Assembly (NCBI GenBank): GCA_913058405.1
Contig: CAJXRC010000011.1
Span: 1-49,118 of the forward strand
Direction of reading: 5' to 3'
From: an uncultured Colwellia sp.
GTDB taxonomy: Bacteria; Pseudomonadota; Gammaproteobacteria; Enterobacterales; Alteromonadaceae
DNA: 49,118 nucleotides
Below the pieces are notes generated by a model. It saw nothing but the letters and a program-made list of their open reading frames with translations. It was not told where the DNA came from and did not search any database. Shown in pieces: positions 1-49,118 of this stretch (its first letter is position 1; each line of letters begins with the position of its first letter). Made by a program: the position numbers and the translations under genes.

Positions 1-22
1 CGGAGATGTGTATAAGAGACAG
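1..22 (+). other. Nextera/Tn5 adapter remnant (sequencing artefact)
   Basis: Bases 4-22 are identical to the 19-bp Tn5 mosaic end used in Nextera libraries. The preceding CGG matches the last bases of the Read 2 adapter arm. This is untrimmed library DNA, not genome. Real sequence starts at about base 23, so the gene beginning there is cut by the contig end. Confidence 0.95.
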
Positions 23-417
23 TATTCATATTTTGTTCAACAATACTGCTGAATAAACCAAAAGGAGAGTTTTTATTAATATCACTGCTCAGTTTTAAAA
101 TATCATCTTGATGTTCGATAAAGGCTGATAGACTTTGTTCAAGAAATTGTTGTAAATAGTCTTGATTATCATTGCCATAAAAGCATATAAGTCGCTTCAA
201 GAGCGTATTAGTCAATAATGATTGACGCTCACTAGTTTCTTCTTCACTTATAATTTGAATTAATATGCTACGCGTTTTATCTTCATCTGTTTTTGAATCA
301 ACTATTTTAAACTCTTGATTCGCTATAACTAATTCTCGAATATAATCCAAGTTTACATAATGACTTTTGGTAGTGTCATATAGACGACGGTTTGGATATC
401 TTTTAATTATGATCAAC
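23..417 (-). CDS. phaR: PHA synthesis repressor PhaR-like, C-terminus lost at contig end
   Basis: The minus-strand reading frame is open from 417 to the contig edge (about 131 residues). It opens with the signature of the PHB/PHA accumulation regulator DNA-binding domain, KRYPNRRLYDT, followed by a strand-and-helix stretch ending YIRELV. Members bind DNA and PHA granules and repress phasin and PHA genes (family knowledge). No in-frame ATG or GTG lies between the upstream stop near 468 and the domain. TTG at 417-415 is the best start, giving M-IIIKRYPNRR, with a GGGG stretch upstream. The C-terminal part is missing because the contig starts here. The gene lies downstream of phaC on the same strand, beyond a terminator, so it probably has its own promoter. 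Family assignment is firm; the exact start is uncertain. Confidence 0.85.
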
Positions 418-513
418 GGTAACCCCGGTTGGTTATTAATTTTTACTTTCGCTATGGTACGAACAGCTTAAAAGAAGCATTCTTTGTTAGTAGTATATCA
501 GACATACCATCGA

Positions 514-540
514 TAAAAAAAGCGACCTTTGTGGCCGCCT
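514..540 (-). terminator. Rho-independent terminator of phaC
   Basis: Read on the minus strand, an 8-bp stem (AGGCGGCC with GGTCGCTT, including G-U pairs) closes a 5-base loop and is followed by a run of seven T. It lies about 60 bp past the phaC stop codon. Confidence 0.8.
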
Positions 541-601
541 TTTATATTAACTTAACAAGTAAATGCCCAAAAAAGGATAAATATCTATAACAACTCAACA
601 G

Positions 602-2365
602 CTATATGCGTTTTTTCACGTAACTGCCAGGAGCAGCTTCAATACTTGAATATTTTTTTGAACCTTGCTTGCGTGCAGTAACTTGTTTGCCTGATTGAGG
701 AGCTATCCAATTTTCCCAATCTGTCCACCAAGAACCTTCTTTTTTAGTAGCACCTTCAAACCATTGTTCTGCAGAGTCCGAAAGTTCATCGTTAACCCAA
801 TGCGGATATTTACCGTGATCTACAGAATTAATAACGCCAGCTAAATGGCCAGAACCAGCTAAAACAAATTTTGTCGGGCCAGAAAAAGCCTTAGCTCCTT
901 TATATGATGCTTGCCATAATACAATATGGTCGGCAATAGTCGCTAAGAAATAACTTGGTGTGGTGATCTTACTTAGTTCAATTGGGACACCTTCAACTTC
1001 AACAGCACCATCTTTTATCAAGTTATTCTCTTGATAAGTATTGGTCATATAAAAATCAAAGGTTTCTGCTGGTAAATTTGAAGAATCACTGTTCCAATAT
1101 AAGATATCAAATGGTGCAGGATCTTTACCTTTTAAGTAGTTATTAACAAAGTATGACCAAAATAAACTGTTTTCACGAAGCATACTGAACGCTAAGCCAA
1201 GCACACGACCATCTAGTATCCCTTTTTCTTTGATATTCTTTTTCAAGAAAGGCAACATTTGCTCAGAAAGATAAACACCAATTTCACCTGGCTCATCAAA
1301 ATCGAGTAATGTTGTCAAAAAGGTCAATGAATTTATCCGTGTATCACCTTTTGCCAATAAATATGATTGAGTTGTTGCTAACAATGTTCCACCGATGCAA
1401 TAACCTACAACATTCACTTTATTCGATTTTGTGACTTGTTCAATAACATCAAGGGCTGCGATTGGACCTTCTTTCATATAGTCATTAAAACCCTTATGAG
1501 AAAGTGTCGCGTCCGGATTTATCCATGAAATTACAAATACCGTATGCCCTTGAGCTACAGCCCACTTAATAAGGGATTTTTGCTCATCCATGTCTAAGAC
1601 ATAATACTTATTAATAAAAGGGGGAATAAACAATAAAGGCACTTCATTAACTTTTTTAGTGCTTGCTTTGTACTGTATTAGTTGAATTAAATCATTTTGG
1701 TAAATCACATCACCAGGGGTGTAAGCTAAAGTCTCTCCTAAAGTAAATGCATCAGTATCTGTTTGTGAAATTCTAAGCGCATCAGCAGGACTTTTCTGTA
1801 AGTCTTGCATAAAATTTTGCAATCCCTTGATAAGGTTTTCACCTTTAGACTCTAGTATATCGCGGCAAACTTCAGGATTTGTTAAGGCATTATTAGTTGG
1901 AGAAACAGAGTTGATATATTGTCGGGTATAGAACTTAATTTGTTCTTCAGCCTTGGGATCATCAAAATGTAGGCTATCAACCATTTCTTGCATCATGTTT
2001 GAATTTAAAAGATAGGACTGCTTTAAATAGTTATAAACAGGATTTTCAGACCATTCACTGTCATTAAACCTTCTATCATTACGCTCTTCAGAAACCACTG
2101 GATCAACTTTTGTACCAAGCAATGCTTTAGTTGCGCTTTGCCAAAGTTCAGCTTGCTGATTCATAAAAGACATCTGTTTATTAAATAACATCGCTGTATC
2201 AACTTTTACTCCTTTAGATAAAAGTTGAGATAATTTCTCTGAATCCATCATTGAATTTAAGCTTTCTGTATCAGAATCACTTAAAACCTGCTTGACCATG
2301 GTGTTAAATACTTCTGAATATTGCTCTAAAAAATCAATTACTTCATTTTGCTGACTCGATTCCAT
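602..2365 (-). CDS. phaC: Class I poly(3-hydroxyalkanoate) synthase PhaC
   Basis: PhaC polymerises (R)-3-hydroxyacyl-CoA into PHA at the granule surface. The 587-residue length is typical of class I synthases. The lipase-like box is GYCIGG with catalytic Cys323; Asp479 (ADHIV) and His507 (GSGHLAG) complete the Cys-Asp-His triad. The variable N-terminal domain covers roughly residues 1-230 and the alpha/beta-hydrolase catalytic domain follows. The ATG at 2365 has AAGGA about 8 bases upstream. PHA depolymerase, hydroxybutyrate dehydrogenase and acetoacetyl-CoA reductase follow within 4 kb and a PhaR-like gene lies downstream, so this is a PHA-cycle cluster. No PhaE or PhaR-subunit partner is present, which fits class I. 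Confidence 0.97.
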   Translation of the reverse strand: MESSQQNEVIDFLEQYSEVFNTMVKQVLSDSDTESLNSMMDSEKLSQLLSKGVKVDTAMLFNKQMSFMNQQAELWQSATKALLGTKVDPVVSEERNDRRFNDSEWSENPVYNYLKQSYLLNSNMMQEMVDSLHFDDPKAEEQIKFYTRQYINSVSPTNNALTNPEVCRDILESKGENLIKGLQNFMQDLQKSPADALRISQTDTDAFTLGETLAYTPGDVIYQNDLIQLIQYKASTKKVNEVPLLFIPPFINKYYVLDMDEQKSLIKWAVAQGHTVFVISWINPDATLSHKGFNDYMKEGPIAALDVIEQVTKSNKVNVVGYCIGGTLLATTQSYLLAKGDTRINSLTFLTTLLDFDEPGEIGVYLSEQMLPFLKKNIKEKGILDGRVLGLAFSMLRENSLFWSYFVNNYLKGKDPAPFDILYWNSDSSNLPAETFDFYMTNTYQENNLIKDGAVEVEGVPIELSKITTPSYFLATIADHIVLWQASYKGAKAFSGPTKFVLAGSGHLAGVINSVDHGKYPHWVNDELSDSAEQWFEGATKKEGSWWTDWENWIAPQSGKQVTARKQGSKKYSSIEAAPGSYVKKRI

Positions 2366-2581
2366 AATATATCCTTGTAAATGATTTGGTTATAATTCAT
2401 TCGCTTTAAACTGTTAAAAGTTGAGATATTTTTAAATTCTAATAAACAATTTACAAACAATAATAATAAGATACAAACTTATTTGATAATTATCTGTTTG
2501 AACAGCCTTGCCTCAACCTTATGATAAAACACAGTGTACTTGTCTAATAAGCAACCAACACTAAGGATACCTTTATTTTTG

Positions 2582-2790
2582 ATGCGGTGCAGCAAGAAAT
2601 TATTGACCAATTTGATTTTGCTAGGTACACTCGCTTTAAATACGGATGCTGCGCTGCAATATAAAAATAAAAATTGGAACCTTAATTAACGCTAAATAAT
2701 GAAATAGGAACCTTAATTAACTATAACGTAAACTGTTCAACCGGTAATATTAGTGTATTTGATTCTGTAAAACACTTTAATAGCAAGTTG
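2582..2790 (+). pseudogene. Possible remnant of a small exported protein
   Basis: A 35-codon frame at 2582-2689 reads like a lipid-exported N-terminus: basic MRCSKK, a hydrophobic LLTNLILLGTLAL core, then NTDAA. It stops at a TAA inside the first copy of a 15-bp direct repeat. After the second copy (2707-2721) another frame is open and reads protein-like (GTLINYNVNCSTG...) until it runs into the dispersed repeat at about 2781. This could be a gene broken by a short duplication and then truncated by the repeat, or it could be chance. No family was recognised and the ribosome-binding site is poorly spaced. Confidence 0.3.
2676..2721. repeat. 15-bp direct repeat, two copies
   Basis: GGAACCTTAATTAAC occurs exactly at 2676-2690 and 2707-2721, 31 bp apart. 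It sits in the phaC-phaZ intergenic region at the apparent break point of the possible pseudogene. Confidence 0.8.
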
Positions 2791-3043
2791 ATTAAGTTCT
2801 TTCCCACTCAGCGAGAATTAAAAGCTTTAGAGGCAATGCATTGATTGTTGAGAATGGTTATTCCCTTATCAAAATCAATAAAGCTGCATATAAACCTTTT
2901 AAAATCGCCCTTGGGAGCTCATTGATAAACTGATAACATCACAAGATTAATGAAATATAGAATAACTATATTTAACAAGTTTTGTTTGTTCTAAGCTCAA
3001 CAATGTAGCTCTGCGTAGGGAAGAAATTTAATCAAATTGGTAT
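2781..3043 (+). repeat. Dispersed intergenic repeat, type A, copy 1
   Basis: The left end (AAGTTGATTAAGTTCTTTCC) matches the reverse complement of the right end of the 40729-41050 copy and continues through ACTCAGCGAGAATTAAAAG. The internal core GCATTGATTG...GAATGGTTATTC is shared with the other copies. The right end, TTAATCAAATTGGTAT, is the inverted terminus. It ends 54 bp before the phaZ start codon and so forms the upstream part of its leader. Confidence 0.7.
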
Positions 3044-3097
3044 AAGATCAATACGAAAGTTAAGACCCGTTGAAAGCTTATTTGAAGGATAAAACAC

Positions 3098-4315
3098 ATG
3101 ATGTATCAAACCTACGACCTCTATAGTCGCTCCGCCGAACTGATGAATGGTTTTATCAAAGTGAATCAACAATTGCTCACTCATCCATTTAACCCATTTT
3201 CAAATACCCTAGTGGGAAAAAGTATTAATGCAGCACTCGACAGTGCATACCACCATACAAAAACTTACGATAAACAGCCTTTTGATATCAAAACATCAGT
3301 AATTGACGGTGAAACAATTAACATCACCGAACAAATTCTTGTCGAAAAACCTTTTTGTAATTTAATTCACTTCAAACAAGATACCGAGGTCAAACAACCT
3401 AAACTGTTTTTGGTTGCTCCGCTTTCGGGTCATCATGCAACCCTACTCAAAGCAACAATAGAACGTTTAATTGTAGATCATGATGTGTATATTACGGATT
3501 GGTTAGATGCGAAAAATGTTCCTTTATCTGAAGGATCCTTTGGTTTTGATGATTACGTAACTTACGTGATCGATTTTATGAAAGAAATTGGCGAAGATAC
3601 GCATGTCTTAGCCGTTTGCCAACCTGCAGTTCAAGCCCTAATAGCAACAGCTGTATTGGCTAAAGAAAAAGATCCAGCAACACCTAAATCTCTTACAATA
3701 ATAGCTGGCCCAATTGATACTAGTATCAATCCTAACGAACTCAATAAATATGCCAGTAGTAAAGATTTAAAATGGTTTGAAAATAACGTTATTATGACAG
3801 TGCCTAATCGCTTCCCCGGTGCAGGGCGAAAAGTTTACCCTGGCTTTATCCAGTTAAGCTCTTTTATGGCGATGAATATAGAAAACCATATAACTAAACA
3901 TACTGATTATTTTGGCCATGTTTTTCACGGAAAAGAAGATAAACAAGAAAGCCATCGTGATTTTTATGACGAATATCTAGCGGTATTAGATCTTAACAGT
4001 GAGTTTTATCTAGAAACCCTCGATCGCGTTTTTATTAATCATGATTTAGCTAATGGCAAAATGACTTATCATGGTGAGCTTGTAGACTTATCAGTAATCA
4101 CTGATACAGCATTACATACCATTGAAGGAAAAAACGATGATATTTGTTCGTTAGGACAAACCCAAGCAGCACAAACTTTATGTTCTGGCATCCCAGAGCA
4201 AAAGAAGTTGGATCAAGTTTTTGATGGTGTTGGTCACTTTGGAACGTTTAGTGGCTCTGCTTTTCGCGAAAGAATAGCACCGAGTATTGCAGAGTTTATT
4301 CAAAAGCATAAATAA
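3098..4315 (+). CDS. phaZ: Intracellular PHB depolymerase PhaZ
   Basis: The 405-residue protein matches the Ralstonia-type intracellular depolymerase family in length and layout. The N-terminal stretch MMYQTYDLYS is typical. The nucleophile is Cys174 in VCQPAVQA, which replaces the usual lipase Ser. Candidate acid residues are Asp347/Asp348 in EGKNDDICS, and His380 is in GVGHFGTFSG. There is no signal peptide, consistent with action on native cytoplasmic granules, releasing 3-hydroxybutyrate units. A GGAT-type site about 10 bases upstream supports the ATG at 3098; the ATG at 3101 is equally possible. The gene is transcribed away from phaC and shares a bidirectional terminator with the convergent hydroxybutyrate dehydrogenase gene. 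Confidence 0.92.
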   Translation: MMYQTYDLYSRSAELMNGFIKVNQQLLTHPFNPFSNTLVGKSINAALDSAYHHTKTYDKQPFDIKTSVIDGETINITEQILVEKPFCNLIHFKQDTEVKQPKLFLVAPLSGHHATLLKATIERLIVDHDVYITDWLDAKNVPLSEGSFGFDDYVTYVIDFMKEIGEDTHVLAVCQPAVQALIATAVLAKEKDPATPKSLTIIAGPIDTSINPNELNKYASSKDLKWFENNVIMTVPNRFPGAGRKVYPGFIQLSSFMAMNIENHITKHTDYFGHVFHGKEDKQESHRDFYDEYLAVLDLNSEFYLETLDRVFINHDLANGKMTYHGELVDLSVITDTALHTIEGKNDDICSLGQTQAAQTLCSGIPEQKKLDQVFDGVGHFGTFSGSAFRERIAPSIAEFIQKHK

Positions 4316-4350
4316 CTCTTCTCTGAGAGAAGTAAGTTATTAAGTAAATA

Positions 4351-4382
4351 AAAAGTAGGCTTGTTATCAAACCTACTTTTTT
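4351..4382. terminator. Bidirectional terminator between phaZ and the hydroxybutyrate dehydrogenase gene
   Basis: AAAAGTAGG at 4351 pairs with CCTACTTTT at 4372-4380, with a small inner TTG/CAA pairing. It is flanked by A and T runs, so it can work for both convergent genes. Confidence 0.85.
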
Positions 4383-4405
4383 ATTTTATCATTAATAAAA
4401 ATCAA

Positions 4406-5182
4406 CTATCTTGCTACCCAACCACCGTCTAATACCATGGTTTGTCCTGTCATATTTTTAGCGACATCACTTGCTAAATAACTTACTGAACCACATATTT
4501 CTTCTATATCGATAAATGCTTTTTTCGGCATTGGCGCCAGCATAATGTTATTAACAACTTCTTCTTCACTAATACCATGCTCTTTCGCCGTATCTGCAAT
4601 TTGCTTCTCAACCAACGGAGTTTTTACATAGGCAGGACAAATAGTATTGATAGTAATATCTTGATCACCTGTTTCTAACGCAATCACTTTAGAGAAACCT
4701 ATGATGCCATGCTTAGCGGCAACATAAGCACTTTTGTATGGAGAGGCGACTAAGCCATGCAAAGAGCCAATATTAATAATACGACCAAAATTATTTGCTC
4801 GCATCAAAGGTAATACCGCTTTAGTCATCATTGCAGGACCAACGAGTAGTACATTGGTAATCAATTGCCATTTATCTGCGGGAAACTCTTCTAATTTAGA
4901 GACATATTGAATACCTGCATTGTTGACTAATACATCAATGCGGTTATTAAACTCATCCGCACGAGCAATAACATTATCAATATCAGCTTGCATAGTAACA
5001 TCAAGTTTAAACGCTAATGCATCTCCTCCTGACTGGTTAATACTCTGTGCTACATCTTCAGCCACAGATAAGTTAATATCACTAATAAGGATTTTATATC
5101 CTTGTTTAGCTAAATCTTTTGCTATTCCTAAGCCAATACCACTGACAGAACCCGTTACTAAAGCCGTTTTTTTAAGTGTCAT
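4406..5182 (-). CDS. bdhA: 3-hydroxybutyrate dehydrogenase (SDR family)
   Basis: This enzyme oxidises the (R)-3-hydroxybutyrate released from PHA to acetoacetate with NAD. The 258-residue SDR protein has the nucleotide motif TGSVSGIG (residues 10-17), NNAG (87-90) and the catalytic set Ser140, Tyr153, Lys157. The stretch HGLVASPYKSAYVAAKHG and the later TPLVEKQI are characteristic of 3-hydroxybutyrate dehydrogenase and separate it from FabG-like reductases. GGA lies about 9 bases before the ATG. Convergent with phaZ, it completes the mobilisation branch of the PHA cycle. Confidence 0.9.
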   Translation of the reverse strand: MTLKKTALVTGSVSGIGLGIAKDLAKQGYKILISDINLSVAEDVAQSINQSGGDALAFKLDVTMQADIDNVIARADEFNNRIDVLVNNAGIQYVSKLEEFPADKWQLITNVLLVGPAMMTKAVLPLMRANNFGRIINIGSLHGLVASPYKSAYVAAKHGIIGFSKVIALETGDQDITINTICPAYVKTPLVEKQIADTAKEHGISEEEVVNNIMLAPMPKKAFIDIEEICGSVSYLASDVAKNMTGQTMVLDGGWVAR

Positions 5183-5607
5183 ATTTTATTCCATTAGTTT
5201 GTTTATATTCTAAACAGAATATAACGATAGTTTGTTAATGTTAACTAAACACTGCAATTATTTACTTGTTAAGTTCACGTTTAAGCGTAAATAGCCTAAA
5301 AGAGCCAAAACAAAATAAAGAATAACTTATAGCAAAAAAGTTATATACGAACACATCGCTCACTTATCAACCAGTTGTCGCATACAAAAACAACTCAGCC
5401 TATAATGAATCGTAACTCCCCCATTCAAGCCAAATAAAAGTCGATTTAATTTAAAAATATAAAATTTAATTTTTTACGTACTACGACTAAAGTTAATTAG
5501 TTGAATGATTCAGCTTGATATATGATAAAAAATGAGCAAATAGCTCAAAAAATATAAAATTTAGAAACCTCTATGTACAAATATAAAATATAACAAGGAG
5601 CACAGTT
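5183..5607. other. Intergenic region upstream of phaB, AT-rich
   Basis: No gene was found in these 425 bp between two divergent genes. The 10-mer AATATAAAAT occurs exactly three times, at 5456, 5551 and 5580, in the last 150 bp before phaB. A small GAGC/GCTC hairpin lies near 5533-5545. The 10-mers could be promoter -10 elements or just low complexity. The ribosome-binding site AAGGAG lies at about 5594-5599. Confidence 0.5.
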
Positions 5608-6330
5608 ATGGGACGCATTGCATTAGTAACAGGCGGAACTCGTGGAATAGGCGAATCAATTAGCATTATGCTAAAAGATAGTGGTTATACTGTCATCGCT
5701 AACTATGCTGGTAATGATCAGGCAGCTCAAGAGTTTACAGAGCGAACAGGTATTCGAACTTCTAAATTTGATGTCAGTGATTTTGAAAGTGTAACTAACA
5801 GTATTAACGATATAGAGTCTGAAATTGGGCCAATCGATATTCTTGTAAATAATGCAGGGATCACAAGAGATGGCACTATGCACAGGATGGACTTTGAGAA
5901 GTGGAATGCCGTTATTCAGACCAATTTATCCTCTTGTTTCAATACTTCTCGTGCAGTTATTGAAGGTATGAGAGAACGATCATTTGGACGTATTGTTAAT
6001 ATAGGTTCAGTTAATGGTCAAGCAGGTCAGTATGGCCAAGTAAACTATGCAGCAGCTAAATCTGGTATTCACGGTTTTACTAAAGCATTAGCACAAGAAG
6101 GAGCAGCAAAAGGTATTACGGTCAATGCGATTGCACCAGGTTACGTTGAAACCGATATGGTTCGAGCAGTACCTGAAGACGTTTTAGCCAAAATTGTCAA
6201 AACAATACCGGTAGGACGCTTAGGCCAACCAGAAGATATAGCGCGTTCAGTACTATTTTTAGTCGCTGATGAAGCAGGTTTTGTTACTGGCTCAACCTTA
6301 TCTATCAATGGCGGTCAGCACATGTACTAA
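5608..6330 (+). CDS. phaB: Acetoacetyl-CoA reductase PhaB
   Basis: PhaB reduces acetoacetyl-CoA to (R)-3-hydroxybutyryl-CoA, the monomer for PhaC, normally with NADPH. The 240-residue SDR protein has TGGTRGIG near the N-terminus, NNAG at 81-84, and Ser134, Tyr147 and Lys151 as the catalytic residues. The C-terminal ending GGQHMY and the NYAAAKSG segment are hallmarks of PhaB rather than FabG. AAGGAG lies 8 bases upstream of the ATG. It is divergent from the dehydrogenase gene. No thiolase (phaA) follows; a terminator comes immediately after. Confidence 0.93.
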   Translation: MGRIALVTGGTRGIGESISIMLKDSGYTVIANYAGNDQAAQEFTERTGIRTSKFDVSDFESVTNSINDIESEIGPIDILVNNAGITRDGTMHRMDFEKWNAVIQTNLSSCFNTSRAVIEGMRERSFGRIVNIGSVNGQAGQYGQVNYAAAKSGIHGFTKALAQEGAAKGITVNAIAPGYVETDMVRAVPEDVLAKIVKTIPVGRLGQPEDIARSVLFLVADEAGFVTGSTLSINGGQHMY

Positions 6331-6365
6331 GGATAAAAGTATTATTTTAAAACTTTTATCACGCT

Positions 6366-6395
6366 AACGTAGATGAGCAATCATCTACGTTTTTA
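6366..6395 (+). terminator. Terminator of phaB
   Basis: AACGTAGATG pairs perfectly with CATCTACGTT (6382-6391) around a 6-base loop, followed by T-rich sequence. Confidence 0.85.
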
Positions 6396-6502
6396 TTTAA
6401 CACCTTAGCCCTCTCGCCATTTAACAAATAATAATACCAATACTTTCAATAACTCAAGAGATAAAATCTTTCTCGTTTCTGATTACCCTTTTGAAACAAA
6501 AC

Positions 6503-7222
6503 TCAGCTCTTCTGCTCACAGTTAGGCTTAGCTAGATAAAGAAAATAGGCTGATGAGATACCAGCAGAAGCAAATATCATACACATCACCATGATTTGAT
6601 ATCTTGCGGCAATAAAAGGCGAAACCCCTGAGAGGATTTGTCCTGTCATCATACCAGGCAAAGAAACTATTCCCACCGCTAAAAGCGCATTTACATTGGG
6701 GATCATCGATGCTTGAAACGCAACATTTCGAGCTTGTTTATAGTTCACCTTATTCGTCAGTTCAGAATAAAAACGCTCTCCAGACAAACTAATACTGTTC
6801 ATGCTACTAGCGAAAACCATACCTGCAAGGGGAATAAGTGTTTGGGCGTGATACCAAGGTGAGAGTTGTAATACACCTTGGGTGATAATTAATAAAGTTA
6901 GTACACCGCTGAGTGATATAGCTAATACCGCGCGCTGAAAAAGTTGTCTCTTAGGCGCTTCAATATTATTTAAGGCTATCCAGCTAGAAAATAGCACCAT
7001 AATGATTAATAGGACTAAGACTAACCAAGCACTATTCGACTCAAATATATAACCGAGAAAAAAGCCCACTAATAATAATTGCACCAGCATACGAGCAAGA
7101 GCATGAAGTGTTCTTTTTTGTGGTAACGACCAGCTAAATTGAATAAATATTACCGCTAGTACCGGAATAAAAGCCAGGGCTAACTGTGGTAATTCAATTA
7201 TGTTTAATGTCTTTTCTATCAT
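6503..7222 (-). CDS. fetB: FetB/UPF0014-family ABC-type membrane permease, orphan
   Basis: The 239-residue polytopic protein has about six or seven hydrophobic segments. The conserved UPF0014 block includes PNVNALLAVGIVSLPGMMTG followed by GVSPFIAARYQ. In E. coli FetB pairs with the ATPase FetA and is linked to iron export and peroxide resistance (family knowledge). No FetA-like ATPase is adjacent here: the gene lies 16 bp downstream of recJ and is probably cotranscribed with it. Transport function is inferred from the family; the partner ATPase must be encoded elsewhere or be absent. Confidence 0.82.
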   Translation of the reverse strand: MIEKTLNIIELPQLALAFIPVLAVIFIQFSWSLPQKRTLHALARMLVQLLLVGFFLGYIFESNSAWLVLVLLIIMVLFSSWIALNNIEAPKRQLFQRAVLAISLSGVLTLLIITQGVLQLSPWYHAQTLIPLAGMVFASSMNSISLSGERFYSELTNKVNYKQARNVAFQASMIPNVNALLAVGIVSLPGMMTGQILSGVSPFIAARYQIMVMCMIFASAGISSAYFLYLAKPNCEQKS

Positions 7223-7238
7223 TTATATTACTTTCAGT

Positions 7239-9002
7239 TTAGGGGAGCTCAATCGTTGTGATATTTTCAACCATTAATTGCACGGTGCGTTTACCACGAA
7301 ATTCATTAACATCTAATCTATAAGCCAAATGCACCTGTTTTGCTTGAGTATTTGGCCAAGCCTTAACATCCACATTAAAGGCAATACCGTCAAATACTTC
7401 ACCCTGTTTTTCTACCACAAGTTTAAGGTGTTTTTCACCTACAATCCGTTGCTGAACTAAAGTGAAATTATCATCAAATAATGGTTCAGGGAAGTTTTGT
7501 CCCCAAGGCCCCGCATCTCTAAGTTTCTCGGCAAAGTCTAAGTTAAGATGCTCAAGAGGAAGCTCACCATCAGATAAAATAATACTTTGTAAATCTTCTT
7601 CTTTTAACCACTTACCTGCTAATTCATTGAATAGCTGCTGAAAACGTTCAAAATCACTTTGTTTTATTGATAAACCTGCCGCCATTGCATGACCACCAAA
7701 TTTACTAATAATATCAGGATGCTGACTATCAATATGTTCTAATAAATCTCTAATGTGCAAACCTGGAATAGAGCGTGCTGAACCTTTAATCTCTCTATTC
7801 ACATCACCAATAGAATCATCGTCTTTACCCGTAGCAAAAACAATACAAGGTCGATGAAATTTTTCTTTTAATCGGCCAGCGACAATGCCAATAACACCTT
7901 GATGCCAATCTTGCTGATAAAGTGCGATAGCATTAGGCAAATTATTTTCATCAAACTTGAGTGAAGTAAGTACTTGCTCAGCTTCAATTTGCATACCCTG
8001 CTCTATCTCTCGGCGAGTTTTATTAAGATCATCAAGCTCCGCAGCCATCACTCGAGCACTCGATAAATCATTAGCAAGTAAACAGTTAATGCCATAAGAC
8101 ATGTCATCAAGACGTCCTGCGGCATTAATTCTTGGACCTAAAGCAAAACCAAAATCACTGGCAACGAGCCTTTGCTGATTTTTATTCGCTATTTCAATAA
8201 GCGCTTGAATACCCGGTCGAGTTTTTCCGGCACGAATACGTTTCAAACCTTGTTCTACTAAAATTCGGTTATTCGCATCAAGTGACACCACATCGGCCAC
8301 AGTTCCTAAAGCAACTAAGTCTAATAGTTGAGCGATATTAGGCTCAGCAATACCCTGCTCAGTAAAATAGTTTTGCTCACGGCAATACTTTCTTAAAGCC
8401 AGCATTAAATAAAAAGCCACCCCCACGCCGGCAAGAGCTTTGCTCGGGAAGTTACAACCATGTTGATTAGGGTTAACAATAGCATCAGCATTGGGTAATG
8501 AGTGTCCCGGTAAGTGATGATCCGTAACAATAACCTGCATACCTAGATCTTTGGCGCGCTTAACACCAGCAATACAGCTGATACCATTATCCACTGTTAT
8601 CAGCATTTGCGCATTTTGTTGCGCGGCAATATCAACAATTTCAGGGGTTAAACCATAACCATATTCAAAACGGTTTGGCACAATAAAGTCATGATTACTA
8701 CTGTTAAACAGGTTCAATGCAGTCATCATCAAAGCAGTGCTCGTAGCACCGTCGGCATCAAAATCACCAACAATAATAATACGTAATTTATTTACTAACG
8801 CGCCATGCAATAACTGACACGCTTTATCCATGCCCATAAGCGCTGTTTCATCGACCATACCTTGTAGATGAGCAACATTAAGTTCAAGCTCTTGCGCCGA
8901 TTTCATACCACGACTAGCATAAATTTGTTTTATGATTTCGGCTAGGTTATTAGGTAAGTGGCTGGTAGCTACTTTCTCTCGGCGAACAATTGTTTTACTC
9001 AT
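7239..9002 (-). CDS. recJ: Single-stranded-DNA-specific exonuclease RecJ
   Basis: RecJ is the 5'-3' single-strand exonuclease of RecF-pathway recombination and mismatch repair. The 587-residue length is standard. DHH-family motifs are present in order: GDFDADG (79-85), DNG (138-140), DHH (161-163), the ALGTVADVV segment, GPRINAAGRLDD and the DHHA1 motif GHAMAAG. dsbC lies upstream on the same strand, as in many gammaproteobacteria, but a 263-bp repeat and the dsbC terminator separate them, so recJ must have its own promoter. fetB follows after 16 bp. Confidence 0.96.
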   Translation of the reverse strand: MSKTIVRREKVATSHLPNNLAEIIKQIYASRGMKSAQELELNVAHLQGMVDETALMGMDKACQLLHGALVNKLRIIIVGDFDADGATSTALMMTALNLFNSSNHDFIVPNRFEYGYGLTPEIVDIAAQQNAQMLITVDNGISCIAGVKRAKDLGMQVIVTDHHLPGHSLPNADAIVNPNQHGCNFPSKALAGVGVAFYLMLALRKYCREQNYFTEQGIAEPNIAQLLDLVALGTVADVVSLDANNRILVEQGLKRIRAGKTRPGIQALIEIANKNQQRLVASDFGFALGPRINAAGRLDDMSYGINCLLANDLSSARVMAAELDDLNKTRREIEQGMQIEAEQVLTSLKFDENNLPNAIALYQQDWHQGVIGIVAGRLKEKFHRPCIVFATGKDDDSIGDVNREIKGSARSIPGLHIRDLLEHIDSQHPDIISKFGGHAMAAGLSIKQSDFERFQQLFNELAGKWLKEEDLQSIILSDGELPLEHLNLDFAEKLRDAGPWGQNFPEPLFDDNFTLVQQRIVGEKHLKLVVEKQGEVFDGIAFNVDVKAWPNTQAKQVHLAYRLDVNEFRGKRTVQLMVENITTIELP

Positions 9003-9035
9003 ACTATTCGGTCTCAGTTTTGCTGGTGATAGTTA

Positions 9036-9298
9036 TATACCCGTTACCAATCAAGATGCATGTTTCAGAGTGCTTGAGTAATTTCAATTCAAGACGCTGT
9101 GATGAAATAATGGTTATTCCCTTATAAATCACAGCAACGATCAAGTGATGTTGCTCAAGCGCTTCTTCGATGGGTTTTAAATGACTTTATACGGCGTCAA
9201 ATAATCAAAGCACAGAATAACTATACTTAAATTATCTTCCTTGCCTAAAGTGATTTAATTCCCACTGAAACCCTGCACTTTGAATGGTAACGGGTATA
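9036..9298. repeat. Dispersed intergenic repeat, type B, with 25-bp inverted termini
   Basis: The left terminus, 9036-9060, begins TATACCCGTTACCAATCAAG. The right terminus, 9274-9298, is its inverted copy at 22 of 25 positions. The internal right half carries the family core in reverse (AATAACTATA...TTGCCTAAAG). The left end lies 33 bp from the recJ start codon, so the recJ promoter is likely within or beside it. The right end nearly repeats the element at 49066. Confidence 0.85.
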
Positions 9299-9332
9299 GC
9301 TGTGATAACGCTTTATAGCTTATTTTTACCAT

Positions 9333-9366
9333 AAAAAAAGCACTTGGTGAAAATCAGCAAGTACTT
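9333..9366 (-). terminator. Terminator of dsbC
   Basis: On the minus strand AGTACTTG pairs with CAAGTGCT (one G-U pair) and is followed by seven T. It lies about 35 bp past the dsbC stop. Confidence 0.8.
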
Positions 9367-9401
9367 TTTACGGTTTATCTATATCGACAATGAATTGTAG
9401 A

Positions 9402-10196
9402 TTAAGTATTTTTCAGCAATTCTTCCAATTGCGCTGGTGGTTGGTAACCAGGAATCATCATGCCATTTGATAAGATAATCGCTGGGGTGCCACTAACACC
9501 AATTTGACGACCAAAATTAAACTGAGCCTCAATTGGAGCTTCACAAATTCGATACGCAACACCAGTACCCGATTTAGCTTTAGTTAACGCTGTGGCATTA
9601 TCTTCACTACACCACACTGAACGTAAATCTTTAAAACCTTGGGTTAAGTTCCCGCTTTGATCTTTAATACCTGCTCGTGGATAAGCTAAATAACGAAAGG
9701 TGATGCCGCGAGCATTATAGTCTGCCATTTGCTCGTGCATTTTACGGCAATAACCACAGGTAATATCAGTAAAAACTGACACCACGTATTTTTCATTCTC
9801 AGCTTTATAAACAATCATGTTATCTTCAAAGTTTTTCACCCCTTCTAGACGCACTTTAGCTAAGCTCTCTTCGCCTATGTCTTTCACGGTAGAGCCTAAA
9901 TTGTAGACTTTTCCTTGAATAAAAAACTCACCATCATAACTCGCATAAAACAAACCTTGGTTGGTAACAAGTAAAGCAATGCCTGGTAATGCTGTTTCTT
10001 CAACTTTAACAACAGTTAACCCTATAGAGCTGTTAATTTTTTCTTTTAAAAAATCTGCATCAAGCACCGTTTTATCACTTACGGGCTTGGCCAATATAGT
10101 AGGTACATTGGTTTCTTCTGCTGCATTCACGTCTTGCAACAATAGAGGTAAAGTGAGTGTGGCAAGTACAGCGCTAATAATAAATGTTTTAAACAT
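9402..10196 (-). CDS. dsbC: Periplasmic disulfide isomerase DsbC
   Basis: DsbC is a thiol:disulfide interchange protein that reshuffles wrong disulfides in the periplasm. From the ATG at 10196 (AGGA 6 bases upstream) the protein has 264 residues; a longer TTG-initiated frame at 10211 is less likely. The signal peptide covers about residues 1-25, ending DVNA. The active-site CGYC is at 147-150, the structural cysteines are Cys196 and Cys218, and the cis-proline loop GTPAI is near 237-241. The dimerisation domain occupies the first half. In E. coli dsbC lies between xerD and recJ; here recJ follows, but fldB rather than xerD lies upstream. Confidence 0.95.
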   Translation of the reverse strand: MFKTFIISAVLATLTLPLLLQDVNAAEETNVPTILAKPVSDKTVLDADFLKEKINSSIGLTVVKVEETALPGIALLVTNQGLFYASYDGEFFIQGKVYNLGSTVKDIGEESLAKVRLEGVKNFEDNMIVYKAENEKYVVSVFTDITCGYCRKMHEQMADYNARGITFRYLAYPRAGIKDQSGNLTQGFKDLRSVWCSEDNATALTKAKSGTGVAYRICEAPIEAQFNFGRQIGVSGTPAIILSNGMMIPGYQPPAQLEELLKNT

Positions 10197-10272
10197 AATG
10201 ATTCCTAACAACTTCCTAACAGCTTTCGAATAAATGAAAGCAATAAATCGATAATAATGAGTCTAATGGTCA

Positions 10273-10318
10273 TATACCTAAGCCACTTGAAGATGCATCT
10301 TCAGGTAGCTTGGGTCTA
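10273..10318. repeat. Mini palindromic copy of the type B repeat (termini only)
   Basis: TATACCTAAGCCACTTGAAG runs straight into its own reverse complement, centred on GATGCATC at 10292-10299. It looks like two type B termini joined with no interior. It lies between the divergent dsbC and fldB genes and could form a strong hairpin. Confidence 0.75.
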
Positions 10319-10485
10319 TTCATATGAAGAGACCTAGTTATACGCAAGGAAATTACAGCCATGAGAGATTATTTGCAACTTAAAATAACCAGGAAATTGA
10401 ATTAACTTGTAAACAAAGATAATTGTTTTTGCTAAAATCGCACCTAATAGTAGTTCGTATTGAAATAAAAATTGGAAATAGCATA

Positions 10486-11004
10486 ATGAAAATTGGTTTA
10501 TTTTATGGCTCAACCACTTGTTACACTGAAATAGTTGCTGAAAAAATTCAGGGAATAATGGGTGCCGACTTAGTTGATATATTCAATATAAAAGATCAAC
10601 CATTAGCAGACTGTCTTGATTACGACTTTATTATTTTAGGTATTTCCACTTGGGATTTTGGCGAGTTACAAGAAGACTGGGAATCAATGTGGAGTGATAT
10701 AAATCAAATAGATCTCTCAGATAAAATTATCGCTTTATATGGTATGGGCGATCAAGTTGGTTACACTGAATGGTTTCAAGATGCACTCGGCATGTTACAC
10801 GAGCAAGTATTAGCGCAAGGTGCAACCGTAGTAGGTTATTGGCCAAATCAAGGTTATGACTTTACTGCCTCAAAAGGATTAACGGCTGATGGTAGCAAAT
10901 TTGTAGGTTTGTCCTTAGATGAAGATAGCCAATACAATTTAACTGATGAGCGTTTAGATACTTGGTGCGAACAAGTATTACTCGAGTACAGTAGCTTACT
11001 GTAG
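10486..11004 (+). CDS. fldB: Flavodoxin FldB
   Basis: This is a small FMN electron carrier of 172 residues, close in sequence style to E. coli FldB. The phosphate-binding loop is GLFYGSTTCYTE, then LGISTWDFGELQEDWE, YGMGDQVGYTEWF and the FldB-type C-terminus DERLDTWCEQ. The start is ATG 10486 because the flavodoxin fold begins there (MKIGLFYGS); the in-frame ORF upstream, from 10423, adds a poorly supported extension. Divergent from dsbC, as in E. coli except that xerD is missing between them. Confidence 0.93.
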   Translation: MKIGLFYGSTTCYTEIVAEKIQGIMGADLVDIFNIKDQPLADCLDYDFIILGISTWDFGELQEDWESMWSDINQIDLSDKIIALYGMGDQVGYTEWFQDALGMLHEQVLAQGATVVGYWPNQGYDFTASKGLTADGSKFVGLSLDEDSQYNLTDERLDTWCEQVLLEYSSLL

Positions 11005-11058
11005 ATACGTATATTTATACTCAAAATTCCCCGATTGCGAATTTATTTGGTCAATTAC

Positions 11059-11094
11059 TTAGCCCTTGCGATAAATAGTTACAGCAAGGGCTAA
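11059..11094. other. Perfect 11-bp inverted repeat overlapping the srmB promoter
   Basis: TTAGCCCTTGC at 11059-11069 pairs with GCAAGGGCTAA at 11084-11094 around a 14-base loop. There is no T run on either strand, so a simple intrinsic terminator is unlikely. It overlaps the predicted -35 of srmB and may be an operator or a fldB mRNA-end structure. Confidence 0.55.
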
Positions 11095-11106
11095 AACCAC
11101 TATAAT
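11078..11106 (+). promoter_or_regulatory. Predicted sigma-70 promoter of srmB
   Basis: A -35-like GTTACA at 11078 and a perfect TATAAT at 11101-11106 are separated by 17 bases, 44 bp before the srmB start. Confidence 0.5.
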
Positions 11107-11149
11107 TGCCGCATATTTATCTTTATTAACACTTAGTGAACTATCCCCT

Positions 11150-12403
11150 ATGTTTGAGCAATTCGATCTCGACTCAGAATTATTAGCCAGTATCAATAAA
11201 ATTGGTTACACCAAGCCTACCTCAATTCAAGAACTTGTCATTCCTGAAGCAATGGCTGGCAAAGACGTTTTGGCTTCTGCACCAACGGGTACGGGCAAAA
11301 CTGCTGCATTTTTATTACCTATTGCTCAGCATTTATTAGATTATCCACGTACCAAACCTGGTTTCCCGCGTGTATTAATTTTAACGCCGACTCGTGAGTT
11401 AGCGATACAAATAGGTGAAGACAGTGAACAGCTTACCGAGTTAACGAAAATTAAAACCGGCGTTATTACCGGTGGTGTTAACTACGGTAGTCATGCAGAT
11501 ATATTAACCACAACGACTGATATTTTAGTCGCAACACCTGGTCGCTTATTAGAATATATTGAAAACGAGCAATTCGATGCACGCGAAATTGAAATTCTTA
11601 TTTTAGATGAAGCTGATCGCATGCTTGATCTTGGTTTTAGCGAAGCAATTAATCGCATTGTTGCCGAAGCACGCTGGCGCAAACAAACCATGTTATTTTC
11701 AGCGACTTTAGAAGGCTCAGGCGTACAGCGTTTTGCCAAAGAAGTACTCAACGATCCAATTTTTTTAGAGTCGACTCCATCACGTAAAGAGAAAGCCGTA
11801 ATTCATCAATGGATTCATTTGGCAGATGATGCTAATCATAAGCTGAACATGTTAGTTAATACCCTTAAGCAAGAAGGTGTTGAGCGAACGGTTGTATTCG
11901 CTAATAAGCGTGAGACTGTACAGTACCTTTCGGGCAAACTTTATGCTGAAGAGTTACCCTGTGTTTGGTTAGAAGGCAAAATGCCACAGGATAAGCGCAA
12001 TAAAGCTATTGAACGTTTTAAAAATGGCGAAATTAAAGTATTAGTAGCAACCGATGTTGCCGCCCGTGGTTTGGATATCGACAATATCAGCCATGTCATT
12101 AATTTTGACATGCCACGTAAGGTCGATATTTATATTCACCGTATTGGGCGCACAGGCCGTGCAGGTAACAAAGGTACCGCTATCTCCTTAGTCGAAGCAC
12201 ACGATATGGGAGTGATTGGCAAAATAGAACGTTACACCAAAGAGCGCCTGCAACGTCGGTTTATTCAAGACTTACGTCCAAAAAATAAAGAATCACGTGT
12301 GGTCAACAAAAAGGCGAAAATTAAGCTTACGACTTCTCAGAAAAAAGCTAAAACTAAAAAACAAGTGAAGAAAAAAGCTAAGCGAGCAAAAGCAGCTAAA
12401 TAA
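11150..12403 (+). CDS. srmB: DEAD-box RNA helicase SrmB
   Basis: SrmB is an ATP-dependent RNA helicase that helps assemble the 50S ribosomal subunit. Motifs in the 417-residue protein are: Q motif TKPTSIQ (21-27), Walker A APTGTGKT (44-51), PTRELA, DEAD (153-156), SAT (184-186), ARGLDI and HRIGRTGRAG. The sequence follows E. coli SrmB closely, for example LILDEADRMLD, RWRKQTMLFSATLEG and ISLVEAHD. The C-terminal tail from about residue 373 is very lysine-rich and probably binds RNA. Loss of SrmB causes cold sensitivity in E. coli, so it may matter in a cold-adapted host (inference). Confidence 0.93.
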   Translation: MFEQFDLDSELLASINKIGYTKPTSIQELVIPEAMAGKDVLASAPTGTGKTAAFLLPIAQHLLDYPRTKPGFPRVLILTPTRELAIQIGEDSEQLTELTKIKTGVITGGVNYGSHADILTTTTDILVATPGRLLEYIENEQFDAREIEILILDEADRMLDLGFSEAINRIVAEARWRKQTMLFSATLEGSGVQRFAKEVLNDPIFLESTPSRKEKAVIHQWIHLADDANHKLNMLVNTLKQEGVERTVVFANKRETVQYLSGKLYAEELPCVWLEGKMPQDKRNKAIERFKNGEIKVLVATDVAARGLDIDNISHVINFDMPRKVDIYIHRIGRTGRAGNKGTAISLVEAHDMGVIGKIERYTKERLQRRFIQDLRPKNKESRVVNKKAKIKLTTSQKKAKTKKQVKKKAKRAKAAK

Positions 12404-12415
12404 GCCTTTACCTAG

Positions 12416-12507
12416 TTATACCCAAGCTACATGAAGATACCTAGGTAAATAAGTGCATACAAGGGTTACATTATTGTGACACTTTTATTGCACTTAAGCC
12501 TAGGTAT
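12416..12507. repeat. Degenerate type B repeat with inverted arms
   Basis: A type B terminus, TATACCCAAGCTACATGAAG, begins at about 12417. Inside, ATACCTAGG...AAGTGCA (12437-12457) is inverted at 12489-12507. It lies just after the srmB stop codon. Confidence 0.5.
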
Positions 12508-12568
12508 GTAATATTTCTGTCATAAAGCAATGCTGTAATAGCGACGTATTCACTTTATGGATGAAGTT

Positions 12569-12626
12569 ATACCAAATCTATTGATTAACAGTGCTTCGTA
12601 AACCTACTAATCAAATAGTCTGGTAT
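12569..12626. repeat. Mini palindromic copy of the type A repeat
   Basis: ATACCAAATCTATTGATTA at 12569-12587 is inverted at 12608-12626 as TAATCAAATAGTCTGGTAT, about 15 of 19 positions matching. Both ends carry the type A terminus ATACCA. It lies in the leader region of the porin gene. Confidence 0.55.
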
Positions 12627-12707
12627 TGAATAGTCCGACATTTATTGGGATTTTACTTTGAGTAATATCCTTTTAATTGGGTTTTCAACTTTATGATAGT
12701 AATTAAT

Positions 12708-13937
12708 ATGAAAAATCAGTCACTAACTAATAAATCATCTGTACGTGTAAAAACAATTATCGCACTTGCTATGGCAACGTCACTAACTACTTCACTTGCC
12801 CATGCACAAACGAGTACGGCAAACGAAAGTAATCAAATAAGCACTAATACAAGCCAAAACACTGAAGTAAATAAAAGTACTGAAAGCAGTCTTGCAGACG
12901 CTTGGGATTTTGCTGACTTGTATGAAAATGAACAAGGTGACTATTTTAAGTTATCTGGCCGTTTGCAATTAGACTCCTCTTGGGTTGATAGTGATCAAGG
13001 TGACTTTAACGATACTCTATGGCGTCGTTTTCGCTTCGGTTTTAAAGGCAAATACGGTGAGTTTAAAGTTGCTTTAGAAGCCGATATAAATTTAAATGAT
13101 TCACTGGGTGATTCTTACAATCGACTAACTGATGCCAACATTGGCTGGTCATTAGATAAAGACACCGAACTTAAATTCTTAAAACAGTCCACTGGTTTTA
13201 CTTTAGACGGTAGAACTTCGTCTAAAAAGCTACTAACACCAGAGCGCAACAACCTAACAAATAATTTATGGTTTACCTCTGAGTACTTTACCGGTGTTAG
13301 CGTTAAAAGTAAGCTCACTGATGACTGGTCCTATAAAACAGGCATATTCTCTAGTGATGGCTCTGATGAAATATCGATTAGTGAAGCCAGTTATTTCGCG
13401 ATGTTTTCGACCAGTAAAAAACTAGCGAAGAATAACCTTTGGGATAAAGGTGAAGTTAGCCTTGATTACGTCTATAACGATACCCACGAAGACGGTGATA
13501 CCCGTGACTTCTCTCAAGTTATTAGTACTTCAAGTAAATTTCAACAAAATGACTGGGGTTTACAGAGTGATATATCTTGGGGTAAAGGTGACTTAGGCCA
13601 GAGTGATCTCTTTGGTGTAGTTGTCATGCCAACCTATCAACAAAATGAAAAAATTCAGTGGGTTGCTCGTTATACTTACTTAAGTAGCTCTGAAGATAAT
13701 GGCGTTCGTTTAGGACGTTATGATAGTAAAGTAGTTGATGAGTATGGTCAAAGCAGCGTAGATGGTGAGCGCGGTGATAGATACCAAGAAGTATATGCTG
13801 GTGTTAACTGGTTTATAAACGACCATAAATTAAAGCTTCAAGCTGGCTTACAGTATGCAAAAATGGATGATAACGCCAATGATGGTGGCGCATATGATGG
13901 TTGGAGTTTTACCGTTGCAATGCGAAGTTACTGGTAA
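12708..13937 (+). CDS. OprO/OprP-family outer-membrane porin
   Basis: The protein has about 409 residues from the ATG at 12708; an upstream ATG at 12693 adds five residues, and neither start has a clear ribosome-binding site. A signal peptide (basic, then IIALAMATSLTTSLAHA) is followed by a polar Ser/Thr/Asn-rich linker to about residue 60. The rest is a beta-barrel: alternating strands begin GDYFKLSGRLQLDSSWV, with LWRRFRFGFKGKYGEFK typical of the phosphate-selective porin O/P family. It ends in aromatic W, as outer-membrane barrels do. Phosphate or anion selectivity is family inference only. Confidence 0.8.
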   Translation: MKNQSLTNKSSVRVKTIIALAMATSLTTSLAHAQTSTANESNQISTNTSQNTEVNKSTESSLADAWDFADLYENEQGDYFKLSGRLQLDSSWVDSDQGDFNDTLWRRFRFGFKGKYGEFKVALEADINLNDSLGDSYNRLTDANIGWSLDKDTELKFLKQSTGFTLDGRTSSKKLLTPERNNLTNNLWFTSEYFTGVSVKSKLTDDWSYKTGIFSSDGSDEISISEASYFAMFSTSKKLAKNNLWDKGEVSLDYVYNDTHEDGDTRDFSQVISTSSKFQQNDWGLQSDISWGKGDLGQSDLFGVVVMPTYQQNEKIQWVARYTYLSSSEDNGVRLGRYDSKVVDEYGQSSVDGERGDRYQEVYAGVNWFINDHKLKLQAGLQYAKMDDNANDGGAYDGWSFTVAMRSYW

Positions 13938-13959
13938 AATTATAAGAACATAAGAACAT

Positions 13960-14000
13960 AAAAAAAGACCGATTTGCTGGTAGCAACCCGGTCTTTTTTT
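13960..14000. terminator. Bidirectional terminator between the porin gene and aqpZ
   Basis: AAAAAAGACCG pairs with CGGTCTTTTTT, with an inner TTGCT/AGCAA stem, flanked by A and T runs. It serves the porin gene on plus and aqpZ on minus. Confidence 0.9.
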
Positions 14001-14033
14001 ATGTTTGTACTCAAGCAACTTTAAAGTGCTGAG

Positions 14034-14732
14034 CTAACTATCATCTTGTTCTTCTTTAGCAACTAAGCGATATAACTTGGCACCAATAAAACCACCAACA
14101 ATAGGCGCAACCCAGAACAACCATAATTGCGCTACAGCCCAATCACCAACAAACAAAGCGACACCGGTACTACGTGCAGGATTTACTGAGGTATTCGTTA
14201 CCGGAATACTGATCAAATGAATTAAGGTTAAACACAAACCAATCGCGATAGGTGCTAAACCTGCAGGGGCGCGTTTGTCCGTTGCTCCCATGATGACAAA
14301 AATAAACATCATAGTTAATACGACTTCAGCGATAAGGGCTGCTGTCATAGAGTAGCCACCAGGTGAATGTGCTCCATAGCCATTTGAGGCAAAACCCGCT
14401 GATAAATCAAAACTTGGTTGGCCACTCGCTATAAGATATAAAGCGCTAGCTCCAAGGATCGCACCAATGACTTGTGCAATGATATAAGGCATTAATTCAT
14501 TAGCAGGAAAACGCCCTCCTGCCCAAAGACCAACAGATACTGCAGGGTTTAAATGACAACCCGAAATATGTCCTATAGCATAAGCCATCGTTAACACAGT
14601 CAAACCAAAAGCAAATGAAACACCCAATAAGCCGATGCCGACATCAGGAAACCCAGCAGCTAATACTGCACTGCCACAGCCACCAAGAACCAACCAAAAA
14701 GTACCAATACATTCTGCTATATATTTATTCAT
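14034..14732 (-). CDS. aqpZ: Aquaporin Z
   Basis: This is a water channel of the inner membrane (MIP family), 232 residues with six membrane helices. The two NPA boxes are at 62-64 ([10 protein letters not shown]) and 184-186 (SVNPARS). The selectivity-filter residues Phe42, His172, Thr181 and Arg187 correspond to those of E. coli AqpZ and indicate a water-selective channel rather than a glycerol channel. A GGGAA-type site precedes the ATG. Confidence 0.95.
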
Positions 14733-14839
14733 TTTATTCCCTTATCAGTTAATAAATTTACATTTAAGTACTGTGATAATTAATAAACAGAGAGTAGCGT
14801 AAAATATCCTTTAGTCGAGCGCTTTAGCGTCTGTCTACT

Positions 14840-16642
14840 TTACCCAAATAAGTCTCCAAGTTTATTTTTTAACTTATCTTTTGCTTTATCTTTAACTTTG
14901 TCTTCGAGCTTTTTCTGCTGCTGTTTAACAAGATCTGAATTCTTTAAATCATCTAACGCTTTGTCTGAATCGGTTAATAGTGCTTCAAGATCAAGTAACT
15001 CTGCTGATTGACTATCGCCTAATTTCAACGCAGTAGTTAATTTTTCGTTTAAACCTTTATTTACTTTCTTTTTAAATTCATCCAACTTACCAGAAACCTG
15101 CTGTTTAAAGGCGCCAGTTAGTGCGTCATTTAACGACGAAGCGATAGTAAAGCTTGGTTTAGTCATTTCACCATTTACGCCAACATCGACAGTCAAGCTA
15201 TCTAATGACTTAATAGTATCAAGCAATAGATTAGTAATTTTTGATTTTGCCTCTCCTTGATAACTTGCTTGTCTAAGTGAGAATTGATTAGTTGCTTCAA
15301 CGTCACCATTAACTAAATTAAAGCTACCTATACCATCAAGTTGCCCAGAACTTAACGATAAAGTTAACGCTTTGCTCTGTGTTAACTCAGTATTAGATAA
15401 TGTTCGATCATTAACAAGCCATTCACCATCAGCATTAAATTCACCCGATTGCGTTAACTTAAAGTTACTGCTCAGTTTAAGTTCACCATTATCTATAGAA
15501 TTAATATTGATAAGGCTATCTTTACCTCTGATCCAGTGTTGATGTGTCAGTTCACTGCCCGTGACTATTACTTCACCTTGTTCAAGTTGGATTGAGAACA
15601 GTGCTTTTTTAACTAAAATAGCAGGTAATGGCGTATCTTCTTTAAAAAAGATAAAACGTCCTTCAGCATGAGACTTATCTTCAGTAGCAGCTGTACCCTC
15701 TTCTTTCATATTAGCCATTAAAGGAGATGCTTGTTCATAGAGCCACTGGGCTTTTTGTACATAACCTCTCGCTTTCTCACCAAAGAGAATATGGGCAAAA
15801 TCTTCGGTATTCACGCTATCTAACTGGTATGTTTTCTCTATTTGTTTCCAGTCTTTATTTGGAGCGGTTTTTACCTCATTAATTTGCTTAGCTAATATTT
15901 TTTTACTGTCTAAGACTTGCTGTTTCGCTTTCTTAATTAGCGCTTGGTCAGCTTTAAATTCAGTTTTGATTTTATCAAATTCAGTTTTGATTTTTTCTAT
16001 GTCAGCGAGTGAACTCACTTTCATTTTACCTAGCGCTTCTACTTTATCTTGATAAGACTTCAGCTTAGCCTTACTAGGTAGTTGGGTTTTCAATGCTTTG
16101 AGTTTTTCTTGCTCAATTTTATAGCTGTCTTTTAATTGATTGCTGGCTTTAACTGTTAACAGGTTACTGTCATCGAGTAAGGCCTTAATATCAGGTAACT
16201 GCATATCAACTTCAGGTAGCATTCCTTTGGCTTGATCAGATAAACTTTCTTCTTTATCACTCGATTCATCATTGAGGTAAACTTTACCAGCTTGAGATCT
16301 AACATTAGAAAATGCTAATTGGCTTACTTCAAGCTTATCAATAATAATTTTACCGAATAAATATTGCCAAACATCTACCCCAGCAGTAGCGCGTTCAAAA
16401 CTAAATAAATTTTTGCTAGGGCTTTCTTTATCGGTGACTTGCATACCTAAAACGCTCAATTGTAAAGGCGAATACCCAAGCTTCACATCAGCCACATTCA
16501 CTTCAGCGCCGAAAGCACTCTCTGCAGAGCTTACAATAGCGCTTTTGACTAAACTTTCGGCAAATAAATACAATAAACCAGCCACTAGAGCACTTAACAG
16601 AACAAAGGCAACCAAGCCTTGCCAACGAATAAACCGTGCCAT
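14840..16642 (-). CDS. TIGR03545-family membrane-anchored protein
   Basis: Function is unknown. The 600-residue protein has one N-terminal membrane helix (about residues 9-27) and then a large region that probably lies in the periplasm. Its first part (AEVNVADVKLGYSPLQLSV) resembles AsmA-like lipid-transfer or DUF748-type domains. A long charged, coiled-coil-prone segment covers about residues 150-270. A lysine-rich C-terminal tail follows. The start codon overlaps the stop of the upstream gene by one base (TAATG), and AAAGGAGG lies just upstream, so the two are translationally coupled. The family typically occurs as a two-gene pair with TIGR03546 in bacteria with an outer membrane (family knowledge). 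Confidence 0.85.
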   Translation of the reverse strand: MARFIRWQGLVAFVLLSALVAGLLYLFAESLVKSAIVSSAESAFGAEVNVADVKLGYSPLQLSVLGMQVTDKESPSKNLFSFERATAGVDVWQYLFGKIIIDKLEVSQLAFSNVRSQAGKVYLNDESSDKEESLSDQAKGMLPEVDMQLPDIKALLDDSNLLTVKASNQLKDSYKIEQEKLKALKTQLPSKAKLKSYQDKVEALGKMKVSSLADIEKIKTEFDKIKTEFKADQALIKKAKQQVLDSKKILAKQINEVKTAPNKDWKQIEKTYQLDSVNTEDFAHILFGEKARGYVQKAQWLYEQASPLMANMKEEGTAATEDKSHAEGRFIFFKEDTPLPAILVKKALFSIQLEQGEVIVTGSELTHQHWIRGKDSLININSIDNGELKLSSNFKLTQSGEFNADGEWLVNDRTLSNTELTQSKALTLSLSSGQLDGIGSFNLVNGDVEATNQFSLRQASYQGEAKSKITNLLLDTIKSLDSLTVDVGVNGEMTKPSFTIASSLNDALTGAFKQQVSGKLDEFKKKVNKGLNEKLTTALKLGDSQSAELLDLEALLTDSDKALDDLKNSDLVKQQQKKLEDKVKDKAKDKLKNKLGDLFG

Positions 16643-17175
16643 TACAGGCCTCCTTTAGACAAACTAGATTCACCTGCAAAACTACTGTACAAACCATAAA
16701 ACTTAGATGCTTTTAATGCTTTAACAATTCTAAATTTTTCAAAAAACGTCATTATATGTACGCGATACTTCTCAATAATAAACTTACTGATAAAATATAT
16801 TGGTGCGCATAGAGTTGCACCTAAAACAAACGCACCTAAAACATAGGTGTGATGCCAGTGTGCTAACTTGAATAAGCTAAGTTGATATAAAGAGGTAAAA
16901 AAACCAGTTAATCCAGGTTGTGTTAATAGGGATTCACCGACCTGAACAATAACCGGAGATAATAAATAACTCAGCCCAGAGAAGAATCCAACCGCAAGTA
17001 TGAAACTACCTAAATGCACTCGGATGATTAATACAAAGAATATTATCGCTATATTATGTAGCGTTAATATTGGCGATAAACCAACGATAAAACCTAACGC
17101 TATTGCCAAGGCGATTTGCCTAATGGAACTATCACTATTTAATGCATGTAGTAGCTTTGCTAATAAAGTTAACAT
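16642..17175 (-). CDS. TIGR03546 / DUF2062-type membrane protein
   Basis: The 177-residue protein has about four hydrophobic segments. The motif GFIVGLSPILTLHNIAIIFF is typical of DUF2062-like proteins. It is always the partner of the TIGR03545 protein in this arrangement, and here it overlaps that gene by one base. Its start has the full anti-Shine-Dalgarno match AGGAGGTGA one base before the ATG, the strongest such site seen in the window, suggesting high translation. A partial type B repeat lies 28 bp upstream. The molecular function is unknown. Confidence 0.83.
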   Translation of the reverse strand: MLTLLAKLLHALNSDSSIRQIALAIALGFIVGLSPILTLHNIAIIFFVLIIRVHLGSFILAVGFFSGLSYLLSPVIVQVGESLLTQPGLTGFFTSLYQLSLFKLAHWHHTYVLGAFVLGATLCAPIYFISKFIIEKYRVHIMTFFEKFRIVKALKASKFYGLYSSFAGESSLSKGGL

Positions 17176-17203
17176 GTCACCTCCTGTTAAAATGTTTAAA
17201 TAT

Positions 17204-17225
17204 TATACCTAAGCCACTTAAAGCT
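17204..17225. repeat. Single type B repeat terminus
   Basis: TATACCTAAGCCACTTAAAG matches the left terminus of type B copies such as the one at 10273. No clear partner terminus was found, so it is a partial copy. Confidence 0.5.
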
Positions 17226-17288
17226 GTGCCTTCACGTATTTTTCCTGTGTGTCTAATGCCAGTTAAACTGCATTGACTTAGAGTTTTG

Positions 17289-18062
17289 CTAACTTTCTTT
17301 GCGCGTGAAAACCCAGTCATTGTCTTTAGACATCGCTTCGTTATATTGATAACCCGCTAAATCGAAAGTTTTAATTTGCTCTGCGGACGTTAGTTTGTTT
17401 TGAATAATGTAACGCGCCATCAGTCCACGTGCTTTTTTAGCAAAGAAACTGATTATTTTAAATTGACCATTTTTCCAATCTTTAAATGTAGGAGTAATGA
17501 TAGTGGCGTTTAACGATTTTTTCTTAACTGATTTGAAATATTCAGTTGAGGCAAGATTGATGAGCGCATCATCATTTTGCTCACTTAACGCTTTATTCAA
17601 TTCATTAGTGATAATCTCTCCCCAAAACTGGTATAAATTATCGCCTCGACTATTGCCAAGCTTACAGCCCATTTCCAAACGATAAGCTTGCATTAAATCT
17701 AGAGGTTTTAATAAACCATATAAGCCTGACAGGATTCTGAAATTTTTCTGAGCAAAGTCAAAATCTTCATCACTAAAAGATTGCGCATCAAGCCCGGTAT
17801 AGACATCACCGTTAAAGCTTAATATTGCTTGCCTCGCATTGTCTTGAGTAAAGGGTGTTGACCATTCCCCGAAACGTGCAGCATTTAAGCCCGCGAGCTT
17901 ATCACTCAATTTCATCAAGCTTGCAATCTCACTTGGTGAAAGTTTAATGCAATCATCTATCAGTAATTGGCTTTGTTCAAGTAAGCTGGGTTGGCTAAAC
18001 TTTTCTGTAACCAGAGGGGATTCAAAATCTAATTTTTTTGCAGGTGAAACAACAAGTAACAT
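17289..18062 (-). CDS. yaaA: Peroxide stress protein YaaA (UPF0246)
   Basis: YaaA limits intracellular iron damage during hydrogen peroxide stress in E. coli and is in the OxyR regulon there. The 257-residue length is typical. Recognisable conserved blocks are the N-terminus [16 protein letters not shown], then [40 protein letters not shown] and the late [12 protein letters not shown]. It stands alone on the minus strand. No OxyR site was identified. Confidence 0.94.
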
Positions 18063-18328
18063 ATCTTTAAGCCAATTTTAGTGAGTACTTAATATCACGT
18101 AATATATCATAAGGTTCATACCCGTTAACAGGGTTTAATCCATGCTAATGTATGACTAGTTAATAGCTTTTGGCGTAACTTACAAACAAAAACACAATAT
18201 ATTGTTAAAAATAGCGCAATAAAGGGTGCTTTTTTATTTTTATGTTGTAATATTTCTCCAGCTACATTCATTATCGAATATAGAAATATTTAGTAATCAA
18301 ATTTCCGGAACACTATTAAGGTAACGAC

Positions 18329-19291
18329 ATGACAAATTCTTCTTCGCAGCTTTCACAATTAAAGCAAATGACAACAGTTGTAGCAGACACTGGTGACATA
18401 GAAGCTATCGCAAAGTTTCAACCTCAGGATGCGACCACAAATCCTTCGCTTTTATTAAAAGCAGCTTCTCTAGCTAATTACCAAGGTTTAGTAAAAGATT
18501 CTGTTACTTGGGCTAAAACTCAATCTGACAATGTAGATCAACAAGTCAACGATGCTGCAGATAAGCTTTCTGTGTTAATTGGTTTAGAAATTTTGAAAAT
18601 TGTCCCTGGCCGTATCTCAACTGAAGTTGATGCTCGATTATCATTTGATACAGTCGCATCAATTGCTAAAGCCCACAAGCTTATTGCCATGTATAACGAA
18701 GCAGGTATAAGTAATGATAGAATTTTAATTAAACTAGCCTCTACGTGGGAAGGCATTAAAGCCGCTGAGCAATTAGAGCAAGAAGGTATTAATTGTAACT
18801 TAACGCTATTGTTTAGTTTTGCACAAGCACGCGCATGTGCTGAAGCTGGGGTTTATTTAATCTCTCCATTTGTTGGCCGCATTTTAGATTGGTACAAAAA
18901 AGATACTGGCCGAAGTGATTACCCAAGTGATGAAGATCCAGGTGTAGTATCTGTAACCAGTATTTATAACTATTATAAACAGCAAGGTTTTAACACTGTA
19001 GTAATGGGTGCTAGCTTTAGAAATATTGGCGAAATTCTTGAACTTGCAGGCTGTGACCGCTTAACTATCAGTCCACAATTGATGGATGAACTAGCGAATA
19101 GCACGGACACAGTTACACAAAAATTAACGTCTTGTGATGCCACAGCTGAGAAAGAGGCGGCTCTAACCCAAGCAGAGTTCCGCTGGCATATGAATGAAGA
19201 TCCTATGGCAACTGAAAAACTTGCTGAAGGTATTCGTAACTTTGCCATTGATCAAGTCAAGCTTGAAAAACAATTGTTCGATTTACTCTAA
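18329..19291 (+). CDS. tal: Transaldolase
   Basis: Transaldolase transfers a dihydroxyacetone unit between sugar phosphates in the non-oxidative pentose phosphate pathway. The 320-residue protein is a class I TalB-type enzyme. The Schiff-base Lys135 is in [12 protein letters not shown]. Other family blocks are [38 protein letters not shown] and [21 protein letters not shown] precedes the ATG. It is followed by a strong terminator, so it is monocistronic. Confidence 0.97.
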
Positions 19292-19317
19292 AGCAATCAT
19301 TGCTTTAACGACATTAT

Positions 19318-19352
19318 AAAGGGCATATTTAGTTATAAATATGCCCTTTTTC
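19318..19352 (+). terminator. Terminator of tal
   Basis: A perfect 14-bp stem (AAAGGGCATATTTA with its complement) closes a GTTA loop and ends in a T run. Confidence 0.93.
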
Positions 19353-19474
19353 ATTTATAGATGTAACGATTCCTAATTGAAAAGAATCAAGAGAACACAA
19401 AATATTACTGCGAAGTCCAACACATAAATCTTTACTATATTAGTAACATTATATACCTATAAAATAAGAACTTG

Positions 19475-19503
19475 TTGACAAAATTGAAACGCCCGTTTAA
19501 ATT
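19475..19503 (+). promoter_or_regulatory. Predicted sigma-70 promoter of the hydrolase gene
   Basis: A perfect -35, TTGACA (19475-19480), is followed 17 bases later by TAAATT (19498-19503), 32 bp before the start codon of the alpha/beta hydrolase gene. Confidence 0.6.
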
Positions 19504-19534
19504 TTATCTTCACCCTTATCAATAAATAAATTCA

Positions 19535-20338
19535 ATGCCAACAAATATCATAAATTTTGCCCACGCAAATGGGTTCCCAGCAGGTAGCTATCAAACGTTG
19601 TTTAATTACCTTCCTGAAAATACACAAGTTATCGCATTGGATAAATATGGTCATGATCCGAAAATGCCCATTAACCATAACTGGCAGGCTCAAGTTGAAG
19701 AATTAATAAATCATGTTGAGTCACAACAAGTTGATGGCAACAAAGTCATTTGTCTTGGCCATTCATTTGGTGGCGTGATTTCTTTTATTGCTTGCTGTCA
19801 ACGACCTGACTTATTTAAAGGGCTTATCATGTTAGATCCGCCTGCGTTAAGCGGGGCCGGCGCACTTGCTGCTAGGTTGTTGAAGAAAACTAAATGGATA
19901 GATAAGTTTAGTCCCGCAGGTCGAGCTAAAAACCGTCGTAGTCAGTGGCCATTAGGCTCTGATATTGGTGCGTTATTTTCTGGACGGAAGCTGTTTAAAG
20001 CATTCGATAGTCGCTGTTTGGCTGATTATATAACCCATGGTATTTGTGAGCGTAATAATCAATTGGAATTGAGTTTTGATGCGCAAGTTGAAGCGAATAT
20101 TTTTAGAAATATTCCGTCAAATTTATCCAGTTATAAAAATAAATTAACCGTACCTGCAACCTTAGTATACGGTGAAACTACCGATGTATTCCCTCATCAC
20201 ATTTTCAGTCGCTTTGTTAAACTTAATAAGCATATAAAACTTAAAACGGTTACAGGCGGACATATGTTTCCTCTTGAAAGCCCTGAACAAACAGCTTTGT
20301 TAATCACTGAAATTATCAAAGATTTTCCTGATACTTAA
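19535..20338 (+). CDS. Alpha/beta hydrolase, substrate unknown
   Basis: This is a 267-residue cytoplasmic serine hydrolase. The oxyanion region is FAHANGFPAGSY near the N-terminus. The nucleophile elbow is GHSFGG (Ser about residue 78). The acid is probably the Asp in GETTDVFP and the base the His in GGHMFPLE. The cap region is basic (KKTKW, GRAKNRR). No signal peptide is present. The fold is certain, but the sequence does not reveal the substrate. It has its own promoter and terminator, so neighbours give no clue. Confidence 0.88.
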   Translation: MPTNIINFAHANGFPAGSYQTLFNYLPENTQVIALDKYGHDPKMPINHNWQAQVEELINHVESQQVDGNKVICLGHSFGGVISFIACCQRPDLFKGLIMLDPPALSGAGALAARLLKKTKWIDKFSPAGRAKNRRSQWPLGSDIGALFSGRKLFKAFDSRCLADYITHGICERNNQLELSFDAQVEANIFRNIPSNLSSYKNKLTVPATLVYGETTDVFPHHIFSRFVKLNKHIKLKTVTGGHMFPLESPEQTALLITEIIKDFPDT

Positions 20339-20364
20339 ATATTAAGGTTTAAAACTGTAAGCAT

Positions 20365-20394
20365 AAAAAACGCGACTAAAGTCGCGTTTTTTTT
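20365..20394. terminator. Terminator of the hydrolase gene, probably bidirectional
   Basis: CGCGAC pairs with GTCGCG around TAAA, flanked by six A and eight T. It could also act on minus-strand transcripts that run through from eno. Confidence 0.85.
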
Positions 20395-20541
20395 GTTAAT
20401 TACTGACTAAACAACAATCAACATAATAATACTTAAGACCGAAGCTAGTTGGCAAAATAACAAGACGTTTGCACGGAGTTGACGTTAGTCAATGAGTACA
20501 AGCAACGCGGTTATTATGCTAAATAGCCAAAGTATTAATTA

Positions 20542-21867
<1,326 letters not shown>

Positions 21868-21954
21868 TCAAACAAGTGCTGAGCAATAAAGTTAAATGTA
21901 ATCTTGCAATGGCTATATTTATAAATACATAGCCTAATATTCTTCCTAAACTTA

Positions 21955-21984
21955 AAACAAAAACCGCAGCAATAGCTACGGTTT
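21955..21984 (-). terminator. Terminator between pyrG and eno
   Basis: On the minus strand ACCGTAGC pairs with GCTGCGGT (one G-U pair) around TATT and is followed by a T-rich run. Some transcription may still read through into eno, which lies about 115 bp on. Confidence 0.7.
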
Positions 21985-22000
21985 TATATGGTGTCTTCGG

Positions 22001-23665
<1,665 letters not shown>

Positions 23666-23830
23666 TTAATTGGTTAATATTTATAAACTTTATTTCAAAA
23701 ATACTTTTCTAAATAGCTCAATAGCTTCGTATTTAAGAAAACTTAAACACCGTATTAGCGTAAATAATAAGTTGTTGAAATAGGAGTTTTGCCAAACAAG
23801 CAGGACGGGAAAGCATTATACGTAAAAGAT

Positions 23831-24011
23831 AATGCCAATTCAATTAAGTTTTTACTTACTCGGCGAGAATCAAAAGCCTTATAAACAAGGCATAGATCAA
23901 AGAGAATGCTTTTTCCTTAATCAAAAACAATAACGCCGTATAGAAGGCTTTTGCACTAGCCTTAAGCAGCTTGCTTGGAAAAAAATAACAGCATAAATTT
24001 GTTTGATTTAA
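23831..24011. repeat. Degenerate type A repeat
   Basis: GCCAATTCAATTAAG leads into CTCGGCGAGAATCAAAAGCC and ACAAGGCATAGATCAAAGAG, recognisable versions of the type A left half. The right terminus is not clear. The following type B element starts directly at its end. A minus-strand ORF across this stretch is not a gene. Confidence 0.55.
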
Positions 24012-24282
24012 TATATACCCAAACCACTTGAAGATGCGTGTTTCAGGACGCTTGAGCGACTCATGATCAAGGCGTCTCTTTTTATTAAGGGTTATTTCCT
24101 TAAAAAAGGAGGCAACGAAGTACATGATTTGCTCAAACGTCCCCAGAGGGCTGGTTTATAAACGCTTTATGCTACGTTATTGATTTCGACAATAGAATAA
24201 CTATTATCTTCAATCAATGTCTTGCCTAAAAGCGTTTCTAATTCCAGCTGAATCCTTAATTTTGAGGTAACATGGGTATATA
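24012..24282. repeat. Dispersed intergenic repeat, type B
   Basis: Inverted ends TATATACCCA and TGGGTATATA are seen. The left part has ACCACTTGAAGATGCG and TTCAGGACG. The right half holds the core in reverse (AATAACTATTATCTTC, ATCAATGTCTTGCCTA, TTCCAGCTGAA). It ends 24 bp before the start of the acetyltransferase gene, whose leader it forms. Confidence 0.8.
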
Positions 24283-24306
24283 TATGAATAAGTGTAAGGA
24301 TAGTCG

Positions 24307-25203
24307 ATGAATGTCTGCAGGTCACCAAAAACTGCGCTAGAGTTTGAACAATATTACCAATTACGTTGGCAAATATTACGTCAGCCTTGGGAACAACCCT
24401 TAGGCAGTGAACGTGATGATATAGAGCAAGAAAGCATACATCGCATGATTATCGATGAAAATGATAATGTGCTTGCTGTCGGACGACTAGAAAAGTCTAG
24501 TCAGTTTGCTGGTCAAATACGTTTTATGGCGGTAAACACCAACACACAAGGGCAGGGATTAGGGCAGCAAATAATTGCAGCACTTGAGCACCAAGCACAA
24601 AAGTTAGGTATTACTGAGGTTACCTTGAATGCGCGAGAAGATGCGGTAGGTTTTTACCAGAAGCTAGGTTATAGCCTGCAAGGTTTTTCACATTTATTGT
24701 TTGGTGAAATCAAACATTTTGTGATGAGTAAAGTCTTAATTCATGAAAGTAACCATCAGTTACAAGTATCAACTGCACTGCAAAATGTTTGGCATGAGAC
24801 CATTCCGCTCAGTAAAGCGATGAATATTAAAATTAGTTATTTTGATGGGAAAGAGCTCATTGCTCATTGTGATGGTGGTTTTAATAAAAATTTACATAAC
24901 ACTATGTTTGCTGGAAGTATTTATACTTTAGCCACTTTATCAGGCTGGGGTTGGGTGTATTTACAGTTGCAGCAACGGCAATTGAAAGGCGATATTGTCT
25001 TAGCTAAAGCGGATATCAAATACCATGCGCCGATAGCTGGTATTGGTTATGCAAAAGTTTCTGCTGGATCGGTTTCGGGTGACTTTACTCGATTAACCTT
25101 AGGAAAAAATGCACGTATTAGTTTAACGGTTCATCTTTATAATGGTGAAAATATTGCGGCTACCTTTACTGGAAATTATGCAGTTATAGCGCCTAAACTT
25201 TGA
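24307..25203 (+). CDS. GNAT acetyltransferase fused to a YiiD-type hotdog thioesterase domain
   Basis: Two domains lie in 298 residues. Residues 1-145 form a GNAT N-acetyltransferase, with the acetyl-CoA loop around TQGQGLGQQI and the FYQKLGY motif. Residues 150-298 match the YiiD C-terminal putative thioesterase (hotdog fold), with AGSIYTLATLSGWGWVYLQL and ADIKYHAPIAG. The same fusion exists in E. coli YiiD. Substrates are unknown. AAGGA lies 8 bases before the ATG. The next gene starts 31 bp downstream, so this heads a likely operon of three. Confidence 0.88.
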   Translation: MNVCRSPKTALEFEQYYQLRWQILRQPWEQPLGSERDDIEQESIHRMIIDENDNVLAVGRLEKSSQFAGQIRFMAVNTNTQGQGLGQQIIAALEHQAQKLGITEVTLNAREDAVGFYQKLGYSLQGFSHLLFGEIKHFVMSKVLIHESNHQLQVSTALQNVWHETIPLSKAMNIKISYFDGKELIAHCDGGFNKNLHNTMFAGSIYTLATLSGWGWVYLQLQQRQLKGDIVLAKADIKYHAPIAGIGYAKVSAGSVSGDFTRLTLGKNARISLTVHLYNGENIAATFTGNYAVIAPKL

Positions 25204-25234
25204 CTGAAATCCTGACACTAAAAGAGATAACGTT

Positions 25235-25735
25235 ATGAGAAAATATAGTTTGTTAGTCGTTGCGGTTATATTTGCACTAAGCTCCGGATTGCTGAGTTTT
25301 GCTTCCTTAGCCGCTAATGATGAGCAAAGTATAGAGACCGTATTAAATAGCTTCCATCAAGCAGCTGCTAATGCAGAGTCAAAGGCTTACTTTAACCTAC
25401 TTAGCCAAGATGCCGTTTTTCTTGGTACCGATGCGACTGAACGCTGGAGTAAAGATGAGTTTAAAGCTTTTGTCGAACCATACTTTTCACAAGGTAAGGG
25501 GTGGCTCTATACTCCCGTAGAACGAAATATCAGTTTGATTAAACAAGGGCAGGTAGCCTTTTTTGATGAGATACTCTTTAGCGAAAGTTATGGTACTTGT
25601 CGTGGCTCAGGCCTACTTGTAAAAACTGATCAAGGTTGGAAAATATCCCAGTACAACCTATCAATCCCTATGCCTAATGGTGTAGCTAAAGCGTTGGTTA
25701 AACAAATAAAAGTGTTTGAACAGAGCAATAAATGA
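25235..25735 (+). CDS. Exported SnoaL-like/NTF2-fold protein
   Basis: The 166-residue protein has a clear signal peptide (MRKYSLLVVAVIFALSSGLL, cleavage probably after SLAA). The mature part reads as a SnoaL_3/DUF4440-type NTF2-like domain: FHQAAANAESKAYFNLLSQD, VFLGTDATERW, GSGLLVKTDQGWKISQYNLS. Such domains bind small ligands; no catalytic role can be assigned. Its stop overlaps the next start (ATGA), indicating coupling. Confidence 0.8.
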   Translation: MRKYSLLVVAVIFALSSGLLSFASLAANDEQSIETVLNSFHQAAANAESKAYFNLLSQDAVFLGTDATERWSKDEFKAFVEPYFSQGKGWLYTPVERNISLIKQGQVAFFDEILFSESYGTCRGSGLLVKTDQGWKISQYNLSIPMPNGVAKALVKQIKVFEQSNK

Positions 25736-26673
25736 GTAAAGCAATGACTAGCAATATAGAGACGAAAAAAGAAACCGCCATGACAGATCTTTCTGTAGGT
25801 ATCATAGGTTGTGGGTGGCTGGGCAGTGCATTAGCTTATCATTTGAAAGAGCTGGGCGTAGCAGTACTTGCCACGCGTAGTAATATTGGGAATACAGAAG
25901 AATTAAATAGCCAAGGCATTAAAGCGGAAGTTTTATCCTTACCAGCAGATCAAGCACTGCTAAATACCCACGCCATTTTCAACCAGCAATGTATTGTGAT
26001 CGCAATCACACCACAATTTAGACAAGGTCGTGTTGATTACGCTGACAAAGTGCAACAGTTAGTGGAGTCAGCTAAAGTGAGCAAGCGAGTCGAGCAGATT
26101 ATATTACTAAGTAGCAGTGCGGTATATAATGGTTTATCAGGGCATGTAGAAGAAGCTAGCATTTTAGATATGTCGGCTGATAAAGTTGCTTTATTAAATC
26201 AAGCTGAGCAAGCGGTACTTGATTTTAATAGCCATGCTCAAGAAGTATCTAACTTACCTAATGACTTAAATATCAGCGTAAAGAATAATAAAGCTTATGT
26301 ACTTAGATTAGCAGGTCTAGTCGGGCCAAAACGTCACCCTGGCAAGTTTTTAATAAATAGACGACTGTTAAAAAGCCCTCAAGCCGTTGTTAATTTGATT
26401 CATCAACAAGATGCTGTTGGTCTTATTGAGACATTATTACAAAGTGAACTTGGTGGTGGTATTTTTAATGGCGTTAGTTCAACACAAGTAACGAAAAAGC
26501 AATACTATCAAGCAGCAGCAAGTGCTTTGCAGTTACCAAGGCCTATTTTTGAAGAGAATGAGCTATCCTCAATAAGTGATCCTAAGATCGTCTCGGGTAA
26601 AAAAACTCAAGCAATGTTAACTTATTCATTTGTGTATAATGACTTACTCGCATGGCTTGAACATGCGGACTAG
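25732..26673 (+). CDS. NAD(P)-binding Rossmann protein, YeeZ-like epimerase/reductase
   Basis: The 313-residue protein has a dinucleotide-binding GIIGCGWLGSALA near residues 23-35, an LLSSSAVYNG strand as in extended SDRs, then VLRLAGLVGPKRHPG. This is the layout of YeeZ-like proteins of the NAD-dependent epimerase family. The start at 25732 overlaps the previous stop (ATGA); an internal ATG at 25780, just before the Rossmann strand, is a credible alternative since the first 16 residues are polar and not conserved-looking. The substrate is unknown. Confidence 0.78.
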   Translation: MSKAMTSNIETKKETAMTDLSVGIIGCGWLGSALAYHLKELGVAVLATRSNIGNTEELNSQGIKAEVLSLPADQALLNTHAIFNQQCIVIAITPQFRQGRVDYADKVQQLVESAKVSKRVEQIILLSSSAVYNGLSGHVEEASILDMSADKVALLNQAEQAVLDFNSHAQEVSNLPNDLNISVKNNKAYVLRLAGLVGPKRHPGKFLINRRLLKSPQAVVNLIHQQDAVGLIETLLQSELGGGIFNGVSSTQVTKKQYYQAAASALQLPRPIFEENELSSISDPKIVSGKKTQAMLTYSFVYNDLLAWLEHAD

Positions 26674-26741
26674 TTCTATTTTTTAATATTCAAATGGTAA
26701 TTTTATTTTATCAAAGTGATCACACCGAGTGTCGATGCTTT

Positions 26742-26750
26742 TGATATACT
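26742..26750 (+). promoter_or_regulatory. Predicted extended -10 promoter for the small membrane ORF and dusC
   Basis: TGATATACT matches an extended -10 (TGnTATAMT). It lies only 14 bp before the TTG start of the next ORF, which would leave a very short leader. Confidence 0.4.
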
Positions 26751-26764
26751 AGCGCCGATATTCA

Positions 26765-27064
26765 TTGAAGAGCCAGCTTTTGAAGTTATTCCCGACAAAA
26801 TTTTTAATCCGACATCAAGCTAAGCTAGTGTTTATTGCGGTATGGGCCCATGTCACTATATTGGATCTTTGTTATGTGACTTATTCGGGACCAATATTTT
26901 TTTGGCAAAAGAGTTTACAACCATTCACCTTATTTATTCACCTGAGCGTTACCTGCTTAACCTTAACCTTAGCTTTCTACTTTCTACTTATGAATATTAC
27001 TGCTCGACTGCAAAAAAATAAAACCACTAAAGCATTAAATTCAACTAAAGAGACCTCATACTAA
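26765..27064 (+). CDS. Small two-helix membrane protein, unknown
   Basis: This is a 99-codon frame with no recognised family. It has a basic N-terminus (KSQLLKLFPTKF...), two hydrophobic segments (about residues 19-40 and 53-78) and a basic, polar tail. There is no ATG near the front: TTG 26765 or TTG 26780 must start it, and no clear ribosome-binding site is visible. Its TAA overlaps the dusC ATG (TAATG), which argues for a real coupled gene. The predicted promoter leaves almost no leader, which argues against the first TTG. Confidence 0.5.
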   Translation: MKSQLLKLFPTKFLIRHQAKLVFIAVWAHVTILDLCYVTYSGPIFFWQKSLQPFTLFIHLSVTCLTLTLAFYFLLMNITARLQKNKTTKALNSTKETSY

Positions 27065-27996
27065 TGCGTGTTGTACTTGCGCCTATGGAAGGCGTGCTGG
27101 ATTACAGAATGCGTGACTTACTTACGCAAGTGGGCAGTTATGACCTTTGCGTCACTGAGTTCATTCGTGTAGTTGACCAAGTTCTTCCCGATCGTGTTTT
27201 TCATCGATACTGCCCTGAGTTAATTGATGCTGATGTTTACGGTAGCTGTACTAAAGCCGGAACACCTGTTCGTGTACAGTTATTGGGACAATACCCAGAG
27301 TATATGGCTGAAAATGCCGCTAAAGTTATTGAGCTTGGTTCAAGTGGCATCGATTTAAATTTTGGCTGCCCCTCTAAAACGGTTAATAAAAGTCGTGGCG
27401 GCTCTATTTTATTAAAGGATCCCGAAAATCTTTATCAAATAATAAAAGCCGTTAAAGAAGCTGTACCTAGTGACACTATTGTTAGTGCTAAAATTCGTTT
27501 GGGTTATGAAGATAAGACCCTCGCCATAGAAAATGGTCAAGCGGTTGAGGCTGCAGGTGCTAATGAACTTACTATACATGCCCGTACTAAATTAGAAGGT
27601 TACAAACCACCTGCACATTGGCACTGGATTGCTAAAGTAAAAAATGCCATTAATATTCCTGTTATCGCCAATGGTGAGGTTTGGAATTTAGACGATGCAA
27701 TGAAGTGTCGAAAAATTTCTGGCTGTACCGATCTTATGGTTGGTCGTGGTGCACTAACTATTCCTAATTTAGGGCAGGTCATTAAACAAGAAAACGATAT
27801 TATGCCGTGGTTAGAAGTTCGGGCGATATTATCAGCCTATACAGAATTTGAAACTCACGGTGACAAGAGCAAGTATTACTGTAATCGAATCAAGCAGTGG
27901 CTTAAATATTTAAAAAATCATTATCAAGAAGCAGACGCCTTGTTTGCTGAAATTAGAACGTTAAAAACGGCTGAAGGTATAAGCGCAGCGTTATAA
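27064..27996 (+). CDS. dusC: tRNA-dihydrouridine(16) synthase DusC
   Basis: DusC reduces U16 of tRNA to dihydrouridine using FMN and NADPH. The 310-residue protein closely follows E. coli DusC: LAPMEGVLDYRMRDLL, CVTEFIRVVDQ, VQLLGQ, the catalytic Cys102 in NFGCPSKTVN, HARTK, PVIANGE and MVGRGAL. It overlaps the small membrane ORF upstream by one base. A terminator follows about 20 bp past the stop. Confidence 0.94.
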   Translation: MRVVLAPMEGVLDYRMRDLLTQVGSYDLCVTEFIRVVDQVLPDRVFHRYCPELIDADVYGSCTKAGTPVRVQLLGQYPEYMAENAAKVIELGSSGIDLNFGCPSKTVNKSRGGSILLKDPENLYQIIKAVKEAVPSDTIVSAKIRLGYEDKTLAIENGQAVEAAGANELTIHARTKLEGYKPPAHWHWIAKVKNAINIPVIANGEVWNLDDAMKCRKISGCTDLMVGRGALTIPNLGQVIKQENDIMPWLEVRAILSAYTEFETHGDKSKYYCNRIKQWLKYLKNHYQEADALFAEIRTLKTAEGISAAL

Positions 27997-28016
27997 AAGC
28001 GGAACGATTAGGTTAG

Positions 28017-28046
28017 AAAGGTCAACATTTGTTGGCCTTTTTTATT
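28017..28046 (+). terminator. Terminator of dusC
   Basis: AAAGGTCAAC pairs with GTTGGCCTTT (one mismatch or wobble) around ATTT and ends in six or more T. Confidence 0.85.
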
Positions 28047-28052
28047 CGCTTT

Positions 28053-28949
28053 CTAAAATGAATGACAACGCTTAATTTCTTCTATCAGGGCATTTGCTAG
28101 CGGCGAAACACTGATGTTTTTTGAAGAAATCAACATCACAGGAATTTGATACGAATATTTTTCAGGAAGAATCGACGTAAATAAACCTTTCTCAACCCAA
28201 TAGCTCGCATAGTGCTCAGGTAAATAGCCGATGAATTCACCTGATAAGATAAGGTGAGCTATGCCCTCATCATGGTAGGCGGTAGCACTATTTTGGTAAT
28301 TTAAACCGTCATTTCTTACTTCTTTATCACGCATATAGTTACTGGTGATCACTTCCGCTGTTTCAAGCCGTTTATTTATTTCTGACGGGGGACAGTTAAA
28401 TAATTTGTGCCCCTGGCCGCAATATAAATAGTTAGTTTCATTATGCAGGGGGTAATAATCTAATCCACGCAGATGATGTCGACTCACCCCTAAGCCAACG
28501 AGCGAACGACCATTAGCAACCGATGTTTCTACCTCACGCGCTTCACAGACATTAATATCAAACTGAATATTTTCCCCTTTCGCCTTTAATGCTGAGATAA
28601 CACGGGCAACACCACAACGAGGATCGCTCACGAAAGTATCAATCGTTGAAATAGTTACACGGCCTGAAAGTTCATGTTTAGAACTAGCCACAGTACTGGT
28701 AAAGGCTTCACATTGTTGCAATAACTCTAGCGATGCTTGATAAGTAACTCGTCCTGTTTCGGTTAACTCGAAACCACTTCTGCCGCGTTTACATAATTTG
28801 ATGCCTAAACGAACTTCTAAGTCTGATAAATGGGCACTTATAGTAGAACGACCTATATTTAAACGGGACTCTGCTGCGGATAAACCGCCGCACTCAACTA
28901 TAGCGACGAATACTCTCAGTAACCGTAAATCTACGTCATGAACTTGCAT
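28053..28949 (-). CDS. LysR-family transcriptional regulator beside hutHU
   Basis: The 298-residue protein has the LysR N-terminal winged HTH (LRLLRVFVAIVECGGLSAAES, first part; then RSTISAHLSDLEVRLG) and an effector-binding domain from about residue 90. It is divergent from hutH with a 221-bp gap. LysR proteins usually control the divergent gene, so it may govern hutH-hutU, but its effector is unknown. The gap holds a 13-bp direct repeat that could be its binding site. Confidence 0.9.
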   Translation of the reverse strand: MQVHDVDLRLLRVFVAIVECGGLSAAESRLNIGRSTISAHLSDLEVRLGIKLCKRGRSGFELTETGRVTYQASLELLQQCEAFTSTVASSKHELSGRVTISTIDTFVSDPRCGVARVISALKAKGENIQFDINVCEAREVETSVANGRSLVGLGVSRHHLRGLDYYPLHNETNYLYCGQGHKLFNCPPSEINKRLETAEVITSNYMRDKEVRNDGLNYQNSATAYHDEGIAHLILSGEFIGYLPEHYASYWVEKGLFTSILPEKYSYQIPVMLISSKNISVSPLANALIEEIKRCHSF

Positions 28950-29064
28950 AGTTTTTAGCTCTCTATATCAATTTGATTAACTCTGTTAGCAACTCACAGC
29001 TTATTCAACTCGGTATTGTTATTAGTTCGGTAAACAAGGAATGAATTACGATTATTATCTATTT

Positions 29065-29127
29065 ATAAAACATATAGAGCAAGATAAAATAAACTCATTA
29101 GAAGCACTTTGTGCATAAAACATATAG
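29065..29127. promoter_or_regulatory. 13-bp direct repeat upstream of hutH, possible regulator site
   Basis: ATAAAACATATAG occurs exactly at 29065-29077 and 29115-29127, 50 bp apart, about five helical turns. The second copy ends 43 bp before the hutH start. It could be a binding site for the divergent LysR protein, but it is not a classic T-N11-A palindrome. Confidence 0.45.
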
Positions 29128-29170
29128 CACTTTGCTAAACAAAACAGATAGATATTTTAGGAGCATTCAG

Positions 29171-30685
29171 ATGACGTTTAAATATGGTATTGACCGTTTA
29201 AATCTTGATATTGTAAATGGTATTGCTGACGGCAGTATTAAAGCTGAGCTTTGCCAAGAAGCAATAGATAAAATTAACACAAGTCGCCAAAGAGTTGAGA
29301 AAATGGCTGCTTCAGATAAAGCGGTATATGGTATCAATACAGGGTTTGGCCCTTTATGTGATACACAAATTTCACCTGAAGATACCAATTTATTACAAAA
29401 GAACCTACTTATCACCCATGCCGTAGGTGTTGGTGAGCCAATCGAAAAAGCAATTTCAAAGCTGATGTTGATCACTAAGGTACATGCATTAAGCCAAGGC
29501 TTTTCGGGTATTCGCCTTGAAGTAGTAGAACGTATGTTAGCCTTCATCAAACTTGATTTAATCCCTGTGGTACCAGAGCAAGGCTCAGTAGGTGCATCAG
29601 GTGATTTAGCGCCACTTTCTCACCTATTCTTACCATTACTTGGTGAAGGTGAATTCTGGCAGGACGGAACAATAGTACCTGCAGCACCACTTCTTATTGA
29701 AAATGGTCTAGATATTATGGACCTGCAAGCCAAAGAAGGTTTGGCGTTAATTAACGGTACTCAGTTTATTTTGTCACATGCCATTACAGCATTAACTAAG
29801 ATGAGTTACTTATTAGACTTAGCAGATCTGACCGGTGCAATGAGTATTGAAGGCATGCAAGGCAGCGAATCTCCATTTAGAGAAGAGCTACATCAAACAC
29901 GTGCATTTAAAGGTAACTTGGAAGTTGCTGCGCGTATGAGAAGTTTCTTTAAAGGTTCACAAAACATGGCTGACCATGAAGGATGTGAGCGTGTTCAAGA
30001 CCCTTATTCATTACGTTGTATTCCACAAGTGCATGGTGCATCACGTAATGCGTTTTACCACTTAGAAGAATTAGCTGAAATTGAAATGAACTCAGTGACT
30101 GATAACCCAATTGTTATCAGTAGTGAAGAAGCAATTTCAGGTGGTAGTTTTCATGGCCAACCTCTTGCTATGGTACTTGATTATGCTTCAATAGCTGCTT
30201 CTGAATTAGGTAATATTTCTGACAGACGTTGTTACTTACTTCTTGAAGGTTTACACGGTTTACCAAGATTACTGACCTCTGCAGGTGGTTTAAACTCAGG
30301 TATGATGATTCCACAGTACGCAACAGCGGCACTGGTTACAGAAAATAAATCACTTTGTTTCCCACCATCAGCAGATAGTGTACCAACGTCTATGGGTCAA
30401 GAAGACCATGTTTCTATGGGCAGTATTTCGGGAAGACAATTAAACCAAATTTTAGGCAATGTAGAAAAAATATTCGGTATCGAATTAATGTATGCAGCGC
30501 AAGCCATCGAATTTAGACGACCTAATAAATGTTCGGACATTATTGAGCTAAACCACAAAATAATCAGAGATAAAGTATCTAAGCTTGAAGAAGATAGATT
30601 ACTTAAGCCTGATATCGATGCCATGATTAAGTTAGTTAAAACGCAAGCGTTTAAAGTGCGCTTTGACGCTGATGAAAGTAAATAA
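29171..30685 (+). CDS. hutH: Histidine ammonia-lyase HutH
   Basis: HutH removes ammonia from histidine to give urocanate. ATG 29171 is chosen because AGGAG lies 6 bases upstream and it gives 504 residues, the family norm; the frame upstream adds 20 unsupported residues. The self-formed MIO cofactor arises from Ala-Ser-Gly in GSVGASGDLAPLSH. Other signatures are YGINTGFGPLCDT and TDNPIV. It lies 15 bp before hutU and is clearly cotranscribed with it. Confidence 0.96.
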   Translation: MTFKYGIDRLNLDIVNGIADGSIKAELCQEAIDKINTSRQRVEKMAASDKAVYGINTGFGPLCDTQISPEDTNLLQKNLLITHAVGVGEPIEKAISKLMLITKVHALSQGFSGIRLEVVERMLAFIKLDLIPVVPEQGSVGASGDLAPLSHLFLPLLGEGEFWQDGTIVPAAPLLIENGLDIMDLQAKEGLALINGTQFILSHAITALTKMSYLLDLADLTGAMSIEGMQGSESPFREELHQTRAFKGNLEVAARMRSFFKGSQNMADHEGCERVQDPYSLRCIPQVHGASRNAFYHLEELAEIEMNSVTDNPIVISSEEAISGGSFHGQPLAMVLDYASIAASELGNISDRRCYLLLEGLHGLPRLLTSAGGLNSGMMIPQYATAALVTENKSLCFPPSADSVPTSMGQEDHVSMGSISGRQLNQILGNVEKIFGIELMYAAQAIEFRRPNKCSDIIELNHKIIRDKVSKLEEDRLLKPDIDAMIKLVKTQAFKVRFDADESK

Positions 30686-30700
30686 TTAGGGAGCCTGACC

Positions 30701-32725
30701 ATGGAAAAGACTAGAAATTTTCAACAAGAAATTAAGCAAGGTATTCCAAGTGTATTGCCACAAGCAAAGCCTTATCCTGCGGATGCTAACCAAGCCCCTA
30801 AGCGTAAAGATATCCTTTCTGTAGACGAAAAACAGTTAGCAGTAAGAAATGCTTTGCGCTACTTTCCAAAAGAATGGCATCAAGAGTTAGCGACTGAATT
30901 TGCGCAAGAGTTAAAAGACTTTGGCCGTATTTATATGTATCGCTTTAAGCCAAGCTACCATATGCAAGCTCGTTCAATTTCTGACTATCCAGCAAAATGT
31001 CAGCAAGCGGCAGCGATTATGTTAATGGTGGAAAATAACTTAGATCCTGCTGTTGCGCAGCATCCGGAAGAGCTAATTACTTATGGAGGTAATGGTGCAG
31101 TATTCCAAAACTGGGCACAATACTTATTAACAATGAAGTATTTAAGTGAGATGGAAAGCGACCAAACTTTACATTTATACTCTGGTCATCCTATGGGATT
31201 ATTTCCATCATCGGAAGATGCACCACGTGTTGTTGTCACTAACGGTATGATGATCCCTAACTATTCTCAGCCTGATGACTGGGAAAAGTTCAATGCCTTA
31301 GGTGTTACTCAGTACGGGCAGATGACTGCGGGTTCATTTATGTACATTGGTCCACAAGGCATAGTACACGGAACGACGATTACGGTGATGAACGCTTTTC
31401 GTAAAGTGCTTAATGCCGGTGGAAAGAAAGACGAAAAAACCCAAGGTAAAATTTTCCTCACTGCGGGTTTAGGCGGCATGAGTGGCGCGCAACCTAAAGC
31501 AGGTAACATTGCTAACTGTGTAACGGTTTGTGCTGAGGTTAATGCCAACGCTGCAACTAAGCGTCATCAGCAAGGTTGGGTTGATGAGCTGATTGATAAT
31601 ATGGAAGAGCTTGTTGCGCGTGTTAAAGTAGCACAAGCAAACGAAGAAGTTGTTTCTATCGCTTATATTGGTAATATCGTTGATGTGTGGGAAAGTTTCT
31701 TTGAAGAAGATATTTTTATTCACTTAGGCTCAGACCAAACATCACTGCACAATCCTTGGTCAGGCGGTTACTACCCAGTAGATATTAGCTACGAAGAATC
31801 GAACCGTTTAATTCGTGAAGAACCGGAAGTCTTTAAAGAAAAAGTACAATCTACCTTAAAGCGCCATGCTGATGCTGTGAACAAACACACCGCACGTGGT
31901 ACTTATTTCTTCGATTACGGTAATGCTTTCTTACTTGAAGCATCACGCGCAGGCGGCGATGTAATGGCTGAAAATGGTATTGATTTTAAATACCCGTCAT
32001 ACGTTCAAGATATCTTAGGTCCAATGTGTTTTGATTATGGTTTTGGACCATTTCGTTGGGTTTGTGCTTCAGGTAAATCGGAAGACTTGGATAAAACTGA
32101 TGCTATCGCTGCTAGTGTGCTTAAAAAAATCATGCAAGAGTCGCCTGAAGAGATTAAGCAACAAATGCAAGATAACATCACTTGGATTGAAGACGCTAAG
32201 CAAAACAAATTAGTGGTTGGTTCACAAGCACGTATTCTTTATGCTGATGCACAAGGGCGTATGGAAATCGCTAAGGCGTTTAATGACGCGATTAACAATG
32301 GTGAAATTGGACCTGTTGTACTTGGTCGTGATCATCATGATGTCAGTGGCACAGATTCACCATTTCGTGAAACATCAAACATCTATGATGGCAGTCGTTT
32401 TACTGCAGATATGGCAATTCACAACGTAATTGGTGATAGTTTCCGTGGCGCAACTTGGGTTTCAATCCACAATGGTGGTGGCGTAGGTTGGGGTGAAGTA
32501 GTGAACGGTGGTTTCGGTATGTTACTTGATGGCTCAGCAGCAGCTGAACGTCGATTAAAATCAATGTTATTGTTTGATGTAAACAATGGTATTGCACGTC
32601 GAAGCTGGGCACGTAACGAAGAAGCTAATTTTGCGATTAAGCGTGAAATGGCAAGAACACCTAAGCTTAAAGTCACTTTAGCTAACTTAGTTGAGGACGA
32701 TGTTTTAAATAAACTATCGTTTTAA
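30701..32725 (+). CDS. hutU: Urocanate hydratase HutU, long form
   Basis: HutU hydrates urocanate to imidazolonepropionate using tightly bound NAD. The 674-residue length is well above the usual bacterial 550-560 and near animal UROC1 (about 676). The core is intact: TYGGNGAVFQNWAQYLLT, QMTAGSFMYIGPQGIVHGT, FLTAGLGGMSGAQPKAG (NAD loop), HLGSDQTSLHNP, DILGPMCFDYGFGPFRWVC, VLGRDHHDVSGTDSPFRET and HNGGGVGWGEV. The extra length lies in the N-terminal leader and in insertions around residues 290-500. GGGAGCC lies upstream of the ATG. Confidence 0.93.
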   Translation: MEKTRNFQQEIKQGIPSVLPQAKPYPADANQAPKRKDILSVDEKQLAVRNALRYFPKEWHQELATEFAQELKDFGRIYMYRFKPSYHMQARSISDYPAKCQQAAAIMLMVENNLDPAVAQHPEELITYGGNGAVFQNWAQYLLTMKYLSEMESDQTLHLYSGHPMGLFPSSEDAPRVVVTNGMMIPNYSQPDDWEKFNALGVTQYGQMTAGSFMYIGPQGIVHGTTITVMNAFRKVLNAGGKKDEKTQGKIFLTAGLGGMSGAQPKAGNIANCVTVCAEVNANAATKRHQQGWVDELIDNMEELVARVKVAQANEEVVSIAYIGNIVDVWESFFEEDIFIHLGSDQTSLHNPWSGGYYPVDISYEESNRLIREEPEVFKEKVQSTLKRHADAVNKHTARGTYFFDYGNAFLLEASRAGGDVMAENGIDFKYPSYVQDILGPMCFDYGFGPFRWVCASGKSEDLDKTDAIAASVLKKIMQESPEEIKQQMQDNITWIEDAKQNKLVVGSQARILYADAQGRMEIAKAFNDAINNGEIGPVVLGRDHHDVSGTDSPFRETSNIYDGSRFTADMAIHNVIGDSFRGATWVSIHNGGGVGWGEVVNGGFGMLLDGSAAAERRLKSMLLFDVNNGIARRSWARNEEANFAIKREMARTPKLKVTLANLVEDDVLNKLSF

Positions 32726-32772
32726 ATAATTAACTACGTTACTTATTCAGTGACAAATCAAGTAAATAAAAT

Positions 32773-32806
32773 TCAGAGTTACGTTATGAAAATAGCGTAA
32801 CTCTGA
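32773..32806. other. Stem-loop between hutU and hutC
   Basis: TCAGAGTTACG pairs with CGTAACTCTGA (11 bp) around a 12-base loop. There is no T run on the plus strand; on the minus strand it is followed by ATTTTATTT. It may end hutU or hutC transcripts. Confidence 0.55.
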
Positions 32807-32964
32807 CAATCATTCCTTAGTAAAGCAACTCATCGCTTTAATAAATCTCTGCAAAATTTACCTTCTCAAGTACTCATTTCTTATTAAGTAATTGACGTTA
32901 TTAACATTCAATATTAATAGGAACGTTTGTCACTTTGAAAAATTTAAGGTAGTAACGGAAGTGC

Positions 32965-33714
32965 TTAAAAAACTAAATGGCTGCCTAAACGGTACTTGCT
33001 GCCTGGTGATGTGAGTATGGCTAAACTAACAACACCTTGTTTTGACCATGTTCTTCGCCTTACTTGCAAGCAAGGATCTGTCTTCTCTATACTTAGCAAT
33101 TGGCAAATATGTTGTTCAGCAAGCACAGCTTCAACTTCGTGGGTTGCCTCAGTTAAAGGCGCAACTGAAGAAAGGTATTCATGGGATGTTATTTCGGTAA
33201 AATTCTGAAATAGATACTCAGGCACTAATGAAGCATTAACATAACGTTGCTCTAACTGAATCGGCTCACCATTTTCGAAATGTAAAATTTCTGAATAAAA
33301 GACAAGCTCATTATTTTTTAAATTTAATAAAATGGCTAACTCTTCAGTGATAGGAATAGATTGAAGTAACAGTTGTTGTGCTTTGTGTTCATGACCACGT
33401 TCGCTAATTTCATCACTGATGTTTCGAATTTTAAGTAAAGACGATTGTGATTTAAATGTCGCAACAAAAGTGCCAGCACCTTGAGAACGTACTAAAATTC
33501 CTTGTGCAGTCAATTCTTGCAGCGCACGCCTTGCGGTCATACGGCTTACATCAAATTGTTGAGTCAGCTCATTTTCAGAAGGTACCTTAGCATTTTGTGG
33601 CCACTCTCCCGATTCTATATTTTCGCAGATGTACTGTTTAATAATAGTGTATTTAGCAGGCTTATCTTTTTTTGTTGAGCTGTTATTTTGGCTATTACCA
33701 GGGGGGGTCATCAT
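32965..33714 (-). CDS. hutC: Histidine utilisation repressor HutC (GntR family)
   Basis: HutC represses hut genes until urocanate binds (family knowledge). The 249-residue protein has an N-terminal GntR winged HTH (about residues 20-90: SGEWPQNAKVPSENELTQQF, SRMTARRALQELTAQGILV, GAGTFVA) and a C-terminal UbiC-like ligand domain (FYSEILHFENGEPIQLEQRYVN region). Its start is ATG-ATG, followed by a run of seven C in the coding strand (7 G at 33701-33707), a potential slippage site. It is divergent from hutI; a perfect palindrome lies between them. Confidence 0.94.
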   Translation of the reverse strand: MMTPPGNSQNNSSTKKDKPAKYTIIKQYICENIESGEWPQNAKVPSENELTQQFDVSRMTARRALQELTAQGILVRSQGAGTFVATFKSQSSLLKIRNISDEISERGHEHKAQQLLLQSIPITEELAILLNLKNNELVFYSEILHFENGEPIQLEQRYVNASLVPEYLFQNFTEITSHEYLSSVAPLTEATHEVEAVLAEQHICQLLSIEKTDPCLQVRRRTWSKQGVVSLAILTSPGSKYRLGSHLVF

Positions 33715-33775
33715 GATTTGTTTCGAATTTGTTTAACTTGTTTATAAGATCTCATATCTTTAATGAAAAGGCAAT

Positions 33776-33791
33776 ACTTGTATATACAAGT
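33776..33791. promoter_or_regulatory. Probable HutC operator (perfect 16-bp palindrome)
   Basis: ACTTGTATATACAAGT is a perfect palindrome containing TGTATATACA, the kind of site bound by HutC-type GntR regulators. It lies between hutC (start 33714) and hutI (start 33909), placing both under HutC control and implying autoregulation. No copy was seen upstream of hutH. Confidence 0.8.
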
Positions 33792-33908
33792 TGATTGTTA
33801 GTGACTTTCAAGGTAAAATTTTTTTATTCTTGTAAGCTGATACGCTGGTTTTCTATAACAGAAACTAGATGTCTATTTTGCAGTATACTTTTTCTCTTAG
33901 GTAGTAGT

Positions 33909-35165
33909 ATGACACATTCAAAACACTGGCAAACCCTCTATATCAATGTAAATTTAGCAACGATGAGCGATGGCGCGAATAGTTATGGTGAAGTTACTCA
34001 AGCTGCCTTAGCGATTAGTGATGGTAAAATTGCTTGGTTAGGTAAAGAAAGTGACTTACCTGCGGACTTTTCAGCAAAAGATAATATCCTTGATATTATT
34101 GATGGTAAAGGGCAATGGTTAACTCCTGGTTTAATCGATTGTCACACGCACTTAGTGTACGGCGGAAATCGTGCTAATGAATTTGAAATGCGCTTACAAG
34201 GTAAAAGCTACCAAGAGATCGCCAATGCTGGCGGTGGTATAGTTTCAACAGTTACCGCGACGCGAAAGGCGAGTGAAGCTGAACTACTCGCTAGTGCTTT
34301 ACCACGTTTAACTGCTTTACATCAACAAGGTGTTACTACGGTTGAAATTAAATCAGGTTACGGTTTAGATACGGTTAACGAAATAAAAATGTTGAAAGTA
34401 GCAGGCTTATTAGCAGAAGAACTACCCGTTACGATTAAACGTACTTTTCTTGGCGCCCATGCTCTACCGACTGAATACAAAGATAATGCCGAAGGCTTTC
34501 TTGATGTTGTTTGCGAAGAAATGTTGCCACGAGTTGTTAATGAAAACTTAGCAGATGCTGTTGATGTGTTTTGTGAAGGCATAGGGTTTAGCCTTGAACA
34601 AACCAAACGAGTTTTTGATGCAGCACAATCACATAACTTACCTATTAAAGTTCATGCTGAACAATTATCAAACCTAGGCGCTTCTGAATTGGCGGCTAAC
34701 TATGATGCCTTGTCTTCTGATCATATTGAGTTTCTAGATGAAACGGGTATTAAAGCGATGAAGAAAGCAGGCATGACAGCAGTATTATTACCGGGTGCTT
34801 TTTACTTCCTGCGTGAAACTCAATTACCACCAATAGCATTACTTCGTAAGCATCAAGTACCGATGGCAGTTGCCACGGATGCAAACCCAGGTACGTCACC
34901 GATTCATAATATTCACCTTATGCTCAATATGGCCTGTACCTTATTTAGGTTAACACCATCTGAGGCATTAGCAGGCATTACCTGTTATGGGGCTAGGGCC
35001 TTAGGCTTAAGTGAGAGTAAAGGGCAGTTGGCCGTTGGTTATGATGCTGATATTGCGTTATGGAATATTAACCAACCGGCAGAACTTTGTTATCAATTTG
35101 GGGTAAATCCATTGAGCCGTTTAGTTCAAAATGGGCAGCAAGTCTTGATGAATGACAGTGCGTAA
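33909..35165 (+). CDS. hutI: Imidazolonepropionase HutI
   Basis: HutI opens the imidazolone ring to give formiminoglutamate, the third hut step. ATG 33909 gives about 418 residues; the in-frame region before it (from TTG 33795) reads like untranslated leader and is rejected. Metal-ligand motif HxH is in [10 protein letters not shown]; further sites are KSGYGLD, HAEQ, SDHIEFL, ATDANPG. AGGTAG lies upstream of the ATG. Confidence 0.95.
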
Positions 35166-35508
35166 AACACTCAGTCATGAGTATTGCAGTGCGGTACTCA
35201 TGACTAAAGTAGATTAATAATCATCTTGGTTCGAGCATGAAACTTTTCAAATGCTGTTTATTTACTTAGTTTGCTATAACTTGAAGAGTTAATCACTTCG
35301 ACTAATAAAAAAAGGGATATTGGCTATCTGGCTACAGTGTTTATTGTCCGTTGATTTATAAAAAAGATGTGTGAAAAGTATACAGCCTTTGATTTGTATA
35401 AGGATATATGACTTTTTCAGGTTAAAGTAGCAAGCATTCGGACAACCATTTTCCACCAAGACAAAACTGGTATACACTGCTCGCTCAAGTAAATTTTGGT
35501 AGGAGTAG
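35166..35508. other. Intergenic region after hutI with a perfect 11-bp stem-loop
   Basis: AGTCATGAGTA at 35173-35183 pairs perfectly with TACTCATGACT at 35195-35205 just after the hutI stop. There is no T run, so it may be an RNA-stabilising or Rho-type end. The rest of these 343 bp shows no gene; a minus-strand ORF at 35289-35477 is not credible. Confidence 0.5.
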
Positions 35509-36219
35509 ATGGTGAGCCATCCTTTTCTTTTGCGCTCTGCGCTTTCACATTATTGTATTTTTATTGCTTCATTATTTTTTATCTCCTTGGCCTCCTGGTC
35601 GGTGGAAGCTTGTTCAAAAGAAAGTACAAGCTGCGTTCAAGTACAAGTTAATAATGTAAAAAACAATCCTCTGGAAAATATGGTGGTCTACCTTGAGCCT
35701 TTAGCAGGACAAGTCTTGCCCCAACAGAGTGAGACTGTAAGTATTAGTCAGCATAGTAAATCCTTCATTCCCTATATAAGTGTTAGTCAAAGTACCACTA
35801 AAGTTAACTTTGTAAATAAAGATGATATTACTCATCATATTTACTCAGCCGATAGTGAAAACAAATTCTCCTTTAAAATACGCGCAGGTAAAACTGACTC
35901 AACAGCACAATTCAATCATGCTGCAGAAATTGCCATGGGGTGTAATATTCATGACTGGATGAGTGGGTACCTTTTAGTTGTTGATACACCTTATTTTGCA
36001 AAAACGGATGAACAAGGACTCGCTAGTTTTACGCTGAATGAATTAGGGAAATATCGTGTTGTGGTCTGGCATCCTCAAATGCGGGCAGAAGATAATCGTA
36101 TGATCATAGAAAAGGATATTTTAACAGGAGACACTATCACTTTTACTTTACAGCAAGATATGAATGATATACCTGTGCAAAAAAGTGATGAAGATTTTGA
36201 TTTTCTTTCAGATTATTAG
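35509..36219 (+). CDS. Periplasmic cupredoxin-domain protein
   Basis: The 236-residue exported protein has a signal peptide over about residues 1-34 (hydrophobic CIFIASLFFISLASWS). The mature part reads as a plastocyanin/azurin-like fold. Candidate type 1 copper ligands are His109 or His110 (DITHHIYS), Cys145, His148 and Met151 (CNIHDWM). A carboxypeptidase-regulatory-like beta segment follows (TDEQGLASFTLNELGKYRVV), and the tail is very acidic. It is the first gene of a three-gene operon with a c-di-GMP sensor and an outer-membrane barrel. Similar proteins are often annotated as methylamine utilisation proteins, but no methylamine genes are here. AGGAG lies 3 bases before the ATG. Confidence 0.83.
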   Translation: MVSHPFLLRSALSHYCIFIASLFFISLASWSVEACSKESTSCVQVQVNNVKNNPLENMVVYLEPLAGQVLPQQSETVSISQHSKSFIPYISVSQSTTKVNFVNKDDITHHIYSADSENKFSFKIRAGKTDSTAQFNHAAEIAMGCNIHDWMSGYLLVVDTPYFAKTDEQGLASFTLNELGKYRVVVWHPQMRAEDNRMIIEKDILTGDTITFTLQQDMNDIPVQKSDEDFDFLSDY

Positions 36220-36250
36220 TTATAAAAAATAAAAAATAAGAAGTTAATAA

Positions 36251-38608
36251 ATGAAGAGTTTACAAAATAAAATATTTTTATTGTTTGTCATACTGTTATT
36301 AATGGTTCAAGCCATTGCTTTTTTGACTCTATATAGTGAAAAGAAAAACCTCGAAGCGGCAGAAATTAATAACCGCTTAATTACCGCAAAAACAATTTTT
36401 ACCGAGATATTTGATCGCAGGCTGACTTACTTATCCACTTTCGCTGAAACAGTAGCTAAAGATTATGGTTTAAAAGAAGTTTTTAATGAGGATACTCGTA
36501 GCTTATTATTTGCGTTAAATAACCACAGAAAGCGCGTTGATGCTGATTTAGCCATGACAATCTCTTCAGAAGGGATCATCAATGGACAATTACAACGTCA
36601 TTTCGTCAATGGCAAAGGTAAAATTAGGCAAGGCGCAGAACGAAATAAGGCTTTTCGTTTTACTGAATGGCTTGAAACAGGTCAAGCAGCACATTTATAT
36701 ATGATTGACGATGCACTTTATCAATTGAGTTTATCGCCGGTTACAGTAGGCGCTAAAACCTTAGGGTGGATTGCTTTTGGTTTTGAGATTGATGAGCGAC
36801 TAGCGAATGAATTTAAAAATATTACCGGTTTAACTACTGATTTTGTCATTAAACATGATGGTACATGGCAGTTACTTTCAATTGCTCAGAGTCATGAAAA
36901 CAATGATAGTAATGGCAATTACGAACAGCTTCTTACGTTGGCTGTACAAGTTATTGAAGATAAAACACCTGATCAATATATCGCTACTCATGCTTTAATT
37001 ACCGAATTTGATGATCAAGAATTTGGCGTTGCCATGCATGGTTTACGGGCTAATTTTGTCGCTTTGTTACAAGAGCAATGGTGGAAGCTTTTATTTCTAG
37101 CAGCGTTTACCCTATTGTTGTCGCTCACTAGCGCTTATTTTATTGCCGGCTCTATTAGTAAGCCAATTAAACGTTTGGTTGCTCAAGCTAAAGTTATTGC
37201 CAGCGGTGATTATCAGCAAAAAGTTACGCTTAAAGATAACAATGAAATAGGGCAACTTGCAGATGAATTTAATCAAATGCAAGCTGCGGTGTTACAGCGT
37301 GAAGAAGCGATTACTCACCGTGCAGATCATGACCCATTAACAGATTTACCCAACCGAAATAAGCTCAATAAAACACTAAATAAACTCATCGAGCAACAGC
37401 AAAACTTTCTAGTTTTACATTTAAATCTCAGTAGATTGAAAGATGTTAACGATACTCTAGGTCATGATGTAGGTGATGAAATTATTAAAGCGCTCGCAAG
37501 TCGTTTACATAACTTGTGTCAAATGAATAGTTTTAAAGCCTTGGCACATTTAGGGGCAGATGAATTTATTCTATTGGTCGAGCATTTGAAGGTAGATGAA
37601 GCTATTTATCAGCTCAGGGCTGAGCTTGAACCAACAGTTGATTACCACGGTATTAGCTTACAGTTGCAAGTTAGGATTGGTGTTTCGGCTTATCCAGAGC
37701 ATGCTGTTGATGATAAATCATTATTGCAAATGGCAGATACGGCGTTAAATAGTACGAGAGAGAAGGGTAAGTTATTACAAATATATCATCCAGATCTTGA
37801 TGTAAATACAGTGGAGCGTTTAAGTTTAATTAATGACTTAAAACAAGCTATTCCAGCAGGGGAGTTGGAGTTACATTTTCAACCAAAAATGTGTTTAAAA
37901 ACTAAAGAAGTAACGCATGCTGAAGCATTGGTTCGCTGGCAACACCCTACCTTAGGCATGGTACCACCGGATAACTTTATTCATATTGCAGAGCAAACAG
38001 GTCAAATTAAAGCGTTAACACGTTGGGTATTTGATACTGCATTGGCTCAATATAACACTTGGTTAAAACAAGGCATTGATTTGAATATAGCGATAAATGT
38101 TTCTGCAGAAAATTTAAAAGAAAACGATTTTCATCACTTTATCTGTCAGTCAATTATGGCGGCCAAGGTACCTGCAGAAAAAATCACGCTGGAAGTGACT
38201 GAAAGCTCCGTGGTGGAAGATCCAGAAGCAGCAATTAAAATATTGGCTGAGTTTAAAAATCACGGTATGAAGATATCTATTGATGATTATGGCACTGGGT
38301 ATTCTTCGTTAGCACAATTGAAACAGTTACCGGTACATGAATTAAAAATTGATAAATCATTTATTCAGCATTTGGAACATGATGACGATGATCAAATTAT
38401 AGTGCGCTCAACTATCGAGCTTGCTCATAATATGGGATTGCATGTAGTTGCTGAGGGAATAGAGGATGAATTTGCGCTAAATTGGTTAGCTGCTCATGGC
38501 TGTGAACTTGCCCAAGGTTATTACATCAGTAAACCGAAACCAGCAGCTGAGCTAACTCCTTGGCTGTTAGCACAATTAAATAGTAAAGATATTAAGGAAA
38601 AGGTTTGA
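36251..38608 (+). CDS. Membrane sensor with degenerate GGDEF and intact EAL (c-di-GMP phosphodiesterase)
   Basis: The 785-residue protein has TM1 (about 8-28), a periplasmic Cache-like sensor (30-275), TM2 (279-300), HAMP (297-350), GGDEF (355-515) and EAL (525-775). The cyclase signature reads GADEF (435-439) and the usual metal-binding DxD-type segment reads LNLSRL (391-396), with Asp replaced by Asn and Ser; cyclase activity is probably lost. The EAL domain keeps EAL (558-560), Glu648, Asp678-Asp679, Lys699/Lys702 and Glu735, so it should hydrolyse c-di-GMP. It is probably cotranscribed with the flanking genes: 31 bp after the cupredoxin gene and overlapping the next gene by four bases. 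Confidence 0.92.
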   Translation: MKSLQNKIFLLFVILLLMVQAIAFLTLYSEKKNLEAAEINNRLITAKTIFTEIFDRRLTYLSTFAETVAKDYGLKEVFNEDTRSLLFALNNHRKRVDADLAMTISSEGIINGQLQRHFVNGKGKIRQGAERNKAFRFTEWLETGQAAHLYMIDDALYQLSLSPVTVGAKTLGWIAFGFEIDERLANEFKNITGLTTDFVIKHDGTWQLLSIAQSHENNDSNGNYEQLLTLAVQVIEDKTPDQYIATHALITEFDDQEFGVAMHGLRANFVALLQEQWWKLLFLAAFTLLLSLTSAYFIAGSISKPIKRLVAQAKVIASGDYQQKVTLKDNNEIGQLADEFNQMQAAVLQREEAITHRADHDPLTDLPNRNKLNKTLNKLIEQQQNFLVLHLNLSRLKDVNDTLGHDVGDEIIKALASRLHNLCQMNSFKALAHLGADEFILLVEHLKVDEAIYQLRAELEPTVDYHGISLQLQVRIGVSAYPEHAVDDKSLLQMADTALNSTREKGKLLQIYHPDLDVNTVERLSLINDLKQAIPAGELELHFQPKMCLKTKEVTHAEALVRWQHPTLGMVPPDNFIHIAEQTGQIKALTRWVFDTALAQYNTWLKQGIDLNIAINVSAENLKENDFHHFICQSIMAAKVPAEKITLEVTESSVVEDPEAAIKILAEFKNHGMKISIDDYGTGYSSLAQLKQLPVHELKIDKSFIQHLEHDDDDQIIVRSTIELAHNMGLHVVAEGIEDEFALNWLAAHGCELAQGYYISKPKPAAELTPWLLAQLNSKDIKEKV

Positions 38609-39891
38609 TTAAAACAGGCGTAACGCTTTGTCAGTTTTTGATTTTAATGGCTGTGTTGCCATTACACACAGCATTAGCTGCTGAGTATAGTGCACATGGT
38701 ATTGCAGACTTTAGAGTTAGCTACATTGACTCTGTAGATAAAGGTTACCTCACGAGCGGACAAGGTAAACTTGGTTTAGGTGATGGTCTGCATTTTTCAG
38801 TAGCACAAATTGGCGTAGATTTATCGGTAGCATGGGAAAATGGTCTTAGTGCCCATGGTGTAGTGAATGCTTATCCTAAAGCTAGCGGAGATGGTGAAAG
38901 CACTGTTTTAGGGCTTACTGAAGCCTATCTAAAATATCGCTCGCTACCAACGAATTCAGGTTATCGTTTTCAAACTAAAGTAGGTATCTTCTATCCCGAG
39001 ATCTCGCTTGAAAATAATGCCTATGCTTGGGCGAGTAAAGACACCTTAGATTCATCAACAATAAACACCTGGATTGGTGAAGAAATTCGGGTAGTAGGCT
39101 CAGAATTTAAAGTGACTCGTTTAGGGCGAATGAACAATAATAAGTATGATTTATCACTGTCAGCAACGGCCTTTATTAATAATGACCCTGCAGGAGCTTT
39201 ATTAGCTTGGCATGGTTGGACAGTAAGTAACAGACAAACGCTATGGACAGAGAAACGTCCTTTTCCATGGTTCCCAGCTCGAGCTGACGGACAAGCATTA
39301 GCAGGACAAGCTGATAAATCAGATCCGTTTTTAGAAATAGACCATCGTGTCGGCTATCACGCACGTGGAGAGTGGAAACTAAGAGGAAAGGGTGAAATAT
39401 CCGCAGGTTATTATGATAACAGGGCGACACCCTATAAAGTGGTTGATGGCCAATATGGTTGGCGAACACGCTTTTATCACCTAGGCGCACGCTGGCGTTT
39501 TAATAAAAACTTATCGTTAACTGCGCAATATTTATCAGGTGATACCTTGATGCAAAGCAAAAGTAGGGAGGATGTGGTCAACAATGATTATGCCAGTGGT
39601 TTTGTCGCTCTACATTATAATTGGCAAGCCATTGTTGCTAATAAAAAGCATAAAAGCACTTTGCGAGTAGAAGATTTTTCGGTGACAGATAACGATGATA
39701 CTTGGGGCGATAATAATAATGAACAGGGGCAATCTCTAACATTGAATCACAGTTATCGTTTGAGTAAACCCTGGTTTTTATCTGCAGAGTTTACCCTTAT
39801 TGATAGCCGCAGGCCTGCTCGATACTATACGGCACAGCCCGTTGATCTAATTGAAAAAAAATGGCAATTAGCTGCACGTTATTTTTTCTAA
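38605..39891 (+). CDS. Outer-membrane beta-barrel protein in the sensor operon
   Basis: The 428-residue protein starts at a TTG that overlaps the preceding stop (TTGA), with AAGGAAAAGG just upstream. A signal peptide covers about 1-25 (LCQFLILMAVLPLHTALA). The remainder has amphipathic strands, many Tyr/Trp/Gly, and ends in Phe as barrels do (QLAARYFF). It resembles uncharacterised TorF- or DUF-type porins; no known family was identified with certainty. Coupling to the cupredoxin and the c-di-GMP sensor suggests a role in uptake or surface function for that module. Confidence 0.75.
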   Translation: MIKTGVTLCQFLILMAVLPLHTALAAEYSAHGIADFRVSYIDSVDKGYLTSGQGKLGLGDGLHFSVAQIGVDLSVAWENGLSAHGVVNAYPKASGDGESTVLGLTEAYLKYRSLPTNSGYRFQTKVGIFYPEISLENNAYAWASKDTLDSSTINTWIGEEIRVVGSEFKVTRLGRMNNNKYDLSLSATAFINNDPAGALLAWHGWTVSNRQTLWTEKRPFPWFPARADGQALAGQADKSDPFLEIDHRVGYHARGEWKLRGKGEISAGYYDNRATPYKVVDGQYGWRTRFYHLGARWRFNKNLSLTAQYLSGDTLMQSKSREDVVNNDYASGFVALHYNWQAIVANKKHKSTLRVEDFSVTDNDDTWGDNNNEQGQSLTLNHSYRLSKPWFLSAEFTLIDSRRPARYYTAQPVDLIEKKWQLAARYFF

Positions 39892-40013
39892 GGGAATAAG
39901 GCTATTCGACACCTTGAAACGATCTTAATATCCAACAACATTATTGCTTTCAACTCTAATAGCCCGCTATTGCTCAATTAAGCGTCTTGTTCCTTAAAGT
40001 TTATTCTCATTGC

Positions 40014-40724
40014 TTATTTGGCAATACCATTTAAATGGGCAATATGGCTTTTGGCCTTTGTTGGGTAATTAGAAAAAATACCATCGACACCTAAATGTTT
40101 CATTGCATTGATATCTTCTAATTCATCTACCGTATATACAAATACTTTTAAGCCACGTTTATGAGCATCAGCAACAAAATGCTCACTAATAAAATCGACA
40201 TCAAGGTGAACTGAATAAGCATTTAATTGTTCGGCAAACTTTGCATAGTCTAATGGGTAACACGCAGTCAGTGCACCAATAGCAAACTCATGTCGCTGTT
40301 GCTTGATAGCGTGTAATAACCTGTGATTAAAGGATGAAAATAAAACATCATTACTTAAGAGTGCTGTTGTCTTGATAGCTTCATCTATATAGGAAAATAA
40401 AAGTGTTAAATTTCTCACCGCTTTTAATTCAATATTGATAGTACATTTGCCGGCTACTAGCTTTAAAACTTCATCTAAGGTTGGAATAACCTCCCCACCA
40501 CCAGCATCTAAACTGCGTAAGTACTGATAATCGTAGTTAAAAATTTGTCCGTGACCGGATGTGGTTCTGTGCAACCATCGATCATGAATAACAAATAATT
40601 GACCATCAACTTCTTGAATATCTATTTCAATACCATCCACTTCAGCAGCTAATGCTGTACGAATGGATCGTAGCGTATTCTCTGGTTCAACTCCGCTCGC
40701 GCCTCGGTGTGCAAAAATTAACAT
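40014..40724 (-). CDS. ugpQ: Cytoplasmic glycerophosphodiester phosphodiesterase
   Basis: This enzyme cleaves glycerophosphodiesters to glycerol-3-phosphate and an alcohol. The 236-residue GDPD-family TIM barrel has HRGASGVEPENT near the N-terminus, GIEIDIQ (metal-binding Glu/Asp), VIHDRWLHRTTSG and NIELKA. There is no signal peptide, so it is UgpQ-like rather than periplasmic GlpQ. The type A repeat at 40729 begins 4 bp upstream of its ATG, so the ribosome-binding region lies inside the repeat terminus. Confidence 0.9.
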   Translation of the reverse strand: MLIFAHRGASGVEPENTLRSIRTALAAEVDGIEIDIQEVDGQLFVIHDRWLHRTTSGHGQIFNYDYQYLRSLDAGGGEVIPTLDEVLKLVAGKCTINIELKAVRNLTLLFSYIDEAIKTTALLSNDVLFSSFNHRLLHAIKQQRHEFAIGALTACYPLDYAKFAEQLNAYSVHLDVDFISEHFVADAHKRGLKVFVYTVDELEDINAMKHLGVDGIFSNYPTKAKSHIAHLNGIAK

Positions 40725-40728
40725 AGTT

Positions 40729-41050
40729 ATACCAATTCCATTAAATTTATTCCCAACTCAGAGTTATGTCAGAGAAGCCAGCACAAATAAAATTTGTGCT
40801 GGTATAGCATTCTATATTTAACAAATTTGTGAAGTTATTGCTTTTCTGACAAGCTCCCAAGGGCGAGTACCTAATAAAAGGTAAAGGTTTACATACATCG
40901 TTATTGATTTTGAGAAGGACGCTACATGGTTGTAGCTTCTTAGAGAATGCAGGAGCATATTCTCCTGAATAACTATTCTCTTCAATCAATGCCTTGCCTC
41001 TAAGCCTTTTAATTCTCGCTGAGTGAGAAATAACTTAATGGACTTGGTAT
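40729..41050. repeat. Dispersed intergenic repeat, type A, best-preserved copy
   Basis: Ends ATACCAATTCCATTAA and TTAATGGACTTGGTAT are inverted at 15 of 16 positions. Interior landmarks are GGAGCATATTCTCCTGAATA, the core AATAACTATTCTCTTC...ATCAATGCCTTGCC and TTAATTCTCGCTGAGTGAG. Any ORF inside is not a gene. This 322-bp copy best shows the type A layout. Confidence 0.9.
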
Positions 41051-41109
41051 GAATTAAATATGATTAATACATTCGTGTTGGTTTTAAGTATAATACCGAA
41101 TAACGTGAT

Positions 41110-41312
41110 TATACCCAAGCTACCTGTAGATGCCAGTTTCAGCTGGAATTAGAAAAGCCTTTAGGCAAGGCATTGATTGAAGAGAATAGTTATTTTATTA
41201 TCTAAATTAATAACACAGCCTAAAGTGTTTCTAAACCAGCCCTTCGGGGACGTCTGAGCGATTCATGATCAAACGTCCTGAAATAGGCATTATCGGGTGG
41301 CTTGGGTTTATA
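41110..41312. repeat. Dispersed intergenic repeat, type B
   Basis: Ends TATACCCAAGCTACC and GGTGGCTTGGGTTTATA are inverted. The interior has TTCAGCTGGAATTAG, GGCAAGGCATTGATTGAAGA and GAATAGTTATT, then ACCAGCCCTTCGGGG. It ends 26 bp before the rluF start codon. Only 59 bp separate it from the type A copy. Confidence 0.88.
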
Positions 41313-41338
41313 CTAAAACAAAATGAGCAGCGACTAAA

Positions 41339-42268
41339 TTGACTACCTCAACTCCACCAAAACGTTTAAATAAATACATTAGTGATTCTGGCTTTTGTTC
41401 GCGCCGCAGTGCCGATAAAATGATAGAAGCCAATCGGGTAACCATCAATGATAAAGTGCCAGAGCTTGGTACTAAAGTGTTGGTGGGTGATGTAGTTAAA
41501 GTAGACGGATATGATATTGCGCCCATTAGTGATGACAAATCAGATCGTATTTATATTGCCTATAACAAACCTATAGGTATTACCTGTACTACTGAAAAAC
41601 ATGTGCGCGGTAATATTATCGATGCCATAGGCCATAAAAAACGTATATTTCCCATTGGTCGTTTAGATAAACCATCAGAAGGTTTGATATTCCTTACCAG
41701 TGATGGCGATATCGTTAATAAAATTTTACGCGCGGAAAATGCTCACGACAAAGAATATGTTGTCACCGTTGATAAGCCTATTAGTGAACGCTTCATCGAG
41801 CGAATGTCTCGTGGCGTGCCTATTTTAGGGACTATTACCAAACCTTGTATCGTGCAAGTTAAAAGCCGCTTTGAATTTACTATTATCCTGACTCAAGGTC
41901 TTAATCGTCAAATTCGTCGTATGTGTGAATATCTCGATTACGAAGTTTTAAAATTAAAACGTTCACGTATTATGAAAGTTGAATTGGGTGATCTATCGCC
42001 GGGGCAATGGCGAGAACTAACGACAACTGAAATGGCCGAAATTAACCAAGCGGTTGAAGGTTCTAGCAAAACGGCTATTAATACAGCTCAGCCTAAACAG
42101 ACAACTTCAAGTATGAGTGACCTTGAAGAGCTATCTGCTACAATAAATAATGCAGAGACTAACAGTAAATCGATAACTAAGCAGAAGACAGCTGTAAAAA
42201 CATCTTCCATTAACGAAGAAGAAGCAAAAGATGTTTGGCCTTATAACAGCCATAAGACCAAAGACTAA
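41339..42268 (+). CDS. rluF: 23S rRNA pseudouridine synthase RluF
   Basis: RluF makes pseudouridine at position 2604 of 23S rRNA. The 309-residue protein has an S4 RNA-binding domain (RLNKYISDSGFCSRRSADK) and the RsuA/RluF catalytic domain with the GRLDKPSEGL Asp motif, ILGTITK and GLNRQIRRMCE. The start must be TTG 41339, because the S4 domain begins at residue 9 and no in-frame ATG precedes it. No good ribosome-binding site is visible. The extended C-terminal tail (about 235-309) is Ser/Thr/Lys-rich and low in complexity, as in some RluF proteins. Confidence 0.92.
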   Translation: MTTSTPPKRLNKYISDSGFCSRRSADKMIEANRVTINDKVPELGTKVLVGDVVKVDGYDIAPISDDKSDRIYIAYNKPIGITCTTEKHVRGNIIDAIGHKKRIFPIGRLDKPSEGLIFLTSDGDIVNKILRAENAHDKEYVVTVDKPISERFIERMSRGVPILGTITKPCIVQVKSRFEFTIILTQGLNRQIRRMCEYLDYEVLKLKRSRIMKVELGDLSPGQWRELTTTEMAEINQAVEGSSKTAINTAQPKQTTSSMSDLEELSATINNAETNSKSITKQKTAVKTSSINEEEAKDVWPYNSHKTKD

Positions 42269-42303
42269 ATCAGCCCAAATAAACGCTTCTTGCTGATTAT
42301 TAC

Positions 42304-42343
42304 AAAAAAACTTACATAGTGTGACTATGTAAGTTTTTTTTTT
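42304..42343. terminator. Bidirectional terminator between rluF and prpE
   Basis: ACTTACATAG pairs with CTATGTAAGT around TGTGA. It is flanked by seven A and a run of ten T, so it can end transcripts in both directions. Confidence 0.93.
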
Positions 42344-42354
42344 GCACTGTAATT

Positions 42355-42420
42355 GGTATAAGACCATCCCGCATAAAGAAACTTTCACTACATGAATACT
42401 TGTTTACACGGGACGGTATG
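42355..42420. repeat. Small inverted repeat downstream of prpE, possible relative of the dispersed repeats
   Basis: ACCATCCCG at 42363-42371 is inverted as CGGGACGGT near 42409-42417. The outer flanks read GGTATA and GTATGAC. Its TATACC-like ends recall the type A/B family, but the match is weak. Confidence 0.35.
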
Positions 42421-42428
42421 ACTCTATA

Positions 42429-44324
42429 TTACCCCTTGTTGATTCCTACTAGAGCACCTGAAAGCTCGGTGATTACTTGGCTATCTTCTATAGTTGAAGG
42501 TATTTCAATCTCTTGACCATCAATCATTTGTCTAAGTGTTTTTCGTAAAATCTTGCCTGAACGCGTTTTTGGCAATCTATCAATGATAAGTAATTTCTTC
42601 AATGATGCTATTGCGCCAATATCATTACGAATACTTTGTTTTAATTCGCTAATGAGATCTTCATCGCTGGTGGTAATACCATTTTTTATCACGACTAGCC
42701 CAAGAGGAACTTGCCCTTTCAATGCATCATTGATACCGACAACAGCACATTCTGCTACGGCGGGGTGACCCGATAAAACTTCTTCCATTTCACCTGTTGA
42801 TAAACGGTGTCCTGCAACATTGATAACATCATCAATGCGACCCATGATAAAGAGGTAACCATCTTCATCAATATAGCCACCGTCTCCTGACGTGTAATAG
42901 CCAGGATGATTAGACAAATACCCTGATACTAAGCGCTCTGGATCGCGATAAATAGTGGCTAAACAGCCCGGTGGAAGCGGCAGCTTTATAGCGACACTAC
43001 CTTGTTTTCCAGCAGGAACTTGCTGACCATCGCTATCAAGAATTTGTACATCAAAGCCCGCAATTGGAAACCCAGCAGAGCCAGCTTTGGTGGCTACTAA
43101 ATTACCTGAACCATCATCTAAAGGTGTACTCGCAATTGCCCAACCAGTTTCTGTTTGCCACCAATGATCGATTACTGGTAATTGTGTTTTTTCTTTAAGC
43201 CAATGATAGGTGGCTGGGTCTAAGCGTTCGCCAGCTAAGAATAGGCGTTTTAATGATGACAAGTCGTAGTCTTTAAGTAAGTCACCTTCAGGATCTTCTT
43301 TTCCGATAGCACGAAATGCAGTGGGAGCTGAAAATAAAGCATTTACTTTGTACTCAGCACATACACGCCAAAAAGCGCCTGCGTCAGGTGTTCTGATAGG
43401 TTTTCCTTCATAAACAATAGTGGTGCAGCCGGCCATTAACGTGCCGTAAATAATGTAAGAGTGACCAACAACCCAGCCAACGTCAGAAGCAGCCCAGAAG
43501 GTGTCTCCTTTTTTCATACCATAGATATTTTTCATGCTGTACTGCATAGCAACCGCATGACCACCATTATCTCTTACCACACCTTTTGGTTTGCCTGTGG
43601 TACCAGAAGTATACAAAATGTAGAGTGGGTCGGTGCTTTTAACTGGGACTGGAGGAATTTCAATCGCAACGTCCATCTGCTCTTGCCAGTCAAGGTCTCT
43701 GCTTGATACCAACTGTGCTCTAGCTTCTTCTCTTTGGAAGATGATGCAATTGGTTGGTTTATGCGTAGCAATCTCGATAGCTTCGTCTATTAAAGGCTTA
43801 TAAGGAATAACTTTTGCTATTTCAACACCGCAGCTAGCGCCAACAATGACTTTTGGTTCTGCATCATTGATACGTACTGCAAGCTCATTGGCAGCAAAAC
43901 CACCAAAAACGACAGAGTGAATTGCACCTAGTCGAGCACATGCCAGCATTGCGATAGCGGCTTGTGGGATCATTGGCATGTAAATTAATACACGATCGCC
44001 TTTGGTAACGTGTTGTGATCTGAGTACGTCAGCAAACTTTGCCACTAAACTGGTCAGTTCAAGATAAGTAAATTTTTGTTTTTGACCCGTAACAGGTGAG
44101 TCGTATATTAATGCAGTATCAGCACCTCGGCCTTGTTCAACATGATAATCCAACGCAAGATAACAAGAATTTAGCTCACCATCGGCAAACCATTCATGCC
44201 AAGAGTCAGTGTTTTTTGACAATATTGTTTGCGGTTTTTTATACCAAGCAACAAGCTCAGACTGCTCTTGCCAGTAACTCTCAGGTGAATTGATTGCTAA
44301 TTCTTGTTGTTCAATGTGTTTCAT
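42429..44324 (-). CDS. prpE: Propionyl-CoA synthetase (PrpE-like)
   Basis: The enzyme activates propionate (or a similar short acid) with ATP and CoA. ATG 44324, with AAGG upstream, gives 631 residues; the longer frame from 44357 is less likely. The AMP-forming motif is YTSGTTGKPKG followed by VVRDNGGHAVAM, a PrpE feature. GFPIAGFDV, SGYLSNHPGYYTSGDGGY, GRIDDVINVAGHRLST and the catalytic Lys in RSGKILRKT complete the family. Acetyl-CoA synthetase would carry different sequence at these places, so PrpE is preferred, with acetate still possible as substrate. Neither neighbour is a methylcitrate-cycle gene. Confidence 0.9.
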   Translation of the reverse strand: MKHIEQQELAINSPESYWQEQSELVAWYKKPQTILSKNTDSWHEWFADGELNSCYLALDYHVEQGRGADTALIYDSPVTGQKQKFTYLELTSLVAKFADVLRSQHVTKGDRVLIYMPMIPQAAIAMLACARLGAIHSVVFGGFAANELAVRINDAEPKVIVGASCGVEIAKVIPYKPLIDEAIEIATHKPTNCIIFQREEARAQLVSSRDLDWQEQMDVAIEIPPVPVKSTDPLYILYTSGTTGKPKGVVRDNGGHAVAMQYSMKNIYGMKKGDTFWAASDVGWVVGHSYIIYGTLMAGCTTIVYEGKPIRTPDAGAFWRVCAEYKVNALFSAPTAFRAIGKEDPEGDLLKDYDLSSLKRLFLAGERLDPATYHWLKEKTQLPVIDHWWQTETGWAIASTPLDDGSGNLVATKAGSAGFPIAGFDVQILDSDGQQVPAGKQGSVAIKLPLPPGCLATIYRDPERLVSGYLSNHPGYYTSGDGGYIDEDGYLFIMGRIDDVINVAGHRLSTGEMEEVLSGHPAVAECAVVGINDALKGQVPLGLVVIKNGITTSDEDLISELKQSIRNDIGAIASLKKLLIIDRLPKTRSGKILRKTLRQMIDGQEIEIPSTIEDSQVITELSGALVGINKG

Positions 44325-44831
44325 TATAATGGCCTTGTAGATAACTCGGATATACATACATTAAAACTGTCGACAAAATTAACCTATTAGACCTTAGGCT
44401 AATACCTAAGTAGATACTATGTTTTATGCTCAATTGCGTTTAATGTTATTAATTTGCTTTTTATCGATTATCGGTAAAAAAAAGCCTTAATACATTTGTT
44501 TTTGTTTTTAGGTTAAATGTTTAAAATACTTTTAAAATAAAATAAACCTAGTAACTTGTTATCTCGTTTTATATGCGTGTGTCGACAATTTGTTGTTGTG
44601 ATGCATCTAAAATCGAAGAAAACATAGCGTTAATACTTCGACTGCATTATGCTATATCTTGATTTTTTTCATTATTTTAGTAGTAATATTAGCTACAGTT
44701 TTTGCATTTGCTAGTAGTAATATGCGGTTATCAGGACAAAACTAGATCGTTTTTGTCTTATGAGTTTGTTATTTATTAGGTCGGATATCATGTTGCAAGT
44801 TATCCGTTTTGATTTTGAACAGGGTGTCAAT
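44325..44831. other. Intergenic region between prpE and the HTH gene
   Basis: About 500 AT-rich bp between divergent genes. A CTTAGG/CCTAAG stem (44393-44398 with 44405-44410) lies near prpE, possibly an operator. Two TGTCGACAA-like words occur at about 44369 and 44580. No gene, RNA or repeat was recognised. Confidence 0.4.
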
Positions 44832-45059
44832 ATGGCTATAATTATCACGTTAGATATCATGCTAGCAAAACGTAAAATGAAATTAAATACTTTGGCAGAA
44901 CGTGTGGGTATTACCGCGCAGAATTTATCAATCTTAAAAAATGATAAAGCGCGTGCCATTCGTTTTGATACGCTAAATAGATTATGTAAAGTATTGGATT
45001 GTCAGCCGGGAGATATTTTAACCTATGAGGCAAGTGAGGTTGGTGAGATTGAAGAGTAG
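44832..45059 (+). CDS. Small Cro/C1-type HTH regulator
   Basis: The 75-residue protein is a single Xre-like helix-turn-helix (HTH_26 type): IMLAKRKMKLNTLAERVGI, TAQNLSILKNDKARAIRFD, LCKVLDCQPGDIL. ATG 44832 is chosen because the domain begins there, with AGGGTG upstream; the longer frame from 44760 adds an unlikely tail at the front. Homologues of this size (YozG-like) are stand-alone regulators, often beside a membrane protein, but none is adjacent here. Its targets are unknown. A terminator stem overlaps its stop codon. Confidence 0.85.
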   Translation: MAIIITLDIMLAKRKMKLNTLAERVGITAQNLSILKNDKARAIRFDTLNRLCKVLDCQPGDILTYEASEVGEIEE

Positions 45060-45076
45060 TACTACTACTCTTTTTA
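45053..45076 (+). terminator. Terminator of the HTH gene
   Basis: AGAGTAGT pairs with ACTACTCT around ACT and is followed by T residues. The stem includes the stop codon at 45057-45059. Confidence 0.75.
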
Positions 45077-45098
45077 TGTCGTTTTTAGCGTAAAGTAC

Positions 45099-45644
45099 TT
45101 ACTTATTTTTCACTGGCATTTGATAATGTACCGCATCAAAATCGCCAATTGGATCTTCATGTAAATAAGCTCTGATAAATTTCATACCCATTTTTTTCAT
45201 CACGCCTACCGAAGCTAAATTGTCAGCCACGGCAAGTGCCGAAACATGAGTGACATCAGTATTAGCAACTACCGCATCTTTTATCGCTATTGCCGCTTCT
45301 GTAGCATAACCTCTTCCCCAAGTAGCTTGGAAAAACCGCCAACCCAACTCTAAATCCTTAGTGTCGGGTGACTCGGTAAAAAATGACATAGGACGGATTA
45401 ATACCCAACCTAAATACTCATCAGTTACTTTGTTTGATACTTGCCAAATTCCCCAGCCTAATTCACTGTTTCGGTATTTTTTCATACGCGGAATAAATAC
45501 GCTGTTAACTTGTTCTATGCTGGTGGGAGTACCACCATTTAGAAACTTCATCACTGCTGGGTCTTGATCTATCTCCCATAATGCTTGGGCATCTTTAGAA
45601 TCCATTAATCTAAACTTTAGTCGTTCACTATTATTGATGTGCAT
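45099..45644 (-). CDS. RimJ/RimL-type GNAT N-acetyltransferase
   Basis: The 181-residue protein (from ATG 45644, AGGAA upstream) carries the ribosomal-protein-alanine acetyltransferase type GNAT fold: LKFRLMDSKDAQALWEIDQD, ELGWRFFQATWGRGYATEAA (acetyl-CoA loop WGRGYATEA), NLASVGVMKKMGMKFI. The substrate is unknown; many relatives modify small molecules or peptides. The longer frame from 45680 is not needed. It lies 92 bp downstream of uvrA on the same strand and may be read from it. Confidence 0.87.
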   Translation of the reverse strand: MHINNSERLKFRLMDSKDAQALWEIDQDPAVMKFLNGGTPTSIEQVNSVFIPRMKKYRNSELGWGIWQVSNKVTDEYLGWVLIRPMSFFTESPDTKDLELGWRFFQATWGRGYATEAAIAIKDAVVANTDVTHVSALAVADNLASVGVMKKMGMKFIRAYLHEDPIGDFDAVHYQMPVKNK

Positions 45645-45736
45645 AAAATTCCTATTAAAAGAAGGAGAGGAGTGAAGCATAACGCACGTTCTTATACGTT
45701 ATACTGCGTGCCGTATTTGTTGTTAACGTTAAGGCT

Positions 45737-48568
45737 TTATTTCGACGCTAACAAGGGTTTTAAAAATCGCGCTGTATGCGAAGTTTTATGTTTGGCAACT
45801 TGCTCAGGCGTGCCTGTTACTAAAATTTCACCACCACCCGCGCCGCCTTCAGGACCTAAATCGATTACCCAATCGGCCGTTTTAACTACATCTAAGTTAT
45901 GTTCAATCACTACGATGGTATTACCATGATCACGTAATCGATGAATAACATGGAGCAATTGTTTGATATCGTGAAAATGCAAACCTGTAGTTGGCTCATC
46001 TAAAATATACAAAGTTTTACCTGTATCACGTTTTGATAACTCTTTTGACAGTTTAACGCGTTGTGCTTCACCGCCCGAAAGGGTGATTGCTGACTGTCCG
46101 AGTTTGATATAGCCTAAACCGACATCGAGTAAAGTTTGCAACTTGCGGTTAACCGCCGGAATAGCTTTGAAAAAGTCAAAAGCATCTTCAATGGTCAAGT
46201 CCAATACTTGGTGAATATTTTTACCTTTGTATAATACTTCTAACGTTTCACGATTATAACGTTTGCTTTTACATACATCACAAGGCACATAAACGTCAGG
46301 TAAAAAATGCATCTCTACCTTGATCATGCCGTCACCTTGGCAGGCTTCACAACGTCCGCCTTTAACATTAAAGCTAAAGCGACCCGCTTTATAACCTCTT
46401 GAACGCGACTCCTGCGTGGCAGAGAATATATCGCGCACCGCAGTAAATATGCCGGTGTAAGTTGCAGGATTTGAACGCGGTGTTCTGCCTATTGGGCTTT
46501 GATCAATATCAATAACTTTATCTAGATGTTCTAAACCACGAATACTTTTGTAAGGCGCAGGCTCATCAATCGTCGCGCCATTAAGTTCAATATGCGCTAA
46601 TTTATATAAGGTATCGTTAATGAGTGTTGATTTACCAGAGCCGGAAACGCCAGTTATACAGGTCATTAAACCAGTAGGAATAACTAAGTCGACATTTTTT
46701 AAGTTATTACCGGTAGCACCCGTAAGTTTAACAACTTTTTTCTTATCAAAGGCATGACGTTTCTTAGGTATTTCAATGCTTTCAACGCCAGAAAGGTACT
46801 TACCTGTTAGAGACTCTTTACAGGCTAATATGTCATCTACTGTGCCTTGTGCGATAATTTCGCCGCCGTGTACACCAGCGCCTGGGCCAATATCCACCAC
46901 AAAATCTGCTGCACGAATGGCATCTTCATCATGCTCAACCACAATCACGGTATTCCCTAAGTCACGCAGGTGAACTAAGGTACTGAGTAAGCGTTCATTA
47001 TCACGTTGATGAAGACCAATAGAGGGTTCATCTAAAACATACATGACACCTACCAAACCTGCGCCAATTTGGCTTGCAAGTCTTATTCTTTGAGCTTCAC
47101 CACCGGACAGGGTATTTGCACCACGTGATAAATTGAGGTAATTAAGGCCAACGTTCACTAAAAATCCTAAACGTTCATTGACCTCTTTTAATATTTTCTC
47201 TGCAACTTGTGCTTTTTGACCTGTGAGGGTTAAGCCTTGGAAAAAGTCTAGGGCATCACTAATGGAAAATTCAGCCACGACAGTTAATGGTGTATCTTCG
47301 ATAAAGACATTACGAGCCTCTAAGCGTAATCGACTACCATTACAATCAGGGCAATGTTGCGAATTAAGGTATTTGCCTAGCTCTTCACGTACTGCGTTTG
47401 ATTCGGTTTCTTTATAACGACGTTGCATATTATTGATGATGCCTTCAAAGGGATGCTTACGCACCACAACATCACCGCGGTCGTTCATGTATTTAAATTC
47501 AATTTCTTGCTCATCACTACCATAAAGCACCACTTTTTGGGCTTTCGCAGATAACTTATTAAACGGTGTATCCACCTGAAATTTGTAATGATCGGCAAGC
47601 GCTTGTAGCATTTGAAAGTAATAAAAATTACGTTTATCCCAACCACGAACTGCACCGCCAGCAAGACTTAATTCCTTGTTAGCAATAACGCGAGTGCTAT
47701 CAAAGTATTGTTCAATACCTAAACCATCACAGGTTTGACAAGCACCAGCAGGATTATTAAAAGAGAATAAACGTGGCTCTAATTCTTGCATGCTGTAACC
47801 ACAATGTGGACAAGCAAAGTTAGCTGAGAAAAGTAACTCTTCACGATCAGGCTCATCCATAAAGGCAACTTTCGCGGTACCTGCTGTTAAAGTTAAGGTT
47901 GTTTCAAAAGACTCTGAAAGGCGTAATTGAATATCTTCACGCACTTTTATACGGTCAACGACAACTTCTATGGTGTGCTTTTTATGTAACTCTAACGGCG
48001 GTGGATCGGATAAATCACAAACCTCACCATCAATACGTGCACGAATAAAACCTTGGGCAGCTAAGTTATCGAGTAGCTTTATATGTTCCCCTTTACGGCC
48101 TTGTATAATAGGCGCAAGTAGCATCACTTTCGTGCCTTCTTCGAGCTCTAAAACTTTATCAACCATTTGCGAAACAGTTTGTGCTGCTAGCGCTTGACCG
48201 TGCTCAGGACAACGCGGCTCCCCAACTCTGGCATAAAGCAAACGCAAGTAATCATATATCTCAGTGATGGTACCTACGGTTGAACGTGGGTTATGAGAGG
48301 TTGATTTTTGCTCGATGGAGATAGCGGGTGATAAACCTTCAATATGATCAACATCAGGCTTTTCCATTAAGGATAAAAATTGACGAGCATAAGCGGAAAG
48401 TGATTCAACGTAGCGACGTTGTCCCTCAGCGTAGAGCGTATCAAAGGCAAGAGAAGATTTTCCTGAACCTGAAAGGCCGGTAATTACTACGAGTTTATCT
48501 CGAGGTATTGTTAAACTAATGTCTTTGAGGTTATGCGTGCGAGCACCTCTGACTTCAATACTTTTCAT
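45737..48568 (-). CDS. uvrA: Excinuclease ABC subunit A (UvrA)
   Basis: UvrA is the damage-recognition ATPase of nucleotide excision repair. The 943-residue length is standard. Two ABC ATPase modules are visible: Walker [11 protein letters not shown] and [10 protein letters not shown], signatures [16 protein letters not shown] and [15 protein letters not shown], and Walker [14 protein letters not shown] and [13 protein letters not shown]. Zinc modules are CPHC...CQTC in the first half and CEAC...CDVC in the second. A LexA box lies about 97 bp upstream, so the gene is probably in the SOS regulon as in E. coli. No ssb gene is adjacent, unlike in E. coli. Confidence 0.98.
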
Positions 48569-48664
48569 GCGTTTTTTAACTCTAATGGCGATAAAATAGA
48601 ACCGACGATTATGTCATATAAATTACAGTATAAAAACTAATCTAGGGCAGAATATGGAAATAAA

Positions 48665-48680
48665 CTGTTTATTTTTACAG
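48665..48680. promoter_or_regulatory. LexA (SOS) box upstream of uvrA
   Basis: CTGTTTATTTTTACAG is a perfect CTGT-N8-ACAG match. On the minus strand it lies just upstream of a TATACT -10-like element near 48629-48634, suited to repress uvrA. Confidence 0.85.
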
Positions 48681-48755
48681 TGTCTTACTTGCGCTTCAAA
48701 AAAGAAAGAAATGGTGAGCAGATGAAGCGAAATTTAACATGGCGACAAAAGTATC

Positions 48756-49067
48756 TATACCCGTTCTACTGGAATATGAATGATTCAGCTGGAATTATGA
48801 ATGCCTTTAGATAAGGCATTGATTGAAGAGAATAGTTATTCTATTGTCGAAATCAATAACGAAGCATAAAGCGTTTCTAAATAGCTGCTTGGGGAAGGCT
48901 TAGCAAATCAGACTCTGCGTTACCTTTCTTTGTAAGGGCGCTACATGGATGGTGTTTTTAAATAATGCAGGAGCATATTCTCCTGAACAACACTTAATAA
49001 AAAATGCGCCTTGATCATGAAGCGCTCAGACTTCCTGAAACGAGCACTTTCAAGTAGAGCGGGTATA
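48756..49067. repeat. Dispersed intergenic repeat, type B, 312 bp
   Basis: Ends TATACCCGTTCTACT and AGTAGAGCGGGTATA are inverted at 14 of 15 positions. The interior has TCAGCTGGAATTATGAATGC, AAGGCATTGATTGAAGAGAA, TAGTTATTCTATTGTCGAAA, and GGAGCATATTCTCCTGAA shared with the 40729 copy. Confidence 0.9.
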
Positions 49068-49118
49068 TACCCGTTACCAATCAAAGTGCAGAATTTCAGT
49101 GGGAATTAAAACCACTTT
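49066..49118. repeat. Partial type B repeat cut by the window end
   Basis: It starts TATACCCGTTACCAATCAAA, directly abutting the previous element at a shared TATA. These 53 bases closely match the inverted right end of the 9036-9298 copy. The contig stops inside it, as expected for an assembly break at a repeat. Confidence 0.85.

Follow-up and report, generated by a model that had tools for sequence, protein, structure and literature searches.

Intergenic repeats in the 49,118-bp stretch of Colwellia DNA analysed here (the window; contig C11 of an incomplete genome of 4.98 Mb in 422 contigs) are best read as miniature inverted-repeat transposable elements (MITEs) of two IS630-associated classes with a common two-armed body, the arms of which are selected as single strands; we give this reading a probability of about 0.7. 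It is carried by direct observations, namely the ends of the elements, the lengths of their target duplications, empty sites, partner elements, covariation and a wobble bias of opposite sign in the two arms. Type B would be moved in trans by TACCC-ended IS630-type elements, inserting at TA with duplication of the TA, and type A by a second IS630-type group with TACCAA or TACCAT ends, which would insert at TWA and duplicate three bases. One ancient body, a stem of terminal inverted repeats (TIRs) enclosing two hairpin arms, would be common to both classes, and it would have swapped ends at least once, and probably repeatedly. For the transposase, the TIR stem would be conserved as double-stranded DNA; the arms would be conserved as single strands that fold, each when read inward from its own end.

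ERIC and other small intergenic repeats are abundant, and both their movers and their function are poorly known. In the family described here, two transposase systems that differ in target duplication appear to have one body in common, and the arms can be compared with the outer stem as an internal reference that would reveal the nature of selection, with double-stranded ends set beside single-stranded arms of opposite sense.

Repeat copies in the window and their spread

Type A is represented by an element at 2781–3042 (+ strand, 262 bp), which has a mutated left terminus (TAGC) and flanks TAA/TAA, and by a long form at 40730–41049 (− strand, 320 bp; flanks TTA/TGA), which carries a 48-nt module at the tip of arm alpha and ends 5 bp upstream of the ATG of a 236-aa ORF. 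Type B occurs in sub-types B1 and B2. A B1 element of 259 bp lies at 9038–9296 (− strand; flanks TA/TA) and is also found in C. demingiae (L075), while B2 elements lie at 24016–24278 (− strand, 263 bp; flanks TA/TA), where the two TIRs are of different sub-types (CAAACC and CATGTT), at 41112–41310 (+ strand, 199 bp), where the copy is shortened, with a mutated right terminus, a TA flank and a partial profile match (41111–41269), and at 48758–49065 (+ strand, 308 bp; flanks TA/TA), a long form with a 47-nt module at the tip of arm beta. This last copy has one TA in common with a B1 element at 49068–49118 (− strand) that is cut by the contig end and was located by profile search, as was a degenerate, truncated type-A copy at 23833–24010 (+ strand). 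Matches to the type-B end pattern identified a 44-bp mini copy made up of type-B termini only (10275–10318, unstranded), a solo terminus (12419–12442, + strand) and a degenerate solo terminus (17206–17229, + strand); those to the type-A end pattern identified a 56-bp mini copy with type-A termini (12570–12625, unstranded) and a degenerate terminus (28966–29001, + strand). The type-B pattern, which was built from the window's own copies, matches six times in the window (0.00 expected, 100 shuffles), two of these matches being ends of full copies, and the type-A pattern matches five times, against 0.15 expected from shuffled controls. At the small copies, the type-B matches lie at 10273, 12417 and 17204, and those of type A at 12568 and 28964.

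An initial annotation, made from the letters of the window, had listed six full copies, a copy cut at the right end and a number of small ones, and all of these are present according to the profile search and the end patterns with shuffled controls; the terminus at 28966–29001 was absent from its list. Profile matches locate all six copies called full, at 2780–3043, 9037–9297, 24015–24279, 40729–41050, 41111–41269 and 48757–49066, and the cut copy from 49067, but the copy at 41112–41310 is shortened, and those at 40730 and 48758 belong to a longer form, with an insert of 47–48 nt at an arm tip. The separation of two types by their termini stands, as the ends do differ, but the length of the duplication differs too.

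Confinement of the repeats to the window would have spoken against a dispersed family, but copies occur throughout the genome and the genus, with matches in 39 of the 39 genus genomes searched (own genome included, some matching weakly). Three query copies retrieved at least 41, 44 and 56 matching pieces from the own genome, the query itself counted, with the best 40 of 165–186 candidates scored per query. In another genome of the genus, the single-contig G010 (5.37 Mb), 400 kb sampled evenly contained 40 matches, 19 of them full length and some of them two pieces of one element, which extrapolates to ~540 copies or fragments and ~255 full copies in that genome. None of these 40 matches lies inside an ORF of ≥100 aa, though 82 % of the sample is coding, and the reversed sample sequence, used as a control, returned no match. 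Across the order, a type-B consensus matched at least 50 of 247 genomes and at least 20 of 87 genera, some at the ends only, these figures being lower bounds because scoring covered the best three candidates in each genome; nine family codes, the window's own among them, yielded full-length elements. With one 34-base type-B end as the query, 7 plasmid records out of 72,556 matched at an E limit of 0.05, and no phage record out of 50,697 matched at a limit of 0.1.

Empty sites, target duplications and partner transposases

The initial annotation had described the repeats as MITE-like and had suggested looking for empty sites, TA duplications and a transposase with the same termini. The first reading was correct, and each feature was found, with one amendment: type B duplicates TA, but type A duplicates three bases, TWA, and the transposases sought fall into two IS630-type groups whose ends and duplication lengths match those of the repeats.

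Loci for the comparison of flanks came from a scan with the neighbouring RecJ, in which 80 loci were found, many of them from Colwellia, with as much as 10 kb of flank. The joined flanks of the copy at 2781 align without interruption in seven relatives, none reported split, and those of the copy at 9038 do so in 15 other relatives; at the latter locus, C. demingiae (L075) carries the copy at the same place and another relative (L084) has another element nearby. Joined flanks of many other copies likewise align unbroken in relatives, supporting the view that the repeats are MITEs with empty sites in related genomes. Junction alignment did not cleanly place the exact gap position for the window copies; clean single-gap junctions were obtained for four copies in relatives (L073, L108, L109 and L084), in which type B (TACCC...GGGTA) adds TA and type A (TACCAA...TTGGTA) adds TAA.

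The fetched loci contain 102 distinct TIR-paired elements of 41–340 bp, 61 of which measure 259–266 bp. TA is present on both flanks in 45 of 66 distinct type-B elements, and an exact 3-bp repeat flanks 16 of 32 distinct type-A elements (10 TAA, 6 TTA), against 8.0 on shuffling, with 0 of 5000 shuffles as high as 16; copies present under two locus ids were counted once. TIR-only minis of 41–60 bp have the same kind of termini, several with the matching target duplication. The repeats are short, have TIRs, lack a transposase gene and show target duplications and empty sites, and larger transposase-bearing elements exist with the same ends and the same duplication.

Two different groups of IS630-type transposases appear to move the repeats. 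For type B, a genome that matches the repeats at the ends only (G072) holds four 1097-bp elements, 99.9–100 % alike, with TACCC ends, TA/TA flanks in 4/4 and an intact ORF of 355 aa that encodes DDE_3 and winged-helix domains (Pfam), and the own genome has a type-B partner of 1097 bp (G000:C196) with one in-frame stop codon and flanks TA/TA; the ends of both were chosen on the inverted repeat alone. The group-B transposase, used as a query, matched in 99 of 394 genomes, the weakest matches being only distant. Ten fetched group-B loci have TACC-type ends 1.09–1.13 kb apart, and because these ends were scored partly for a TACCC start and TA flanks, the TA flanks of the ten loci are no independent test. 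Group A was found via a decayed 984-bp IS630-type element in another genome (G001). Its transposase matched in 52 of 394 genomes, in elements mostly of 1.09–1.13 kb whose ends are TACCAA or TACCAT, and the copy that was read has two overlapping ORFs. An exact 3-bp duplication (TTA, TAA or TCA) flanks 23 of 32 group-A copies with distinct flanks, against 13.7 on shuffling.

TA duplication is generally the rule for IS630. Both partners resemble this family, including the CCC-type of Photorhabdus, in carrying DDE_3 (PF13358; E 1.4e-36 for group B, L298; E 1.5e-26 for group A, L278) and in measuring ~1.1 kb; group B also shows the 2-bp TA duplication (4/4 in G072), unlike group A, in which 23/32 copies instead show an exact 3-bp TNA, mostly TWA. 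Terminal BLAST of the distinct MITEs against 9 group-B and 36 group-A elements gave 53 matches (61 before duplicate removal), none of them between classes, although terminal matches were limited to 16 of the 65 type-B MITEs and 7 of the 28 of type A. Non-terminal matches between MITEs and IS were few and of 15–18 bases each, and they make no convincing case for similarity between the body and an IS interior. From these shared ends and duplication lengths, we infer transposition in trans. No DDE_3 match was found in G010 despite its ~540 extrapolated copies or fragments, and the own-genome partner has a stop codon, suggesting that the mover may be gone from these hosts.

Other candidate parents were rejected. 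Transposases of PF01609 were considered at 23 loci in eight genus genomes, none with convincing TACC ends. An ORF search of 1.76 Mb of fetched loci for a gene-carrying parent between long-range paired ends led to three examined pairs (L083, L089 and L111) that enclose core genes (a DEAD-box helicase, a 260-aa protein and RecJ) lying between mini copies or other ends of the repeat family.

The pairing of TA and TWA is reminiscent of plant MITEs, among which Stowaway duplicates TA (Tc1/mariner) and Tourist duplicates TWA (PIF/Harbinger), like types B and A, respectively. Stowaway and Tourist belong to different superfamilies and are unrelated to each other, whereas both Colwellia partners are IS630-type and the body is common to both. 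RUP of pneumococcus is another parallel in being a small repeat (107 bp) that is thought to be moved by an IS630 element and is found at TA (PMC2229807); the accessible part of that source describes one partner and reports no body across partners.

A body common to both types

Types A and B have one common body of ~263 bp, consisting of an outer stem and two hairpin arms. The entire body can be aligned between the types, with a mean identity of 0.57 over the interior, against 0.27 when shuffled; the order of the arms is identical and conserved motifs are held in common. The ends, the duplication and the IS partners all differ between the types, as they would if A and B were unrelated MITEs with bodies alike by chance or convergence, but this explanation is scarcely credible in the face of a wholly alignable body with the same arm order and motifs.

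The fold was derived from alignment A1, which holds 47 rows of the 65 distinct elements of 255–272 bp (74 with duplicates), those left out being mainly further own-genome copies, L075, L114 and L164, together with four ambiguously oriented elements from a single family. The alignment folds as a three-way junction in which 91.7 % of cells pair. Changes on both sides were seen in 66 of 71 pairs, and the cells contain 841 double changes, against 273 when shuffled and at most 188 when slid; unpaired positions within the arms are also well conserved. Neither the three-way junction nor the sharing of one body across two IS630 groups had been part of the initial annotation.

In a body-only tree, type-A ends appear in three places (bootstrap range 3–3; 0 of 200 trees with one), and three end changes are needed, although well-supported branches force only one. 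An AU test against a single origin of type-A ends returned p 0.028 (all 15), which became 0.0008 without L190 and 0.167 without L182. At least one change of ends between A and B is required on any tree of these sequences; a greater number is likely, but not secure.

The known elements most similar to these repeats are ERIC, IRU and RU-1 (MITEEc1, MITEYpe1 and MITEPlu5), which are likewise intergenic, non-coding, present in high copy and strongly folded, and have a TA target and TACCC-like ends. An ERIC-like MITE resembling an IS630 subtype is already published: the 123-bp MITEPlu5 is reported to resemble the CCC subtype of IS630 transposons, and ERIC is called a related element (PMC6267812). 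Type B extends this link between ERIC and IS630 to a larger, two-armed element found across the order in no fewer than nine family codes. It is very improbable that the repeats are themselves ordinary ERIC/IRU elements, despite the common TA target, an ERIC end (TACTCGTCATACTTCAAGTTGCATGT) similar to the B1 end and the presence of 123-bp elements with such ends in related genomes. TACYC-like ends at TA characterize type B only, and the ~127-bp unit with an ERIC core was not found: the repeats are mostly 259–266 bp long, with two arms on a three-way junction rather than one hairpin, and a second class has the TWA duplication. Their interior is not detectably homologous to that of ERIC, which scored no better than shuffled sequence (ERIC interior against either arm, best score 21; shuffled ERIC, best 27). 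A search of the open-licence literature found no report of this repeat family, of a three-way body or a body common to two IS630 groups, of a TWA-duplicating IS630 group as a MITE partner, or of an opposite-sense constraint on arms.

Wobble bias and folding of the arms

Selection on double-stranded DNA alone predicts equal numbers of G.T and A.C changes, and selection on a single RNA sense predicts more G.T than A.C in every stem; the data fit neither prediction. Parsimony changes over 70 distinct rows (the 47 of A1 and 23 added, ambiguous ones omitted), with the pairs extended and filtered on the Watson–Crick fraction alone, gave 61 G.T versus 26 A.C in arm alpha, 33 versus 95 in arm beta and 52 versus 54 in the outer stem. 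The signs in the arms are kept in type A, in type B, in the own genome, in Colwelliaceae and in other families, although the bias of alpha falls short of significance in type A by itself (15 vs 7, p 0.13) and in other families with stricter pairs (10 vs 5, p 0.30). The initial pair set was obtained by folding the + sense, a starting point that favours G.T and thereby benefits alpha but not beta, and as the rows are related copies, the p-values are optimistic. Counting by cells was ambiguous (153 vs 119), with alpha biased and beta and the outer stem not; the beta bias is visible only when changes are counted on the tree.

Single-column transitions show no significant strand bias at paired or unpaired positions, and mutation therefore does not explain the wobble bias. 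A replication-strand effect was also rejected, since it would give both arms one sign and the arms show opposite signs. RNA folding energies mostly point in the same directions as the wobble counts, alpha being more stable in the + sense in 47 of 70 rows and beta in the − sense in 59 of 70; there is no alpha effect in type A (8 vs 12) or in other families (8 vs 8), and the outer stem, intended as an unbiased control, leans slightly towards + (43 vs 27, Wilcoxon p 0.041). Given opposite biases in the arms and none in the outer stem, selection seems to act on each arm as a folded single strand, namely the one read from the arm's own terminus towards the interior.

The lack of strand bias in the outer stem would also fit a mere inverted repeat, kept palindromic by template switching or gene conversion without single-strand selection, and left and right TIRs do covary within copies of B2 (182/209 cells vs 156 shuffled) and type A (179/209 vs 146 shuffled). 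They do not in B1 (141/171 vs 140 shuffled), and such a process is disfavoured by the opposite and significant biases of the arms and by the good conservation of their unpaired positions; we regard it as improbable.

The main rival is that the arms are conserved by folding in single-stranded DNA, during transposition or replication, rather than in RNA. The favoured sense in each arm is that of the strand with its 5′ end at that terminus, and a DNA intermediate opened from both ends would fit the favoured senses as well as inward transcription does. G.T is less disruptive than A.C in DNA too. On the other side, minis with little more than TIRs exist, several with matching target duplications, suggesting that the arms are not strictly needed for mobility, and changes in the outer stem are unbiased, although this stem too would form in such an intermediate. 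We consider selection on single-stranded DNA unlikely, though the most serious of the alternatives, and infer that RNA is the target of selection on the arms.

Under selection on RNA, the simplest course would be that transcription from either side folds the first arm that it meets. The element would then be an orientation-independent RNA device for termination or processing, which would make insertion between genes tolerable. Such a benefit, if real, would explain how repeats of this kind can lie near genes in either orientation. Intrinsic terminators were in no clear excess among the repeats (8 vs 6.3 expected). A search with Rfam at gathering thresholds gave no matches in the window; at the seven element loci, with E up to 0.5, no match fell inside the elements, and two tRNAs and one weak match were placed outside them. 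A structured RNA gene or cis-regulator of fixed sense, spread by duplication, would account for the strong covariation and the near-constant length (259–266 bp in 61/102), but this origin is exceedingly improbable, as the repeats have empty sites with TA or TWA duplications, high copy number, IS with matching ends and arms favoured in opposite senses, and Rfam matches are absent from the window and from inside the elements of the seven loci.

More tentatively, the repeats may represent a transposase-agnostic structural replicator, a folded two-armed body that has survived the loss of its movers by passing from one of two IS630 systems to the other and is free of orientation through arms selected as RNA, each from its own side; we consider this broader idea rather less likely than not.

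Long forms contain a module of 47–48 nt with two small hairpins at one arm tip, usually after GGTTATTC or a close variant. The module is located in arm alpha in type-A copies and in either alpha or beta in B2 copies, and by eye, two elements (L371 and L112) seem to have a second module nested in the first. Pairing between the loops of the two arm tips also appears possible by eye.

A small module at the arm tips

A AGGAGAATATGCTCCTGCATTCTCTAATAAGCTACATCCATGTAGCGT-like module of 47-48 nt occurs in either hairpin arm, at a tip whose sequence is GGTTATTC-like, as in the window's long-form type A and B2 copies (element coordinates 40730-41049 and 48758-49065, respectively). Outside the window, occurrences of the module include the fetched loci L371:10139-10493, L112:7901-8240, L079:18531-18579 and L215:2477-2514. 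Almost all distinct matches (29/31) lie inside elements or within 60 bp of one, the other two being found elsewhere. In two copies, the module is apparently nested inside another copy of itself, and it may constitute a separate, smaller mobile hairpin.

Abutting and mixed copies

At window positions 49066-49067, two directly adjoining type B elements have a single TA in common, as if the second had been put into the duplicated TA of the first. The left and right TIRs of window copy 24016-24278, and of those at loci L039 and L067, belong to different sub-types within one copy, which suggests recombination between elements.

IS630-type relatives

In the window's own genome (G000), type A and B1 copies adjoin an IS630-type transposase remnant (C10:4080-4796, locus L200), which was matched by a query piece from the type-A group, the IS630-type elements whose ends match type A. 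The transposase of this group returned 7 to 11 matches per genome in G324, G270, G176 and G148 (L257-L293); many of the copies are almost identical in sequence, suggesting recent activity there.

Assembly breaks

Eight G000 contigs (C184, C92, C30, C357, C2, C23, C96 and C35) start with a partial copy or a few bases from one, and the right end of the window's contig falls within a partial copy. The repeats thus seem to interrupt this assembly, and copy numbers taken from it are too low.
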